In this document: positions 1-64,000 of the stretch, piece by piece
How the letters are laid out: every line of letters starts with the position of its first letter
Numbering within the stretch: position 1 is the stretch's first letter
Assembly: GCA_018266845.1 (NCBI GenBank)
Contig: JAFDZO010000005.1
Coordinates: forward strand, 1-64,000
Length of the DNA stretch: 64,000 nt
DNA from: Bacteroidota bacterium
GTDB lineage: Bacteria > Bacteroidota > Ignavibacteria > Tepidaquicellales > Tepidaquicellaceae
Direction: 5' to 3'
The notes under the pieces: generated by a model
Databases searched by the model: none
Seen by the model: the letters and a program-made list of their open reading frames with translations, nothing else
What the model was told of the DNA's origin: nothing
Made by a program: the position numbers and the translations under genes

Positions 1-10
1 CCGTTTCACC

Positions 11-60
11 GCGAAACAGAGTTTCGCAAACAATGCATTCCCAAAGAGGGTTTGGGAATG
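11..60. repeat. Two adjacent short palindromes
   Basis: Positions 11-27 form a perfect hairpin (GCGAAAC, loop AGA, GTTTCGC). Positions 36-60 form a second (CATTCCCAAA, loop GAGGG, TTTGGGAATG). They belong to the same class of short intergenic hairpins seen near 12.8, 54.1 and 62.3 kb. There is no T-run, so they are not simple terminators. Confidence 0.7.
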
Positions 61-132
61 AGAACCAAGAATTTAAAATTACAAATTAGAACTTAACAGC
101 GCTGGGGTTAGGGTGGTCAAGACATAATTCTT

Positions 133-1776
133 ATGAAAAAAATTATTATAACATTATTGCTTCTCGCTTCTATTCCCTCTTTTGCGCAGATGGCGCAGCA
201 GTGGCAGAAACAATTTGGATTTCCTCAGTATGGTGGAGCTTATCCATGGGGGATGGTAATGGATGATAGCAGCAACATTTACAATATATGTCAGGTTGTT
301 ACATTACAGCCAACTTTAACTACTACGATTGATCCTGTTATCTATAAATTAAATAGAAATGGAGAGATTGTTTGGTACAAAAACTTAGGTTTGGATTTTT
401 TTCACGAAGAACACCCTATGTCTATAAAAATAGATTCAAACAATCAAATTTATTTTCTTTGCTCTATTAATGATAGCAGCAGATTTAATATTCACATATT
501 CAAATTTAATACTTCCGGTGAAATTATCTGGAATAAAAAAATAGCTATGTCAGATTATTCTGACCGCCATAAAATAGAGCTAAATGAAAATGGGGTGATC
601 TATACTAATATAAATTCACTCGACCTAAATTATGCCTACCAAAAAAAATTGTATAAAATAAATTCATCTGGAAGTACTATAGACTCAATTGGAATTTCAT
701 CAAATAATTTATCAGCCTCAATTGAAGATTTTACAATATCAAAAAATGGCAAACTGCTTATTCTATCAAAAAGTGTTCATAAAAATGACGTGAAAAGCTA
801 CATATCTTTAGCTGATAGTTCACATAATGTATTATGGACAAAAGAATTAAACTACTCCGGGTATCCTTCAAATATGCAGTTTGCGAATGATAGTTCTATG
901 TATGTTTGCTTTTATAGAAATGAGCTTTTGTATGGTATAGTGTTAGACCTTTATAAATATGATGTGAACGGAAATTTAATGTGGTTCAATGAAACTCTAG
1001 GACCGATTGAAATAAGTAATTATGTTGATTATGAAAAATTATATCCGAAACTTTTGATTTCTAACGATAATAATCTTTTATGTTTCAGTACGGCAAAAAC
1101 ATTTTTGTTCAGTACAAGAGAGACTTTTCTTATAAGAAAACTTAATGCAAATAATGGAGATTCAATCTGGACATTTCGAGTATCAGATTACATTTCTTCA
1201 AGCAGTCAATTAGCAAACGCGCTAATTGATTCATCAGGAAACATTTATGCTTGCGGAAATGCTAACTTTTCATATTCCACTGGTAATAGTTATGTAATAG
1301 CAAAACTTTCTTCGTTCGGCCAGTTACTCCGACTCACAAAAAATGAAAATGTATTGAGCTATAGATTTGAACCACAAAATATTATATTAAATAAAAATAA
1401 TGAGCTTTATGTCAACGGCGCTTATTCCTTGCCTCAATATGGACACGAAATGTCTATGACAATAAAATATTCCCAGCCCGTTAATGTTTCTCCTATGGAA
1501 AACTCAATGCCGGAGAAATTTTCTTTGTATCAAAACTACCCCAACCCTTTCAACCCCAATACAGTAATCAGTTTTCAGCTGCCCGTTCATAGCTTTGTGA
1601 ATATAAAAGTCTTTGACATCAACGGAAGAGAAGTATCGGAGTTAGTAAACGAAAAATTATCCGCGGGAGAATACAAAATTAATTTCAACGGAGCATTGCT
1701 TTCTAGCGGAGTATATTATTACAAAATGACTACGGAAAATTTTTCGGAAACAAAAAAAATGATTTTAGTGAAATGA
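133..1776 (+). CDS. Secreted beta-propeller protein with T9SS sorting domain
   Basis: A 547-aa exported protein. Residues 1-19 are a signal peptide ending SFAQ. The body (about 25-450) has recurring strands of the type Y-K-L-N-R-N-G-E-I-V-W, F-N-T-S-G-E-I-I-W and I-Y-F/A-C, which fit a PQQ/NHL-like beta-propeller. Residues about 458-547 are a T9SS type A sorting domain (QNYPNPFNPNTV, closing KMILVK). This domain should direct export through the outer membrane and surface attachment or release. The next gene is a tandem paralogue with the same leader and the same C-terminus, and its stop codon nearly touches this one. The ligand is not evident. The start is the only one that gives a clean signal peptide. 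Sorting-domain call is firm; propeller fold is inferred from the repeat pattern. Confidence 0.95.
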   Translation: MKKIIITLLLLASIPSFAQMAQQWQKQFGFPQYGGAYPWGMVMDDSSNIYNICQVVTLQPTLTTTIDPVIYKLNRNGEIVWYKNLGLDFFHEEHPMSIKIDSNNQIYFLCSINDSSRFNIHIFKFNTSGEIIWNKKIAMSDYSDRHKIELNENGVIYTNINSLDLNYAYQKKLYKINSSGSTIDSIGISSNNLSASIEDFTISKNGKLLILSKSVHKNDVKSYISLADSSHNVLWTKELNYSGYPSNMQFANDSSMYVCFYRNELLYGIVLDLYKYDVNGNLMWFNETLGPIEISNYVDYEKLYPKLLISNDNNLLCFSTAKTFLFSTRETFLIRKLNANNGDSIWTFRVSDYISSSSQLANALIDSSGNIYACGNANFSYSTGNSYVIAKLSSFGQLLRLTKNENVLSYRFEPQNIILNKNNELYVNGAYSLPQYGHEMSMTIKYSQPVNVSPMENSMPEKFSLYQNYPNPFNPNTVISFQLPVHSFVNIKVFDINGREVSELVNEKLSAGEYKINFNGALLSSGVYYYKMTTENFSETKKMILVK

Positions 1777-1784
1777 TTCACTTC

Positions 1785-1826
1785 ACTTTCCTCTCCTGTT
1801 TTGAGGAGGGAAAGGGTGGTCAAAAC
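1785..1826 (+). repeat. Dispersed repeat in the intergenic leader (GGAGGG...AGGGTGGTCAA)
   Basis: An imperfect hairpin (CTCCTGTTTTGAGGAG) is followed by AAAGGGTGGTCAAAAC just before the start at 1836. The leader of the first gene carries the related GGGGTTAGGGTGGTCAA at 104-120, and 3483-3515 carries CTCCTC/GAGGAG plus GGTTAGGGGTGGTTT. The repeat therefore sits directly 5' of both genes of the tandem pair and again 3' of the second. Confidence 0.6.
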
Positions 1827-1835
1827 ATAAATCCT

Positions 1836-3470
1836 ATGAAAAAAATAATTATTACATTCTTACTCCTCACATCAGTTCCCTCTTTTGCGCAGATGACTCC
1901 GATGTGGAAAAATTCATTCGGAGTTCCAACTTACAGCGCAGGATATGCAAAGTCATCAGTTTGTGATAGTCTCGGAAATATTTATGTGCTCGATGATGTG
2001 GTAAATTATAATTCTTTAGAAAATACATGCCATGAACCTGTGCTGCGCAAAATAAGCGCTCAGGGTGAATCGTTATGGTTTATACAATTTGCAAATATAC
2101 ATTGCATTGACCAGGCAGGATTTAATTTAAAAATTAAGGATGGTTTTTTATATGCAACTTATACAAAATACGATTCCGGCGGTGGCGGTGCGAAATTTTG
2201 TGTTTCAAAAATTTCTCTTTCAGGGACAATTAAATGGGAGAAAAAACTGTTTGGAACTTATACTAACCACTACCCAATTGATAAACAATTTTTATTTGAT
2301 AATGCAGGTAATATTCTTGTCTCCTGCCGTACTGATTACAGGATATGGAAACTTGATATAAATGGAAATATTCTTGATACAACAAAGACTACAGTAAACG
2401 GAAACATCGCATGCTATTATACATTTAAGATTTACCAGGATAAAATTATCTCTATAGTTTGGTACAGCGAAAATAATCAGCAAAGATTTTTTCTCAATTG
2501 TTCCAATTTCGACGGAACAACTTTATGGACAAAAGAGATTTTTCCATATGAATTTGCCCAGCTTTTGCTGGGAGAAGACGGTTCAATTTATGAACATCAC
2601 AGAAGATACGAAACGCTCACAGGATATTTTCACTCTATAAATAAATACAATTTTTTAGGTAATCTTCTCTGGAGTAAAGAAACTTTAGCTATTACACAAA
2701 ATCAGGGAAACTATTCGGAGTTTGATGATTTCCCTATTCTCATTAATGCAAAAGACGGAAATCTTATTTTTTCAAACACTGCCGCGGTTACTTTATACAG
2801 CAGTCAGATTACTTCGGTTGTTAAAAAATTCAGCTCTGTAACAGGTGATTCACTATGGACTTTTCGCCTTTATTCTATGTATCCCTATTTCAGCGTTGCT
2901 ACCAGTCTTCTTCAGGATTCATTGGGATTTATTTATGCAGGTTCACAAATTGGTTTTCTTCAAAATTATTATACGGGTAACAGCTACGGGATAATTAAAT
3001 TTTCTCCTGATGGAAACATTGTCAGGAAAACTTTTAATGATAATTTCCTTGACGGTATGTTTGTTCCTGCATATATGAACATTTTGCCGAATAACGATTT
3101 AGCTGTTACAGGATATTATGATACTCAAGCGTTATCTTATTCACAGGAAGTTACAATGCGTTACTCGCAGCCGCTTGCAATTTTTGAAAATGAAAATCTG
3201 AAAATTTATAAGTTTTCTCTCTACCAAAACTATCCCAACCCGTTCAACCCTAATACAGTCATCAGTTTTCAATTACCGGTTAATAGCTTTGTAAATATAA
3301 AAGTCTTTAACATCAACGGAAGAGAAGTATCTGAACTTGTAAACGAAAAATTATCCGCCGGAGAATACAAGATTGATTTCAATGGAAGTTTATTGCCAAG
3401 CGGAGTTTATTATTATAAGATGACTACGGAAAATTTTTCGGAAACAAAGAAAATGATTTTAGTTAAGTAG
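1836..3470 (+). CDS. Secreted beta-propeller protein with T9SS sorting domain (paralogue of the preceding gene)
   Basis: A 544-aa protein from the ATG at 1836. An earlier in-frame ATG at 1773 overlaps the previous stop and would put 21 polar residues before the signal peptide (MKKIIITFLLLTSVPSFAQ), so I prefer 1836. The body repeats W-F/Y...K-I-S...G-x-L/I-W units as in the preceding protein and is probably a PQQ/NHL-like propeller. The last ~88 residues are a T9SS type A sorting domain almost identical to the neighbour's. The passenger parts have diverged much more than the C-termini. The two genes are close enough (about 60 bp) to be co-transcribed. Biochemical role unknown. Confidence 0.93.
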   Translation: MKKIIITFLLLTSVPSFAQMTPMWKNSFGVPTYSAGYAKSSVCDSLGNIYVLDDVVNYNSLENTCHEPVLRKISAQGESLWFIQFANIHCIDQAGFNLKIKDGFLYATYTKYDSGGGGAKFCVSKISLSGTIKWEKKLFGTYTNHYPIDKQFLFDNAGNILVSCRTDYRIWKLDINGNILDTTKTTVNGNIACYYTFKIYQDKIISIVWYSENNQQRFFLNCSNFDGTTLWTKEIFPYEFAQLLLGEDGSIYEHHRRYETLTGYFHSINKYNFLGNLLWSKETLAITQNQGNYSEFDDFPILINAKDGNLIFSNTAAVTLYSSQITSVVKKFSSVTGDSLWTFRLYSMYPYFSVATSLLQDSLGFIYAGSQIGFLQNYYTGNSYGIIKFSPDGNIVRKTFNDNFLDGMFVPAYMNILPNNDLAVTGYYDTQALSYSQEVTMRYSQPLAIFENENLKIYKFSLYQNYPNPFNPNTVISFQLPVNSFVNIKVFNINGREVSELVNEKLSAGEYKIDFNGSLLPSGVYYYKMTTENFSETKKMILVK

Positions 3471-3849
3471 GTCAATGTTCCCCTCCTCTTTCGAGGAGCG
3501 GTTAGGGGTGGTTTACATCGTTCCAACTCGATGCTTGTCCCGCCAAAGGCGGGAGCTAGGGAATATACAAGGTTACTTTACAAATTTGAATCTATATTAT
3601 AAATTCTTTATTGTGAATTCTGAATTGTAAAATCTGTGCCATCATAAAAATCATACTCATCCGTGTTCCCTGTAATACAATTCCAAAGAAAAACTCAAAA
3701 TCTCGTTCAAACAAACTCTGTTAAAACAACAGAATATCCCCCGTTTTGCATAATCTCGGAATAAAAAACTGTTTTAACTATTATTTATTTCGCAGCCTCC
3801 AAAATAAGCGTAAGTTTTAAATCTGCAATCTGTCCTCTGAACTCTGAAA
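3471..3849. other. Intergenic region with two hairpins
   Basis: No coding sequence recognised. Positions 3483-3498 form CTCCTC-TTTC-GAGGAG followed by GGTTAGGGGTGG. Positions 3539-3553 form a perfect hairpin CCCGCC-AAA-GGCGGG. The remainder is AT-rich with nothing further that I can name. It separates two genes that converge (plus-strand stop at 3470, minus-strand stop at 3850). Confidence 0.5.
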
Positions 3850-4872
3850 TCAGCGAAACCGCTCCCTTTTCAGCCTTTCCGCTGCCTCCTTCAAACCGCT
3901 AAAATTCGACTGGTTTTGCACTTTATCATAATACCCGTCCGCCTTGCCACGATTACCCATAAGGTCGTAAGCCATGCCCAGCTTCAGCCAGCCGTCAGCG
4001 GCTATCTCAGTCGTCTCTTTATCCACTTTCCGGCTCAATTCTTCAGCTTTCAGGAGGTTCTTTTCCGCCTCCGGTAAGTTCCTTTGAAATAAGTAGCTTA
4101 CGCCCAGATAATAATGCGATTCCCGCCTCAATTTCTCATTAAATCCGAAGATATTGGAGTCGCACAAAGCCAGCGTTTTTTGCCAGCCGTCAATGGCAGC
4201 AGACCAGTTCGACTGCCCGATATAGCTCCTGTTCAAAAGCTGCCTAAAAAAGGCATTTTGCGGGTAAGCCGTAACAAGCTCCTGCCCGTAAATCTGCGCC
4301 TCATGGTAGTTTTTCTCATAAATTGAATAAAGGTAGGCAAGAATGAACTTTGCCTCCGTCCGGGCATATAGCGATGTGCTCGCTATCTCCTTTATCTGTG
4401 CCAGCCCCTTGAGCTTATCTCCCTTTGGAAAGATAATCATAAGCGGCTTAATTACAGGATACTTATCGGGTACGTATTCAGCAAAATAATTGTATATTCC
4501 CAAACCGAATTTCACATCGGGATTGTTGGGGTTCAGCTCGTTTGCCCTATCCAGCAGGTTCAACGCCGTCTTGCCGTCTTGGGCAGCTTTTAGCCAGCTA
4601 TCCTTCAGGCTATAAACCAGCCCCCTATAGCCAAGCGCTCCACCCTTATAAAAAAGGGCATTGGCATCATCTTCGTTTTTATCAAGCAGCTTATCGCAAA
4701 CCGATTCCACTTTTTCTATTTTCTTGAAAAAATCCTCGTAAAACGCTTCATTATCCCTCTCTATATTAACAGCCCACCAGCTTGTCATCGCATCGAAAAA
4801 ATAGCCTTCGGGCTTATCAGGGTTAGCGCTGATTACCTCTTTGAAAATACTCCGCGCAGAATCAAACTTCAC
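3850..4872 (-). CDS. Exported tetratricopeptide-repeat protein (5' end extends past the first canonical start)
   Basis: From the GTG at 4872 the protein is 340 aa of helix-turn-helix TPR pairs (for example ANELNPNNPDVKFGLGIYNY, and A-E-K-N-L-L-K-A-E-E-L near the end). TPR proteins are scaffolds for protein interactions, and no catalytic motif is visible. The reading frame stays open upstream for another 44 codons to a stop at 5005-5007. That extension encodes a convincing signal peptide ending SDSFAQ, so the GTG is unlikely to be the true start. The extension has no ATG, GTG or TTG. The natural candidate is ATT at 5004-5002, which would give a 384-aa periplasmic or surface protein. It is transcribed alone, against its neighbours. 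Confidence 0.88.
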   Translation of the reverse strand: MKFDSARSIFKEVISANPDKPEGYFFDAMTSWWAVNIERDNEAFYEDFFKKIEKVESVCDKLLDKNEDDANALFYKGGALGYRGLVYSLKDSWLKAAQDGKTALNLLDRANELNPNNPDVKFGLGIYNYFAEYVPDKYPVIKPLMIIFPKGDKLKGLAQIKEIASTSLYARTEAKFILAYLYSIYEKNYHEAQIYGQELVTAYPQNAFFRQLLNRSYIGQSNWSAAIDGWQKTLALCDSNIFGFNEKLRRESHYYLGVSYLFQRNLPEAEKNLLKAEELSRKVDKETTEIAADGWLKLGMAYDLMGNRGKADGYYDKVQNQSNFSGLKEAAERLKRERFR

Positions 4873-5004
4873 ATTGTAAATGAAGTTTATTCCCTGCAGG
4901 ATTTTCGTTTCAAGGTTTGTTTGAGCGAAGCTATCGGAAAGTGAAATGGAAAAAAGAAATGAAAGAAATATTATATTAACCGGTTTGATATAAGTTCTAT
5001 TAAT
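4873..5004 (-). other. In-frame signal-peptide extension of the TPR gene without a canonical start codon
   Basis: Read in frame with the TPR gene, this stretch encodes I-N-R-T-Y-I-K-P-V-N followed by IIFLSFLFSISLSDSFAQ and then TNLETKILQGINFIYN. That is a positively charged N-region, a hydrophobic core and a signal-peptidase site typical of this genome. The first codon after the upstream stop is ATT where ATG would be expected. This could be a non-canonical ATT start, a start-loss mutation, or a base-call error. Confidence 0.7.
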
Positions 5005-5007
5005 TTA

Positions 5008-5640
5008 TACAGATTACAGCGTTGGAATACAGAAAAAGTTCCGGCAGGTTTTTTCCTTCCGGAGAGCTGCCTTAGGGGTAGTCTAACAATCCGGAAGGAA
5101 TAACTTCTGTAATGCTCTTATTTTAAAAAAAACGCTTTTTTTTGGAAAGAGCTTCTAAGCATTTGATGTACATTGGCAAACATTTTAGTATCCCCCTATA
5201 TCTGCATTGGCAGTTAGTTAATCTAAGTAACTTATGCCTCCCTAAGATATAAAATAATTTTTCTTTTTTATAGTCTAATTATTTTTTCTATTGTTACAGC
5301 TTCTCCGTCATTGAAAATTCCCGGATATAAATCCATCAAATTCGTTTTACTTAATTTTCTAACTGAAACTTTCGACTCAGATTTGGGATTGATTTGGTTT
5401 CCTACAGCATCATGGAAAGCAAAATCCGCATTAATAGTAATTTGTTCAATGGAATATTTAGCTAAAAAAATCTTTGCAAAAAGAATTTTGCTAAACTAAT
5501 TTTACTTTAACAGATTTCAACTGTTACCAAAATATAGAAAAAAATTTACCTATCTGTTTGAATTTTTAAATGATAAATTTAAAAGCGCAAAGAGAGATTA
5601 ACTCAATTATTTTAAAATAAAAAGATTGGAGAAATCCTCT
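5008..5640. other. Intergenic region between TPR gene and sialidase-like gene
   Basis: Positions 5053-5063 and 5090-5100 form an 11-bp inverted repeat (TTCCTTCCGGA / TCCGGAAGGAA) enclosing CTTAGGGGTAGT, a relative of the dispersed repeat at 1785-1826. Positions 5268-5494 are open on the minus strand (separate entry). Positions 5545-5559 (TTTACCTATCTGTTT) recur exactly at 42554-42568. The segment presumably holds the promoter of the 5641 gene. Confidence 0.5.
5268..5494 (-). pseudogene. Possible coding remnant, about 72 codons without a start
   Basis: The minus strand is open from just after a TAG (5495-5497) to the TAA at 5268-5270. The product has ordinary protein-like composition, including IEQITINADFAFHD and LYPGIFNDGEAVTIEKII. 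There is no start codon except an internal ATG near the end. I do not recognise a family. A plus-strand frame (5311-5499) is open across the same stretch. I favour a decayed fragment on the minus strand, but a chance open frame in AT-rich DNA is possible. Confidence 0.25.
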
Positions 5641-8316
5641 ATGAAGTATTTCTTATTTTTCCTGGCAGTTTTATTTTCCGCAAATTTGTTCGCTCAAAGC
5701 AATTTTTCGACAGAGCAGATTCAAAAACTCTCCCGAATCCAATCAAAGATAACATTTGACGGCGAGGCTTACAAAAGCCGCTTTAGCACGGGAATAAAAC
5801 CTGCATACAATTTTCCAGAAGTTTCTTCAGATGCTTACTCTTCAATTTCATTTGTTCAGTTAAGTTCGCTAAGAAATTACTATGACTTAGAATCAAACGG
5901 CACTCCCCTGCAAATATGGCAGGATCCGTCTAATCCTAACAACATTCACGCAGTCTATACTTATTCCTCTCAGGAAACCGGATGGGCAGATAGAACTATT
6001 CAGTATTTTTTCAGCAGCGATAAAGGCGCAACGTGGGTATTTGTCGGAAATGTGCCTTCATCCGGCAGAGCAGGTTTCGGAACGATTAGCGGTTTAAGCA
6101 CGGGAGTTGCTTTAATAGGATGTCACACTAACGCAGGGATTTCAACAAATGTAAGAACTCAGTTCTTTGTTGATGCTTTCCCGGGCTTGGGTTCATTCAC
6201 AAACTTAGATCCCGGCGGCGCGGCGAATGCTTATATTTGGCCCAGAGTAGTTGGCGGATTGAATGTATCAATTACAAACAAATTTGTTTTTATTGCTTCT
6301 ACAAGCGGCGCCGATTCTTCATTTTATGGAATTGGAACATCTATCAACTCCTCAAATTTCGTTCCCTACTCAAGAATTAACGCAGACCCTGCCGAGTGCT
6401 ATTCAATCGCGAGAGGCTCTGACGGCAGAATAGGAATTGCATACAAGATTGATGATGCAAGGTTCCCCACAGAAGTTGGAGACGTTTACTTTACGGAATC
6501 AACAAACTTCGGCTCAAACTTTAACACACCTGTTAAAATTTTCGATGCAAATCTTAACACAGATTCACTTGGTAATCTAAGAGGTATTTCTATGGTTTAT
6601 AAAGGAAATACTCCATGCGTAGTATTTGAAACAATTAAGCAAACAACATCCGGCACATTCTTCCCTGCTTCACCAAGCAAAATAAGATTCTGGTCTCCCG
6701 CAGTAAACTCAGGAAACAGTTTAATCATAGCTGATGAAAACAATGTTCCTTTTGCGCCTGCGCGGGGAACCGTAGATGTTGAAGGACCTATTTGCAGACC
6801 TTCAATCGGAGCTTCAGCTGACGGCAATTTTTTATTCTGTTCAATGATGGTGCAGAATTCCGCTACCGGCGGATTTGATACGACAAGCTACAATGACATT
6901 TATCTTGCGCGTTCAAGCACAAGCGGCGCAACTTGGACAACTCCCGAAAGAATAACACCCACTGCCCCAAGAAACGACTGGGCATATGCAAGCATTTCCC
7001 CCTATAACGATATTAGCGGAAGTAACTATTATGTAAACTTAATGATGCAAAGAGATACAATACCGGGCAGCAATGTAAACACATCTGATACTAGAACAAA
7101 TGCAAGACCTTACTTCGTGAGAGTAGGTTATCAAGGCATAACAGTGCCTCCGGTGGTGCCTACATTAGTTTCACCTGTAAATAATTCGGTTAATCAAAGC
7201 TTAACACCCACATTAACGTGGACAGGCAACGGAGAATATTATCAGGTGCAGGTATCTACTACAAGCGGTTTTACAAATATTATCGTTGACCAGACTTTAT
7301 TTTTAAGTACATCATATCAGATACCTCCTCCAATTCTTACACAAAGCACGACATATTATTGGAGAGTAAAAGCATCGACAACGGGAGTTGGTTCAAGCGC
7401 ATTCTCATCTCCTTTTGCCTTTACTACTACAAGCGCATCATTGCCGGCTGCTCCGACACTTATAACTCCTTCAAACGGAGCGACGGGTGTAAGCACTTCT
7501 CCGGCTTTTGACTGGTTTGACGTTGCAGGAGCAACAAGCTTTAGATTGCAGGTTTCTACAAACAGCGGATTTGCGCCTGTGCTTTATGACTCTGCAAATA
7601 TTTCGCTTTCACAGCTAAATTTCCCAGCCGTTCTTCAAAACGCAACTACATACTATTGGAGGGTTTCAGCAAGCAACACGGCAGGAACAGGACAATACTC
7701 AACATCATACAGCTTCACAACTTCGGTTGCGCCTCCGGCTGCGCCTACTCTTTTTTCTCCTTCAAACGGAGCAATCGGCATATCCCTTACACCAACAATG
7801 GCATGGGTAGCTGTTTCGGGCGCTACAGGATATAGCATTCAGATAGCAACCGATTTGAACTTTAATAATGTTGTTTATAATGCAAACTCCGCTACTAATA
7901 TTCATGCTATTCCTTCAGGAACCCTGATATTAAACACTCTATATTTCTGGAGAGTAAGAGCATCTAACGCAGGAGGAAACGGTCCATATTCGGCAGTCTG
8001 GAATTTCCGTTCGACAACTGTAAATGTAAATACAATTGCAGGAGTTATTCCGACCGAATATAAACTTTACGGCAGCTATCCGAATCCGTTTAATCCGTCA
8101 ACTACAATCCGCTTTGATATTCCGAAGCATTCAGATGTTACCATAAAAGTATTTGATATGACCGGAAAGCAGGTAAGCGAGCTGATTAACTTGTCATTGG
8201 AAGCGGGAGCGTATGAAACTAAGTTTAATGCCTCTGCGCTTGCAAGCGGAATATATTATTACAGAATTGAAGCAGGAGAATTTTCGGATACTAAGAAAAT
8301 GATTCTTGTGAAGTAG
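5641..8316 (+). CDS. Secreted sialidase/BNR-like protein with three FnIII-like domains and T9SS sorting domain
   Basis: A 891-aa protein from ATG 5641. An upstream in-frame ATG at 5626 adds only MEKSS before the signal peptide MKYFLFFLAVLFSANLFAQ and is less likely; GGAG lies about 10 bp before 5641. Residues about 30-495 contain Asp-box-like motifs (SSDKGATW, SGATW) typical of sialidase/BNR propellers. Residues about 502-797 are three ~97-aa FnIII-like domains, each with P-T-L-x-x-P-x-N-x-x-x, a central W and a T-x-Y-x-W-R-V strand. Residues about 802-891 are the T9SS type A sorting domain (SYPNPFNPSTT, closing KMILVK). The FnIII units often serve as spacers or glycan binders. Sialidase activity is not claimed because no catalytic set was identified. 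Confidence 0.94.
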   Translation: MKYFLFFLAVLFSANLFAQSNFSTEQIQKLSRIQSKITFDGEAYKSRFSTGIKPAYNFPEVSSDAYSSISFVQLSSLRNYYDLESNGTPLQIWQDPSNPNNIHAVYTYSSQETGWADRTIQYFFSSDKGATWVFVGNVPSSGRAGFGTISGLSTGVALIGCHTNAGISTNVRTQFFVDAFPGLGSFTNLDPGGAANAYIWPRVVGGLNVSITNKFVFIASTSGADSSFYGIGTSINSSNFVPYSRINADPAECYSIARGSDGRIGIAYKIDDARFPTEVGDVYFTESTNFGSNFNTPVKIFDANLNTDSLGNLRGISMVYKGNTPCVVFETIKQTTSGTFFPASPSKIRFWSPAVNSGNSLIIADENNVPFAPARGTVDVEGPICRPSIGASADGNFLFCSMMVQNSATGGFDTTSYNDIYLARSSTSGATWTTPERITPTAPRNDWAYASISPYNDISGSNYYVNLMMQRDTIPGSNVNTSDTRTNARPYFVRVGYQGITVPPVVPTLVSPVNNSVNQSLTPTLTWTGNGEYYQVQVSTTSGFTNIIVDQTLFLSTSYQIPPPILTQSTTYYWRVKASTTGVGSSAFSSPFAFTTTSASLPAAPTLITPSNGATGVSTSPAFDWFDVAGATSFRLQVSTNSGFAPVLYDSANISLSQLNFPAVLQNATTYYWRVSASNTAGTGQYSTSYSFTTSVAPPAAPTLFSPSNGAIGISLTPTMAWVAVSGATGYSIQIATDLNFNNVVYNANSATNIHAIPSGTLILNTLYFWRVRASNAGGNGPYSAVWNFRSTTVNVNTIAGVIPTEYKLYGSYPNPFNPSTTIRFDIPKHSDVTIKVFDMTGKQVSELINLSLEAGAYETKFNASALASGIYYYRIEAGEFSDTKKMILVK

Positions 8317-8347
8317 TCTTTAGAAAAGATTCACCCTATAAATACAG

Positions 8348-8390
8348 AAATCCCGTTTCGAAGTATAATTTTCGGAACGGGATTTTTTTT
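8348..8390 (+). terminator. Rho-independent terminator of the sialidase-like gene
   Basis: AAATCCCGTTTCGAA and TTCGGAACGGGATTT form a near-perfect 15-bp stem around AGTATAATT, followed by a run of eight T. It starts 32 bp after the stop at 8316. Confidence 0.85.
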
Positions 8391-8418
8391 AAAAACAAGG
8401 AAAAGTGCCTTTAATTTT

Positions 8419-8896
8419 CGTTACAACGCCGGAGCGTTGTAACGGGGAAAGAGCATTGCATTGCTAACGTAGAGACGCAATGTATTGCGTCTCTACAGTT
8501 GCCACTTTGAATGCCATGACAAACTTTTTATCTAACTTTAGAGAGGTGCCTTAAATTTTGTTTCCTTTTAATAATTTATTATCTATGAAAAAAAATTTGT
8601 CGTTTAGTGAGTTTTAGAATACAGAATTTTTAATTCTCGTTACTACGCTCCGGCGTTGTAACGAGGGAAAGAGCATTGCATTACTAACGTAGAGACGCAA
8701 TGTATTGCGTCTCTACAGTTGCCCTTTAAATGCTATGACAAACTTTTTATCTAACTTTAGAGAGGTGCCTTAAATTTTGTTTCCTTTTGATAATTTATTA
8801 TCTATGAAAAAAAATTTGTCGTTTAGTGCGTTTTAGAATACAGAATTTTTAATTCCCGTTTTTTAATTCTCGTTACAACGCTCCGGCGTTGTAACG
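8419..8896. repeat. Tandem duplication (about 219-bp unit) bracketed by hairpins
   Basis: Hairpins of the form CGTTACAACG-C-TCC-GGCGTTGTAACG lie at 8419-8444 (core inverted), 8638-8663 and 8871-8896. The intervening ~219 bp is present twice with few differences. Each copy also carries a perfect palindrome GTAGAGACGCAA-TGTA-TTGCGTCTCTAC (8469-8496 and 8689-8716). The second copy has a 14-bp insertion before the third hairpin. No coding capacity is visible. Confidence 0.85.
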
Positions 8897-8995
8897 GGAG
8901 AAAACAACTCGCATGTTCTGTAGAAAATCATATTCATTATAACCGACTACATTCCAAAAATTTTTTCATTAGATTTAATCAGAAAAATCGGTGCT

Positions 8996-11152
8996 TCACT
9001 TTACCAATATCATCTTCTTTGTATCTGAGAATGACGGCGTTTCTATTTTATAAAAATATGTACCGCTTGATAAGTTATCTCCCCTGAATTCCGTTTCATA
9101 AACCCCGGCAGTTAAATTTTCGTTTACAAGAACCTGCACTTCCCTGCCGCTTATATCGAAGACGGAAATTTTTACAAATTCATTTTTGGGAATTGCAAAT
9201 TTTACAGTCGTGCGCGGATTAAAAGGATTAGGATAATTCTGCTCTAATGAATAATTCGCTGCAACTTCACTGCCGCTTACAATTTTTACAGGCGGGTTTA
9301 TCCCTACATACAACAATGCTCCCTGATACCCGCTGACAAAACCTCCATTTACAGTGCGCATCTTTACTCCCCAGAGGTCTAGAGTTGTTCCGTTTGGTCC
9401 CGTAACATTACTTTGAGATAAAATCCATTGATTTCCCTGACATCTGAAAACTTTTCCTTTCGTTCCCACCGCTAATCCCCTTCCGAACTGATAATCAAAA
9501 CTGTAGATGTTTACACCGCTTAACCCTGCTGTATCAACTGCTAAAGTCCAGTTTGCTCCTCCGTTAGTTGTTGCATATAAACAGCCATTCTGGCTGCCTG
9601 CAAATCCCGTAGAAGCGCCAAGCCATTTCATTTCATAAACATACTGATTGGATGGATGAGAGATTCCAGTGCTATCCCATGTCGAGCGGTTTGTGGTTTT
9701 TGCTACTCTTCCAAGCTGACCGCATACATAACCTGTATTGTTATCTATAAATGTTACATCCTCTATATCGTTATTAGATGCTCCCCAGCTTAACTGCGAA
9801 GCCCAAGTTGTGCCTGCGTTAGTGGTATAGTAAAGCTCACCATTATCGCCTGCGCAGTAGCCTTCGTTTTGGTTAAACCAATACATAGTTCTATTTGTAG
9901 CAGATGCAACGGGAGTATTTCTATAGGTAAATGATGTTCCTCCGTTATTGGTAATGCCGAATGTTCCTCCCCCGCCGCAAATATAAAAATTGTTTGCATC
10001 AAAGACTTTTACATCGTATAGTTCAAAGCCCTGAGCAGCTTTTACAAAAGTCCAGTTTGTTCCATTGTTCGTAGTTTTAACAATTTGCCCCCTCCAGCCG
10101 ACGGCAACACCAACATCTCCTGCAGGAGTTGCATCTATTGCATGGAATCTGCATGAGGATTCCACGTAATCCCAGCTTGCTCCTGTATTTGTTGTGCGCA
10201 TTATTGTTCCCTGCTGACCGCTTGCAAAAATTTCAGTCGGGCTTTTATAACATGCGCTGAATAATACCTGCGCTGTTAACTGTGATACGGCAAATGAGTC
10301 CCAGCTTACTCCGCCGTTTGACGTAATATAATTTATTCCGTTGGAGCCGACAATTAATCCTTTTAATGAATCAATAAAATCAACCGAATACAAAGGCGAG
10401 GGACCATTATCTAAAGCGAGAGTAAAATTCAATCCCTGATTAGTTGACTTATATACAACCTGCGAATTTCCTACAACCCATATATTACTGCTTCCGGCTT
10501 TCCTCATCCCGTTAAACCCTTGCGTACCGAACCGAAGTGAATCCCAGTTTGCGCCTCCGTTAGTAGAACGGATAATTACACCGCTGTTACCTGAGCAGAC
10601 AATTGTCTGGTTACCGAACAATTCGATTATCGAGCGCGAGCTTGTGCAGTTCGTGTTCAATAAAGTCCAGTTCAATCCGCCGTTAACAGTTTTTAAAACC
10701 GTGTTAGTAGGTATAGATGCCACACTTGCGCCGCATACGTAGCCGGTATCCGTTCCGCTGAAAGTTACATCGGATAAATCTCCGTTGTATGGCGAGACAT
10801 CAATGGCAGTCCAGTTCACTCCGCCGTTTGTAGTCCGCAGAACTAAGCCGGCGTTTCCGACCGCAATTCCGGTATTGGCATTAATGAATTCAAGCGACAT
10901 AACTCCCCTTGTCAAACCTGCGGGAGTTACCGGCTGCCACGTTGCTCCTGCATCGGTAGTTTTTGCAATAAAAATATTTGTGGTGAAACTTATATCATCA
11001 CCGCAGCAAAATCCCGTAGAAGCGTTGACAAATTTCATATCACGGATTGCTCCGCCGAACTTGCCGATTTTCAGATTGGAAACAAAAGTCGAGTCAGCAA
11101 AAAGATTTGAGAAAGAAAATAAGAGGAGAGAAAACAGTAATACTTTTTTCAT
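8996..11152 (-). CDS. Secreted Ycf48/BNR-like double-length propeller with T9SS sorting domain
   Basis: A 718-aa protein with a signal peptide (MKKVLLFSLLLFSFSNLFA). Residues about 25-620 hold some 13 Asp-box-like motifs (TTNGGVNW, STNGGANW, TTNAGTTW) alternating with strands such as G-Y-V-C-G or G-I-A-V-G. This is the signature of Ycf48-like and BNR propellers, and the length suggests two propellers in tandem. Residues about 627-718 are a T9SS type A sorting domain (QNYPNPFNPRTT, closing KMILVK). It is divergent from the 11422 gene, sharing a 269-bp promoter region (11153-11421). Family members elsewhere are photosystem II assembly factors, but in this lineage the fold is used in exported proteins of unknown ligand. 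Confidence 0.95.
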   Translation of the reverse strand: MKKVLLFSLLLFSFSNLFADSTFVSNLKIGKFGGAIRDMKFVNASTGFCCGDDISFTTNIFIAKTTDAGATWQPVTPAGLTRGVMSLEFINANTGIAVGNAGLVLRTTNGGVNWTAIDVSPYNGDLSDVTFSGTDTGYVCGASVASIPTNTVLKTVNGGLNWTLLNTNCTSSRSIIELFGNQTIVCSGNSGVIIRSTNGGANWDSLRFGTQGFNGMRKAGSSNIWVVGNSQVVYKSTNQGLNFTLALDNGPSPLYSVDFIDSLKGLIVGSNGINYITSNGGVSWDSFAVSQLTAQVLFSACYKSPTEIFASGQQGTIMRTTNTGASWDYVESSCRFHAIDATPAGDVGVAVGWRGQIVKTTNNGTNWTFVKAAQGFELYDVKVFDANNFYICGGGGTFGITNNGGTSFTYRNTPVASATNRTMYWFNQNEGYCAGDNGELYYTTNAGTTWASQLSWGASNNDIEDVTFIDNNTGYVCGQLGRVAKTTNRSTWDSTGISHPSNQYVYEMKWLGASTGFAGSQNGCLYATTNGGANWTLAVDTAGLSGVNIYSFDYQFGRGLAVGTKGKVFRCQGNQWILSQSNVTGPNGTTLDLWGVKMRTVNGGFVSGYQGALLYVGINPPVKIVSGSEVAANYSLEQNYPNPFNPRTTVKFAIPKNEFVKISVFDISGREVQVLVNENLTAGVYETEFRGDNLSSGTYFYKIETPSFSDTKKMILVK

Positions 11153-11421
11153 AGCCGTATTTTTATGTTATTATTAAGCAAAAACTATTGCGAAGTGTTT
11201 TTTATTTCAATTCAATAACCATTGGGTATTTTTATTATTTTATTTTTTTGTGCGGATGATTTGAATAAAGACAACCGCAAAACCCCGATGATTTCCATTC
11301 TTTTAAATAATATTCCTTTGACAAAAATTAAACATTGTGAGGCAGAATTTCAAATATATTTCTTAATTGATTAAAATTCTTTTTAAAGCTAAGTTGGAAC
11401 ATACCTTAAAATAAAATAAAA

Positions 11422-12747
11422 ATGAGAAAAGCACTTCTCTCTATCCTTTTCTCCCTCACATTGTATTACCCTGCGGCTTGGGCACAGCAGTTTCGCTGGG
11501 TCGAACTTCCAAATTCACCTCGTCCTGACTCAATAATAGATGCAAGATTTGAAGACATGTATTTCTGCGATGCAAACAGCGGCTACGTTATCACTTACAC
11601 AGGAAATATTTACCGCACAACAGATGGCGGCGCTAACTGGACAAGCACGTCAAAGCTCGTCTATGCCGCAAGAAGCGTGGGGTTTTTTACCCCTGAAACC
11701 GGTATTGTCGGCACGCTCGATTCAACCCGCGTGCTTTTCAGAACTACAAACGGAGGCGCTAACTGGACTGATATTATGCCTTCTATACAAGGCGTAATGC
11801 CGAAAGGAATTTGCGGAATTTCTATCGTTGATGCGAATACAGCCTATGGAGTCGGAAGATATTTTTGCCCCTCAAACATAATAAAAACGACTAACAGCGG
11901 GCTGAACTGGATTTCCATTCCGATAGATACTTCTTTAATGCGCTCGGCAGTGGATGTAAAATTCTGGTCAGCTGATTCAGGTTTTGTAATCGGCGGCTAC
12001 TCCCCTACAAATCAATATTCTTCGGGCAGAAGCGTTGTTCTGTTTACCTCTAACGGCGGGCAGACATTTCAGAGAGTGTGGTATTCTTCGGCAGCGCAGC
12101 CAAACCAATGGGGTTGGAAAATACAGTTTGTAAACAGGCAGCTTGGCTATATTGCAATTGAAAATTTCTCCGCAGGATATTATCTGAAAACTACAAACGG
12201 CGGTATGAACTGGACCAGTTTCCTTATAGGCGGGCAGTACAATTTTGAAGGCATTGGATTTATAAATGAAACCACCGGCTGGATTGGCGGATGGGGCACG
12301 AACTACCACATGCCTACAATTGAAACAACAAATGCCGGGGCAAGCTGGCATCAGGCAGGCTGGGGTTTTAATGTAAACAGATTCAGATTCATCAACGATA
12401 CTTTAGCTTATGCAGTCGGGCATAGAGTGTTTAAATATATGAGGCAGTCAGTGGGCATACAGCAGATTTCAAGCGAAGTTCCCGAAAATTTCTCGCTTTC
12501 GCAAAACTATCCGAACCCTTTTAACCCTACTACACAAATAAAATATGCTTTAAGATTAGTTGATGATGTTTCATTAAAAGTATATGATGCTAAAGGAAAT
12601 TTAGTCGCAACGCTGGTTGACGGATTTCAGGAGGCAGGTGTGTATTCGATAACGTTCGATGCCTCTGAGCTTCCAAGCGGAGTATATTATTATAAATTGA
12701 TTGCAAAGCAGTTTCAGGAAACCAGAAAAATGGTTCTTGTGAAATAA
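11422..12747 (+). CDS. Secreted Ycf48/BNR-like propeller with T9SS sorting domain
   Basis: A 441-aa protein with signal peptide MRKALLSILFSLTLYYPAAWAQ. Residues 25-345 carry Asp-box-like repeats (TTDGGANW, TTNGGANW, TTNSGLNW, TTNGGMNW) and conserved landmarks G-I-C-G-I, V-G-R-Y, F-W-S-A-D-S-G, G-I-G-F-I-N-E and R-F-R-F-I. The same landmarks recur in the proteins encoded at 46609 and 49644, so the three form one paralogous subfamily. Residues about 353-441 are the T9SS type A sorting domain ending KMVLVK. Only A-rich sequence precedes the ATG. Function is unknown beyond surface export. Confidence 0.95.
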   Translation: MRKALLSILFSLTLYYPAAWAQQFRWVELPNSPRPDSIIDARFEDMYFCDANSGYVITYTGNIYRTTDGGANWTSTSKLVYAARSVGFFTPETGIVGTLDSTRVLFRTTNGGANWTDIMPSIQGVMPKGICGISIVDANTAYGVGRYFCPSNIIKTTNSGLNWISIPIDTSLMRSAVDVKFWSADSGFVIGGYSPTNQYSSGRSVVLFTSNGGQTFQRVWYSSAAQPNQWGWKIQFVNRQLGYIAIENFSAGYYLKTTNGGMNWTSFLIGGQYNFEGIGFINETTGWIGGWGTNYHMPTIETTNAGASWHQAGWGFNVNRFRFINDTLAYAVGHRVFKYMRQSVGIQQISSEVPENFSLSQNYPNPFNPTTQIKYALRLVDDVSLKVYDAKGNLVATLVDGFQEAGVYSITFDASELPSGVYYYKLIAKQFQETRKMVLVK

Positions 12748-12817
12748 AACCCGGTCTATTCTGTTTGGATAAATTGTTACTCAATTAATTTTTCAGCACC
12801 GGCACTTCCGAATTTTT

Positions 12818-12936
12818 CTCATTCCCAAGCAGGAGCTTGGGAATGAGTTCATAGATAGAATTTTTAGATACTCCGTCCCAAACCCTCTTTGGGACGAAAA
12901 GTAAAAAAAGCTTTTCAAAGCGGCGCAGGAGCTTTG
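12818..12936. repeat. Cluster of three intergenic hairpins
   Basis: Positions 12818-12847 form CTCATTCCCAAGC-AGGA-GCTTGGGAATGAG with perfect 13-bp arms. Positions 12874-12896 form CGTCCCAAA-CCCTC-TTTGGGACG. Positions 12916-12936 form the weaker CAAAGC...GCAGGA-GCTTTG. Units are separated by related spacer (GAGTTCATA occurs twice). This class causes spurious short ORFs such as one rich in MNSFPSSCLGM. Confidence 0.8.
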
Positions 12937-13074
12937 GAACGAGTTCATATCACACAATTTCTCCTTTCTTATCAAATCCCTGCACCGTTTTCGCAGGGGT
13001 AAATTCCTCTTTGTAACGCGAAAACTACCCTTCTTTTTGCTTCCAAATACAATTCTCCAAAACACCCGTTTTTT

Positions 13075-13092
13075 GTTAGGATTTTGTTAGGA
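13075..13092 (+). promoter_or_regulatory. GTTAGGA direct-repeat element, copy 1
   Basis: GTTAGGA-TTTT-GTTAGGA followed by eight to nine T and AATTG. Two 7-bp half-sites 11 bp apart resemble the architecture of OmpR/PhoB-family operators. It lies 488 bp before the start at 13581. Regulatory role is inferred from recurrence upstream of four large surface genes. Confidence 0.55.
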
Positions 13093-13129
13093 TTTTTTTT
13101 TAATTGTTCAATAGATTTTTCCATAAACA

Positions 13130-13179
13130 GAAATCCTGTTGTTCGTCTTGAGCGATTAATTCGGGCAGCGGGATTTTTT
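13130..13179 (+). terminator. Terminator-like hairpin in the upstream region of the 13581 gene
   Basis: AAATCCTGTTGTTCG pairs, with several G-U pairs, to CGGGCAGCGGGATTT, followed by TTTT. It lies 38 bp after the first GTTAGGA element and 383 bp after the previous stop. It may terminate the 11422 transcript or attenuate a long leader. Confidence 0.5.
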
Positions 13180-13580
13180 ATAAATATTTTAACATATTTT
13201 CGATAAACTGAATTAGTTAAAAATTCTCTTATCTCTTGTTACACCTGATTCACATTTCTCCCTTAGTACTATTCCGATTTTTATATGATATTTGTAAATA
13301 AAGCAATTGCTGAAATCATTACTAATTTTCAAGAAGGTTTTGAAAAAAGTTTTTATATCAGGAGAACTTACAGATTCAGGTTATAAGTTATGAATAGGTT
13401 TAAAATCGCATTACAAAGATTGATTTTTTATTAGAATATTAGCGATTTTATTTATAACTTATTGGTTTCGCTCCCGTTTTTAAAAAATCATTTTCACCGA
13501 AATTTAGAAAATAAAGTAATACTGGTTTAGAATACTTTTTAGAAATCTTCTTTAAATATTAACTAACTTAATTTCCTCAA

Positions 13581-16500
13581 ATGAAAAATCTAATCTCGAT
13601 TCTCTGCGTAGCGGCAGCATTGGTATTTTTTACCGGTGTGTCGAATGCGCAGATAAGTACGAATGGAAGTTCCGGGCTTGCAGGCAGTTACCCTGACTTA
13701 GCCAGCGCAATTACAGCCCTTAACGGAGCTACAATCACATCTCCGGTTATTATCTCCGTTGATGTCGGCAATCCTCAAACAGCGCCTGCCGGCGGTTATG
13801 TAATTACCGCAACAGGAACTGTAACAAATACGATTACCTTAACAGGTAACGGCAACACTATTACAGCCAACGCAGGACTTACGGCTGGAAATTTGAACGA
13901 TGCTATATTCAGATTAAGCGGCTCTGATTATGTTACCATTCAGGGTTTTTCCATGCAGGAAAACGCAGCTAATACAACAACTGCTGCGGCTACAAACAAT
14001 ATGACTGAATGGGGCGTTGCATTGCTTTATGCTTCAGCAACTGACGGCTGCCAAAATGTTACGATTCAGAACAACACTATTACTTTAAACAGGACGTATC
14101 AGAACACATTTGCTATTTATTCCAACTCCACGCATACTTTTGCAGCAGTTACAACATCAGTTCCTGCTACAGGGGCAACAGGCGGAAATCACAATCTTAA
14201 AATTTACGGAAACACAATTAGCAATGTTAACCAGGGTATTGTAGTTGTAGGTACTACTGCTGCTGCAGATCAGAATACAGGTTTAGATATCGGCGGGTCA
14301 AGTTTAGCGCAAGGTAACTCAATTACAAACTATGGCACTACAGGAACATTCTCCGCTTATGCTAACGTATCAGGAACAGTTAACGGAATTTTAATCAGGA
14401 ACTCAAACGGCTTTAACTGCTCATATAATACAGTAACAAGCTCTGTAGGCGGTGTAACAGCAGGTACATTGTATGGTATTCAGCAGGCGGCTGCAAGCGT
14501 TGTACCAACAACAACCTTTACTAATAACATTACTTACAACAGCATTTCATTAAAAAGCGGACTTGCTTCAGGAGCTATGAACGGTATAAACGTTCCGGCG
14601 GGTTCTGCAAGCACAACAAGTACTTTTAATATCACGAACAACGATTTTAATAATTTTGGTCATACAGTTTCGGGTACTGGGGTAATTACATATATTGTGA
14701 CCGCTTCTGTACACCTTAATACAACAATAAGTAACAACACTTTCACCAACATGACGGTTAATACTACCGGAAGTGTTACATTTATTTCTCAAACTTTTAC
14801 ACTTACTCTTGCAGGCGGAACAAAGACTGTAAGCGGAAACTCTATTGTAACCGGCTTCAGTAAAACAGGCGCAGGCGGTACTATTTTATGCGTTACTGAT
14901 AACGGCTCATCTACAACAGTCGTTCAATCAAATTGTACAAATAATAATTTCTCCAATATTACAGTTACAGGCGCAACAACTTTAACAGGCTTGAGCTATA
15001 CAGACGGCGGTACTGCTCCTTCAAGAACAGTTACAGGAAATACAATCAGCAACTGGACAGGCGGCACAAGCGCAATCAACTGTATGAACTTCACATACTG
15101 GAGCGGAAGCACATCTACTCTTAACACAAATACAATTTCTAATGTCACAGGACAAGGAGCTGTTACAGGAATTACTATCGGAAGTACAGTTATAACTGCA
15201 AATCCAATGTCTGTTTCCAATAATACAATTAATAACTTGTCTTCAACAGGTACAGGCGGAGCAGTAACAGGTATTACCTGCTCAAATACTTCTCCTGTTA
15301 TTAACATAAACGGAAATACTATTAACACCCTTTCTTCTACGGGAGCTTCTTTAGTAAGCGGTATTTCCGTTTCAGGAGCAACCAACACAAGCGTTTACAA
15401 AAATAAAATATACGATTTAACCGGAAGCAATGCATCATCAACAGTATCAGGTGTAACAGTTTCAGGCGGTACGTTGGTTTATATTTACAATAACCTTGTT
15501 GGAGATTTAAAAGCTCCTTCAGCTAACGCAGCTAACCCTGTAAATGGTATTAACATTTCAGGAGGTACAACTGTAAACGTAGCCAATAATACGGTTTACA
15601 TTGCTGCAGCAAGCGCCGGCGCATTATTCGGCTCATCTGCCATAAACGCTTCCACAACTCCCACTGTAACATTGAACAATAATATTTTTGTAAATAATTC
15701 TACGTCTAGCGGAGCAGGATTAACAGTTGCCTACAGAAGATCAACCACTACACTTACGACTTACGGTGCTTTATCAAACAATAACGACTTCTTTGCATCT
15801 ACAATTTTTACTGACGGTACTAACACAGATATTTTAATGTCGGCTTACAAAACAAGAGTTGCTTCAAGAGATGCAGCATCTTTCTCTGAAAGCCCTAACT
15901 TCAGAAGCACAGCAGGTTCAAACGCTAACTATCTGAAAATTGACTCAACAATTGCAACACAGTTAGAAGGAAGCGCCTCTATTATTTCTACACCTGCAAT
16001 CACATCGGACTATTACAACATTGCAAGATACCCGAATGCAGGATATCCGTTCAACGCAAGCTATCCGCCAACTGCGCCTGATATTGGCGCAAATGAGTTC
16101 GGCGGTATTCCGATTGACTTAGTTCCGCCTGTTATTACATATACGACTTTAAGCGCAACAGGAAGCACATCGGACAGAACACTTGCAAACGTGTCAATCA
16201 CTGATGCTTCAGGCGTTCCAACCACAGGCGCATTACAGCCAAGAATTTATTACAAGAAAAACGCAGGTTCATATTTTTCATCTCAAGGAAGTAAAACATC
16301 AGGTACGGGACAATCAGGAGTATGGAGCTTTACAATCGTTGCAGCTGATATGGGCGGTGTTGCAGCAGCAGATGTTATCAGCTACTTTGTAATTGCTCAG
16401 GATATAGCTCCGGGCGGACCGTTTATTTCTTCAACTCCCGGCGCAGGTTTAGTTGCAACAGATGTAAACACTGTTACAACTCCGCCGACAACTCCGAGTA

Positions 16501-19265
16501 CATATACAATTACCGCTCCTTCACTTTCAGGCTCATATACAATTGGTACAACATTATTCAGACCTGTAGGCGGCGGCAAATTGGAATTTGAAGCAAGAAC
16601 AAGAACAGTAAGAAAAGTTATTTCAAGCAAAACCGATTTCGCAACTGCAAAACAGGATGTAAAACCCGGAACACAGGTTGACGCTCCTGCAGCAGATTAC
16701 GAAGCCGATGTAACGGAAACATACTTTGTTCCTGTTGTAAACGGAAAAGAATATTCAGGCAGCTTATATCATGAATATACAAAAGAAGAAAAAACTCAAT
16801 TGGGCTTACCTGATAATATGGTCGGAGACTATGCAACACTTTCCGCTGCTATTACAGACCTTAATACAAGAGGTGTAGGCGGCGCAACAACATTTAGTTT
16901 AACGGATGCTTCGTACACTGAAGCTGCAACATTAACGATTTCTATAACCAATGAGGCAGTTACAACAGCATCTAACACTGTAACATTCAAGCCGGCTGCA
17001 TCAGTAACACCGACAATAACTGTTACCTCTACAGGTGTTGCAATAAACATTGCAAACAGCTATGTAACATTCGATGGTTCAAATTCCGGCGGAACTTCAA
17101 GAGATATGACTCTTATCAATGCCGGAGCCGGCGCAAACAGCGGATGCTTCTCTACAGGTTTCCCAAATGTTACAATTAAAAATATGAAAACGCAGTCAAC
17201 AAGTTTTTCAGTTGGCTATGGTATTTTATATAGCGGTGTAGCAGTAACATCCGGCACAATTCAGAATAACGATGTTCAGAAAGCTGTAATTGGAATTCAG
17301 ATTCAGGCTGGCACATCAAATGTTTCTATCACAGGAAACAGTATAGGAAGTGTTGACTCATTATCAAAGGTTACTAACGGCGGAATTATAGTGCTTTCAT
17401 CAACCAACTTCACAATTAATAATAATACTATAGTTGGAGTAAGCAGAAATGCAACAAATTCAACATCCGGTATTCAGATTGCGGTTTCAGGAAGCCCGTC
17501 CCCTTCCGGCGGAAATATCTACAACAATATTGTTTCCAATGTTAAACACTCTGGATTCAATTCTGCAGCTTATGCAGCATACGGTATTTATTTGGGAACA
17601 GATATTGCGTCTTCAAATATCTCTGTTTACAATAATTCCATTTATGATATTCTGACTCAGGGTGATGGCTCTACTGCAGGAACCACATATGCTCCGCACG
17701 GAATTTACATCGCAACAGGCGGCGGATACAAAATTTACTATAATAGTATTTCATTGTATGGCACAATCACTGACCCCGATGCAACAGCACTCAGAGGCGG
17801 ATGTATAACAGTTGAAGCAGGAACAAACGTAGGTACGCTTGATATTAGAAATAATATACTTCAGAACACACAAACAATGACTGTTCCAGCCGCAGTAAAG
17901 AAAACTTATGCGTTTATTTCAGTTGCTGCTAATACTGCTTACTCCAATTTAGATTACAATGATTATTATGTATCAGGTGTTGATGGCGTATTCGGATTTG
18001 CTAACAGCGCAGACCAATCAACAATAACCGCATGGAGAACATTTACAGGCAAAGATGTGAACTCTATTTCTACTGATCCGTTCTATGTATCTGCAACAAA
18101 CCTAACACCTCAAACTTACAATGTTAAAGGAAAAGGCTATCCGATTGCAACCGTATCAACCGATATTTTAGGAACGGCAAGAAGTACTTCTATAACAAAC
18201 GGACCTACTGACCCGGGAGCATATCAGTTTACGCCGGTATTTAATGCAGTTTCCACTATGGTTCAGTCAATCGTAGGCAATGGAACTTACGGATTTTCTT
18301 TCGGTGGAACAACTTACGGGTGGATTAACATTACCAACTATACAGGAGATATGGCAGCATTTGATATTTCATGGATTCACTATCAGGGTGTAAATCCTCC
18401 CGGCTCTGCAGGGCAGCAGTTCAATGCTGCTTATGACAGTATCTGGGTATCAAACGGTTCATTGGGCACTTCTACTTACGATGTGCAGATTTTCGTTCCG
18501 AAGAACAACTTGAGAAACATTGCAGATACAAACAACATTATCCTTGCAAAGAGCAATGACGGTGGCGCATCATGGAATGCTGCTCCGGGTACCACAAACG
18601 GTTACATCCCCGGAAACCCCGGTTTTGCTTATGCTAACGGACTTACTTCGTTCTCTCTCTTTGCTGTAACAAGCACTGATAATCCTTTACCTGTTGAGCT
18701 TGCTTCATTCACTTCTTTAATTGATAAGAGAAATGTTGAGCTGAAATGGTCAACTTCTAAAGAAGAGAACAATGCAGGATTTGATATTGAAAGAAAGCTA
18801 GTCAATGAAAACTCATGGTCAAAAGCAGGTAACATACAGGGAGCAGGAACTTCAAACACAGTGAAGAACTACAGCTTTGAAGACAGAAATCTTGCTTCAG
18901 GAAAATACAACTACAGACTAAAACAAATTGATTTCAACGGAAACCATAAATACTTCAATCTTTCAAGTGAAGTAGTAGTCGGCGTTCCGGCTAAGTTTGA
19001 GCTGAGCCAGAACTACCCGAATCCGTTCAACCCGTCAACAAAGATTAACTACGACCTGCCGTTCGATAGCAAGGTTCAGATTAAAGTCTTTGATATGACA
19101 GGCAGAGAGGTAGCGCAGATTGTGAACGAAACAAAGACTGCCGGATATTACACAGCGCAGTTCAATGCTTCGGCAATGGCAAGCGGTGTTTACTTCTATA
19201 CAATCACAGCTACAGGCGGAAGCCAGTCGTTTGTGAAGACAATGAAGATGGTTCTTGTGAAATAA
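13581..19265 (+). CDS. Giant secreted double parallel-beta-helix protein with T9SS sorting domain
   Basis: An 1894-aa protein with signal peptide MKNLISILCVAAALVFFTGVSNAQ. Residues about 25-790 and 1085-1540 are right-handed parallel beta-helix regions, with frequent N-N-T-I, N-I-I-x-N-N and I-x-N-N-N motifs. An Ig-like segment lies between them (about 795-960; YYKKNAGSY, VISYFVIAQD), followed by a basic linker (RTRTVRKVISS). Residues about 1555-1690 form a further beta domain (GTYGFSFGGTTYGWI). About 1700-1800 is an FnIII-like unit (ELASFTSLIDKRNVELKWS), and about 1805-1894 is the T9SS sorting domain. Beta-helices of this kind bind or cut polysaccharides or act as adhesins, and no catalytic residues were identified. 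Paralogue of the next gene. Confidence 0.96.
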   Translation: MKNLISILCVAAALVFFTGVSNAQISTNGSSGLAGSYPDLASAITALNGATITSPVIISVDVGNPQTAPAGGYVITATGTVTNTITLTGNGNTITANAGLTAGNLNDAIFRLSGSDYVTIQGFSMQENAANTTTAAATNNMTEWGVALLYASATDGCQNVTIQNNTITLNRTYQNTFAIYSNSTHTFAAVTTSVPATGATGGNHNLKIYGNTISNVNQGIVVVGTTAAADQNTGLDIGGSSLAQGNSITNYGTTGTFSAYANVSGTVNGILIRNSNGFNCSYNTVTSSVGGVTAGTLYGIQQAAASVVPTTTFTNNITYNSISLKSGLASGAMNGINVPAGSASTTSTFNITNNDFNNFGHTVSGTGVITYIVTASVHLNTTISNNTFTNMTVNTTGSVTFISQTFTLTLAGGTKTVSGNSIVTGFSKTGAGGTILCVTDNGSSTTVVQSNCTNNNFSNITVTGATTLTGLSYTDGGTAPSRTVTGNTISNWTGGTSAINCMNFTYWSGSTSTLNTNTISNVTGQGAVTGITIGSTVITANPMSVSNNTINNLSSTGTGGAVTGITCSNTSPVININGNTINTLSSTGASLVSGISVSGATNTSVYKNKIYDLTGSNASSTVSGVTVSGGTLVYIYNNLVGDLKAPSANAANPVNGINISGGTTVNVANNTVYIAAASAGALFGSSAINASTTPTVTLNNNIFVNNSTSSGAGLTVAYRRSTTTLTTYGALSNNNDFFASTIFTDGTNTDILMSAYKTRVASRDAASFSESPNFRSTAGSNANYLKIDSTIATQLEGSASIISTPAITSDYYNIARYPNAGYPFNASYPPTAPDIGANEFGGIPIDLVPPVITYTTLSATGSTSDRTLANVSITDASGVPTTGALQPRIYYKKNAGSYFSSQGSKTSGTGQSGVWSFTIVAADMGGVAAADVISYFVIAQDIAPGGPFISSTPGAGLVATDVNTVTTPPTTPSTYTITAPSLSGSYTIGTTLFRPVGGGKLEFEARTRTVRKVISSKTDFATAKQDVKPGTQVDAPAADYEADVTETYFVPVVNGKEYSGSLYHEYTKEEKTQLGLPDNMVGDYATLSAAITDLNTRGVGGATTFSLTDASYTEAATLTISITNEAVTTASNTVTFKPAASVTPTITVTSTGVAINIANSYVTFDGSNSGGTSRDMTLINAGAGANSGCFSTGFPNVTIKNMKTQSTSFSVGYGILYSGVAVTSGTIQNNDVQKAVIGIQIQAGTSNVSITGNSIGSVDSLSKVTNGGIIVLSSTNFTINNNTIVGVSRNATNSTSGIQIAVSGSPSPSGGNIYNNIVSNVKHSGFNSAAYAAYGIYLGTDIASSNISVYNNSIYDILTQGDGSTAGTTYAPHGIYIATGGGYKIYYNSISLYGTITDPDATALRGGCITVEAGTNVGTLDIRNNILQNTQTMTVPAAVKKTYAFISVAANTAYSNLDYNDYYVSGVDGVFGFANSADQSTITAWRTFTGKDVNSISTDPFYVSATNLTPQTYNVKGKGYPIATVSTDILGTARSTSITNGPTDPGAYQFTPVFNAVSTMVQSIVGNGTYGFSFGGTTYGWINITNYTGDMAAFDISWIHYQGVNPPGSAGQQFNAAYDSIWVSNGSLGTSTYDVQIFVPKNNLRNIADTNNIILAKSNDGGASWNAAPGTTNGYIPGNPGFAYANGLTSFSLFAVTSTDNPLPVELASFTSLIDKRNVELKWSTSKEENNAGFDIERKLVNENSWSKAGNIQGAGTSNTVKNYSFEDRNLASGKYNYRLKQIDFNGNHKYFNLSSEVVVGVPAKFELSQNYPNPFNPSTKINYDLPFDSKVQIKVFDMTGREVAQIVNETKTAGYYTAQFNASAMASGVYFYTITATGGSQSFVKTMKMVLVK

Positions 19266-19324
19266 ATTACGAATTACGAGTTGTAAGTAATTCATAAATT
19301 TGAAATCTGAAATTAGAAATAAAA

Positions 19325-19361
19325 ATGCTCTTGTTGAGAAATCGGCAAGAGCATTTTTTTT
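19325..19361 (+). terminator. Rho-independent terminator with GAAA tetraloop
   Basis: ATGCTCTTG and CAAGAGCAT pair, and the apex TTGA-GAAA-TCGG folds further into a GAAA tetraloop. Eight T follow. It lies 60 bp after the giant gene's stop. Confidence 0.88.
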
Positions 19362-19486
19362 AGCTTCTGTTCATTGCGCATTATTAATTGTTAATCGCTC
19401 CCCTTCTTGCCGCTAAAACACTAAATAGTTATCAGTTGCCGGTTTTCAGTTGTTAGTAATAGATTTAAAGTGTTTGATTTACATCC

Positions 19487-19543
19487 TGCATTCTGAATTC
19501 TGCATTCTGAATTCTGCATTCTGAATTCTGAATTCTGCATTCT
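19487..19543. repeat. Short tandem repeat, unit TGCATTCTGAATTC
   Basis: About four 14-bp units (TGCATTCTGAATTC), with one partial unit, run from 19487 to 19543. Slippage-prone; lies 18 bp before the GTTAGGA element. Confidence 0.8.
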
Positions 19544-19560
19544 AAAAATACTCGTTTTTT

Positions 19561-19578
19561 GTTAGGATTTTGTTAGGA
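19561..19578 (+). promoter_or_regulatory. GTTAGGA direct-repeat element, copy 2
   Basis: GTTAGGA-TTTT-GTTAGGA, preceded by CTCGTTTTTT and followed by AAATTTTTTTATT. It lies 288 bp before the start at 19867. Same 11-bp spacing as the other copies. Confidence 0.55.
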
Positions 19579-19866
19579 AATTTTTTTATTTTATTATATA
19601 ATTTTTAAAGAAATATTCCGGCTCTGCCAAAAAACTTTCTAAATCTCTAAGAAAGTATTTAACAACAATCTCACCTTTACTCTCTCTAAGAAAAATCTCA
19701 CGGAAAAAGTGTATCCAATTTGCAATCGGATTTTTCTTCCTCTAAGAAAAAAGAAATTCATATCTCAATTTTAAAAAATATCTCAAAATTTCCCCTATGA
19801 AGGAAACTGCGCGATGTATTTTTTAAAACTCTATTAAATTTTATTAATTAACCAACTTTTAACGAG

Positions 19867-22800
19867 ATGAAAAAAGTATTTTTTACATTTACTTTTATTT
19901 TAGCTTTTGCGCTTTTCGGCGGCAAAGTTTTCTCGCAGATTGCAGTTACGGTTACGAATCCGGGCAATACAACGCCTAATCTTTCGGCTTCGTACATATC
20001 TCTTGCAAATGCGCTGACTGATTTAAACAATGTAACGGCGATGACGGGTCCCGTTACGCTTACTCTCACAGCAGGCGGTTCCGAAACTGCGCCTCCGACC
20101 GGGCTTACAATCGGAAGCGCTACTCTTAATCCCGTGCTTAGTGCAACAAACACTGTTACGATTATTGTAACAGGCGGAACGGCAACACTAAATGCAGGCA
20201 TAGGAACTGCCACTCCCGGAAGCGCTGCCCCTGACGGAATTTTAAAAATCGTCGGAGCAGATTATATCACAATTGACGGAATGACTTTCACCGACGGCAA
20301 TGCATCGAATCCTGCAACGATGGAGTTCGGAGTTGCGCTTTTTAAGCAGGACTTATCTGACGGAGCGCAGAACAATACAATAAAAAATTGTACGTTCAAT
20401 ATGCAGAGGATAAATAATGCGGCGGGAACCTCCCCGATGGTTGACGGCGCAGTAGGCATACTCTGCATTAACTCCACGCCAACTGCTGCAACTACAGCAT
20501 TAGTTCCCACAACTGCAGCAGGCTCTAACAGCAATAATAAATTCTATACAAACACAATCAACAGCGGAAACATAAGCATTGCTATTATAGGTTACGCAGC
20601 AGCTACTCCTTTTACTGCTGCTGATTTCGGAAACGATGTCGGAGGCGCTTCGCTTACTACCGGAAATCAGATATTGAATTTCGGAGGCGGCGCAGCAACA
20701 AATCCTTCGGCTGGAATTAGAACGCTTGCGCAGTACAACCTCAACGTTTCCTACAATACAGTTAATAACAATAACGGAGGAGGTGTAAACCATGCAGCAA
20801 CACTCCGCGGCATTTATATAAATACTGCCACGAGCGCAAATGCTACAGTTTCAAATAACACAATCACTGTCAAAGGAGGCGGAACAACATCACAGGTTGC
20901 TGCCATTGAAAACGTTTCCGGCTCAACAGCAGCAGGCAATACTATTACGCTTTCAAACAACACAATCACAAACTGCACATATTCTACTGCTACAAGCGGA
21001 GTATTCTATGGGATTTATAATACTGCTTCACCGGCAAATTTGAACATGAGTTCAAACATTTTCTCAAACAATTCAACTTCTGCCACCAGCGGCTCGTATT
21101 ATCCGTTTTACAATTCAGGAACAGTTACCGTAAGCTCAAACTTCAACAACAACAGCGTTAACGGAGTAACTTTCTCGGCAGGAAGCAGCGCGATTTTCAG
21201 AGGAATTTATAACACCGGAGGCGGTTCAGCTTCAACATTGAATATTAACTCAAATAATTTTCAGTCAATCACATTTACGGGAGCGCAGACAGGAGAGTGT
21301 TCTTTTGTTTATTCTTCAGCCGCCGCTCTCACACAGACTATAAATTCCAATACGTTCACGAATCTGAATCTGAATTCAACTTCGGGAACTACATATTTAA
21401 TTTATAACAACATCACCTTGCCTGCTGCAGGAAGCGCGACAATAACCAGCAACTCAATTGTTACCGGGCTTACAAAAGCAGCGGGCGGAAGTTTATTTTT
21501 AATTTACAATAACGGAGGTTCCCCTTCCGGCACCACTGAAAACTGGAGCAATAATTCTTTTTCAAATATTACGTTAGCCGGAGCAACAACTTTCGGCGGA
21601 ATTCAAAATTCCGACGGAGGCGCGCCGACTAAAACCATTAGCGGAAACACCGTTTCAAATGTATCAGGAACAACAGGCGCTGCAACAGGTATGCTTGTTA
21701 CTTATGGTACTGCAACCATTTCAGGAAACACAATCACTAATATTTCCGCCGGCGGAACAGTTATTGGTATATCTGCCGGAAACTCTAGCACAACTTTACA
21801 AAATATTTCAGGAAATATTATTAATACCCTTTCATCTACAGGAGCTGCGGCTGTAACGGGAATTATCTCCTCCCCTTCCGGCACAAGCGCTGCATCTAAC
21901 ATTTTTAAAAACAAAATATCGAACCTTTCGGGAAGCAATGCAAGCTCTACTGTTACGGGTATTTCTATTACTTTAGGAACAACTACTACAGTTTATAATA
22001 ATATTCTCGGAGATTTGAGAACAACTGCTGCCAATGCAGCAAATCCGCTCGTCGGAATAGCCGTTTCAGGAGGAACAACAGTTAATCTCTACAATAATAC
22101 TGTATGGCTTAACGGAACAAGCGCAGGAGCGCTTTTCGGTTCAAGCGCAGTTTCGGCTTCAACTTCGCCTACATTAACGATGCGAAACAACCTGTTTGTA
22201 AATTTATCCACTCCAAGCGGAGCAGGCTTAACTGTTGCTTACAGAAGGTCATCATCAACTCTTACTACTTATGGAAGCGCGTCGAATAATAACTGTCTGT
22301 ATGCCGGAACTCCCGGGGCATCTAATTTATTATTCTATGACGGGACAAATTCAGAGCAGACAATCGCAGGTTATAAAACAAGAGTTTCACCGCGCGATAT
22401 TTCATCAATGACAGAAAACGTTACATTCAGAAGCACCAGCAGCGCCAGTGCTGATTTTCTAAAAATTGACTCCACTGTCTCTACGCAGTTGGAAAGTAAC
22501 GGACAGACAATCAGCACTCCTGCAATTACGAACGACTATTTTGATATTGCCAGATTTCCAAACGCCGGTTATCCCACAAATCCGGGTTTTACGGCGGTAG
22601 GACCCGATGTAGGAGCGCATGAATTCGGCGGAGTACAGCTTGATTTGAACGGACCGAATATTTCCTACACTGCGTTACTTAATACAGGCAGCACGGGAGA
22701 CAGAAGTTTGACAGCCGTTATCACAGACGCATCAGGAGTTGCAGGCGGAGCAAATATTCCAAGATTATATTATAAAAAATCAACCGATGTAAGTTATCAG

Positions 22801-25740
22801 GTTGATGCAGTCCCCGCTGTCTTGGGAACAAACTATACATGGAACATCAGCGCGGCAGCAATGGGAGGATTAGCCGCAGGAGATACAGTTAAATACTACG
22901 TGGCTGCTCAGGATATTTCAGGCAATCTTACCACAAATCCGGCAGGAGGAAGCGGCACAAATCCCCCGGGAACAACTGCTCCTTCTTCTGTTAACTCATA
23001 CTATATAACTGGTGCTTCACTTAGCGGAGATTATAATGTCGGATTGGCTATGTTCAACAGAATTTCAGGGCTGAATCTTAAAATGGAGAAGTTTACCCGT
23101 AAAGTAATAAAAGATGTTGAAGTTCAGCAGGATGCCCCTGTATTGCCAAAAGACGGCAAATCTGCAATTACGATAGAAGAATTTTCCGCTTATCCAAAAA
23201 ACACAGTGAAGCAGGAAGTAACGGAAGAATTCTGGGCACCTTCTCTCAACGGAAAAATTTACGATGGTCCGCAATACGCTTTCAGCAGCGCAGATAACGT
23301 TGGGGCTTACTCAACAATAGCGGCGGCAATAACCGACCTGAACTTAAGAGGCGTTGCCGGTCCTACGCGTTTTCTTTTGACCGATGCTTCTTATACAGAG
23401 GCAGCTTCGATGACAATTGCAATTACAAACGAAGCGGTTCCAACTGCAACTAATACTGTTACAATTAAACCTGCGCCTTTGGCTGCTCCTTCCGTTACGG
23501 TAAACAGCACAAGCCCGGTATTTATTGTTTCCAGCCAGTATGTTATTTTTGACGGCTCGAACACAAACAACGGAACGACCAGAGACCTCACTCTCACAAA
23601 CTCCGGCGCGGGAGCTTCGAGCGGTGTCATCTTTTCAACTGCTGCAAACACTGTTATCAAAAACCTGAAAGGGCTTTCAAGCGGTTTTGCTATCGGATAC
23701 GGAATTGTTTTATCCGGTGTCTCCAATGGAACAGTAACTAACTGCGATATACAAAAAGCTCTAATTGGAATACAGGCGCAAGCCGGCTCTAACAATATTA
23801 CGTTCTCAAACAATAGCGTAGGAAGCGTTGATTCATTATTCAAAGTTCAAAACGGCGGAATCCTTGTGCTTTCTTCAACTAACTTTACTGTTTCAGGCAA
23901 TACCATTGTAGGTGTAAGCAGAAATGCAACTGCCGGAACGTCTGGTATTTTTGTAGGTAACAGCGGCGCGCCGTCGGCTGCTAACGGCACAATTTATAAC
24001 AACAATATTTCTAACGTAAAGCACTCCGGCTACAACGGAAGCGCTTACTCTGCTTACGGAGTTTACCTCGGAACAGACTTAGCTTCGTCAGGAATTACAG
24101 TTTACAATAATTCAATCTATGATATTTACAGCCAGAGCGATGGCTCTACCGGCACAGGTACTGCCTATACTCCGCATGGAATTTACATCGCAACAGGCGG
24201 CGGATATTCAATCTATTACAATAGTATTTCTTTATACGGTCAGATTACTGACCCTGATGCTTCACCCGTAAGGTCGGGCTGTATCACAGTGGAAGCGGGA
24301 GCAAACGTAGGAACACTTGATATTAGAAATAATATACTTCAGAATACACAGACAATGCTTGTTACCGGAGCAACAAAAAAAACTTATGCGTTTATTTCAA
24401 TTGCTGCCAATACTGCATACTCCAATTTAGATTACAATGATTATTATGTATCGGGAGCGGATGCAATACTCGGATATGGAAGCTCTGCTGACCAGTTAAC
24501 AATTTATACATGGAGAACATTTACAGGAAAAGATGTAAACTCTATTTCAACTGACCCGTTCTTCACATCTGCAACAAACCTTACGCCTCAAACATGGGCA
24601 GTTAACGGAAGAGCTATTGCTATATCATCCGTAAGCACTGATATTTTAGGCGCTGCAAGAAACACTACCATTTCAGCAGGACCAAACGACCTTGGAGCTT
24701 ATGAATTCACTCCGGTATTTAATGCCGTTGCTACAATGGTGCAGACAATTACAGGCAACGGAACATACGGATTTTCATTCGCTGGAACAACTTATGGATG
24801 GATTACAATTACGGGATATACGGCTGAAGCTGCGTTCGATATTTCGTGGATTCACTATCAGGGTGTAAATCCTCCCGGAGCAACTACCCAGCAATATAAT
24901 GCTGCTTATGACAGCATCTGGGTATCGAACGGTTCATTAGGCACTTCTACTTACGATGTGCAAATTTTCGTTCCGAAAAATAACTTGAGAAACATTGCTG
25001 ATACAACTCATATCATTCTTGCTAAGAGCAATGACGGAGGCGCATCATGGAATGCTGCTCCGGGTACTTCTAACGGATACAATCCCGGCAATCCCGGCTT
25101 TGCTTACGCTAACGGACTTACTTCGTTCTCACTCTTTGCTGTAACAAGCACTGATAATCCGTTACCTGTTGAGCTTGCTTCATTCACTTCTTTAATTGAT
25201 AAGAGAAATGTTGAGCTGAAATGGTCAACTTCTAAAGAGGAGAACAATGCAGGATTTGATATTGAAAGAAAACTTGTAAGTGAAAATACTTGGTCAAAAG
25301 TTGGCAGCATTCAGGGAGCAGGAAACTCAAATACTGTAAAGAATTATAACTTTGTTGATAACAATGTAATGACAGGAAAATACAACTACAGACTAAAACA
25401 AATTGATTTCAACGGAAACCATAAATACTTCAATCTTTCAAATGAAGTTGTAGTAGGCGTTCCGGCTAAGTTTGAACTGAGCCAGAACTACCCGAATCCG
25501 TTCAATCCGTCAACAAAGATTAACTACGACCTGCCGTTCGACAGCAAGGTTCAGATTAAAGTCTTTGATATGACAGGCAGAGAAGTAGCGCAGATTGTGA
25601 ACGAAACAAAGACTGCCGGATATTACACAGCGCAGTTCAATGCTTCGGCAATGGCAAGCGGTGTTTACTTCTATACTATCACAGCTACAGGCGGAAGCCA
25701 GTCATTTGTGAAGACAATGAAGATGGTTCTTGTGAAATAA
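19867..25740 (+). CDS. Giant secreted double parallel-beta-helix protein with T9SS sorting domain (paralogue of the 13581 gene)
   Basis: A 1957-aa protein with signal peptide MKKVFFTFTFILAFALFGGKVFSQ. It has the same domain order as the upstream paralogue: first beta-helix (about 30-850), Ig-like segment (YYKKSTDVSY, DTVKYYVAAQD), basic linker, second beta-helix (about 1150-1600), a beta domain, an FnIII-like unit and the T9SS sorting domain (about 1870-1957). The first helix has diverged considerably. From the second helix onward the proteins become very similar, and the last ~190 residues are nearly identical at DNA level too. The downstream sequence is also homologous, so the duplication included the 3' end. 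Probable adhesin or polysaccharide-interacting protein; enzyme activity not shown. Confidence 0.96.
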   Translation: MKKVFFTFTFILAFALFGGKVFSQIAVTVTNPGNTTPNLSASYISLANALTDLNNVTAMTGPVTLTLTAGGSETAPPTGLTIGSATLNPVLSATNTVTIIVTGGTATLNAGIGTATPGSAAPDGILKIVGADYITIDGMTFTDGNASNPATMEFGVALFKQDLSDGAQNNTIKNCTFNMQRINNAAGTSPMVDGAVGILCINSTPTAATTALVPTTAAGSNSNNKFYTNTINSGNISIAIIGYAAATPFTAADFGNDVGGASLTTGNQILNFGGGAATNPSAGIRTLAQYNLNVSYNTVNNNNGGGVNHAATLRGIYINTATSANATVSNNTITVKGGGTTSQVAAIENVSGSTAAGNTITLSNNTITNCTYSTATSGVFYGIYNTASPANLNMSSNIFSNNSTSATSGSYYPFYNSGTVTVSSNFNNNSVNGVTFSAGSSAIFRGIYNTGGGSASTLNINSNNFQSITFTGAQTGECSFVYSSAAALTQTINSNTFTNLNLNSTSGTTYLIYNNITLPAAGSATITSNSIVTGLTKAAGGSLFLIYNNGGSPSGTTENWSNNSFSNITLAGATTFGGIQNSDGGAPTKTISGNTVSNVSGTTGAATGMLVTYGTATISGNTITNISAGGTVIGISAGNSSTTLQNISGNIINTLSSTGAAAVTGIISSPSGTSAASNIFKNKISNLSGSNASSTVTGISITLGTTTTVYNNILGDLRTTAANAANPLVGIAVSGGTTVNLYNNTVWLNGTSAGALFGSSAVSASTSPTLTMRNNLFVNLSTPSGAGLTVAYRRSSSTLTTYGSASNNNCLYAGTPGASNLLFYDGTNSEQTIAGYKTRVSPRDISSMTENVTFRSTSSASADFLKIDSTVSTQLESNGQTISTPAITNDYFDIARFPNAGYPTNPGFTAVGPDVGAHEFGGVQLDLNGPNISYTALLNTGSTGDRSLTAVITDASGVAGGANIPRLYYKKSTDVSYQVDAVPAVLGTNYTWNISAAAMGGLAAGDTVKYYVAAQDISGNLTTNPAGGSGTNPPGTTAPSSVNSYYITGASLSGDYNVGLAMFNRISGLNLKMEKFTRKVIKDVEVQQDAPVLPKDGKSAITIEEFSAYPKNTVKQEVTEEFWAPSLNGKIYDGPQYAFSSADNVGAYSTIAAAITDLNLRGVAGPTRFLLTDASYTEAASMTIAITNEAVPTATNTVTIKPAPLAAPSVTVNSTSPVFIVSSQYVIFDGSNTNNGTTRDLTLTNSGAGASSGVIFSTAANTVIKNLKGLSSGFAIGYGIVLSGVSNGTVTNCDIQKALIGIQAQAGSNNITFSNNSVGSVDSLFKVQNGGILVLSSTNFTVSGNTIVGVSRNATAGTSGIFVGNSGAPSAANGTIYNNNISNVKHSGYNGSAYSAYGVYLGTDLASSGITVYNNSIYDIYSQSDGSTGTGTAYTPHGIYIATGGGYSIYYNSISLYGQITDPDASPVRSGCITVEAGANVGTLDIRNNILQNTQTMLVTGATKKTYAFISIAANTAYSNLDYNDYYVSGADAILGYGSSADQLTIYTWRTFTGKDVNSISTDPFFTSATNLTPQTWAVNGRAIAISSVSTDILGAARNTTISAGPNDLGAYEFTPVFNAVATMVQTITGNGTYGFSFAGTTYGWITITGYTAEAAFDISWIHYQGVNPPGATTQQYNAAYDSIWVSNGSLGTSTYDVQIFVPKNNLRNIADTTHIILAKSNDGGASWNAAPGTSNGYNPGNPGFAYANGLTSFSLFAVTSTDNPLPVELASFTSLIDKRNVELKWSTSKEENNAGFDIERKLVSENTWSKVGSIQGAGNSNTVKNYNFVDNNVMTGKYNYRLKQIDFNGNHKYFNLSNEVVVGVPAKFELSQNYPNPFNPSTKINYDLPFDSKVQIKVFDMTGREVAQIVNETKTAGYYTAQFNASAMASGVYFYTITATGGSQSFVKTMKMVLVK

Positions 25741-25821
25741 ATTACGAATTTCAAATTACGAGTTGCGAGTTGTAAGTGATTCAAAAATTTGAAATCTGAA
25801 ATTAGAAATTTGAGATAAAAA

Positions 25822-25858
25822 AGCTCCTGTTGGTGAAAACCGGCAGGAGTTTTTTTTT
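25822..25858 (+). terminator. Rho-independent terminator with GAAA tetraloop
   Basis: CTCCTGTTGGT-GAAA-ACCGGCAGGAG forms a long stem closed by a GAAA tetraloop, then nine T. The core is almost the same as at 39369-39406. Confidence 0.9.
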
Positions 25859-25912
25859 ACTTCCGCTATTTACTTACCACAAAAAATTTCGCACGCAGAA
25901 ATATTTGCCTCT

Positions 25913-25937
25913 GTTACAAAATGTTACAATAGTTTAC
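25913..25937 (+). promoter_or_regulatory. GTTACAA direct repeat upstream of the 26028 gene
   Basis: GTTACAA-AAT-GTTACAA with a 10-bp period, followed by TA and GTTTAC. It lies about 90 bp before the start at 26028, where a paralogous gene (33107) has the GTTAGGA element. It may be a diverged operator of the same kind, but this is weak. Confidence 0.3.
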
Positions 25938-26027
25938 TCCCTTAGCTTTTCAATTTTTCATAAGTTGGTAAAGTAATTTTTTCGGACTCACTCCGGCAAA
26001 ACAAAAGTAACAATAATAAAAAGACTT

Positions 26028-29000
26028 ATGAAAAAAATTTTACTAATTCTCCCAATACTACTGCTGACAGCGCAGATTAGTTACTCACAATATATTTTCG
26101 AAACTTTCGAAAGCTCATGGTTAAGTACACCCGAAGCTCCCTTCGGATGGACACAATCAAGAGAGGTGCTCGTCGGGAACGGCACTCCCGACGGCATTTC
26201 TACAACTACCGGTGAAAAAGACTGGCAAAGAAACGTCAATACAGGAACCGGCACATGGGAGCTTAGTCCTTCAAGTCCGGGAATAGTCCCGAACTCGGCA
26301 ATTTCAGGAACAGGCGCAGCATGGCTTCAGAATAGAAATTTTGGAAGCTCATCACTTAACTGGGGTTCAAGAAGATTAGAGTCGCCTTCAGTTAACCTTT
26401 CAAGCTCAGCATTTCCTTATATAAGCTTTTGGATGTTCTACGCAGATAACAGCGAAACTCAAAATCTCAGAATAACAGGCTCGACTGACGGAGGCGCAAC
26501 TTGGCTGAATATTCAGCAAGTCGTTCCCAACTTTGTTGAAACAGGAACACCGACAGGCGCTACCGGCTGGTCAAGAATAACAGTTGCCGTGCCTGCTGCA
26601 TTTAAAGCCTCAGGTGTAAAATTTGGAATAGAAGTAACTTCGATATTGGGTGATAATAATATTTTCATTGATGATTTCTCTGTTATTGAGTTCACTCCTA
26701 ACTCTATCATTTCAACAGGCAGCGGCGGCTTATGGAGTTCCCCTTCTACATGGGCAGGCGGCATTGTGCCTACGGCAAATGATAATGTTACAATAGAAGC
26801 AGGCGCTACCGTTACAATAGATGTGAACACTGCAAGAACACAATTACTTTTTGTAAAAGGAAAACTGCAATATGCAGATGCGGCATCTACACAGGTGCTT
26901 CAGGCTTTTGGAAATTTAGTATTAGCCGTAGGGGCGGAGTTTAATTCATTTGGCGGAAGCAATGCGAAAAAAACATGTGTAGGAGGAAACATTATAAATG
27001 CAGGAACAATTGATTTCGGTATGTCTGCAACATCAACAAGTGAATCTTCACTATTATGGCTGGGATACGGACCTTATACATTTACGAACAGCGGTACAAT
27101 TAAGTATGGAAAAATAAATTCTATGTGGTGTGCTGTTACACAGGGAGTTACATTCAATTCTGACGTAACAGTATCGTTCAGATTTGTTTTGGGCTTGGGC
27201 ACAGTAACTCCCAACGGCAAGCTGACGCTTGGGCTTTCAACATCAAACGACTTAATGCTTATCGAGAGATTAAAAGGCAGTTTTGCAGCTGCACCGATAT
27301 TTGCTTCCGGTGTAAACAGGTATGTCGGCTACCATGACGGCAGCGGAGTTGGCGGAACTTCTTTTTACCAGATAGCGCCGTGCAACAGAATCACACAAAC
27401 TCCGGGTGAAGAAATTGAATCAGTTTCCGGCACAAGAACAGTAACGGGCGGACTCGGAATTTTAACGCACGGAAAGTTACAGCTTGCTTATCCTTTAACT
27501 CTCGGAACGCCTTCATATTCTACATCGCTGACACTTTTGAGAGGCATATTGCAAACAGACAGTATTAACATACTAAGAATTTCTTCAAACGTTTCCATAC
27601 CTACGGGCACAGACCCCAGCACTGCAACACCTCCGACAAATCACGGTTCATACATTGCAGGTCCGTTAAGAATAGATTTTCCTAATAGCACATCAGCCAG
27701 AAGATTTCCGGTAGGCGCAGGAACTGAATTGAATCTATCCTCCCCTAATGCAAACAGAATATTATACTTTACATTAAACACAACAGTATCGTGGACATCA
27801 GGAACTTCGCTCACTGTCTCTGTGGTGCCTAAGCCATCCGGCTTGGCTAACTCGCCCCTTACTTATGTAATGGGAACAAGAGCTTACAAAATAACTTTAA
27901 ATGGAGGTCCTGACCTTCCTACAGCCGTTTATATTTCGGGTTTACGCGGAAGCAACTATACCTACGGAGATAAAAGCGGAAGTGACAGTTTAAAAGGAAA
28001 AAGGGAGAATTTGCTTATTGCGCAGTCGCCTTCCCTTACGGGACCTTGGACAGTCCGTTCAGTTGCCGTCGGCTCAGGCGCAATAACAAACAATTCCATC
28101 TATTCACAAAATACTTCTGCAAGTTCTCCCGGTCCTATAAGTCCTCTGAATACAAACGGCAGTTATTTTGCGTGGGCAACCAATGCAGTTTTAGCGGAAA
28201 TTTCTGCAAGGTCATTAGCGCCTTCCGGTAAAGTTTATTATCATTCGCTTTCTACAACTATTCCAATGACAGGAACAATAAAAAATGAGGGTACAGGCGC
28301 AACATTATCTGAGGTAAATGTTACGCGAAAGATAATCGGAACTGCATACAGCAGCACAATCAGCATCCCGGCAGGTATTGAACCCGGCTCCATAATAAAT
28401 ACAAATTTCAGTGATTTTACAGGATGGGCATCGAACGTAACTTATCAAATCAAGGACTCCGTTTATTACCCCGGAGATACAGACGTTACTAATGATACAA
28501 ACTCCGTTTTCTTTACTCCCGCTATTCCAAAAGCTATTATGATAAATTACGGCGGAGATACAAGAAGCAGAGATTCTATAGTTGTTCACATGGCAAATCT
28601 CGGTTTGGGTTCTGAATACGATTTAGTATCGTCATTCCCAAATTTCCCTCTTAGCGCGTGGAGAACAATTATATGTTTTGCAAGCAGTGCAAGCAGCATA
28701 GGAGCAAGTGTGAGAGATTCACTAAAGCTGTGGCTTGACGGCTCTTCTTCATCGGCAAAAAGAAGTCTTGTAGTTTTTGGAAATGATTTAGGTTATGGAA
28801 TGGACCCAAGAAGCGACCCCGCTGCACCCGCTGCTGATACAGTTTTTTATAGGCAATATCTTCGCGCGGCTTTTTTGGAAGACTCATGGGTTAGCGCTTT
28901 CAATCCGGCGGATAGCACTTTAAAAGGAATAAACGGCTCCCCGTGGACTTCAATTACTGCGCAGAGAATAAACGACCCGTATCCTGATTTAATTCAGCCC

Positions 29001-29807
29001 GCAACCTGGAACAACGCAGGCGGAACTCTTCAGAGCGTTTTGATTCCCATTACAGAATCAGGCAACGGTGATTCCTGCGCTGCAATTGCTTTCAACGGAA
29101 CGAATTACAACACCTTCTATATGTCTAATCAATACTACGGTATTGTGCCGACTGTCTCAGGCGCGCTCTCTCCGCAGGGAGTTGTATTGAACGTAATAAA
29201 AACTTATATAGAAAATGCAGGAGGAATTTACCCTGTTGAGCTTGCTTCATTCACTTCATCAATTGATAAGAGAAATGTTACATTAAAATGGAGCACAAAC
29301 AACGAAGAGAATAATGCAGGATTTGATATTGAAAAAAGAGTATCAGGAACAGGCGAATGGAATAAAGCAGGTAATGTTGCAGGCGCAGGAAATTCAAACA
29401 CAATTAAGAATTATACTTTCTCCGAAAATAATCTCGCTACAGGAAGATACCAATACAGATTAAAACAAATGGACTTTAACGGAAACTACAAGTATTATGA
29501 ATTAGGAAACGAAGTGATAATAGGAGTTCCTGCAAAGTTTGAATTGAGCCAGAACTACCCTAATCCGTTTAACCCAAGCACAAAGATTAATTTTGACCTG
29601 CCGTTCGATAGCAAGGTTCAGATTAAAGTCTTTGATATGACGGGCAGAGAAGTAGCGCAGATTGTGAACGAAACAAAGACTGCGGGATATTACACAGTTC
29701 AGTTCAATGCTTCGGCAATGGCAAGCGGAGTTTACTTCTATCAGATACAGGCGGCGGGCGGAAATAATTCGTTTGTGAAGACAATGAAGATGGTCTTAGT
29801 GAAATAG
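26028..29807 (+). CDS. Secreted multidomain protein (choice-of-anchor J, G8-like, GATase1-like, FnIII-like, T9SS sorting domain)
   Basis: A 1259-aa protein, signal peptide about 1-20. Residues about 22-225 resemble a choice-of-anchor J/MAM-like jelly roll (ETFESSW at the start, W-L-Q-N-R, IFIDDFSVIE at the end). About 227-420 begins with a G8-like motif (STWAGGIVPTANDNVTIEAG) and continues as a beta-rich region. About 832-1064 is a Rossmann-like domain (IMINYGGDTRSRDSIVVHM, S-L-V-V-F-G-N-D-L-G-Y, DTVFYRQYLRA) reminiscent of GATase1-like folds, with no Cys at the nucleophile-elbow position. About 1066-1166 is FnIII-like and about 1168-1259 is the sorting domain. It pairs with the 30399 gene, and the pair is repeated as 33107 plus 37105. 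Substrate unknown. Confidence 0.95.
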   Translation: MKKILLILPILLLTAQISYSQYIFETFESSWLSTPEAPFGWTQSREVLVGNGTPDGISTTTGEKDWQRNVNTGTGTWELSPSSPGIVPNSAISGTGAAWLQNRNFGSSSLNWGSRRLESPSVNLSSSAFPYISFWMFYADNSETQNLRITGSTDGGATWLNIQQVVPNFVETGTPTGATGWSRITVAVPAAFKASGVKFGIEVTSILGDNNIFIDDFSVIEFTPNSIISTGSGGLWSSPSTWAGGIVPTANDNVTIEAGATVTIDVNTARTQLLFVKGKLQYADAASTQVLQAFGNLVLAVGAEFNSFGGSNAKKTCVGGNIINAGTIDFGMSATSTSESSLLWLGYGPYTFTNSGTIKYGKINSMWCAVTQGVTFNSDVTVSFRFVLGLGTVTPNGKLTLGLSTSNDLMLIERLKGSFAAAPIFASGVNRYVGYHDGSGVGGTSFYQIAPCNRITQTPGEEIESVSGTRTVTGGLGILTHGKLQLAYPLTLGTPSYSTSLTLLRGILQTDSINILRISSNVSIPTGTDPSTATPPTNHGSYIAGPLRIDFPNSTSARRFPVGAGTELNLSSPNANRILYFTLNTTVSWTSGTSLTVSVVPKPSGLANSPLTYVMGTRAYKITLNGGPDLPTAVYISGLRGSNYTYGDKSGSDSLKGKRENLLIAQSPSLTGPWTVRSVAVGSGAITNNSIYSQNTSASSPGPISPLNTNGSYFAWATNAVLAEISARSLAPSGKVYYHSLSTTIPMTGTIKNEGTGATLSEVNVTRKIIGTAYSSTISIPAGIEPGSIINTNFSDFTGWASNVTYQIKDSVYYPGDTDVTNDTNSVFFTPAIPKAIMINYGGDTRSRDSIVVHMANLGLGSEYDLVSSFPNFPLSAWRTIICFASSASSIGASVRDSLKLWLDGSSSSAKRSLVVFGNDLGYGMDPRSDPAAPAADTVFYRQYLRAAFLEDSWVSAFNPADSTLKGINGSPWTSITAQRINDPYPDLIQPATWNNAGGTLQSVLIPITESGNGDSCAAIAFNGTNYNTFYMSNQYYGIVPTVSGALSPQGVVLNVIKTYIENAGGIYPVELASFTSSIDKRNVTLKWSTNNEENNAGFDIEKRVSGTGEWNKAGNVAGAGNSNTIKNYTFSENNLATGRYQYRLKQMDFNGNYKYYELGNEVIIGVPAKFELSQNYPNPFNPSTKINFDLPFDSKVQIKVFDMTGREVAQIVNETKTAGYYTVQFNASAMASGVYFYQIQAAGGNNSFVKTMKMVLVK

Positions 29808-29854
29808 ACTTTCGTTATTCGTTAATTGTTGTACGAATAACTCATAATTAGAAA

Positions 29855-29888
29855 AGCCCTGAATGGTGAAAACTGTTCAGGGTTTTTT
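29855..29888 (+). terminator. Rho-independent terminator with GAAA tetraloop
   Basis: CCCTGAATGGT-GAAA-ACTGTTCAGGG with G-U pairs near the apex, then six T. It lies 48 bp after the 26028 gene. Confidence 0.85.
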
Positions 29889-30228
29889 ATTGCATAAATT
29901 TTCACATAAAGCCAACTCTTAATTCTGCGCTCAGTGCAGCCATATATAAGGGCGAAGCTTATAACGCTTAGTTTTTGGCTAAACTTAAAATTCTCTTTCC
30001 AAACCGGAACTTAGGAAAGCATTCATAAGAAGTTGCTCGGAGCTTTTTATTCCATGGCTGCGTAAGCATCAGCAATTAAGATATGGAAAAAAGTATTCTT
30101 AGATTTGAGGCTTGCATCTAACATTAATTGTTAAAACAATAACTTATACGCAAAGACCCCTCCCCTCTGAAACTTTGCCCTATAGTTTTTTCAGCAATTT
30201 ACGAAAATTTTCAAAACCCCTTATTTTT

Positions 30229-30246
30229 GTTAGGATTTTGTTAGGA
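30229..30246 (+). promoter_or_regulatory. GTTAGGA direct-repeat element, copy 3
   Basis: GTTAGGA-TTTT-GTTAGGA, then a run of T and AATTG as in copy 1. It lies 152 bp before the start at 30399. Confidence 0.55.
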
Positions 30247-30398
30247 TTTTTTTTTAATTGTATCATTAAATCAATATTTCAATTCTGGCAAGAAAGCATA
30301 TCATAGTTGACCATAAAGTCTCATAAAATTTTGCCGCATTCCTTTTTTCCGGAAGGAATAGAATTAATTTTTTTTTAAACTAAACCAGACGTCCTCTA

Positions 30399-32567
30399 AT
30401 GAAAAAAACATTACTGTTTATTTTTTTGCTTAGCGCAGTATTCGGACTCAAAGCGCAATATAAATTATCCGAAGATTTCTCAAGCGGAACCTTCCCGCCA
30501 ACAGGCTGGAACAGAGGTCCCGGACTCGATGACAGCGGAAACCCTGTTTGGACACGCTCCTCACAAAGCGGTTACGCTTCAGGAACCGGCTCAGCTTTTT
30601 GCTATTTTTATAACTGGACTGCCGGAACTGACTCATTAATTTCGCCGTCTTTTACAGCAACTTCTTCAACCGATACTCTGTATTTTGACCATGCTTACAG
30701 AACGTACCAAACTGAAGTTGATAACTTGAACGTGTTTACATCCACGGATAATGGAGCATCATGGACTTTACTTCAGAATCTGCCCGGCGGAACAACTGTC
30801 GGAACAGGTATGGTAACGGCAGCAGCTTCTACTGGAAACTTTATAACGCCGACTGCCGGACAGTGGCTCACTAAAAAATATGTCCTGACAGCGGGAATTA
30901 ACAGAATCAAATTTGAAGTAATTACTGCTTTTGGTAATAACCTTTTCTTAGATAACATTAAGGTCGGGCAGCCGCCTTCAATTGACGTGGCAGTTCAGTC
31001 ACTTGGCTTAACAGGTATTTCATTTGCGACAGGCGCAGGCTCGGTAGCTCCTTCTGGAACAGTTATAAATAACGGCGGTTCAGATGCAACTTTTACAGTA
31101 ACAAGAAAAATTTCTCCCGGCGGATACTCAAGCACAAAAACCGTAACTGCATTAGCTCCAAACGCTACGCAGGTAGTTACTTTTGATAACTGGGATTATT
31201 CCACAGGAATTACTTACACAATTAAAGATTCTGTTTACCTCGCAGGCGATGTAAACCCGGCTAACGACGTTTTATCTGGTACATTGACTTATAATCTTCC
31301 GAAAAACATTCTCATTTTTAATGTGCATCAGCAAAGCGTTGACTCTATGACGGCGCATTTAAACCTTGCAGGACTTTCAGGTCAGTATGACGTTATTACT
31401 TCGTATCCCGGTATTAGTCTTGGTAACTGGAGAACCATTATGATAGGTTTTCAAAGCGGCGGCGGCTGGGCAGCAGCTTTAAGAGATTCGCTAAAAGCCT
31501 ATTTGGACGGCTCATCTTTGCCTAATGTTAGAAGTCTCTTAATTTTTGGTAATGATTTAGGATACAACTATGACCCGAGAAGAAATGTGAGCGCAGCTGC
31601 CGGAGATACTGTATTCTACAGACAGTACCTTCATGCCCAATACTGGTCAGATGCCTGGACAACTAACTTCCCTGCTTCTGATAGTACTTTAATGGGTATT
31701 GTTTCTCCATTCACTTCAATTACAGGACAAAGAGTCAGAGACCAGTTTCCAGATAACGTAGCTCCTGCTACATGGAATACCGGTTCAGGTGTTTTAACAT
31801 CAGCGTTAATTCCTGTTACAGAGTCTGGCGATGGTGATTCATGCGGAGCTATTGCTTATGCAGGAAATTACAATGTTTTCTATGGCACAAATGTTTATAG
31901 CAATTACGTGCCTACAATAAGCGGAGTATTATCACCGCAAGGCGTTATCTTTAATATTGTAAGAACCTATCTTGAAAATAACAACGGACAATTACCTGTC
32001 GAACTTGCTTCATTCACGGCATCAGTTGATAGCAGAAAAGTTACTTTAAACTGGTCAACAGCTTCTGAGGAAAACAACGCAGGATTTGAAATAGAAAGAA
32101 AACTTGCAAGCGCAACTGTATGGACTAACGCAGGACACGTATCAGGCGCAGGAACTTCCAACACAGTTAAGAACTACACTTTCACCGATAACAATCTTGC
32201 AACAGGAAAATATAACTACAGACTGAAACAAGTTGATTTCAACGGTAACTACAAGTATTACAATTTATCCAATGAAATTAATATCGGCGTTCCTAACAAA
32301 TTTGCTTTAAGCCAGAACTATCCGAATCCGTTTAACCCGGCAACAAGAATCAATTATGACCTGCCTTTCGACAGTAAGGTAAGCATTAAGATATTTGACA
32401 TTACAGGAAAAGAAGTTTCTTCTCTTGTAAACACGGTTCAGCCGGCAGGATATTATACAATCAGCTTCAACGCCTCTGCTCTTTCAAGCGGTGTTTACTT
32501 CTATCAGATAAATGCAGAAGGAAGCCAGAGCTTTACAAAGACAATGAAGATGATGCTTGTTAAATAA
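30399..32567 (+). CDS. Secreted choice-of-anchor J / GATase1-like protein with T9SS sorting domain
   Basis: A 722-aa protein with signal peptide MKKTLLFIFLLSAVFGLKAQ. Residues about 22-195 form a MAM/choice-of-anchor J-like domain (EDFSSGTFPPTGW, FLDNIKVG). About 200-295 is CARDB/Ig-like (S-G-T-V-I-N-N-G-G, ITYTIKDSVY). About 300-527 is the Rossmann/GATase1-like domain (SLLIFGNDLGYNYDPR, DTVFYRQYLHAQYW, VTESGDGDSCGAIAY). About 530-628 is FnIII-like and about 630-722 the sorting domain ending KMMLVK. It is the short partner of the 26028 gene. The same architecture recurs at 37105. Function unknown. Confidence 0.95.
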   Translation: MKKTLLFIFLLSAVFGLKAQYKLSEDFSSGTFPPTGWNRGPGLDDSGNPVWTRSSQSGYASGTGSAFCYFYNWTAGTDSLISPSFTATSSTDTLYFDHAYRTYQTEVDNLNVFTSTDNGASWTLLQNLPGGTTVGTGMVTAAASTGNFITPTAGQWLTKKYVLTAGINRIKFEVITAFGNNLFLDNIKVGQPPSIDVAVQSLGLTGISFATGAGSVAPSGTVINNGGSDATFTVTRKISPGGYSSTKTVTALAPNATQVVTFDNWDYSTGITYTIKDSVYLAGDVNPANDVLSGTLTYNLPKNILIFNVHQQSVDSMTAHLNLAGLSGQYDVITSYPGISLGNWRTIMIGFQSGGGWAAALRDSLKAYLDGSSLPNVRSLLIFGNDLGYNYDPRRNVSAAAGDTVFYRQYLHAQYWSDAWTTNFPASDSTLMGIVSPFTSITGQRVRDQFPDNVAPATWNTGSGVLTSALIPVTESGDGDSCGAIAYAGNYNVFYGTNVYSNYVPTISGVLSPQGVIFNIVRTYLENNNGQLPVELASFTASVDSRKVTLNWSTASEENNAGFEIERKLASATVWTNAGHVSGAGTSNTVKNYTFTDNNLATGKYNYRLKQVDFNGNYKYYNLSNEINIGVPNKFALSQNYPNPFNPATRINYDLPFDSKVSIKIFDITGKEVSSLVNTVQPAGYYTISFNASALSSGVYFYQINAEGSQSFTKTMKMMLVK

Positions 32568-32624
32568 TTTTATACCTACACTCTCTTAAAAATACGAGAA
32601 CAGAGAGAAGTGCAGAAACAAAAG

Positions 32625-32660
32625 AAGCTCCCGCGTGAATGAGGCGGGAGCTTTTTTTTT
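32625..32660 (+). terminator. Rho-independent terminator
   Basis: AGCTCCCGC and GCGGGAGCT form a perfect 9-bp stem around GTGAATGAG, then nine T. It lies 58 bp after the 30399 gene. Confidence 0.9.
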
Positions 32661-32704
32661 GCAGTATGGATAAAATCTTGCTTACCCGAAGCTCTTACAG
32701 AACC

Positions 32705-32983
32705 TTATCACACACCAAAAATTTTTCTTAAAAAACTGAATTTAACCGCAAAGATGCAAAGTTTTTGGTAAAGCACTCAAAAATATAATATATTTTTCCT
32801 AAATATCTTAAACATAAAACTAATTGCGATTTAATGCCTGTTTTGGCTGAACAATTTCGAGCTTGAGAGATTATATTTTGAGTTCATTTTTAAGGTCTTT
32901 GCGGATTTTGCTGTCATATTTTGCGTTCTTCGCAGTTAAATTCATATTTACAAGTTTTAAAAGTTTTTTCCCGTGTGGTGAAA
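32705..32983. mobile_element. MITE-like imperfect palindrome, copy 1
   Basis: The left end (TTATCACACACCAAAAATTT, then GAATTTAACCGCAAAGATG) is the imperfect reverse complement of the right end (TTTCACCACACGGG..., then GAATTTAACTGCGAAGAACG when read from the other strand). Internal segments (CTCAAAAATATAATAT and its counterpart) also pair. The same element is at 53737-54009. There is no transposase, so it would be non-autonomous. Boundaries are approximate. Confidence 0.65.
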
Positions 32984-33006
32984 TTCAGAACTAAAACCGT
33001 ATTTTT

Positions 33007-33024
33007 GTTAGGATTTTGTTAGGA
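33007..33024 (+). promoter_or_regulatory. GTTAGGA direct-repeat element, copy 4
   Basis: GTTAGGA-TTTT-GTTAGGA, preceded by CCGTATTTTT and followed by nine T and AATT. It is 82 bp before the start at 33107, the closest of the four copies to its gene. Confidence 0.6.
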
Positions 33025-33106
33025 TTTTTTTTTAATTTATATATTATTAAAAGTTTTTGGGTCTCACCCAATTATATTTTATTTTAAACCTCTAAAGAAA
33101 AGAATC

Positions 33107-36100
33107 ATGAAAAAATTCTTATTGCTTTTAGCAATTGTTCTTCTTTTTTCTGTGAAAGGTTATTCGCAATATTTCACGGAAGACTTTGAATCAGCCTTTG
33201 TTGGTTCACCTCCTGCTCCCGCAGGCTGGACTCAAACAAGCTATAACATCAATACAACAGCCGCCAGTGATAAAGACTGGGTACAGAACACATGGACAGG
33301 CGCAGCATGGTCGGTAACTTCTAACGGTACTAACCCAACCGGAGCTAAATCAGGAACCGGCGTTTTATGGATTGATGACTACAATTATGTTGGAGCATCA
33401 AATCCTCAAAATTCTAGTAGAATGGAATCAGGCGCTATAAATATTTTAGGAGCAACTTCTCCATATTTAAGATTCTGGTATTTTAATAATCAGGCACCGG
33501 GGCAAACTATGAATTTTAGAGTTATGCTTTCATCTAATTCGGGCGCTACTTGGGATGCAGTGCCTATTTTAAATGGCTGGGATTCCGCTGCAAATAAATG
33601 GAACAGAATCAATATTCCGATACCAGCTGCGTACAGAACTTCTACATTCAGATTAGCATTTGAAATTACCAACAGATGGGGTACAAATAATCCTTTTATT
33701 GATTTAGTATCAGTAGAAGAATATACACCCACAACAATTACCTCAACAGGCGCAGGCGGAAACTGGAACGACCCCGCGGCTTGGGTAGGCGGTGTTCCTC
33801 CGACTTCAGATAACAACATTAACATTGTTACAGGAGCTACAATTACAGTACCTGCTGTAGTCGGATTAATTGCCCGATGTCAAAATGCACAGATAGACGG
33901 TACACTTACATTCGGAACAACTACAAGTACTGCTTTTTGCGCATTTGGAAATATTACAGTAGGCGCTACTGGAAGACTAAATGCTTTTAACGGTACATCG
34001 GGAAGAAGTGTTCTTTGCGGCGGTAACTTTACAAATGGCGGCGCAATTAATTTTGCAATACCCAATGCGACAGCTAACAACTGGTCTGTAGCAGGGCTTG
34101 CAACCGGTGCTGCAACACTTGTTTTGTTCGGACCCAGCGCCTCAAACTATGATGTAACGGGCACATTAGATTCAGGCAGAATTAATAACGTATGGGTAAT
34201 TAAGAGCGGAGCAGGCGGAGCATATTTTAATACTGCGCTTACTGTACCATTGACATTCGGAGCATATTCAGGAAATTCTTTTGGAAGTTTAACCTTGGGA
34301 AATGCCGGAGCTAACGGCACAACTCAAACTATTGAAAGAAGTGAAGGTTCTTTTCCTATCCCTACTTTTAATAACACAAGAATAACTGCCAGAAACTATA
34401 ACTATCTAACGACTAATATGGTGCCTCTTATTCGAGCTATTAGAAATTTCGGATCTGAAGTTGAAACTGTATTGGGTGTACGAACCATTACCGGAACATT
34501 ACGAATGGATACATATAACAGATGGAATCTAAGTTATCCTTTAACAGTAGGAACTGCTACAACCGGAGGATTAACTTTAACGAAAGGAATTATAACAACA
34601 GATGCTACTAATATCATCAGCTTTACGTCTTTTGTAGCTCCTCCGGCAGGAATTGCGCCTACAACAATATTCCCTACTACAAACACAGTTCAGGGTTCTT
34701 ACATTGTTGGACCGGTAAAAATTGATTTTCCTACATCTACTGCGTCGAGAAACGTTCCAATTGGAACAGGCACTAATTCAGGAGATGGCGTTGTTTCTAC
34801 AAACAGATTACTTGGTTTCTCACTTGCTACAATTACAGCATGGACTGCCGGAACTTCTATAACAGTAACACCCGTTGGTAAACCTTCAGGAACTGCAAAT
34901 GCTCCCCTTTCATCAGTGATAGGAACAAGAGCATATCAAATTTCATTAAACGCAGGCTCGCCTGATTTATCAGTTGATGCTTATATCTCTGCATTAAGAG
35001 CAAACAATTACGTTAATGGCGGCGGCGCTAGCAGCGACAGTATTGGCGTTAACCAACAAAACTTATTTATTGCGCAATCTACGGCTTTAACCGGACCGTG
35101 GAATGTTCGTTCACTCACAAGCGGAACAGGCGCATTAGTAAACAATACAGATTATACAAGAAACACAGCATCAGGCGCTCCGGGTCCTATTGCTCCTATT
35201 GCAGCAAACGGAGGATTCTTTGCATGGGCTACAAATTCTGTAGCTAATGATGTTCAGGCAAATACAATTATTCCTTCAGGCTCATCATTTTTAGCTTCGC
35301 TTTCTTCTCCTATAAGCATGACAGGAACAGTTAAGAATGCAGGATTAGCGGCAACAACAAGCACAATTTATGTAACAAGAACTGTTGTAGGTACTGCTTA
35401 CTCAAGCTCGACAACTATACCATCGGGACTTGGCGCGGGGGCTACCTCAAATACAACATTTGCTGATTTCAACGGCTGGACATCAGGCGTAACATACCAG
35501 ATTAAAGACTCAGTTTATTATGCTGGCGATGGTGTTGCAACTAATGATACACTATCTGCTTTCTTTACACCTTCGGCTGCTAAACCTGTTTTGATTTACT
35601 ATGGAACAGATACGAGAAGCAGAGATTCAATTGTAGCACACATGAATAATCTGGGACTTTCAACTAAGTATGACTTAGTTGCATCATTCCCTGCCGGAAC
35701 TCCGCTTAGCTTATGGAGAACAATTGTATTTTTATCTATAAGCGCTTATAATTTGAACACAAATACAGCAGTTAGGGACTCTTTAAAATTATGGTTAGAT
35801 GGTTCAACTCCTTCTGCAAAGAGAAGTTTAGTACTTTTCGGTAACGATATTGGTTACAATGCCGACCCAAGAAGAGGAGGATCTCCAACTCCTGCTGATA
35901 CAGTATTCTACAGACAATATCTGCACGCTGCATTCTGGTCGGATGACTGGGTAGATAACTTTGTTGCTTCTGACTCAACATTAAAAGGAACAGGTTCGGC
36001 TCCATGGAGCACAATAACAGCTCAAAGAATTAACGACCCGTATCCTGATTGTATTCAACCAGCTATATGGAACAATACAGGCGGAACACCTTATGCAGCA

Positions 36101-36868
36101 TTATTCCCGGTAACTGAATCAGGCGACGGAGACTCTTGCGGAGCAGTGGCTTATAACGGAACAAACTATAATACATTCTACATGTCAAATGTTTACTCCA
36201 GCATTTCTCCGACTGTATCAGGCGCTCTCTCACCGCAGGGAGTTGTATTGAACGTAATTAAAACTTATGTAGAAGGCGTTGATGGCGTATTCCCTGTTGA
36301 ACTTGCTTCATTCACTTCATCTATTGATAAGAGAAATGTTACATTAAAATGGAGCACAAACAACGAAGAGAACAACGCTGGCTTTGATATTGAAAGAAGA
36401 GTATCAGGAACAAGCGAATGGAATAAAGTCGGCAATGTTGCAGGCGCAGGAAATTCTAATTCGATCAAGAATTACTCCTTCGATGACAGAAACCTTGCAT
36501 CAGCAAGATACCAATACAGATTAAAACAAATGGACTTCAACGGAAACTACAAATATTATGAATTAGGAAACGAAGTCATAATCGGAGTTCCGAGCAGGTT
36601 CGATATATCACAAAACTATCCGAATCCGTTTAACCCAAGCACAAAGATTAACTTTGACCTGCCGTTTGACAGCAAAGTACAAATCAAAGTGTTTGATATG
36701 ACCGGAAGAGAAATTTCACAAATTGTTAATGAAGCAAAGACAGCAGGCTATTACACTGTAAACTTCAATGCTTCAGCATTAGCAAGCGGAGTTTACTTCT
36801 ATCAGATAAATGCTACAGGCGGAAGCCAGTCGTTTGTCAAGACAATGAAGATGGTGCTTGTGAAATAA
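33107..36868 (+). CDS. Secreted multidomain protein, paralogue of the 26028 gene
   Basis: A 1253-aa protein with signal peptide about 1-21 (ending VKGYSQ). It has the same domain order as its paralogue: choice-of-anchor J-like (about 22-208; EDFESAF, NPFIDLVSVEEY), a G8-like entry (AAWVGGVPPTSDNNINIVTG, about 215-250), a beta-rich middle, CARDB/Ig-like (ITYQIKD-type strand), the Rossmann/GATase1-like domain (about 824-1059; LIYYGTDTRSRDSIVAHM, SLVLFGNDIGYNADPR), an FnIII-like unit and the sorting domain (about 1161-1253). It is followed at 37105 by the paralogue of 30399, so the two-gene block is duplicated in order. Role unknown; surface display or release via T9SS expected. Confidence 0.95.
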   Translation: MKKFLLLLAIVLLFSVKGYSQYFTEDFESAFVGSPPAPAGWTQTSYNINTTAASDKDWVQNTWTGAAWSVTSNGTNPTGAKSGTGVLWIDDYNYVGASNPQNSSRMESGAINILGATSPYLRFWYFNNQAPGQTMNFRVMLSSNSGATWDAVPILNGWDSAANKWNRINIPIPAAYRTSTFRLAFEITNRWGTNNPFIDLVSVEEYTPTTITSTGAGGNWNDPAAWVGGVPPTSDNNINIVTGATITVPAVVGLIARCQNAQIDGTLTFGTTTSTAFCAFGNITVGATGRLNAFNGTSGRSVLCGGNFTNGGAINFAIPNATANNWSVAGLATGAATLVLFGPSASNYDVTGTLDSGRINNVWVIKSGAGGAYFNTALTVPLTFGAYSGNSFGSLTLGNAGANGTTQTIERSEGSFPIPTFNNTRITARNYNYLTTNMVPLIRAIRNFGSEVETVLGVRTITGTLRMDTYNRWNLSYPLTVGTATTGGLTLTKGIITTDATNIISFTSFVAPPAGIAPTTIFPTTNTVQGSYIVGPVKIDFPTSTASRNVPIGTGTNSGDGVVSTNRLLGFSLATITAWTAGTSITVTPVGKPSGTANAPLSSVIGTRAYQISLNAGSPDLSVDAYISALRANNYVNGGGASSDSIGVNQQNLFIAQSTALTGPWNVRSLTSGTGALVNNTDYTRNTASGAPGPIAPIAANGGFFAWATNSVANDVQANTIIPSGSSFLASLSSPISMTGTVKNAGLAATTSTIYVTRTVVGTAYSSSTTIPSGLGAGATSNTTFADFNGWTSGVTYQIKDSVYYAGDGVATNDTLSAFFTPSAAKPVLIYYGTDTRSRDSIVAHMNNLGLSTKYDLVASFPAGTPLSLWRTIVFLSISAYNLNTNTAVRDSLKLWLDGSTPSAKRSLVLFGNDIGYNADPRRGGSPTPADTVFYRQYLHAAFWSDDWVDNFVASDSTLKGTGSAPWSTITAQRINDPYPDCIQPAIWNNTGGTPYAALFPVTESGDGDSCGAVAYNGTNYNTFYMSNVYSSISPTVSGALSPQGVVLNVIKTYVEGVDGVFPVELASFTSSIDKRNVTLKWSTNNEENNAGFDIERRVSGTSEWNKVGNVAGAGNSNSIKNYSFDDRNLASARYQYRLKQMDFNGNYKYYELGNEVIIGVPSRFDISQNYPNPFNPSTKINFDLPFDSKVQIKVFDMTGREISQIVNEAKTAGYYTVNFNASALASGVYFYQINATGGSQSFVKTMKMVLVK

Positions 36869-36934
36869 ATTACGAATTACAAGTTGTAAGTGATTCAAAA
36901 ATTTGAAATCTGAAGTTAGAAATTTGAAATAAAA

Positions 36935-36970
36935 AAGCTCCTGCAGGGAAACCGGCAGGAGCTTTTTTTT
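36935..36970 (+). terminator. Rho-independent terminator with GAAA loop
   Basis: AGCTCCTGC-AGG-GAAA-CCG-GCAGGAGCT, then eight T. The 60 bp before it (AAATTACGAATTAC, then TTGAAATCTGAAGTTAGAAA) are homologous to the sequences after the two giant beta-helix genes. Confidence 0.9.
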
Positions 36971-37104
36971 ATAACCTTTTTTTGCTAATTCAATATAGTA
37001 TTGTAATTATTTTGCATAGAATTAATAATTTATTTTTACGAATTTAACTCTTACGCACAACGCTCCCAGTGTAAAAACCTTTAAGAAATTTTATCTTATC
37101 CCCT

Positions 37105-39276
37105 ATGCGAAATTTATTTATCGCCATTTTTTTTATAGTACTATTAATAAATGCAAACGCGCAATATAAATTAGAAGAAGATTTTTCCAGCGCCACTTTT
37201 CCACCTTCAGGATGGACGAGAGGTTCTTCTTTAGATAACAGCGGAAATCCCGTATGGACAAAGTCAAACTTCAGCGGATACGGCACCGGAAACGGAAGCG
37301 CATTTTGTTACTTTTTAAACTGGTCATCCGGTAAAGATTCCATCGTATCCCCTTCTTTCACTGCTGCCAATAATGATACGCTATATTTTGACCACACTTA
37401 CAGAACAAGCATCAACGAAGTTGATTCACTGAACATTTATACATCGTCAAACAACGGCGCAAGCTGGACTTTACTCGTACGTCTTCAGGGCGGAACAGTT
37501 GTAGGCACAGGAATGGTAACTCTGCCGCCTGCATTTGCGAATTATAATAATCCTTTTGCAAGTGATTGGAAATCAAAAAAGTATCCTGTTCCCAATGGAA
37601 CAAATAAAGTAAAGTTTGAAACCGTTACTGCCCATGGCAACAATCTATTTCTCGATAATATTAAAGTCGGTAAAGTTACAAATTATAATGTTGCGCCATA
37701 TTCAATACCTGTATCAGGGACAGCTTACACAGTTTCAACTTCTATAAATCCCATAGGCGAAGTTGTAAATTATGGAGTAGCAGCCGCAACCTTTACTGTA
37801 ACAAGAAAAATTTCTCCGGGAGGATATGTAAGCACTAAAACAGTTACAAATCTCGGCGCAGGCGCTACAACTTTTGTAACTTTTGATACTTGGAATTATT
37901 CAGTAAACACACCATATGAAATAAGAGATTCTGTTTATCTTATTAATGATTATGACCCCAATGACGATGTTCTGGTAAGATATTTGACATATGTAAATCC
38001 GAAAGACATATTGGTTCTCACGTATGAAAACAGAAGCCGGGATTCTATCTTATCTCATCTAAATCTTTCGGGGCTGACAAGCAAATATGATTATCTTTCA
38101 ACTTATCCGGGCATCAGCTTAGGAAACTGGCGTACTCTTATTGTTGCATTTGCCAGCGGTTCAAGCTGGTCTTCTTCATTGAGAGATTCATTGAAAGCAT
38201 ATTTAGACGGCGCGAATAATCCTTCCGCCAAGCGTTCGCTTTTAATATTCGGAAATGATTTAGGGTATGATTACGACCCGCGCTCAAATCCTTCGGCTCT
38301 TATTGCCGATACTGTATTTTATAGAAAATATCTCCGCGCTCAGTTTTGGGAAGATGACTGGACAAGTTTGTTTCCCGGCGCAGGCGGGCTTATAAAAGGC
38401 ACTACGTCTCCTTTTTCTACCATTACAGGACAGAGCGTTATTGACCCGTTCCCGGATTGCATAAGACCTGCCACATGGAATACAGGAACAGGCACTCTCA
38501 TACCTGCATTCATCCCTACAACTGAATCGGGCAACGGCGACTCCTGCACGGCAATAGCTTACATAGGAGATTATTATAATGTATTCTACGGAACTAACGC
38601 TTATTATAATTATAATCCTACCAATTCCGGTTTACTTTCACCGCAGGGAACGTTCTTTAATACTATCAAAAATTTTATCGAAACCAATGGCGGAGTGCTG
38701 CCTGTTGAATTAAGCTCGTTTAGCTCGTCGGTAAACAAAGGAAACGTTTTATTAAGCTGGAGCACTGCAAGCGAACAGAACAATTCGCACTTCACTATAG
38801 AAAGAAAGCCAGCCGGCAGTAACAACTGGATTGAAGCAGGAAGAGTAAACGGCGCAGGCAGCTCTAATCAAATATTGCGCTACTCATTCCCGGATAACAA
38901 TCTGAATACAGGAAAATACAGCTACAGATTAAAGCAAACCGATTACAACGGGAACTTTAAGTATTTTAACTTATCAAATGAAGTAGAAATCGGAGTGCCG
39001 GAGAAGTTTGATATTTCACAAAACTATCCGAACCCCTTCAATCCGAATACTGTTATCGGTTATCAGCTGCCGGAAAATAGTTTTGTAACTTTGAAGATTT
39101 TTGACATCAGCGGAAGAGAAATTTCAAGAATTGTAAACGAATACAAACAGGCAGGATATTATTCTGCATCTTTTAACGCTTCCGCAATGGCAAGCGGTGT
39201 TTACTTCTATACAATCTCGGCAAACGGAGGTAACCGGTCATTTGTAAAGACGATGAAAATGGCGCTGGTGAAATAG
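37105..39276 (+). CDS. Secreted choice-of-anchor J / GATase1-like protein, paralogue of the 30399 gene
   Basis: A 723-aa protein with signal peptide MRNLFIAIFFIVLLINANAQ. N-terminal MAM/choice-of-anchor J-like domain (EDFSSATFPPSGW, FLDNIKVGK), CARDB/Ig-like segment, Rossmann/GATase1-like domain (about 297-530; SLLIFGNDLGYDYDPR, DTVFYRKYLRAQFWEDDW, TTESGNGDSC), FnIII-like unit and sorting domain (about 630-723). It aligns end to end with 30399. It has no GTTAGGA element upstream, unlike its paralogue. The terminator at 39369 matches the one after the 19867 gene. Confidence 0.95.
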   Translation: MRNLFIAIFFIVLLINANAQYKLEEDFSSATFPPSGWTRGSSLDNSGNPVWTKSNFSGYGTGNGSAFCYFLNWSSGKDSIVSPSFTAANNDTLYFDHTYRTSINEVDSLNIYTSSNNGASWTLLVRLQGGTVVGTGMVTLPPAFANYNNPFASDWKSKKYPVPNGTNKVKFETVTAHGNNLFLDNIKVGKVTNYNVAPYSIPVSGTAYTVSTSINPIGEVVNYGVAAATFTVTRKISPGGYVSTKTVTNLGAGATTFVTFDTWNYSVNTPYEIRDSVYLINDYDPNDDVLVRYLTYVNPKDILVLTYENRSRDSILSHLNLSGLTSKYDYLSTYPGISLGNWRTLIVAFASGSSWSSSLRDSLKAYLDGANNPSAKRSLLIFGNDLGYDYDPRSNPSALIADTVFYRKYLRAQFWEDDWTSLFPGAGGLIKGTTSPFSTITGQSVIDPFPDCIRPATWNTGTGTLIPAFIPTTESGNGDSCTAIAYIGDYYNVFYGTNAYYNYNPTNSGLLSPQGTFFNTIKNFIETNGGVLPVELSSFSSSVNKGNVLLSWSTASEQNNSHFTIERKPAGSNNWIEAGRVNGAGSSNQILRYSFPDNNLNTGKYSYRLKQTDYNGNFKYFNLSNEVEIGVPEKFDISQNYPNPFNPNTVIGYQLPENSFVTLKIFDISGREISRIVNEYKQAGYYSASFNASAMASGVYFYTISANGGNRSFVKTMKMALVK

Positions 39277-39753
39277 TTGGTCGTTGTTAGTTATTCGCTG
39301 CCCGTTGTTCGGCATTCGGGTTTATATCAGGGGAATAACTTTGCACGGCACAAGCAGCAATCACTTTTAAAACTCCTGTCGGTGAAAACCGGCAGGAGTT
39401 TTTTATTGATAAATTTTGATTACAAACCCTCAGCAATGAACTCTAAATTTTGTAAATGGCAATTCGTGCGCTTATGTCTTCTCCTAATCATAACCATTTT
39501 TTTTGCAACCGAACAACGAGCAGCAAATAACGGGAACTTATTACCTCCTCAATTTATTTATACTGTGATACCCAAAATATTCTGAGTATCATAGGAGAAA
39601 TTGAGTTTAAGAATAAACTTAATTCTCTTATATTGCAAACATTCATTATAAAAACTTATGTGAATTTACTTTTTATGGTATTAAGCCGAATATTCTTAAT
39701 CCTGAAAGGCTTATATATAACACAGATAAATTCCAAACCCCCATTTGGATAGT
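39277..39753. other. Intergenic region between the duplicated block and the GH81 gene
   Basis: Terminator at 39369-39406. TGATAC (39566-39571) and GTATCA (39586-39591) form a weak inverted repeat. An open frame (39277-39585) runs straight through the terminator and has no family resemblance, so it is not called. Confidence 0.5.
39369..39406 (+). terminator. Rho-independent terminator with GAAA tetraloop
   Basis: CTCCTGTCGGT-GAAA-ACCGGCAGGAG, then six T. It is nearly identical to the terminator at 25822 although the preceding genes belong to different families. Confidence 0.9.
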
Positions 39754-42405
39754 ATGAAAAAAATAATTACCCTGCTATTACTTGCCTTCTTTTCATCTTT
39801 TTCTTATTCTCAGTGGAACTACGGCTCGCCGTTTTCCGCATCAGCCGAGCAAAACGTTTGGCAGCACGTTACTAATCCGATACCTGTTACAACTTATATG
39901 GATAGCTTAACGGCTCCTTACCCTACTAATGCCTGGTTCAATTTATTTTATCTATACGGAACTGTATGGCCCAACCCTACTGGACAGTTAGGGCAGAACA
40001 ACGTATTTGTAAATCCTTATCAGGTCGGCATAGGAAATCAATACACAGGAAATGCAAATCCGAAATCTCTTTTCGCAGTTCAATACAAGCCGTTCCAGAC
40101 AGTTGAAAACGGCGGGGCTTTTCCGAATGTAAGCTGGGATAACGGGCAGTATATGTTTTTCGGAACACCCGATAATCAGGCAAACTACACTCCCGTTGTA
40201 TTAAATAATTACACTGAAATTTCCGTCAACCTGAAATTTGTCAATAGCACTAATGCAAACATGTATTACTATGCTCCTATTGTGAGAGGTATGCCCTATG
40301 CAACTGTCATTTACAACAACGTTACTCCGGCAGTTTACTTCCCTTCCCCTGTTGTGTGGAAAGTAAACGATATTATAGGAGCGCCTAATCAGGAGTTCAC
40401 CGGAACATCATTCAAAGTGCAGACAGTTCTCGGCGATCCCGGAGCATTTCGTTCGCAGACCTGGATGGTTTATACTTCTTCGCCGGTTACATTTAAGCTG
40501 AACCGCGAAACAGGAAGAGACGGACTCATCTGCGCTACTCCTTTCACAGGATATGTAAGAGCAGCGCATCTGACATATTTCAACGACCCGAAAGCATCCG
40601 ATACAACTGCGCGTAAAACTTTGCTTGATGCCTTCGCAAAATTTGTTCCCATCAGCGGAAGCGTTCAGGCAAATGTTGCAAACAGCGGAAGCACAACGGC
40701 TACTCTCAATTATAATTTTACAAGATATAACGAAGCTTCATTCGGAAGCAACGATTCGCTTCTTATGATGGCATTGCCTCATCACGTTGATATGCTTCCC
40801 GCAGGCTCTACATCACAGATAATGAACTATCTGGTGATGAAAGGAACTATGAGTGAAGTAAAGAAAAAACTATGGGTAATGACGGAAAATCTTCCGCAGT
40901 ATTCTTGGAATCCGCAGCAGGGCACGCTTACAAACGTTCCGCTAAACTGGTGCGACTCCATAAAAAGATACGCATTGCTCGATACGGTTTATTTTATGCC
41001 TCAAAACCAATGGACGGATATATACAGCGCGGGAAAAACTTTAGCAAAGCAGGGTCGCATTATTACAATCTGCGATGAGCTTTATGAGAGGGATAACTCA
41101 CGCTACGCTTCAATGCAGACAACGGCAGCAAACTACAGAGCGCTGCTTGCCATAAATCTTTCAAGATGGCTTGACGGCAGAAGCTCGCTAAATAATCCCG
41201 CTCCGGCAGATAGAGATTCAATGATGTATGATAATAAGTATAAAGGAATAATCTCAAGCAAATCTTATGATAACTTAGATAACGATTTCGGCAGCGGAAG
41301 ATATAACGACCACCATTTCCACTACGGATATTATTTATACGCAGCGGCAGTGATTGCCAGAAAAAATCCTTCGTTCCTTACAAATAACGGCAATCAGTAT
41401 TTGAACAGAATAACCGACCTTGCAAGAGATATAGCAAACCCAAGCAGAAGCGATAATTATTTTGCTCTGCAAAGATATAAAGACTGGTATGACGGAAACT
41501 CATGGGCAAACGGACTTGTCCCCTATGGCGGAGGGAAAAATCAGGAAAGCTCGTCAGAGGCAGCAAATGCCTGGTACGGATTGTATTTATTAGGCGTTGC
41601 AACGGGTAATGATAATATGAAGTATCAGGGAGCGATTATGCTTCAGCAGGAAGTCCGCGCTGCGCAGAAGTATTATCACATAAAAAATACAAACCCGACC
41701 TATCCTGCAATTTACACAAACGTCTTTAAAACGATTACAAATTTATATCAGGGAAGAATTGACGCATCTACATTCTTCGGACAGGTAAATTATTATTCAA
41801 ACGGAATACAGGTTGTGCCTGTAACACCTGTTACGGAAAAACTTTGGGGCGATATTGCGTTTGACCAGACAATGTATGACTTCTCTCCGAACGGATGGAA
41901 ATTTACGGATTGTTTCAACCCCTCCAATACAAACGCGATTGCAAAACGATGGGCAACTATCGGCATAGGGGTTCAGGCAATGGCTTACCCCGATGTGGCG
42001 CTGAACTTCTGGCCCAATTACGCATACGATAACAGCAATTTCGATAACGGGCAAAGCCAGACAAATGCGCTTCACTGGATTGTTACAAGAAAGTATAATA
42101 CGCTTGGAATAGGAGTTCAGACGATTTCAAATGAAATCCCGAAAGGTTTCAGCTTGAAGCAGAATTATCCGAACCCGTTTAATCCGACTACGAAAATTGT
42201 TTTTGCGCTTCCGAAAAATGGAAATGTAACGGTTAGGGTTTATAACTCACTCGGAACAGAAGTAGCGACACTTGTAAACACAAAGCAAAATGCCGGGACG
42301 TATGAAATCACTTACGATGCCTCTGCCCTTCCGAGCGGAGTTTATTTCTATAAGCTGGAATCAGAAGGATACAGCGATGCAAAGAAGATGATGCTAGTTA
42401 AATAG
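39754..42405 (+). CDS. Glycoside hydrolase family 81 endo-1,3-beta-glucanase with T9SS sorting domain
   Basis: An 883-aa protein from ATG 39754 (an ATG 9 bp earlier only adds MDS before the signal peptide MKKIITLLLLAFFSSFSYSQ). The body matches GH81, which hydrolyses internal beta-1,3 bonds in laminarin, curdlan and similar glucans. The diagnostic motif DHHFHYGYYLYAAA begins at Asp519. The catalytic ESSSE motif has Glu598 and Glu602. The D-to-E spacing (79) agrees with my recollection of the characterised GH81 enzymes. Residues about 795-883 are the T9SS sorting domain (QNYPNPFNPTTK, closing KMMLVK), so the enzyme is sent to the cell surface or medium. It is the only gene in the window with a clear catalytic assignment for polysaccharide degradation. 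Confidence 0.95.
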   Translation: MKKIITLLLLAFFSSFSYSQWNYGSPFSASAEQNVWQHVTNPIPVTTYMDSLTAPYPTNAWFNLFYLYGTVWPNPTGQLGQNNVFVNPYQVGIGNQYTGNANPKSLFAVQYKPFQTVENGGAFPNVSWDNGQYMFFGTPDNQANYTPVVLNNYTEISVNLKFVNSTNANMYYYAPIVRGMPYATVIYNNVTPAVYFPSPVVWKVNDIIGAPNQEFTGTSFKVQTVLGDPGAFRSQTWMVYTSSPVTFKLNRETGRDGLICATPFTGYVRAAHLTYFNDPKASDTTARKTLLDAFAKFVPISGSVQANVANSGSTTATLNYNFTRYNEASFGSNDSLLMMALPHHVDMLPAGSTSQIMNYLVMKGTMSEVKKKLWVMTENLPQYSWNPQQGTLTNVPLNWCDSIKRYALLDTVYFMPQNQWTDIYSAGKTLAKQGRIITICDELYERDNSRYASMQTTAANYRALLAINLSRWLDGRSSLNNPAPADRDSMMYDNKYKGIISSKSYDNLDNDFGSGRYNDHHFHYGYYLYAAAVIARKNPSFLTNNGNQYLNRITDLARDIANPSRSDNYFALQRYKDWYDGNSWANGLVPYGGGKNQESSSEAANAWYGLYLLGVATGNDNMKYQGAIMLQQEVRAAQKYYHIKNTNPTYPAIYTNVFKTITNLYQGRIDASTFFGQVNYYSNGIQVVPVTPVTEKLWGDIAFDQTMYDFSPNGWKFTDCFNPSNTNAIAKRWATIGIGVQAMAYPDVALNFWPNYAYDNSNFDNGQSQTNALHWIVTRKYNTLGIGVQTISNEIPKGFSLKQNYPNPFNPTTKIVFALPKNGNVTVRVYNSLGTEVATLVNTKQNAGTYEITYDASALPSGVYFYKLESEGYSDAKKMMLVK

Positions 42406-42481
42406 AAGGTTGTTATTCGTTTATCATTGATTGTTGTTTACGAAAACGGAAATGATGTTAAGTAACTAAAACTTATTAATA

Positions 42482-42519
42482 AAAATCCCTGAATGGAAAA
42501 AGCCGTTCAGGGATTTTTT
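42482..42519 (+). terminator. Rho-independent terminator of the GH81 gene
   Basis: AAATCCCTGAA and TTCAGGGATTT pair around TGGAAAAAGCCG, then T6. The stem resembles the one at 29855. Confidence 0.88.
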
Positions 42520-42553
42520 GCTTTATGAAGGTATAACAGGATGGGTATAGTTA

Positions 42554-42568
42554 TTTACCTATCTGTTT
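42554..42568 (+). promoter_or_regulatory. Shared 15-mer TTTACCTATCTGTTT upstream of a surface gene
   Basis: This exact 15-mer also occurs at 5545-5559. Here it lies 64 bp before the start at 42632; there it lies 82 bp before the start at 5641. Possibly part of a promoter; two copies only. Confidence 0.3.
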
Positions 42569-42631
42569 ATTATTTTAATAAATAATTTTAGTTTCACGCG
42601 AGAGAGTAGTTCTTAACTTTTAAAAAGAGCT

Positions 42632-43930
42632 ATGAAAACATTCCTCATAATTTTCTTTTCATTTTTTATTTCAATTAGCAGTTTCGCCCAAAACGGGTGG
42701 GTTCAGGTTCCCAGCGGCACTACAAAATCTCTATCAAAAGCATTTTTTATCAATAGCAGTACGGGCTGGATTTGCGGAGATTCCGGCTTAGTAATGAAAA
42801 CAACAAATAAGGGACTGTCGTGGGCGCATCATTCTCTTCTGACAAGAGACAGGCTGTACGACGTTTTTTTCATTGATACAAATACAGGATGGATATGCGG
42901 CGGTTATTATGAAACTTTTGGCTCTCCCGCAAATAAAATGTATCTCGCTAAAACAACGAATGGCGGACTTAATTGGACTACTCTCTTAGACGATACAGAC
43001 TGGCTGAATAATTTAAGACATATATATTTCTTTGATACAAATAACGGACTTGCTTTTGGAGTCGGCAGCTCTGGTTCAGGCATTACTTCAATCTTGCGGA
43101 AAACAACAAACAACGGAGTAAACTGGTCGTATCAACCATATCCGGCTATTAATAGTCTGGCAAAAGGTGTTAACGGAACGTTCTGGTCTTCATCAAAATA
43201 TTGGGATGATACAGGCGGTGATACTTCATATATAATCTATTCTACAAATAACGGGACAAACTGGCTTGTCAGTAAAAAAGCTGCGAGAAATAATTTTACA
43301 TCTACCGACGTTGTTGAAAATAATATAGTAAAAACACTTAGCTCCACATCTGCTTTTCCTTACAAGTACTACATTTTGACTTCTACAGATAATGGAGTAA
43401 ATTGGGATTCTGTCCGCATCTTTTCATACGCATACGATATGGATTTTGTTAATAAAAATACAGGGTGGATTTGCGGCGCCGGCATAAAAAAAACTACAAA
43501 CGGAGGATTTAACTGGACTGCACAGATAGATTCTGGAACTTACTATTTTACAAAAATCTTTATGCGTGATTCATTAAACGGACTTGCTTTTGCTTCAGGA
43601 AATAGAATTTTCATTACTGCTACTGGCGGTGTGATGGATGTAAGACAAAGTAGTAATGAATTTGCAAACAGCTTTTCTCTCTCGCAAAACTATCCTAACC
43701 CTTTTAATCCTGCTACAGTTATCAGTTACCGGCTGCCTGTTGCAGGAAGCGTTTCATTAATTGTGTATGACGCTTTGGGCAATGAAGTTGAAACGCTTGT
43801 AAACGAAAAACAAAATTCGGGAAGCTACTCTGTTGATTTCAACGCCGCTTCCCTGCCAAGCGGAATTTATTTTTATAAGCTCGTTACCGAAAAATTTTCA
43901 GAGACGAGGAAAATGGTTTTAGTAAAATAA
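42632..43930 (+). CDS. Secreted Ycf48/BNR-like propeller with T9SS sorting domain
   Basis: A 432-aa protein with signal peptide MKTFLIIFFSFFISISSFAQ. Residues 22-335 hold Asp-box-like repeats (TTNKGLSW, TTNGGLNW, TTNNGVNW, STDNGVNW) and N-T-G-W-I-C-G strands, a Ycf48-like propeller. Residues about 345-432 are the T9SS sorting domain (QNYPNPFNPATV, closing KMVLVK). It is the first of three genes (with 43942 and 45280) separated by only 11-12 bp, which are probably one transcript with 46609. These three are more like one another than like the 11422/46609/49644 subfamily. Ligand unknown. Confidence 0.95.
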   Translation: MKTFLIIFFSFFISISSFAQNGWVQVPSGTTKSLSKAFFINSSTGWICGDSGLVMKTTNKGLSWAHHSLLTRDRLYDVFFIDTNTGWICGGYYETFGSPANKMYLAKTTNGGLNWTTLLDDTDWLNNLRHIYFFDTNNGLAFGVGSSGSGITSILRKTTNNGVNWSYQPYPAINSLAKGVNGTFWSSSKYWDDTGGDTSYIIYSTNNGTNWLVSKKAARNNFTSTDVVENNIVKTLSSTSAFPYKYYILTSTDNGVNWDSVRIFSYAYDMDFVNKNTGWICGAGIKKTTNGGFNWTAQIDSGTYYFTKIFMRDSLNGLAFASGNRIFITATGGVMDVRQSSNEFANSFSLSQNYPNPFNPATVISYRLPVAGSVSLIVYDALGNEVETLVNEKQNSGSYSVDFNAASLPSGIYFYKLVTEKFSETRKMVLVK

Positions 43931-43941
43931 ATTTTCACTCT

Positions 43942-45267
43942 ATGAAAACAATATTTGTCTGCGCAGTTTTTTTGTTGCTTAGCTCTTTAGCTTCAGCTCA
44001 AAGCGGGTGGGTCACACAGTATACAAGCTTAACAAAGAATATTAATGACGTACAATTTATTAATTCACTTACAGGTTTTGCCGCTGCAGATACGGGAACG
44101 GTTTTGAAAACAACAAATGGCGGGCAAAACTGGATTCAATATAAAGTTAATATTTCTGACCCGATTTATAGAATAAATTTTGTAACAGAAGTTACAGGAT
44201 ATGCAAGTTCATTAATTAGTTTAGGAGCAAGTGGTTGGGCAGGAAAAATGTACAAAACTACAAATGGTGGAATAAATTGGTATACGCTAACAACAGATCA
44301 ATTTGTTTCTCCTACTTCTATAGCTGCTCTAAACTCTGATACTGTGTTAACATCTGCAGGAACATTTTTTGACCCAAGTTCTCAGGGAATTATATATAAA
44401 ACCTTTAATGGGGGTAACAACTTCATATCGTCAAATTATATTACACCGGGATATTATTATAAGGCACAGATAACAAGCAGGTCTTCATGGTGGATAAGAG
44501 CTACAATTCCGGCTCCTATAAGATATACTATAATTAAGTCGTCAGATTGTGGTGCGAGTTGGAACAATTTATCCTTTAACGGAAACAATTCTATTACAAC
44601 AGTGGATTTTTCTTTCATTAACGATAATACAGGTTTTGTATGTCGTTCATCTGATTTTATGAAAACGACGAACAGTGGGGTGAATTGGACAAATATGTCA
44701 GTACCCTCATCAACATATTTGTCTCAACTCCAATTTATAAATGAGAATACAGGTTGGATTACATACTTAAACTCATCAGGGATAACAACTGCCCTAAGCA
44801 GAACAACAAATGGCGGAGTTTCATGGCAGTATTATCAATTTAATTCGGGGGGTTTAATTAGAGATAATATGAAATGTTACTTTGTAGATGAAAATACTGG
44901 CTGGATAGTAGGAGGATATTTTAATTCTCCGAAAGGGTGTATTATGAAAACAACAAACGGCGGCGTTGTAACCGGCTTTACTCAAACAAATTCCGAAATT
45001 CCCGATAAATTTTCTCTATCACAAAATTATCCGAACCCGTTCAACCCAAGTACAGTTATTAGTTATCAGTTGCCCGTTGCCGGATTTACGACACTCAAAA
45101 TTTACGATGCGCTTGGTAGTGAAGTGAAAACTTTGGTAAACGAAAAACAAAATGCAGGAAACTATTCTGTTACATTTGACGGCTCAAATCTCCCCAGCGG
45201 AATTTATTTTTATAAGCTCGTTACTGAAAAATTTTCAGAAACAAAGAAAATGGTTTTGGTAAAATAA
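43942..45267 (+). CDS. Secreted Ycf48/BNR-like propeller with T9SS sorting domain
   Basis: A 441-aa protein with signal peptide MKTIFVCAVFLLLSSLASAQ, starting 11 bp after the previous stop. Asp-box-like motifs (TTNGGQNW, TTNGGINW, TTNSGVNW, TTNGGVSW) and D-V-Q-F-I-N / E-N-T-G-W-I strands define the propeller (about 22-345). The sorting domain (about 353-441; QNYPNPFNPSTV) is almost the same as in both neighbours, with the closing EKFSETKKMVLVK. Middle gene of the operon-like trio. Confidence 0.95.
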   Translation: MKTIFVCAVFLLLSSLASAQSGWVTQYTSLTKNINDVQFINSLTGFAAADTGTVLKTTNGGQNWIQYKVNISDPIYRINFVTEVTGYASSLISLGASGWAGKMYKTTNGGINWYTLTTDQFVSPTSIAALNSDTVLTSAGTFFDPSSQGIIYKTFNGGNNFISSNYITPGYYYKAQITSRSSWWIRATIPAPIRYTIIKSSDCGASWNNLSFNGNNSITTVDFSFINDNTGFVCRSSDFMKTTNSGVNWTNMSVPSSTYLSQLQFINENTGWITYLNSSGITTALSRTTNGGVSWQYYQFNSGGLIRDNMKCYFVDENTGWIVGGYFNSPKGCIMKTTNGGVVTGFTQTNSEIPDKFSLSQNYPNPFNPSTVISYQLPVAGFTTLKIYDALGSEVKTLVNEKQNAGNYSVTFDGSNLPSGIYFYKLVTEKFSETKKMVLVK

Positions 45268-45279
45268 AAAGTTATTGAT

Positions 45280-46530
45280 ATGAGAAAGATATTTGCTCTA
45301 CTTATTTTTTTTACGTACTCAACTTTGATTGCTCAGATAGCATGGACACCTTTGAATACAGGTTCACTTGGTGAATTGCGTAATTTAGTTTTTCTTGATC
45401 AAAATACGGGTTTTGTTATATCAAATATAGCCTCTTCGACAACTGCAAAAATTCTAAAAACAACTAATGCTGGTAATAATTGGATAGAATTATTCTCTAT
45501 GACTCCTGGTGTTTTTTCAAGTTTACAATTCATTAATAATACTACTGGTTATATTGAAACTAGCACTAATTATCTCAAAACTACAAATGGTGGACTAAAT
45601 TGGATAACAGTTTCATCTACCTATGAAAAGCCATACTATTTTCTTGATACTTCAAATTGGTATGGCGGTGGTCTTGGTGGTGGAAAAACCACAAATAGTG
45701 GAGTAAATTGGACTGCTCTATCTGTAAGTGAGATTTATCCAACCGCTTACAGTTTTTTGAATCCTCGTATTGGCATAATGCATGGTAGATATTTTAACAA
45801 AGTTGGTAACTATGGAAAAAGTTATTTTACTACTAATGGTGGAGCAAACTGGCTATCAACTGTTTATACCAGTTCGTCAACACCTTTTATGGTTGGCGGG
45901 ATAGTAGATAGCAGTTTTTTTTATACTGCCGGAGGTTATGTTGTAATAAAATCTACAAATAGCGGTTTAAACTGGCAACGAAATGAACTGCCAAGTTTTC
46001 CTAAAATTCAATCCATACAATTTGTAAATAGAGCTGATGGCTATTTATGTTGTTTAAGTTTTGATGGTATAAACGGATTAGTATTTGTTACAAATGACGG
46101 TGGTAATAGTTGGATTTCTTCACCTTTTGTACCGGCAGTCCCTTTATATAGTATTTACTTTACATCTGCCCTTACCGGTTTTGTTTGTGGTAAAAACGGA
46201 GCACTTTTTAAAACCACCACAGGCGGGATTGTAACCGGAATTTCGCAGTCAAATTCTGAAATAGCTGATAACTTCTCTCTCTCTCAAAACTATCCTAACC
46301 CTTTTAATCCTGCTACAGTTATCAGTTACCGGCTGCCTGCTGCCGGAAGCGTTTCATTAATAGTTTATGATGCCTTAGGCAATGAAGTTTCAACACTTGT
46401 CAACGAAAAACAAAATGCAGGAAGTTACTCTGTAGAATTCAACGCTGCTTCCCTGCCAAGCGGAATTTATTTTTATAAACTTGTAACTGAAAAATTTTCA
46501 GAAACGAAGAAAATGGTTTTGGTAAAATAA
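45280..46530 (+). CDS. Secreted Ycf48/BNR-like propeller with T9SS sorting domain
   Basis: A 416-aa protein with signal peptide MRKIFALLIFFTYSTLIAQ, 12 bp after the previous stop. It has Asp-box-like motifs TTNAGNNW, TTNGGLNW, TTNSGVNW, TTNGGANW and STNSGLNW. The sorting domain (about 330-416) has the strand NPATVISYRLPAAGSVSLIV that is nearly identical to the 42632 gene's, although the propellers differ more. This suggests exchange of the 3' cassette between the two. The middle of the gene is visibly more AT-rich than its 3' end. Confidence 0.95.
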   Translation: MRKIFALLIFFTYSTLIAQIAWTPLNTGSLGELRNLVFLDQNTGFVISNIASSTTAKILKTTNAGNNWIELFSMTPGVFSSLQFINNTTGYIETSTNYLKTTNGGLNWITVSSTYEKPYYFLDTSNWYGGGLGGGKTTNSGVNWTALSVSEIYPTAYSFLNPRIGIMHGRYFNKVGNYGKSYFTTNGGANWLSTVYTSSSTPFMVGGIVDSSFFYTAGGYVVIKSTNSGLNWQRNELPSFPKIQSIQFVNRADGYLCCLSFDGINGLVFVTNDGGNSWISSPFVPAVPLYSIYFTSALTGFVCGKNGALFKTTTGGIVTGISQSNSEIADNFSLSQNYPNPFNPATVISYRLPAAGSVSLIVYDALGNEVSTLVNEKQNAGSYSVEFNAASLPSGIYFYKLVTEKFSETKKMVLVK

Positions 46531-46608
46531 TTTGAAAATTTTCTTTTAATTTGTTGTTCTGCTTAAACTATATTTTACAATTAAACTTTCCAGCACAGTT
46601 ATTTTCGT

Positions 46609-47901
46609 ATGAAAAAATTAGTTATTTCTGCTATTTTTTCCCTCATAGTTTATTCTTCAGCGTTTTCACAATCAAGATGGATTAACCTAAACTCGCTTCC
46701 CTCCTTAACAGGTTACGATAGATACGAAGATGTTTATTTTATTAATCCAAGTACAGGATGGGTTATACATTTTTCAGGCAAAATTTACAAAACAGTTAAC
46801 GGAGGTATTACTTTTACTCAGCAGAGTAATAATTCTGGAGCAGTTTTCAGATGCACCGGATTCTTTGATGAAAACACAGGTATTATAGGTACATTAAACG
46901 ATACTGCTTCCCTTTTACGAACTACAAATAGTGGTTTAAACTGGAGCAGAATTTCAAATATCAACGGCGCATACCCGCTTGGGATTTGTGGTATTCATAT
47001 TGTTAACTCAAACACTGCTATCGGAGTAGGAAGATACTCATGCCCTCCGTACTTTCTTAAAACTACCGATAAAGGAGTTAGCTGGGTATCGTATTCAATG
47101 GAACCCGCTCAGATAAAATCTCTTGTAGATTGTTATTTCTGGAGCGCAGATTCAGGCATTGTTGTCGGGGGATACAATCCTGCTAATAATTATCAGGTAT
47201 CAAACTCTGTAATTCTGCTAACTGTTGACGGAGGGAAAAGTTTTACTACAGTTTTTAAATCTTCCCGCACAAGTGAATGGTGTTGGAAAATAAATTTTGT
47301 TAATGCCAATACCGGTTTTGTATCAATTGAAGCCTGGAACTATGGCGTAGTATTAAAAACTACAAATAAAGGACTAAATTGGAGCGAGCAAGTTTTTAAT
47401 ACTGCCGATGACCTTGAGGGTATTGGGTTTATAAATGAAAATACAGGATGGATTGGAAGCCACGATTTAACTCACGAAACCACAAACGGCAGCGCAAACT
47501 GGTCGCTTGTTACATGGGGAAACAAAATAAACCGATTCAGATTTATAAGTGATACTTTAGGTTATTCTGTAGGCAATTCCATTTATAAATTTACTCAAGA
47601 ATCTGTAAGCGTGAGCAGCATCTCGGAAAAAATACCTGAATATTTTTATCTGCAGCAAAATTTTCCAAACCCATTTAATCCGTCAACAAGAATAAACTAT
47701 GAACTGCGCTTATCCGGCTTTGTTACATTAAAAGTCTATGATATAAAAGGCAGTGAAGTACAGGAATTAGTTAACGAAAAGCAAAACGAAGGCATATACT
47801 CTGCCGAGTTTGACGGTTCTGCGCTGCCCAGCGGTATATATTATTATAAGCTAACAGCAGGAGAATTTTCAGAAACGAGAAAAATGGTTTTAGCAAAGTA
47901 A
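46609..47901 (+). CDS. Secreted Ycf48/BNR-like propeller with T9SS sorting domain
   Basis: A 430-aa protein with signal peptide MKKLVISAIFSLIVYSSAFSQ. It belongs to the 11422/49644 subfamily by the landmarks G-F-F-D-E-N-T-G, G-I-C-G-I, V-G-R-Y, F-W-S-A-D-S-G, G-I-G-F-I-N-E-N-T-G-W-I-G and N-R-F-R-F-I. The sorting domain (about 342-430) is of a slightly different type (NFPNPFNPSTRINYELR, ending KMVLAK, with Ala in place of the usual Val before the final Lys). It starts 78 bp after 45280 and probably ends the operon; a hairpin follows. Confidence 0.94.
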   Translation: MKKLVISAIFSLIVYSSAFSQSRWINLNSLPSLTGYDRYEDVYFINPSTGWVIHFSGKIYKTVNGGITFTQQSNNSGAVFRCTGFFDENTGIIGTLNDTASLLRTTNSGLNWSRISNINGAYPLGICGIHIVNSNTAIGVGRYSCPPYFLKTTDKGVSWVSYSMEPAQIKSLVDCYFWSADSGIVVGGYNPANNYQVSNSVILLTVDGGKSFTTVFKSSRTSEWCWKINFVNANTGFVSIEAWNYGVVLKTTNKGLNWSEQVFNTADDLEGIGFINENTGWIGSHDLTHETTNGSANWSLVTWGNKINRFRFISDTLGYSVGNSIYKFTQESVSVSSISEKIPEYFYLQQNFPNPFNPSTRINYELRLSGFVTLKVYDIKGSEVQELVNEKQNEGIYSAEFDGSALPSGIYYYKLTAGEFSETRKMVLAK

Positions 47902-47908
47902 AAATATG

Positions 47909-47966
47909 AAGCTCTTTCGATAAAATTTTCAGAAAGTTTTTTTCAAATAATCAAAAGAGCTTTTTG
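47909..47966 (+). terminator. Probable terminator with long loop
   Basis: AAGCTCTTT pairs with AAAAGAGCTT about 40 bp later, with an internal CTTTC/GAAAG pairing, followed by TTTTT. Less compact than the other terminators here. Confidence 0.5.
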
Positions 47967-48065
47967 TTCTGCGGCACTTCGAAAATACTATAATATTCCT
48001 TTCAGTTAAACTATTTTTATCCGTATCACAATTGATACCAAATTCAAAATTGTGTTCAAATAAAA

Positions 48066-49409
48066 ATGACCAAAAACCTCTCTGTAAAAATAATCATTAG
48101 TTTAGTTATTGCGCTTGCTTCCGTAATTACGCCGGAGACGAATCTCCTTGCGTGTCATAAGCTTCCGCCAAAGAAAATTATTGTTGTCGGAGCGGGGTTA
48201 TCCGGGCTTGCCGCAGCGCAAAACCTCCAGCAAAAAGGATATGATGTTCTTGTATTGGAAGCTAAAGATTACATAGGAGGCAGAGTAAAAAGCGAAACAG
48301 TAAACGGAGAGAGGTATGAACTTGGGGCATCTTGGATACACGGAGATAAAAATAATCCTCTCGCAGATATTTTAAAAAAAGAAGGAGCTTCGCTGATTCC
48401 GACGGAATGGAGTCCTATAGTTTATTATAAAAACGGAAAGAGAATTGAATTTGCTGAAGACCCTCTCGAAGGTTTTTATTCTCATATAGAAGATATTAAA
48501 GAAGAAAATGGAAAAGACATTTCGCTTGATGAAGTTTGGAGTGCCTTTGCAAAGAAAAATAAGCTCACAATAGATGAAATAAACGATTTTCGCAGCTTGC
48601 TTGCATTTGATATAGAAACGGAAACAGGCGCTGATTTGAAAAATATCTCTGCCCGGGAGTATGAGGAAGAACAGGAAATGAAAGGCGGAGATAAATTAGT
48701 TACCGGCGGGTATGATTTGGCAATAAAATATCTGGCAAAAAATTTAAACATTAAATTAAACTCTGCGGTAAATAAAATTGAAGATGACGGGGACAAAGCT
48801 ATTGTAACCACTGCTGCGGGGGAAGTTTTCTCTGCAAGTGAGGTTATTGTTGCTGTTCCGTTAGGCGTTTTACAAAAAGGCAGTATTACTTTTACACCTG
48901 AGCTGCCCTCTTACAAGCAAAAGGCGATTAAATCTTTGCAGATGGGGAATCTGCATAAAACATTTTTATCCTTTGAAAAAAAATTTTGGGAAGACGCAGA
49001 TGTTATATCAATTTTTAAAAATAATGAAACTAAATGGAGCAGCTTCATTAATCTTGAACCTGTTTTCAAAAAGCCGGTATTACTTGTTTTACATGCAGGA
49101 GAAAATGCAAAGAGCTTAGAGCAGAAAACAGAAATAGAGATTGGGCAGGAAGCATACGAAACACTAAAGACTATATATCCTAACGCGATGGAGCCTTCAA
49201 CAGTTGTAACAAGTAAATGGCATGCTGATTCGTTCACTCTTGGAAGTTATTCTTATGTTCCTGTTGGCGCAAGCCTTACTATGTATGACGATATTGGAAA
49301 ACCTTTCGGCAGAATCCATTTTGCCGGAGAACATACAACCTCGGAGTACCCCTCCACTACTCACGGAGCATATCTATCTGGATTAAGAGTAGCAAATGAA
49401 ATACAGTAG
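48066..49409 (+). CDS. Exported flavin-dependent amine oxidase
   Basis: A 447-aa FAD amine oxidase of the monoamine/polyamine oxidase family, which oxidises primary or secondary amines to imines with release of hydrogen peroxide. Residues 1-30 are a hydrophobic export signal ending L-L-A-C30, which could be a lipobox, so a lipoprotein anchor is possible. The Rossmann motif VVGAGLSGLAAAQNLQQKGY starts at about Val40, followed by GRV and by ELGASWIHG. The C-terminal FAD motif is HFAGEHTTSEYPSTTHGAY. It has no T9SS sorting domain, unlike its neighbours, and interrupts the propeller-gene run. The substrate cannot be told from sequence. Upstream and downstream hairpins suggest it is transcribed alone. 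Confidence 0.92.
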   Translation: MTKNLSVKIIISLVIALASVITPETNLLACHKLPPKKIIVVGAGLSGLAAAQNLQQKGYDVLVLEAKDYIGGRVKSETVNGERYELGASWIHGDKNNPLADILKKEGASLIPTEWSPIVYYKNGKRIEFAEDPLEGFYSHIEDIKEENGKDISLDEVWSAFAKKNKLTIDEINDFRSLLAFDIETETGADLKNISAREYEEEQEMKGGDKLVTGGYDLAIKYLAKNLNIKLNSAVNKIEDDGDKAIVTTAAGEVFSASEVIVAVPLGVLQKGSITFTPELPSYKQKAIKSLQMGNLHKTFLSFEKKFWEDADVISIFKNNETKWSSFINLEPVFKKPVLLVLHAGENAKSLEQKTEIEIGQEAYETLKTIYPNAMEPSTVVTSKWHADSFTLGSYSYVPVGASLTMYDDIGKPFGRIHFAGEHTTSEYPSTTHGAYLSGLRVANEIQ

Positions 49410-49494
49410 CAAATTGAAATGTATAGCTTAAGCGCTGAGCCTTATTTCAGTTGATTATACGTCTTGAAAAAGCTAATTTTATTTACCTCTAAGA

Positions 49495-49574
49495 CAACGC
49501 CTCTGAGATTTTTTTTATTTCCATACTGAATTTTCCTGCGGAAATAAAAGTAATTCTTAGAAGGCGTTTTTTTT
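49495..49574 (+). terminator. Structured terminator after the amine oxidase gene
   Basis: AACGCCT (49495) pairs with AGGCGTT (49561 onward), enclosing a second stem TATTTCC/GGAAATA. Nine T follow. CTCTAAG/CTTAG segments also flank the stem. Confidence 0.7.
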
Positions 49575-49643
49575 TGTATGTACCTTCGCCCTTTCCTGAC
49601 GCGCTTATCTCACCTGCTTTTTTTAAATAATTAAAATTTATTT

Positions 49644-50939
49644 ATGAAAAAAATTATTTTCTTGCTTGCAGTTTTTTCCGCATTTTCTTTGCAGCAGATT
49701 AAAGCTCAAACAGGGTGGATTACATTAAGCTCTCCGACAGCAAATTCATTCAGGTTTGATGACGTGCATTTCCCAAATGCTTCAACCGGATTCGTGGTTG
49801 TTTGGGCAGGTAGAGTTTTCAAAACAACTGACGGCGGAAATTTCTGGACTCAAATCACGTCAATTCCTAACGGCGCATACAGAAGCGTTGGTTTTTTCGA
49901 TGCCAATACAGGAGTAATCGGAACGCTAACAGCCGGAAATCCTCTCTACAGAACAACAAACGGCGGAGCAACATGGAACCCAATCACCTCGTTCGGAGGA
50001 AATGGAAGCGTGCCACAGGGTATTTGCGGACTTTGTATCCAAAGCCAAACACATGCCTTTGGAGTGGGAAGATATTATCAGCCCGCGCAATTTATCAAAA
50101 CATCAAACGGCGGAGAAAACTGGACTTCTATAAGAATTGATACTTCGCTTGCAACTTCGCTTGTAGATTGTTACTTCTGGTCGCAGGATTCGGGAGTGGT
50201 GATAGGCGGAAAATCTCCAACTTCATCTTATGCACAATCTTATGCAGTTGTTTTGCTGACAACAAACGGAGGAGAAAATTTTTCAAAGGTGTTTACTTCT
50301 GCTCAAAATCAGGAATGGGGATGGAAGGTTACATTTATTAATAAGCTGACAGGATTTGTATCGGTAGAGTCCACAAACCGCGCATCTTTTTTGAAAACAA
50401 CTAACGGCGGATATAACTGGAGTGAAATACAAATTCCGATTACGAAAAACATTCAGGGTATCGGCTTCATAAATGAAAACACAGGATGGATAGGCGGTTT
50501 TGATATATACTCGTATCAGACAACAAACGGAGGCGCAAACTGGCAGCAGATTACATGGGGAAAATCGCACAACCGGTTCAGATTTATTAATGATACTCTC
50601 GCGTTTTCAGCCGGGTATAATGTGTACAAATACAGCGGAAGAGTTACGGGAATAAATCCTGCAAATATTTTACCCGATAAATATGTTTTAAACCAGAATT
50701 TCCCGAATCCGTTTAACCCGAATACAATTATCAGCTACGAAATCCCTACCCGCGGACTTGTTCAGTTGAAAATTTACAACGCTGCCGGAAAAGAAACCGA
50801 AACATGCGTAAGTGAAATTCAAAGCGCAGGAGTTCATACTATTAATTTCAAAGCAAAGCATCTGCCAAGCGGAATTTATTATTACAGCTTAATTACGGAG
50901 CACTTTACTGAAACCAGAAAAATGGCGCTGATAAAATAA
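49644..50939 (+). CDS. Secreted Ycf48/BNR-like propeller with T9SS sorting domain
   Basis: A 431-aa protein with signal peptide MKKIIFLLAVFSAFSLQQIKAQ. Third member of the 11422/46609 subfamily (G-I-C-G-L, V-G-R-Y, F-W-S-Q-D-S-G, G-I-G-F-I-N-E-N-T-G-W-I-G-G, N-R-F-R-F-I). Asp-box-like motifs include TTNGGATW, TSNGGENW, TTNGGYNW and TTNGGANW. The sorting domain (about 343-431) ends KMALIK, with Ile replacing the usual Val. Monocistronic, with a strong terminator behind it. Confidence 0.95.
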   Translation: MKKIIFLLAVFSAFSLQQIKAQTGWITLSSPTANSFRFDDVHFPNASTGFVVVWAGRVFKTTDGGNFWTQITSIPNGAYRSVGFFDANTGVIGTLTAGNPLYRTTNGGATWNPITSFGGNGSVPQGICGLCIQSQTHAFGVGRYYQPAQFIKTSNGGENWTSIRIDTSLATSLVDCYFWSQDSGVVIGGKSPTSSYAQSYAVVLLTTNGGENFSKVFTSAQNQEWGWKVTFINKLTGFVSVESTNRASFLKTTNGGYNWSEIQIPITKNIQGIGFINENTGWIGGFDIYSYQTTNGGANWQQITWGKSHNRFRFINDTLAFSAGYNVYKYSGRVTGINPANILPDKYVLNQNFPNPFNPNTIISYEIPTRGLVQLKIYNAAGKETETCVSEIQSAGVHTINFKAKHLPSGIYYYSLITEHFTETRKMALIK

Positions 50940-50964
50940 AACCCGTTGATTTTTATTGTTACAC

Positions 50965-51004
50965 CAAGCTCATCATTCTAAAAAAATATGATGAGCTTGT
51001 TTTG
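50965..51004 (+). terminator. Rho-independent terminator
   Basis: CAAGCTCATCAT and ATGATGAGCTTG form a perfect 12-bp stem around TCTAAAAAAAT, then TTTTG. Confidence 0.88.
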
Positions 51005-51078
51005 TGTTCTGATTTAGCTTTTTTGAAGAAGAATTTTGGTTTATATTCTGTTCTATCAAAAATTAAGTTAAATCTCCT

Positions 51079-51756
51079 ATGCAAAAAATATTTCTCTCCT
51101 TTATTCTTCTTGTTTTGCTTTATTCAAACATTTATGCTCAGGAAAAAGAGAGACAAAATTCTCTCGAAGCCGGCAAATGGGCATTGCAGTTCACTATTGA
51201 CCAAAATTTTACTCTTTCAAATTTTGAAGGAAGCATTGCATCAGTAAAAAAGCAATTCAGTCCCCGCAGCGCATTACGGTTAGGGCTTTCACTGGATTTC
51301 GGACGTTCAAATTCTAAGGAAAATGATTTTATTTATAATGATACTCTAAATCCACAGTATTCAAAAAGATTTTACTTTAGCGCTTTTATTTACCCAACAT
51401 ATCTGATTTACGTTAATCCAAACTCTCCTGTAAATCTTTACTTCGGTGGCGGATTTACTTTGGGAGGTTCTTATCGCTGGCATGAGTCAGAACAAAGTGA
51501 AGAGGAAGGCTCATATTATGCTTGGGAAAAAACGTATTCATACGGCGGAGGAATTACCGGCACAGTGGGAGTCGAATTTTTTCCTATTAAAAACTTTAGC
51601 ATTTTAGCTGAGTATTTTGTAAGCCTCCAGTACGCCAATGAGGTTTCAAGTACTGTATATACTTCTCCTTCAAATTACCAAAAAAGAGAAGTTACATCTG
51701 ACTATGTAGAATTTTTTGGTAAAAGAGTAAACTTCGGTTTGGCTGTATATTTTTAA
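51079..51756 (+). CDS. Outer-membrane beta-barrel protein
   Basis: A 225-aa protein with signal peptide MQKIFLSFILLVLLYSNIYAQ. The mature part has alternating hydrophobic/polar strands with aromatic belts (ALRLGLSLDFG, FYFSAFIYPTYLIY, VNLYFGGGFTLGG, YSYGGGITGTVGVEFFP) and ends with an aromatic residue (VNFGLAVYF), the usual C-terminal strand of outer-membrane barrels. It is probably an 8- or 10-stranded barrel of the OmpA/OmpW-like size class. No sorting domain. Role unknown. Confidence 0.85.
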   Translation: MQKIFLSFILLVLLYSNIYAQEKERQNSLEAGKWALQFTIDQNFTLSNFEGSIASVKKQFSPRSALRLGLSLDFGRSNSKENDFIYNDTLNPQYSKRFYFSAFIYPTYLIYVNPNSPVNLYFGGGFTLGGSYRWHESEQSEEEGSYYAWEKTYSYGGGITGTVGVEFFPIKNFSILAEYFVSLQYANEVSSTVYTSPSNYQKREVTSDYVEFFGKRVNFGLAVYF

Positions 51757-51826
51757 CAAGTGGCGATTGCGGTAAAAACAATGCACACTAAAATAACATT
51801 ACCCTGAAAAATATTTTTAATCTCAA

Positions 51827-52327
51827 ATGCCTTACAATCGCATAATAATAATCGGCTCAGGCGGCGCGGGGAAATCAACTCTTGCGCGAAAACTTGCGGG
51901 GAAATTGAATCTCCCCCTCTATCATCTTGATAAGATTCACTGGCTTCCCGGTTGGAAGGCAATCAGCCGCGATGAATTTGTAAGGAAGCAGCATGAAATT
52001 TTTAAAGAAGAAAGGTGGATTATAGACGGCAACTATATAAGCACCATGGCAATGCGCGCCGAAGAAGCCGATGCAATTATTTTTCTAGACTTCTCAGTTA
52101 TTGCCTGCCTTAGAGGAGTATTAAAGCGATATTTTTCTAAAGAAAAAAGACCGGATATGGCGGAGGGCTGCGAGGAAAATCTCGATTTACAATTTCTGTA
52201 TTGGATTGTTACGTTCCGCTTTCACACAAAACCTAAAATAAAATCAATTTTAGAACAGTATAAAGATAGAAAGAAAATTTTTGTTTTGAGAAACAGAAAA
52301 GAAATTAATATTTTTTTCAATAATTAA
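51827..52327 (+). CDS. P-loop nucleotide kinase-like protein (FlaR/topology-modulation family)
   Basis: A 166-aa cytoplasmic protein with Walker A GSGGAGKST at residues 10-18, near the very N-terminus. HLDKIHWLPGW and WIIDGNY follow, the latter two being typical of the small adenylate-kinase-like family often labelled DNA topology modulation protein FlaR. Members are presumed to phosphorylate a small molecule, but the substrate is not established. A short Lys/Arg-rich C-terminus ends the protein. It lies 70 bp after the barrel gene and 85 bp before the PEGA lipoprotein gene; no functional link is evident. Confidence 0.88.
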   Translation: MPYNRIIIIGSGGAGKSTLARKLAGKLNLPLYHLDKIHWLPGWKAISRDEFVRKQHEIFKEERWIIDGNYISTMAMRAEEADAIIFLDFSVIACLRGVLKRYFSKEKRPDMAEGCEENLDLQFLYWIVTFRFHTKPKIKSILEQYKDRKKIFVLRNRKEINIFFNN

Positions 52328-52412
52328 TTTTATAATAATAGTATTTTATTTTAGTTGTATTTCAATTTCAAAAAAACTATTTTTTTTGCTTTAAAAATCA
52401 AACACCCCTAAA

Positions 52413-52787
52413 ATGAAAAAAACTGTTCTCTTTTTTCTCCTATTGAGTTTTTCTGTTTACAGCGGCTGCGCAACTATTTTTTCCGGCAGTAGCTCAGAAA
52501 TAGATTTAAGCAGTGAGCCGCAAGGCGCAAAGGTTTTGGTTAACGGCAGCAATGAAGGCACAACTCCTCTTAAACTAAAGCTCCAAAAAGGCAAAGAGTA
52601 TGTAATCGAATTTGTGAAAGATGGCTTTAAAAACAAATCTCTTAGAATGTCTTACGGTCTTGGAGCAGGCTGGTTGATTCTTGATATTCTTTGCGGATTA
52701 GTAGGAATAATAGTTGATGCCGCATCAGGCAATTGGAATGAATTTGACCTAAGCACATACAAAGCTAACCTTGAAGCTGAAAAATAA
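52413..52787 (+). CDS. PEGA-domain lipoprotein
   Basis: A 124-aa protein with a short signal sequence and lipobox Y-S-G-C19, so probably lipidated. Residues about 28-75 are a PEGA domain (S-S-E-P-Q-G-A-K-V-L-V-N-G...T-T-P-L-K-L-K-L), a small beta fold found on bacterial surface proteins. Residues about 84-107 are hydrophobic (GAGWLILDILCGLVGIIVDA) and could form a hairpin in the membrane. This layout (PEGA plus hydrophobic segment) is common in small envelope lipoproteins. A strong terminator follows. Confidence 0.88.
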   Translation: MKKTVLFFLLLSFSVYSGCATIFSGSSSEIDLSSEPQGAKVLVNGSNEGTTPLKLKLQKGKEYVIEFVKDGFKNKSLRMSYGLGAGWLILDILCGLVGIIVDAASGNWNEFDLSTYKANLEAEK

Positions 52788-52814
52788 AATTCAACATTTA
52801 CCGGTTCATTTATC

Positions 52815-52848
52815 AATCCCTCACAAAATATGTGAGGGATTTTTTTTA
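52815..52848 (+). terminator. Rho-independent terminator of the PEGA gene
   Basis: AATCCCTCACA and TGTGAGGGATT pair around AAATA, then eight T. Confidence 0.9.
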
Positions 52849-52876
52849 GTTAAATATTGCTTTGCAGCTTCGTACA

Positions 52877-52919
52877 AAAAAAAACGCGCCGCAAAGCGCT
52901 TACAACTAATGCGGCGCGT
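52877..52919 (-). terminator. Rho-independent terminator of the minus-strand lipoprotein gene
   Basis: Read on the minus strand, ACGCGCCGC and GCGGCGCGT form a perfect 9-bp stem followed by a long T-run. It is 75 bp past the stop at 52994. The plus-strand terminator at 52815 is just beyond, so the two genes converge on back-to-back terminators. Confidence 0.85.
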
Positions 52920-52993
52920 AGGAGAAACAAATACCAAACCAATATGTATTTCTTATTCCTGTTTTCTTTTCCTTATTTCTTACTTCATACCAA

Positions 52994-53572
52994 TTATTTC
53001 GCCTTTTTAATTACATCAAAAATATCTCTTACTTCACCGGCGAGCACTGCTTCATAAATTTTCAACGCGTTGTCATCCAGAGAACCCGTCGGTCTTATTA
53101 TCGTTTTAATTATTTTTCCGTTATTGAAATAAACTTCTATGCCGTCTTCTCCCATATCTCTACCTTCATGCTTTTCGCCTTTTTGTAGAAAAGCAAAAAC
53201 AACATTACCGTTTTGAACATAAAACTCCTGTGTATCTTCTCCGTAATTTTTTCTCGGATAAAGCTGAATGCGTTTCAGCTTATCGCCGTCATAATAGAGG
53301 TCGGCTTTTTCCCACTTTTTTTTCAGATTGGGAGTTGTGTTCTCTCCCTGTAAGCCGATTTCCTTTTTGGTAAATTTGCTATCGCGAATCATAGCTTCGC
53401 CCTGCTGCCTGAACTCCGAAATTTTCGCAACGATTTGCTCGTCGTTCATACCGGTATAGGTTGCAGTATCTGTTTTTGTGCCCGTGTTTTCCTTATTGGC
53501 GGTTTTGCAAGAGAAAATCATCAGGCAAAAAATCATTAGCCCTAAAATTAGGATAATATTTTTCGGTTTCAT
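52994..53572 (-). CDS. Uncharacterised lipoprotein
   Basis: A 192-aa protein from the ATG at 53572, which gives a lipoprotein signal (MKPKNIILILGLMIFCLMIF followed by S-C22). A start 84 bp earlier would put 28 polar residues in front and is rejected. The mature protein is charged: a helical stretch (E-Q-I-V-A-K-I-S-E-F-R-Q-Q-G-E) and then beta-strand-like repeats (ADLYYDGDKLKRIQLYPRKN, EFYVQNGNVVFAF, IEVYFNNGKIIKTI) reminiscent of MORN/YD-like strands. I do not recognise a named family. Likely inner or outer membrane-anchored in the periplasm. Confidence 0.85.
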   Translation of the reverse strand: MKPKNIILILGLMIFCLMIFSCKTANKENTGTKTDTATYTGMNDEQIVAKISEFRQQGEAMIRDSKFTKKEIGLQGENTTPNLKKKWEKADLYYDGDKLKRIQLYPRKNYGEDTQEFYVQNGNVVFAFLQKGEKHEGRDMGEDGIEVYFNNGKIIKTIIRPTGSLDDNALKIYEAVLAGEVRDIFDVIKKAK

Positions 53573-53736
53573 GACTGAATTTTTGATTTTCGAGTAAAAT
53601 GACGTGCGTCTTTTTGGGGCGCCGGATTGAAATATTTTTTTTATTTCTCTCGGCATAATTGTGGTATTTGTGTATTGTAAAATTACTCAGCGCAATGTAG
53701 GAAAGAAACTCAAAAAGAAATCCCTTAGTTAGTGCC

Positions 53737-54009
53737 TTATCACGCGGCAAAAATTTTTCTTAAAGAACTAAATTTAACCGCAAAGATGTAAAGTTTTTGC
53801 AAAGCCCACAAAAAAAATATTTTTCCTAAATATCTCAAATATAAAACTAACTGCCTTTGATGTCTGTTTTGGCTGAACAATTTCGAGCTTGAGGAATCAT
53901 ATTTTGAGTTCGTTTTTAAGGTCTTTGCAAACATCGCTGTCATATCTTCCGTTCTTTGCAGTTAAACACATATTTGCAAGTTATAAAAATTTTTTGTCGT
54001 GTAGTGAAA
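53737..54009. mobile_element. MITE-like imperfect palindrome, copy 2
   Basis: Aligns over its whole length with 32705-32983 in the same orientation, sharing CAATTTCGAGCTTGAG, TTTAAGGTCTTTGC and the ends TTATCAC... and ...GTGTAGTGAAA. The two ends are imperfect inverted repeats of about 50 bp. No open reading frame or transposase. Confidence 0.65.
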
Positions 54010-54142
54010 GTTAGTTTAAAATTTCCGCATATTAGTTGTTCGCTCCCTATTGCACGTTGCCTGTGAATAGATATAAATCTTATATCCCTTGCTCTGCTTA
54101 TACACTTTTTTACTTTACAGACTTCATCCTAAAAAGCATTAT

Positions 54143-54244
54143 GGGCGCCCGTCCCGACTCCGTCGGGACGCGTTGCGCTTAAATTTTATGCTCCGCATAA
54201 AATTTAAGCGAGTCGCTTTTCGCCTCCGGCGAAAAGGGCGCCCG
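54143..54244. repeat. Composite of three perfect hairpins with TCC loops
   Basis: GGGCGCCCG occurs at 54143-54151 and again at 54236-54244. Between the two copies lie three perfect hairpins: CGTCCCGAC-TCC-GTCGGGACG (54150-54170), a 16-bp arm palindrome CGCTTAAATTTTATGC-TCC-reverse (54176-54210) and CTTTTCGCC-TCC-GGCGAAAAG (54216-54236). All three loops are TCC. There is no T-run and no coding sense. Confidence 0.9.
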
Positions 54245-54337
54245 GAGCAAAGGAATATATGCAATCCATTTGCAATTGAACCAAAACCGCCCAATTATTA
54301 TTTTAGAATTTTTACTAAATTACAAACAAAAACTAGC

Positions 54338-54745
54338 ATGAAATATTTATTTTTAGCGGCGGCATTTTTTATTACATCATTTGCATTCGGGCAGACAAAA
54401 ACCGAATGGAAAGAAAAAGATGATTTTCACACGGTAATGTCGCAGACATTCCATCCTTCGGAAGAAGGAAAACTTGAGCCGATTAAAACAAGAATCGGGG
54501 AAATGGTTGATAAGGCTGTTGCATGGCAGGAATCAAAAGTGCCTGAAGGACTTGACGCAAAGTCAATCAAAAAAAATCTGAAAAAATTAGTTAGCGGAAG
54601 CAAATCCCTTCAGAAAAAAATTAACGCCGGAGCATCAGACGAATACATCACCAAAAAGCTTTCTGACCTCCATGACATTTTTCATAAAATAGTCGGTATG
54701 TGTTCAACAAAGGACCACGATCATAAAAAGGAAGACTCAAAGTAA
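54338..54745 (+). CDS. Small secreted helical protein
   Basis: A 135-aa protein from ATG 54338, which gives signal peptide MKYLFLAAAFFITSFAFGQ. A longer open frame starting at 54089 runs through the hairpin composite and is rejected. The mature protein is helical and rich in His/Lys (FHTVMSQTFHPSEEGKLEPI, DLHDIFHKIVGMCSTKDHDH), with conserved-looking His and one Cys that could bind metal; this is inference. Similar small periplasmic proteins occur in related genomes, without a known role. Confidence 0.82.
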   Translation: MKYLFLAAAFFITSFAFGQTKTEWKEKDDFHTVMSQTFHPSEEGKLEPIKTRIGEMVDKAVAWQESKVPEGLDAKSIKKNLKKLVSGSKSLQKKINAGASDEYITKKLSDLHDIFHKIVGMCSTKDHDHKKEDSK

Positions 54746-54770
54746 GTTTTAGCATACCTGAATTTTTTTA

Positions 54771-54809
54771 AATCCCGATTTTCTTATAAGAAGATTGGGA
54801 TTTTTTTTT
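54771..54809 (+). terminator. Rho-independent terminator
   Basis: AATCCCGATTTTCTT and AAGAAGATTGGGATT form a long stem with a small loop, then T7 or more. Confidence 0.88.
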
Positions 54810-54832
54810 ATGCCTGCTTAAACTTACAAACA

Positions 54833-54861
54833 AAAATGCCCCGCATTGTGCGAGGCATTAT
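54833..54861 (-). terminator. Rho-independent terminator of the delta-60 propeller gene
   Basis: On the minus strand, ATGCCTCGC pairs with GCGGGGCAT followed by TTTTTG. It lies 35 bp past the stop at 54896. A near-copy (59371-59402) ends the response-regulator gene. Confidence 0.8.
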
Positions 54862-54895
54862 ATTAAAATTGACAACTGAAAATTGTTAACTAAAA

Positions 54896-57568
54896 CTACT
54901 TCACAAGCATCATTTTCTTTGTGCTCACAAACTCCCCTGCCTGAATTTTGTAAAAATACGTTCCGCTTGATAAACTCTTCGCATTAAATTGAACTGAATA
55001 ATATCCCGCCTCTTTTACTTCATTTACCAATGACGAAACTTCCCTGCCGCTTATATCATAAATTTTCAAAGAAACAAAACTGTTAATTGCTAATTGATAA
55101 TTGATAATTGTAGAAGGATTGAAAGGGTTCGGGTAGTTTTGTGATAATGAGAATTTGCCCGGCACCCCTATCATGACCTCACTGTTCAGCTCGTGATACT
55201 CAAAATTACCGTTGTAGTCTATCTGCTTTAACCGATAGGCATACGAACCCGTTTTTAATCCTCTTTCGATAAATGAATAATTTTGTGTGTGATTTGTAGT
55301 TCCTCTTCCTTCTACATATCCAACTTTCTTCCACCCTATCCCATAAGAACTTCTCTCTATCTCATAACCTTTATTATTTTCTTCCTGTGTAGTGCTCCAG
55401 TTCAAAATAACATCGTTTCCTTTTACAACAGAAGTAAATGATGAAAGCTCTACAGGTAATGTTCTACCGGTAAACAAAGCAAAATATCCTACAGAGTTAC
55501 CGCTCATTGTGGTAAAATTCCCTCCCGCATAAATATCGCTGCTGCTTACAGCAATTGCCCGGATATTAGCATTTGCATTCGCATCCCAAGCAGCATCTGC
55601 ATTTCCATTTGTATTGTTCAGCTTTGCAATAAAATTTCGTGACTGCCCGCCGATTGATGTAAAGCTGCCTCCGGCATAAATATCGGTACCGCTGAGGACT
55701 ATGGAAAAGACACTACTGTTAGAATTCGGATTCCAGGTTACATCTGCATATCCATTTGTATTATTGAGCTTAGCGATACAAACACGTGTCTGTCCGCCGA
55801 TTGTAGTGAAGCTGCCTCCGGCATAAATACCGCTTCCGTTGATTGCAATTGTATTGACATCAGAGTCTGGATTTGGATTCCACGCCCCATCTGCCTGCCC
55901 GTTTGTGTTATTAAGTTTTGCGATACGGTTGCGTGTCTGACCGCCAATTGAAGAAAATATTCCTCCTGCGTAAACATCACTGCCGCTGACGGCAATTGTA
56001 TAGACAATAGAGTTTGCATCAGGATTCCACGAAACGTCTGCATTTCCGGTTGTGTTGTTTAGCTTTGCTATACGATTAAGAGTCTGACCGCCAATTGTTG
56101 TAAAATTACCCCCAGCATAAACTTCACTGCCATTAACAGCAACTGTAAAAATGATATTATTAGCATTCGGATTCCAGGTTGCATCTGCATTTCCGTTTGT
56201 GTTGTTAAGTTTTGCAATACGGTTACGTGTCTGACCTCCGATTGTTGTAAAAGTTCCTCCGACGTAAACATCACTGCCGCTTACGACAATTGAATAGACA
56301 GTATTGTTTGCATTCGCATTCCAGGCTGCATCCAATTGTCCGCTTGTATTGTTCAGCTTTGCGATATAGGTACGAAACTGTCCTCCGATGGAATTAAACA
56401 ATCCTCCTGCATAAACATTGCCGGCGCTCACTGCAATTGTTTGTACACTACCGCCGGCATTTGGATTCCAGGTTACATCTGCATTCCCGTTTGAGTTGTT
56501 CAGCTTTGCGATATAATAACGAGCCATACCTCCAATTGAAGTAAATAATCCTCCTGCGTAAACATCGCTGCCGCTGACGGCAATTGTATTTATGGTGCCG
56601 TCTGAATTTGGAACCCACGCCGCATCTGCATTTCCGTTTGTATTATTCAGCTTTGCAATATATACACTTGTCAACCCGCCTATTGTGATGAAGCTGCCTC
56701 CTGCGTAAACATCACTGCCGCTAATGGCAATTGTATTTACCGTGCTGCTTGCATTTGCATTCCAGGTCGCATCTGCATTTCCATTTGTGTTGTTAAGTTT
56801 TGCTATTCGGTTTCGTGTCTGTCCTCCAATTGAAGTAAAAGTTCCTCCGGCATATATATCGCTGCCGCTGACTGCAATAGTGTTTACTGTATTACCTGCA
56901 TTCGCATTCCATGTTGCATCTGCATTTCCATTTGTGTTGTTAAGTTTTGCTATTCGGTTTCGAGTCTGTCCGCCGATTGTAGTAAAAGTTCCTCCGGCGT
57001 ATATATCACTGCCGCTGACTACAATAGTGTTTACTGTATTACCTGCATTTGCATTCCATGTGGCATCTGCATTTCCGTTTGTGTTGTTCAGCTTTGCTAT
57101 TCGGTTGCGAGTCTGTCCGCCAATAGAGGTGAAAGTTCCTCCGGCGTAAATATCACTGCCGCTAACTGCGATTGAATTGACAGTATTGTTTGCATTAGGA
57201 TTCCAGGCTGCGTCAACCGTTCCATCTGAGTTTATATGCGCAATATTATTTCTGGTGTACGACCCGACTTTTGTAAAAGTGCCCCCTATATACCATCCGC
57301 CGCTTCCGTCAGGCACAGCAGCTTTAATATTTCCGTTTATTTTAGGAAAAGTCAGGTCAGGCAGTTGTGATGTAGTTGTAAGTTTTGCTCCATATCCTGT
57401 ATTGGGACCAACGTAGGTAAAATCTCCCCCTATATAAGTATAATCACCATCTACAGCAATAGTACGTACTAAACCGTTTGTTACCCACAAATCAGGATTA
57501 GGTGTCTGCGCAACTGAAAAGCTGATTACTGAAATTGAAAAAATCATCGTGTAAATAATTTTTATCAT
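54896..57568 (-). CDS. Secreted delta-60-repeat beta-propeller protein with T9SS sorting domain
   Basis: An 890-aa protein with signal peptide MIKIIYTMIFSISVISFSVAQ. Residues about 95-690 consist of twelve ~50-aa units with the consensus A-K-L-N-N-T-N-G-N-A-D-A-T-W-N-x-N-A, then V-x-T-I-A-V-S-G-S-D-I/V-Y-A-G-G, F-T-x-I-G-G-Q-T-R-N-R-I. These are delta-60 (DUF5122) propeller blades. About 700-800 is an FnIII-like unit (ELSSFTSVVKGNDVILNWST) and about 803-890 the T9SS sorting domain ending KMMLVK. Several adjacent units near the N-terminus are almost identical in DNA, indicating recent unit amplification or conversion. Twelve units would make two six-bladed or an open propeller array. Ligand unknown. 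Confidence 0.95.
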   Translation of the reverse strand: MIKIIYTMIFSISVISFSVAQTPNPDLWVTNGLVRTIAVDGDYTYIGGDFTYVGPNTGYGAKLTTTSQLPDLTFPKINGNIKAAVPDGSGGWYIGGTFTKVGSYTRNNIAHINSDGTVDAAWNPNANNTVNSIAVSGSDIYAGGTFTSIGGQTRNRIAKLNNTNGNADATWNANAGNTVNTIVVSGSDIYAGGTFTTIGGQTRNRIAKLNNTNGNADATWNANAGNTVNTIAVSGSDIYAGGTFTSIGGQTRNRIAKLNNTNGNADATWNANASSTVNTIAISGSDVYAGGSFITIGGLTSVYIAKLNNTNGNADAAWVPNSDGTINTIAVSGSDVYAGGLFTSIGGMARYYIAKLNNSNGNADVTWNPNAGGSVQTIAVSAGNVYAGGLFNSIGGQFRTYIAKLNNTSGQLDAAWNANANNTVYSIVVSGSDVYVGGTFTTIGGQTRNRIAKLNNTNGNADATWNPNANNIIFTVAVNGSEVYAGGNFTTIGGQTLNRIAKLNNTTGNADVSWNPDANSIVYTIAVSGSDVYAGGIFSSIGGQTRNRIAKLNNTNGQADGAWNPNPDSDVNTIAINGSGIYAGGSFTTIGGQTRVCIAKLNNTNGYADVTWNPNSNSSVFSIVLSGTDIYAGGSFTSIGGQSRNFIAKLNNTNGNADAAWDANANANIRAIAVSSSDIYAGGNFTTMSGNSVGYFALFTGRTLPVELSSFTSVVKGNDVILNWSTTQEENNKGYEIERSSYGIGWKKVGYVEGRGTTNHTQNYSFIERGLKTGSYAYRLKQIDYNGNFEYHELNSEVMIGVPGKFSLSQNYPNPFNPSTIINYQLAINSFVSLKIYDISGREVSSLVNEVKEAGYYSVQFNAKSLSSGTYFYKIQAGEFVSTKKMMLVK

Positions 57569-57794
57569 AAATCTATTTTTAATTATAGAAAGTGGTGCAG
57601 CGCTAAAAATTTGTGAAAAATAAAATAATCAGCTTGAATACTCCAATTAAAAGTTGAAAGTTTGTGAAATGAAAGTTTCTATAAGGGAGTAATTTTGGGT
57701 TGAAAATGCGCAAAAATAAACATTATTTACATTTTTTTGCAAATACATTGTGAAATGAGTTTAGGATTTAAACAGAAAAGTTAATATTAAAAAA

Positions 57795-59267
57795 ATGAAT
57801 AACTCGGGTCTTATAGAAATTTTAAAAACTTTTACAAAATCAGACTTAAAGGAATTTGATAAATTTCTTAAATCAAGATTTTTAGGAACCGATAATATTA
57901 TTTATAAACTTTATAAAGCTCTTGCAAAGCGCCATCCTGATTTTAAGAAAGAAAAAATTGGAACAGAAGAAATATTTAAAAATATTTATAACGGTAAAGC
58001 TATTAATGCTTCATTGATGAGAAAAAACATTTCAATTTTACAGAAATGTATTGATGAATATTTTTTGCAGATTAGCTCTGAAAAACTTACAAGATTAAAA
58101 AATATTTGCCTGCTTGAAGAATACAGAGTCAGAAATCTTAATAAACAATACAATCTAAAATACAAAGAAATAAAAAGTAAATTTTTTGATAATCAAAAAG
58201 TAGAAAGCGAAATATTCTACAGTTTGATGAATTTTGAAATTGAAACGGCTTCTTCACTCATATTAGTTAATAAGCGGGAGCAGGCTGATTTTGCCATAAA
58301 AAGAGAATACGAGTTCTTTATGTATATGCTTTTCGATAAAATTGAAAATCACTCATCACAGAAAGTAATTTACTCTCAAATGAATAAGAAATTTTCTACT
58401 ATAATTGATAAAGCATTCCTTCCTAATTTTAATTATGACGGCTTCATAAATTCATTAGAAAAAGATGAAACAGAATACGGATTTCTTTTGAAAATTTTTT
58501 ATTACTCTTATAAATGCTATCAGGATATTGGAAACATTCATAACTACCGTATCTTGAAAAAGTTGATATTTGATAATTATACAAAATTAGACGACTACTA
58601 CAAACATGCCTTTCTGCTGAGATTGGCATCTCTGACTTCACCTTTTGTGGATAAACCTGAATACTCGACCGATAGAAATTTTTATCTGAAAGCCATAATA
58701 CAAAACAAACATTACAAGTTACATTTTAACTATTTGCAGGTACCGGTTTTTCTGGAGAGTTTTTACGCCTGTATAAGAGTAGATGATAAAGAATTTGCTA
58801 AAGAACTTCTTGAAAGACACATAAATGAAGTAAATGAGAATTTTCGTGAGAATCTTTATAATTTTTGTATGTGCGGATACTTAATTCATCTAAAAAAGTA
58901 TAAAGAAGCATTAAGTTATAATGTGAAAGTAAAAAAAGAATTTTTTCAGTACAAGAAAATGCTTCAAATTTATCTTTTTGATATTTATTATGCATTAAAT
59001 TACTACGATAATGCTCTTTCAGCATTACAAGCTCTTAAGTATTTTGTTGCAAGCGAAGAAAAATTGGAAGAGAATGTAAAGAAATTATTTTATGAATATT
59101 GCTATTTTGCCAAAAAACTACTGGAAATAAAAACAAATTCCTATACGGAAAAAGAAATGAAAACTAAAGCTAAAGATTTACTGAATGAATTAAACGCTAA
59201 TAAAGAAGTAACAAAAAGAAATTCCTTAGTTGAAAAATTGAATGAAATAATAAACTCAAAAAAATAA
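57795..59267 (+). CDS. Uncharacterised cytoplasmic helical-repeat protein
   Basis: A 490-aa protein with no signal peptide or membrane segment. The start MNNSGLIEILKTFTKSDLKEFDKFL, followed by KLYKALAKRHPDF, resembles a family seen repeatedly in Ignavibacteria-type genomes. The rest is alpha-helical and rich in K, Y, F and N, compatible with TPR-like repeats (for example YKEALSYNVKVKKEFFQY, YYDNALSALQALKYF). The gene is more AT-rich than the surface genes. It is divergent from the delta-60 gene across 226 bp. No function can be assigned. Confidence 0.85.
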   Translation: MNNSGLIEILKTFTKSDLKEFDKFLKSRFLGTDNIIYKLYKALAKRHPDFKKEKIGTEEIFKNIYNGKAINASLMRKNISILQKCIDEYFLQISSEKLTRLKNICLLEEYRVRNLNKQYNLKYKEIKSKFFDNQKVESEIFYSLMNFEIETASSLILVNKREQADFAIKREYEFFMYMLFDKIENHSSQKVIYSQMNKKFSTIIDKAFLPNFNYDGFINSLEKDETEYGFLLKIFYYSYKCYQDIGNIHNYRILKKLIFDNYTKLDDYYKHAFLLRLASLTSPFVDKPEYSTDRNFYLKAIIQNKHYKLHFNYLQVPVFLESFYACIRVDDKEFAKELLERHINEVNENFRENLYNFCMCGYLIHLKKYKEALSYNVKVKKEFFQYKKMLQIYLFDIYYALNYYDNALSALQALKYFVASEEKLEENVKKLFYEYCYFAKKLLEIKTNSYTEKEMKTKAKDLLNELNANKEVTKRNSLVEKLNEIINSKK

Positions 59268-59370
59268 TTAATATATAATAAAAATTAAAATAGTGAGCTT
59301 AACAATTAATACCTCAATGCAATTTAATCTTCTCTTAAAATCGGGAAATAAAAAAATTTTGATGCTCACA

Positions 59371-59402
59371 AAAAAAATGCCCCACATTTCTGCGAGGCAT
59401 TT
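59371..59402 (-). terminator. Rho-independent terminator of the response-regulator gene
   Basis: On the minus strand, AAATGCCTCGC pairs imperfectly with GTGGGGCATTT around AGAAAT, then T7. Nearly the same stem as at 54833. Confidence 0.8.
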
Positions 59403-59455
59403 CAAATTTCATTCGTCTTTCCTGTCAACTAACAACTAATAACCGGCAACTAAAA

Positions 59456-60841
59456 TCATCCCGTCATCACTTCATCCACGTCAATTCCCAGCTTAGCAAT
59501 CTTCTGTCTGAGGCTCACCGGATGGAAATTTATGCTCCTTGCTGTGGCTGCAACGTTGCCCTTATTCAGCTTCAAATGCTTGATTATAAACTTCACCTCA
59601 AAGTCCTTAATTAGCTTATTTTTATTCTCGTTATAGTCATTTGTTGAAAGAATTTCCTTATCCTCCATTTTACCGATTATATTCTTCGGCAGAAGGTCTG
59701 TAGTTATCACACCCGTATCGCAAAGGATAGTCGCCCGCTCAGCAACGTTCTTAAGCTCACGGATATTTCCGGGCCAGGTGTAATTAATAAGCAGCGACTT
59801 CACCTCATTATCAATCTTCTTCACGTTCTTATCGTTGTTTTTCGCAAACTCCGATACGAACTTATTAAAATAGAATAAAATATCTTCCGTTCTATCCTTC
59901 AGGTCCGGCAAGTGGAATTCAAACACATTTAATCTGTAATACAAGTCCTCTCTGAACTTCCCTTCTTCAATCATTCTCTTTAAATCTCTATTGGTTGCAG
60001 CAAGTATTCGGACATTCGAAGAGATAATTCTCGTATCGCCCACACGGCTGAACTGCCTTTCCTGTAATACCCTTAGCAGCTTCACTTGAAGCATTGTATC
60101 AATCTCTCCTATTTCATCCAGAAAGATTGTTCCGTTATCTGCAATCTCAAAATATCCCTTGTGGTCTTTAATCGCACCCGTAAACGAACCCTTCACATGC
60201 CCGAAAAGCTCGCTCTCCAAAAGCTGCTCAGGAATAGCTGCGCAGTTCACAACCACAAACTGCGAGTCTGCCCTGTTGCTGTTTTTGAAAATATACTTCG
60301 CCAGCACTTCCTTACCCGTTCCGTTAGAGCCGGTTATTAATATAGTCGAGTCAGACTTTGCCACTTTAATGGCTTCCTTCAGAATATTTTTTATCTCGTT
60401 GCTTTCCGTCAAATACGTGAATTCCGGGTTCTCCACCCTCTCCAATTGCTGCTTGAGGAGCATATTTTCCTTCACCAGATTCATTCTTTCGATGCCGCGC
60501 TTTACAGAAAGCAGCAGCTCTTCCTTATCAACAGGTTTAGTAAGATAATCAAAAGCACCCAGCTTAATGGACTCCACCGCAGCACGAATGGAGATGAACG
60601 CTGTTATCAAAATCACCACAGAGTCAGGCGCAAACTTAATTATTTCCTTCGTAAGCTCGATGCCGTTCATGCCCGGCATGTTGAAATCCGTCAGAACAAT
60701 ATCAAACTTCACACGCTTAATTACGTCAAGCGCAGATTCGCCGTCGTTTGCAGTAGAAACAGTATGCCCCGCCTGCTCAAGCACGCTTTTGATAATTGTT
60801 ACCGAAATTATTTCGTCGTCAACGACAAGTATTTTTGCCAT
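59456..60841 (-). CDS. NtrC-family sigma-54-dependent response regulator
   Basis: A 461-aa protein with three domains. Receiver 1-120: acidic pocket D8/D9, phospho-acceptor D52, switch T80 and K102. AAA+ about 142-370: Walker A GSNGTGKE at 171-178, sigma-54 contact loop GSFTGA at 218-223 (Ser in place of the usual first Ala), Walker B TIFLDEIGE at 238-246, and WPGNIREL. C-terminal Fis-type helix-turn-helix about 415-455 (NKGNVAATARSINFHPVSLRQKI). On phosphorylation such proteins oligomerise upstream of -24/-12 promoters and drive open-complex formation by sigma-54 polymerase. No histidine kinase is adjacent, so it is an orphan in this window. Target genes are not evident. Confidence 0.95.
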   Translation of the reverse strand: MAKILVVDDEIISVTIIKSVLEQAGHTVSTANDGESALDVIKRVKFDIVLTDFNMPGMNGIELTKEIIKFAPDSVVILITAFISIRAAVESIKLGAFDYLTKPVDKEELLLSVKRGIERMNLVKENMLLKQQLERVENPEFTYLTESNEIKNILKEAIKVAKSDSTILITGSNGTGKEVLAKYIFKNSNRADSQFVVVNCAAIPEQLLESELFGHVKGSFTGAIKDHKGYFEIADNGTIFLDEIGEIDTMLQVKLLRVLQERQFSRVGDTRIISSNVRILAATNRDLKRMIEEGKFREDLYYRLNVFEFHLPDLKDRTEDILFYFNKFVSEFAKNNDKNVKKIDNEVKSLLINYTWPGNIRELKNVAERATILCDTGVITTDLLPKNIIGKMEDKEILSTNDYNENKNKLIKDFEVKFIIKHLKLNKGNVAATARSINFHPVSLRQKIAKLGIDVDEVMTG

Positions 60842-61334
60842 AAAAATTAATTTTCAGTTGCCGGTTCTTCGTTGCCGGCTGGAATTGTTTTGTTATCAGT
60901 TGACTGAATGTATCAGTTCTGAATATAAACCGGAAAATTTTTCTGCTAATTTCAACACTCATTCTCAATACCCACTACTCAATACTCAATACTCAATACA
61001 ATCAACAAAACTAAAAATAAGCAATCAAACTATGCTTTACAATCCTATTTTCCTGTTTTGCAGAAAAAAAATAGTTTAGCTACTAATCAAAATTTCCTCA
61101 AAAATACAATATTTCACATTTCATGCCAAAAACCATAGTTTAATCACTACAAATAAACTATGGTTATTTCAATTTATTAATTAGTGTGTATAGAATAAGG
61201 GAAATACAACATATATCCTTATACTATAAAAAAGGTGCTCACAAACGCGTGTAAATACTTCACCACATCTGGAAAGAACATCCGGTTTAGAATTTTTGAA
61301 AGAATTATTCATATAAGTAGTTTAGATTAAATTA
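60842..61334. other. Intergenic region between response regulator and membrane-anchored protein
   Basis: A short 7-bp tandem repeat ACTCAAT (three units) lies near 60975-60998, and the inverted repeat 61126-61165 is listed as a terminator. No coding sequence is recognised. The promoter of the response regulator should be here. Confidence 0.5.
61126..61165 (-). terminator. Perfect 12-bp inverted repeat, probable terminator
   Basis: AACCATAGTTTA (61131-61142) and TAAACTATGGTT (61154-61165) are perfect inverted repeats around ATCACTACAAA. On the minus strand the stem is followed by TTTTT, so it could end the 61335 transcript about 170 bp after its stop. An operator is the alternative. Confidence 0.5.
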
Positions 61335-62120
61335 TTAACATTCAATAATTTTATCATCAGTTTTGACATTCCATTTCTCACGGTCAAAATTTTCCTTTAA
61401 ACCTGCTAATTCACTATCTTTCTTCCTCTTCTCACTTGTATCCTGTTTTACCTCAAACCATTCTCTCAGAAGAATAATTCTTGAATAGATGATCACATCT
61501 TCAATTATTTTTTGTGCCATTGCTGAACTCGTTTCTAGTTCTTTTAACAAATATGTAGGTTCTTTTTTAATGTTCGGAAAATCAATTGTAATCATTGTAG
61601 TTTTAAACAACTCTTCCAGTAGAAATTTTAAATGATCAAATCCATCTTTATCAGAATTTATAAGCAATCTCAACTTGTGATAAACAGTCTCAAGTTCAGT
61701 ATTTTTTTGAAAAAAATGTTCGTAAGCAGTAAACCTGGTATTTCTTGCCTTTGTTTCATCTTCTTTGCATTTAACTTTATTGAAATTTAGCTTATGGATC
61801 TCCTGAATTTTTTTAACTAACAACTGAACATCCATGAAAAAATTTCCAGTAAGTGAAACGAAACGGCTAAGAGTTTCGCGTGTATCATTTATCCAAGCTT
61901 GTTTAAATTTTGAAGTTGACGTAGCAATTATATTTTTATTTCCTAAAAAGTAATTTATCAGAATTGTTGCAATTGCTAATGCAATTAAAGAAAAATCCTT
62001 TGCCAACTCTATGATGGATAGTTCGGAGGCACTTTTTAAATTCAAATATAAAGTATCGGGAATTATCTTGAGACTATCATTCATTTGGCTGACGAGTAAT
62101 ACTACATTTGTTATTATCAT
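61335..62120 (-). CDS. Uncharacterised membrane-anchored helical protein
   Basis: A 261-aa protein. One hydrophobic segment lies at about residues 42-60 (KDFSLIALAIATILINYFLG). The remainder is charged and helical, with FKQAWINDTRETLSRFVS right after the membrane segment. That Q-A-W-I-N-x-x-R-E pattern is common in single-pass proteins of unknown function in many bacteria. C-terminal cytoplasmic coiled-coil-like helices (EWFEVKQDTSEKRKKDSELA) are likely. A start at the internal Met13 would remove a weakly hydrophobic N-terminal stretch and is possible. No catalytic motif is seen. Confidence 0.82.
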   Translation of the reverse strand: MIITNVVLLVSQMNDSLKIIPDTLYLNLKSASELSIIELAKDFSLIALAIATILINYFLGNKNIIATSTSKFKQAWINDTRETLSRFVSLTGNFFMDVQLLVKKIQEIHKLNFNKVKCKEDETKARNTRFTAYEHFFQKNTELETVYHKLRLLINSDKDGFDHLKFLLEELFKTTMITIDFPNIKKEPTYLLKELETSSAMAQKIIEDVIIYSRIILLREWFEVKQDTSEKRKKDSELAGLKENFDREKWNVKTDDKIIEC

Positions 62121-62227
62121 TTTTTATAATTTATTGTTTTTTAAATTTCCGCAGCGCTAATAATACTAAAAAACAATAAATTCTGCCGAGAAAAATTTTT
62201 TAAATTGTTGGTAAATGTCTTACAATA

Positions 62228-62258
62228 AAAAAAGCGCTCCCTCTTCAGAAAGCGCCTA
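62228..62258 (-). terminator. Probable minus-strand terminator
   Basis: On the minus strand, GCGCTTTC and GGGAGCGC pair imperfectly around TGAAGA, then T7. It is about 300 bp past the stop at 62562, so its gene is uncertain. Confidence 0.5.
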
Positions 62259-62273
62259 TGCTTTTTTCCCTCT

Positions 62274-62299
62274 CGTTCCTACGCTCCCGCGTGGGAACG
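62274..62299. repeat. Intergenic hairpin CGTTCC...GGAACG
   Basis: CGTTCCTACGC-TCC-CGCGTGGGAACG: a widespread bacterial intergenic palindrome type with a TCC loop like those at 54143-54244. Confidence 0.8.
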
Positions 62300-62491
62300 A
62301 AAACCACAACTCTCCGCCGCGCACAAAACTTATCCCCTCCCCTTACCAAGAAGGGTCAGGGAGGTTAGCAGGAAGAACTATGATATGCTCTTACCTAATA
62401 ATTTATAGCAACCACTTCACCGTCATCATTAATGAGAAAAAGAACATTGTTAACAATAATTAAAAACGTTAATCATTTTCAGTGTAAAGAG

Positions 62492-62531
62492 AGGAGTTAG
62501 CGGGAAAAAATAGGAGTTAGCGGGAAAAAAT
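62492..62531. repeat. 20-bp tandem duplication
   Basis: AGGAGTTAGCGGGAAAAAAT occurs twice head to tail, 31 bp before the minus-strand stop at 62562. Confidence 0.9.
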
Positions 62532-62561
62532 GGAAAATTATCTTAAGTGAAACAAAAATCC

Positions 62562-63455
62562 TTAGCGAAAATACTCATATTTGAAAAGCAGGTCAAACTC
62601 AGTATTGTCAAAATCATTTTTATAAGTTTTTTTTATCAACTGACCTTTATCATCATAATAAAAAAACCTTCTGTAAATAATTTCATTTTTATCTCTGAAG
62701 AATTGTGATTCTATTAATCTTTTATTTTTTAAAATATAAATATTACCATAAGTTTGATTTTCATCGTAAGAAACCTTAATTGTATCTGCATTATATTTTA
62801 TTTTTATAAAACCATAATAGTTTTTTCCTTTAAGTAAAATTTCCTTTTTGTCTTTGCTATATTCTATATTAGTAGTATCGGGTTTATCCATACTTGAATA
62901 AATAAAAATATGGTCTTCAGCAAAAATGTACTTTTGTAGTAAATTGTTTTGATTATAAAATAAATCATATTTAAAATGCGAAGTCGAGTCAATTTCACCT
63001 GAAATTGATGAAATGTTATCGCCAATGTAATCAAATAAAATTTTTGCGCTGACTTTTTTTAGCACAGTAGCATCAGATTTATAGTCGTATAAATTTTTTT
63101 CACCTGATGATGTAACCGAGATTAAATTATTTCTGGAATTATAATGGTAAACAAAGTACTCACTATAACCTTTGAATAAATCACTGGATTGAGTCACTAA
63201 ACCGTTTGTATCAATGTAAAATATTTCATTATTAATACTATCCCTTACGTTGTAACAATAAATCTTAGATACCTTGTTTTGTTTAAGAAGCTCTCTGTCT
63301 TTTTGCAATACTTCTTTAAATATTATAATATTAAACGGGACTTCATATCCAAGTGTAGTCCGCCTAATATCATATGCATCTTCATACTGGGCAAATGCAC
63401 CTCGAGAAGAAAAAATTATAAGAAAAGTAATTAAGTACTTTGTGAAGTATTTCAT
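62562..63455 (-). CDS. Secreted YD-repeat-like protein of unknown function
   Basis: A 297-aa protein with signal peptide MKYFTKYLITFLIIFSSRGAFAQ. The mature part is a series of short beta-strand units (EIFYIDTNGLVTQSSDLF, YFVYHYNSRNNLISVTSSGE, FKYDLFYNQNNLLQKYIF, RRFFYYDDKGQLIKKTY) with the Y-D/N-x-x-G/N-x-L-I pattern of YD/RHS-like repeats. It has no toxin domain and no sorting domain. The region is very AT-rich. The partial gene at the window end is of the same kind. A protein-interaction or wall-associated role is a guess only. Confidence 0.85.
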   Translation of the reverse strand: MKYFTKYLITFLIIFSSRGAFAQYEDAYDIRRTTLGYEVPFNIIIFKEVLQKDRELLKQNKVSKIYCYNVRDSINNEIFYIDTNGLVTQSSDLFKGYSEYFVYHYNSRNNLISVTSSGEKNLYDYKSDATVLKKVSAKILFDYIGDNISSISGEIDSTSHFKYDLFYNQNNLLQKYIFAEDHIFIYSSMDKPDTTNIEYSKDKKEILLKGKNYYGFIKIKYNADTIKVSYDENQTYGNIYILKNKRLIESQFFRDKNEIIYRRFFYYDDKGQLIKKTYKNDFDNTEFDLLFKYEYFR

Positions 63456-63599
63456 AAAATACTATTCATATCTTGATTTGAAAGTAATTGAATTTAATAT
63501 TATGAGTATAAAAAAAAACAATTCTTAGGAAATAAATGTCTTCTCATTTTTCATTTTTTTAAACAGAATTGGAAATAAAGATTACATTAATAAAAAAAT

Positions 63600-64000
63600 T
63601 CAGCCATCATAAAATTTATATCTGAAATAAATAACTGACTCTTCTCCCGAAGGCTTATTCGTTCTTACTACTTTATCAAGCAAGCCGTTTTGCAGATAAA
63701 TGTATTTTTCAAAAAACAGGTAATCATCATTTGGATTTTTCCACTTACTTCTATATAAAGCTGAATCCCTTTCCCCGGAATTCTCACAAACAATTACATC
63801 ATCAGAAATTACAATGCTAGTAAAAAATTGATTACTCTCTCTTCTAATTGTATCACCGGAATAGCTGATTTTTACATTTTCATCATATTTAGATTTAACT
63901 GCAACGAGCCTTCCGTTCTCATCATATATAAAATTATTTTGTTCAATTAAGGTATCATTTGCTGCATCTACAACATCAATTTTCTTAACCTTATCACCAT
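63600..64000 (-). CDS. YD-repeat-like protein, 3' part only (cut by the window edge)
   Basis: The minus strand is open from the window edge to a TGA at 63600-63602, about 133 codons with no start inside. The product reads GDKVKKIDVVDAANDTLIEQ, then FIYDENGRLVAVKSKYDENV and later YLFFEKYIYLQNGLLDKVVR, ending YFRYKFYDG. The Y-D-E-N-G-R-L motif and strand pattern match the neighbouring 62562 protein, so the two are probably tandem paralogues. The N-terminus lies beyond position 64000. Confidence 0.82.
   Translation of the reverse strand, partial: GDKVKKIDVVDAANDTLIEQNNFIYDENGRLVAVKSKYDENVKISYSGDTIRRESNQFFTSIVISDDVIVCENSGERDSALYRSKWKNPNDDYLFFEKYIYLQNGLLDKVVRTNKPSGEESVIYFRYKFYDG

Follow-up and report, generated by a model that had tools for sequence, protein, structure and literature searches.

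A direct-repeat element with features of a promoter operator precedes a subset of T9SS cargo genes in an Ignavibacteria family

The closest described counterparts of the element analysed here are operators of the OmpR/PhoB class. PHO boxes are built of 7+4 units (PMC4415409), and PhoP of M. tuberculosis (Mtb) needs two 7-bp repeats with a spacer of exactly 4 bp (PMC4832192). The Salmonella PhoP box in architecture I has its half-site, (T/G)GTTTA, directed toward the promoter and placed 12 nt, about one helical turn, upstream of the -10 box (PMC3335776). Within the Bacteroidota, the most conserved motif of PhoP of Riemerella anatipestifer, an OmpR-class regulator, is TTTAACA (PMC9603813). Two-component control tied to the type IX secretion system (T9SS) is known from PorX/PorY-SigP, whose targets are sigP and genes of the secretion machine (porT) (PMC8265659, PMC4800418), and a PorX sequence, CG(A/C)AAAAA-N5-T(T/A)TCTTTGC, has been proposed in P. 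gingivalis (PMC8265659).

The present element, GTTAGGA-TTTT-GTTAGGA, resembles PHO boxes and the Mtb PhoP site in being a pair of 7-bp direct repeats spaced 4 bp apart (the unit TCCTAACAAAA twice in reverse complement), and resembles PHO boxes in overlapping the position of the upstream promoter box. It differs from the PHO boxes of relatives in pointing the opposite way, in its shorter distance to the downstream -7 box (7-8 bp as against about 10 bp) and in preceding T9SS cargo rather than phosphate genes. With the Salmonella PhoP box it shares a half-site directed toward the promoter from about one helical turn upstream, here TGTTAG at an 11-bp period, 9-10 nt before TA, but it differs in half-site bases, phylum and target genes. 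Riemerella PhoP is likewise a response regulator within the Bacteroidota, and the reverse complement of its motif is TGTTAAA; it is, however, a global regulator with hundreds of sites, and no role in switching T9SS cargo is described for it (PMC9603813). The element does not look like a PorX-SigP target: it is unlike the proposed PorX sequence, and the PorX-like protein, found in 10 of 10 genomes examined whether or not they carry the element, does not track its presence. No description of the element came up in the literature searches; its geometry is of a known kind, while its target set and orientation are, as far as could be found, new.

The direct repeat in the window and in related genomes

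The window, the whole 64,000-nucleotide stretch of DNA that was analysed, contains four exact matches to the 18-mer, all on the + strand (13075..13092, 19561..19578, 30229..30246 and 33007..33024), against 0.10 expected at three or fewer mismatches; shuffled window sequence never gave four. The original prediction had described four identical 18-bp copies, each intergenic and in the same orientation before a T9SS cargo gene, and all four copies agree with it. Copy 1 lies 488 bp before a gene for a 1894-aa protein with a signal peptide and Por_Secre_tail (13581..19265), copy 2 lies 288 bp before a gene for a 1957-aa protein with a beta-helix and Por_Secre_tail (19867..25740), copy 3 lies 152 bp before a gene for a 722-aa protein (30399..32567) and copy 4 lies 82 bp before a gene for a 1253-aa protein with a MAM-like region and Por_Secre_tail (33107..36868), all on the + strand. 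Each of the four products begins with a signal-peptide-like sequence and carries Por_Secre_tail at a score over the cut-off. Two further + strand cargo genes in the same cluster (26028..29807 and 37105..39276) lack an element of their own; the former may be expressed by read-through or from another promoter. Since nearly every large window gene tested encodes T9SS cargo, the window alone cannot show enrichment; the genome- and family-wide searches do.

Beyond some 12 bp on the upstream side and 18 bp on the downstream side, the flanks of the window copies are 25-37% identical, i.e. random, which excludes one long duplicated intergenic segment, an origin that the original prediction had itself named. 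Of the T-rich tail and C-rich 5' flank also predicted, the first stood and the second did not. Among 47 copies aligned from the family, T directly precedes the element in 47 and directly follows it in 42, T-rich surroundings being a family-wide feature, and C reaches at most 15 of 47 in any column. Short tandem GAATTCTGCATTCT repeats lie directly upstream of copy 2 (19485-19545). Three cluster cargo genes are followed by related sequence, ATTACGAATT..GAGTTGTAAGT..TTTGAAATCTGAAATTAGAAAT, and then by a terminator-like hairpin (19266-19360, 25741-25850 and 36869-36970).

The proposed genome-wide search at two mismatches gave eight exact and two one-mismatch copies in the host assembly (G000, 3.53 Mb), and the reversed-pattern control gave none. 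At three mismatches, matches were indistinguishable from noise (15 in total, compared with 14 for the reversed pattern in G000); the element therefore has sharp limits. All host copies lie 39-488 bp before the start of a cargo-type gene. Among 99 relatives searched, the element was found in 10 of the 29 family genomes, spread over six genera, and essentially nowhere among the roughly 70 relatives outside the family. The richest genomes, counted at two or fewer mismatches, were G000 and G001 (10 copies each), G017 (7), G014 (6, all in 28 kb) and G021 (5). Named records with the element are Ignavibacteria or Ignavibacteriae MAGs and one Bacteroidetes MAG; other named hits, isolated single copies in unrelated phyla, appear to be chance matches. 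In the variants GTTAG is kept, and the sixth base is changed to A (GTTAGAA) in some genera. One genome (G024, L034 1501-1551) has five GTTAGAA units in an array with an 11-bp period before a cargo-type gene, with a -7-like box after it. Two similar-looking sequences were set aside: reversed-sequence matches in G005, AGGATTGTTTCAGGATTG, lie within an unrelated dyad repeat without cargo context, and GTTAGGAGTTAGAA arrays in G019 and its relatives are 7-bp tandem repeats (e.g. G019:C13:28566-28740 and other places in G019). Inspection by eye revealed no evident substitute repeat before related cargo genes in element-free genomes.

Operator geometry and candidate regulators

The reading that we favour, with somewhat better than even confidence, is that the element is an OmpR/PhoB-class operator lying within the core promoters of a particular group of T9SS cargo genes. 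A winged-helix response regulator of this class, activated by its kinase, would bind the repeat head-to-tail as a dimer, substitute for a missing -33 contact and recruit RNA polymerase, so that about ten of at least 150 cargo genes would be switched on together. In this reading, a two-component regulator probably docks at the element.

The operator architecture was part of the original prediction, and the geometry bears it out for a putative regulator. The two half-sites have an 11-bp period (7+4), and when GTTAGGA pairs 0-24 bp apart were collected from element-bearing genomes, the spacer was 4 bp for almost all of them and, among true sites, for every one. Rows of three or four units are also bound by Mtb PhoP, comparable to the five-unit array of G024. 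Near-identical half-sites occur in PHO boxes of relatives. A sister family has a triple 11-bp repeat, TCTTAAC AAAA TCTTAAC AATT CCCTAAC, between phoR-like kinase and pstS-like genes, and two members of the host family with such genes have the same type of box, e.g. ATCTAAC AATT CCCTAAC ACAA TTCTAAC with TATTTTTG 10 bp later. The units TCTTAAC, CCCTAAC and TTCTAAC are close to TCCTAAC, the reverse complement of the element half-site; on its other strand, TCCTAACAAAA TCCTAACAAAA, the cargo element is nearly a PHO box turned round relative to the promoter. This opposite direction counts against the OmpR/PhoB reading. The direction of the element agrees, however, with architecture I of Salmonella PhoP, and direction alone therefore does not decide. 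The element does not appear to belong to a Pho regulon: no such site precedes the PstS-like genes of G000 and G001 that were inspected (L197, L198), and all element copies precede cargo-type genes. The triple PHO boxes of the sister family (L017, L018 and L020, around position 1500) are themselves a candidate Pho regulon motif for the order.

Regulators of two classes, OmpR and LytTR, were surveyed. We place the regulator in the OmpR class with somewhat better than even confidence. G000 and G001 each have two OmpR-class regulators, and only a PhoB-like one is common to both; KdpE-like and CpxR-like regulators were rejected, each being absent from one of these two richest genomes. The most likely regulator would therefore be the PhoB-like response regulator encoded beside a histidine kinase gene in the host (contig C7, L154 5882-7690), an assignment reached by elimination within the OmpR class and held at slightly less than even confidence. 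Its orthologues are present in 29 of 29 family genomes, so that at least one OmpR-class regulator exists wherever the element occurs. The two do not co-occur strictly, in that 19 family genomes have the regulator without the element, although strict co-occurrence is expected only if the element is the regulator's sole target. The recognition helix DRTVDVHVAKVREKL is the same or nearly so in PhoB-like regulators of element-free family genomes, and the PhoB-like proteins of G004 (element-free) and G018 (element-bearing) are almost the same. No element-like site was seen at the regulator's own operon, which also counts against this candidate.

It is also possible, though we think it unlikely, that the same promoter operator is bound by a protein of another class, such as a BldC-like MerR or an AraC-type protein, encoded by a gene that would be gained and lost together with the element. 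The failure of the OmpR candidate to track presence and absence of the element favours such a protein, and BldC assembles on direct repeats in cooperative multimers (PMC5859096). Against it, the OmpR class is indicated by the precise 7+4 layout, by a spacer of constant length and by the almost identical half-sites of PHO boxes in relatives; LytTR regulators are excluded, there being none in five element-bearing genomes (G010, G012, G014, G018 and G021).

Placement relative to the -7 box

The Bacteroidota -7 element is TAnnTTTG, with TTTG near -33 (PMC7366714). In the window, -7-like boxes begin 8 bp after each copy on the + strand: TAATTGTT (13101..13108), imperfect relative to TAnnTTTG, after copy 1; TATTTTAT (19587..19594) after copy 2; TAATTGTA (30255..30262), also imperfect, after copy 3; and TAATTTAT (33033..33040) after copy 4. 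The imperfection of the box in the four window copies counts against a promoter-operator reading. The 47 aligned copies share the repeat, a conserved upstream T run and a TTAnnTT box at a fixed downstream place; TAnnTT starts 7-8 bp 3' of the element in 38 of them, whereas shuffled downstream sequence gave a mean of 3.8 and a maximum of 10. Across 464 upstream regions without the element, TTG peaks 20 bp before TAnnTTTG (9 occurrences versus a mean of 1.9), and the lineage thus appears to use a -33 box. With the -7 box 7-8 bp downstream, the repeat covers the -33 region. At the usual place of the -33 TTG the element has TAG, a triplet that is part of the search pattern, so that only its phasing is independent evidence; the substitution suggests a promoter that would need help. 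The position of the repeat is approximately that of a class II activator, and the bound protein may activate transcription.

A repressor operator would occupy the same place: a protein bound just upstream of the -7 box would block RNA polymerase and keep the cargo genes silent until a signal arrives. Overlap of the element with the core promoter region is in keeping with this, but repression does not require loss of the -33 TTG, where the element has TAG (with the same restriction to phasing), and we regard it as improbable. Far less probable is an element acting in the mRNA leader, where its two AGGA motifs could resemble CsrA sites or a ribosome-binding signal. Orientation is conserved and the copies lie upstream of start codons, in keeping with such an element; yet the distance to the start codon ranges from 39 to 574 bp, as against a fixed 7-8 bp to the -7 box, and this spacing puts the transcription start downstream of the element. 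No Rfam family scored over threshold in the window. Least probable is a recombination or mobile-element footprint (a terminal repeat, or a phase-variation or cassette-shuffling site), which would fit identical repeats lying between the large surface genes of tandem clusters but not the unshared flanks, the lack of inverted partner copies in the window, the conserved -7 box and direction, or the occurrence of the same element, with diverged flanks, ahead of related genes of three genera (62-76% identity).

A subset of T9SS cargo genes

Downstream genes were examined for 50 distinct sites, obtained by removing duplicates and counting one tandem array once. None of the 50 lies inside an ORF of at least 150 aa, location mostly within genes being the other outcome against which the original prediction had been set, and all 50 share one direction, toward the downstream gene. 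The T9SS C-terminal signature, SGxYFY...KKMxLxK, ends 38 of the 39 full-length downstream genes; the predicted enrichment before sorting-domain genes was thus found. The sole full-length gene without the domain encodes 1027 aa (G017, L107, element at 7880). Together with the lack of a long duplication, these counts support the regulon of surface proteins first proposed. Each genome has at least 150 Por_Secre_tail matches, and the element therefore marks a small subset of the cargo. Judged from these sequences, it is a promoter element that would define a T9SS cargo sub-regulon.

Two subtypes of the T9SS sorting domain were distinguished. One has a hairpin about four residues longer, often with a PFDSKV strand, and is concentrated in element clusters of G000, G001 and G014. 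In the examined stretches of these genomes, the long-hairpin subtype was found in 18 of 22 element genes versus 9 of 46 element-free cargo genes (Fisher p 2e-6, a value overstated because the genes are partly paralogous neighbours). Element targets in G017 and G021, which belong to other genera, carry the short subtype. A coupling of promoter class to sorting-signal class is a speculative proposal, one that we doubt more than we believe, in which a single surface coat would be turned on by a two-component system devoted to it, its cargo perhaps with a docking route of its own.

Described regulation of the T9SS concerns mainly the secretion machine, in Porphyromonas, and we found no described regulator of surface proteins in this lineage. 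The repeat would be a sequence-defined promoter element, conserved across genera and serving a selected part of the cargo, a tenth at most, and it yields a short list of giant surface proteins that are probably co-expressed, together with a testable candidate for their regulator.
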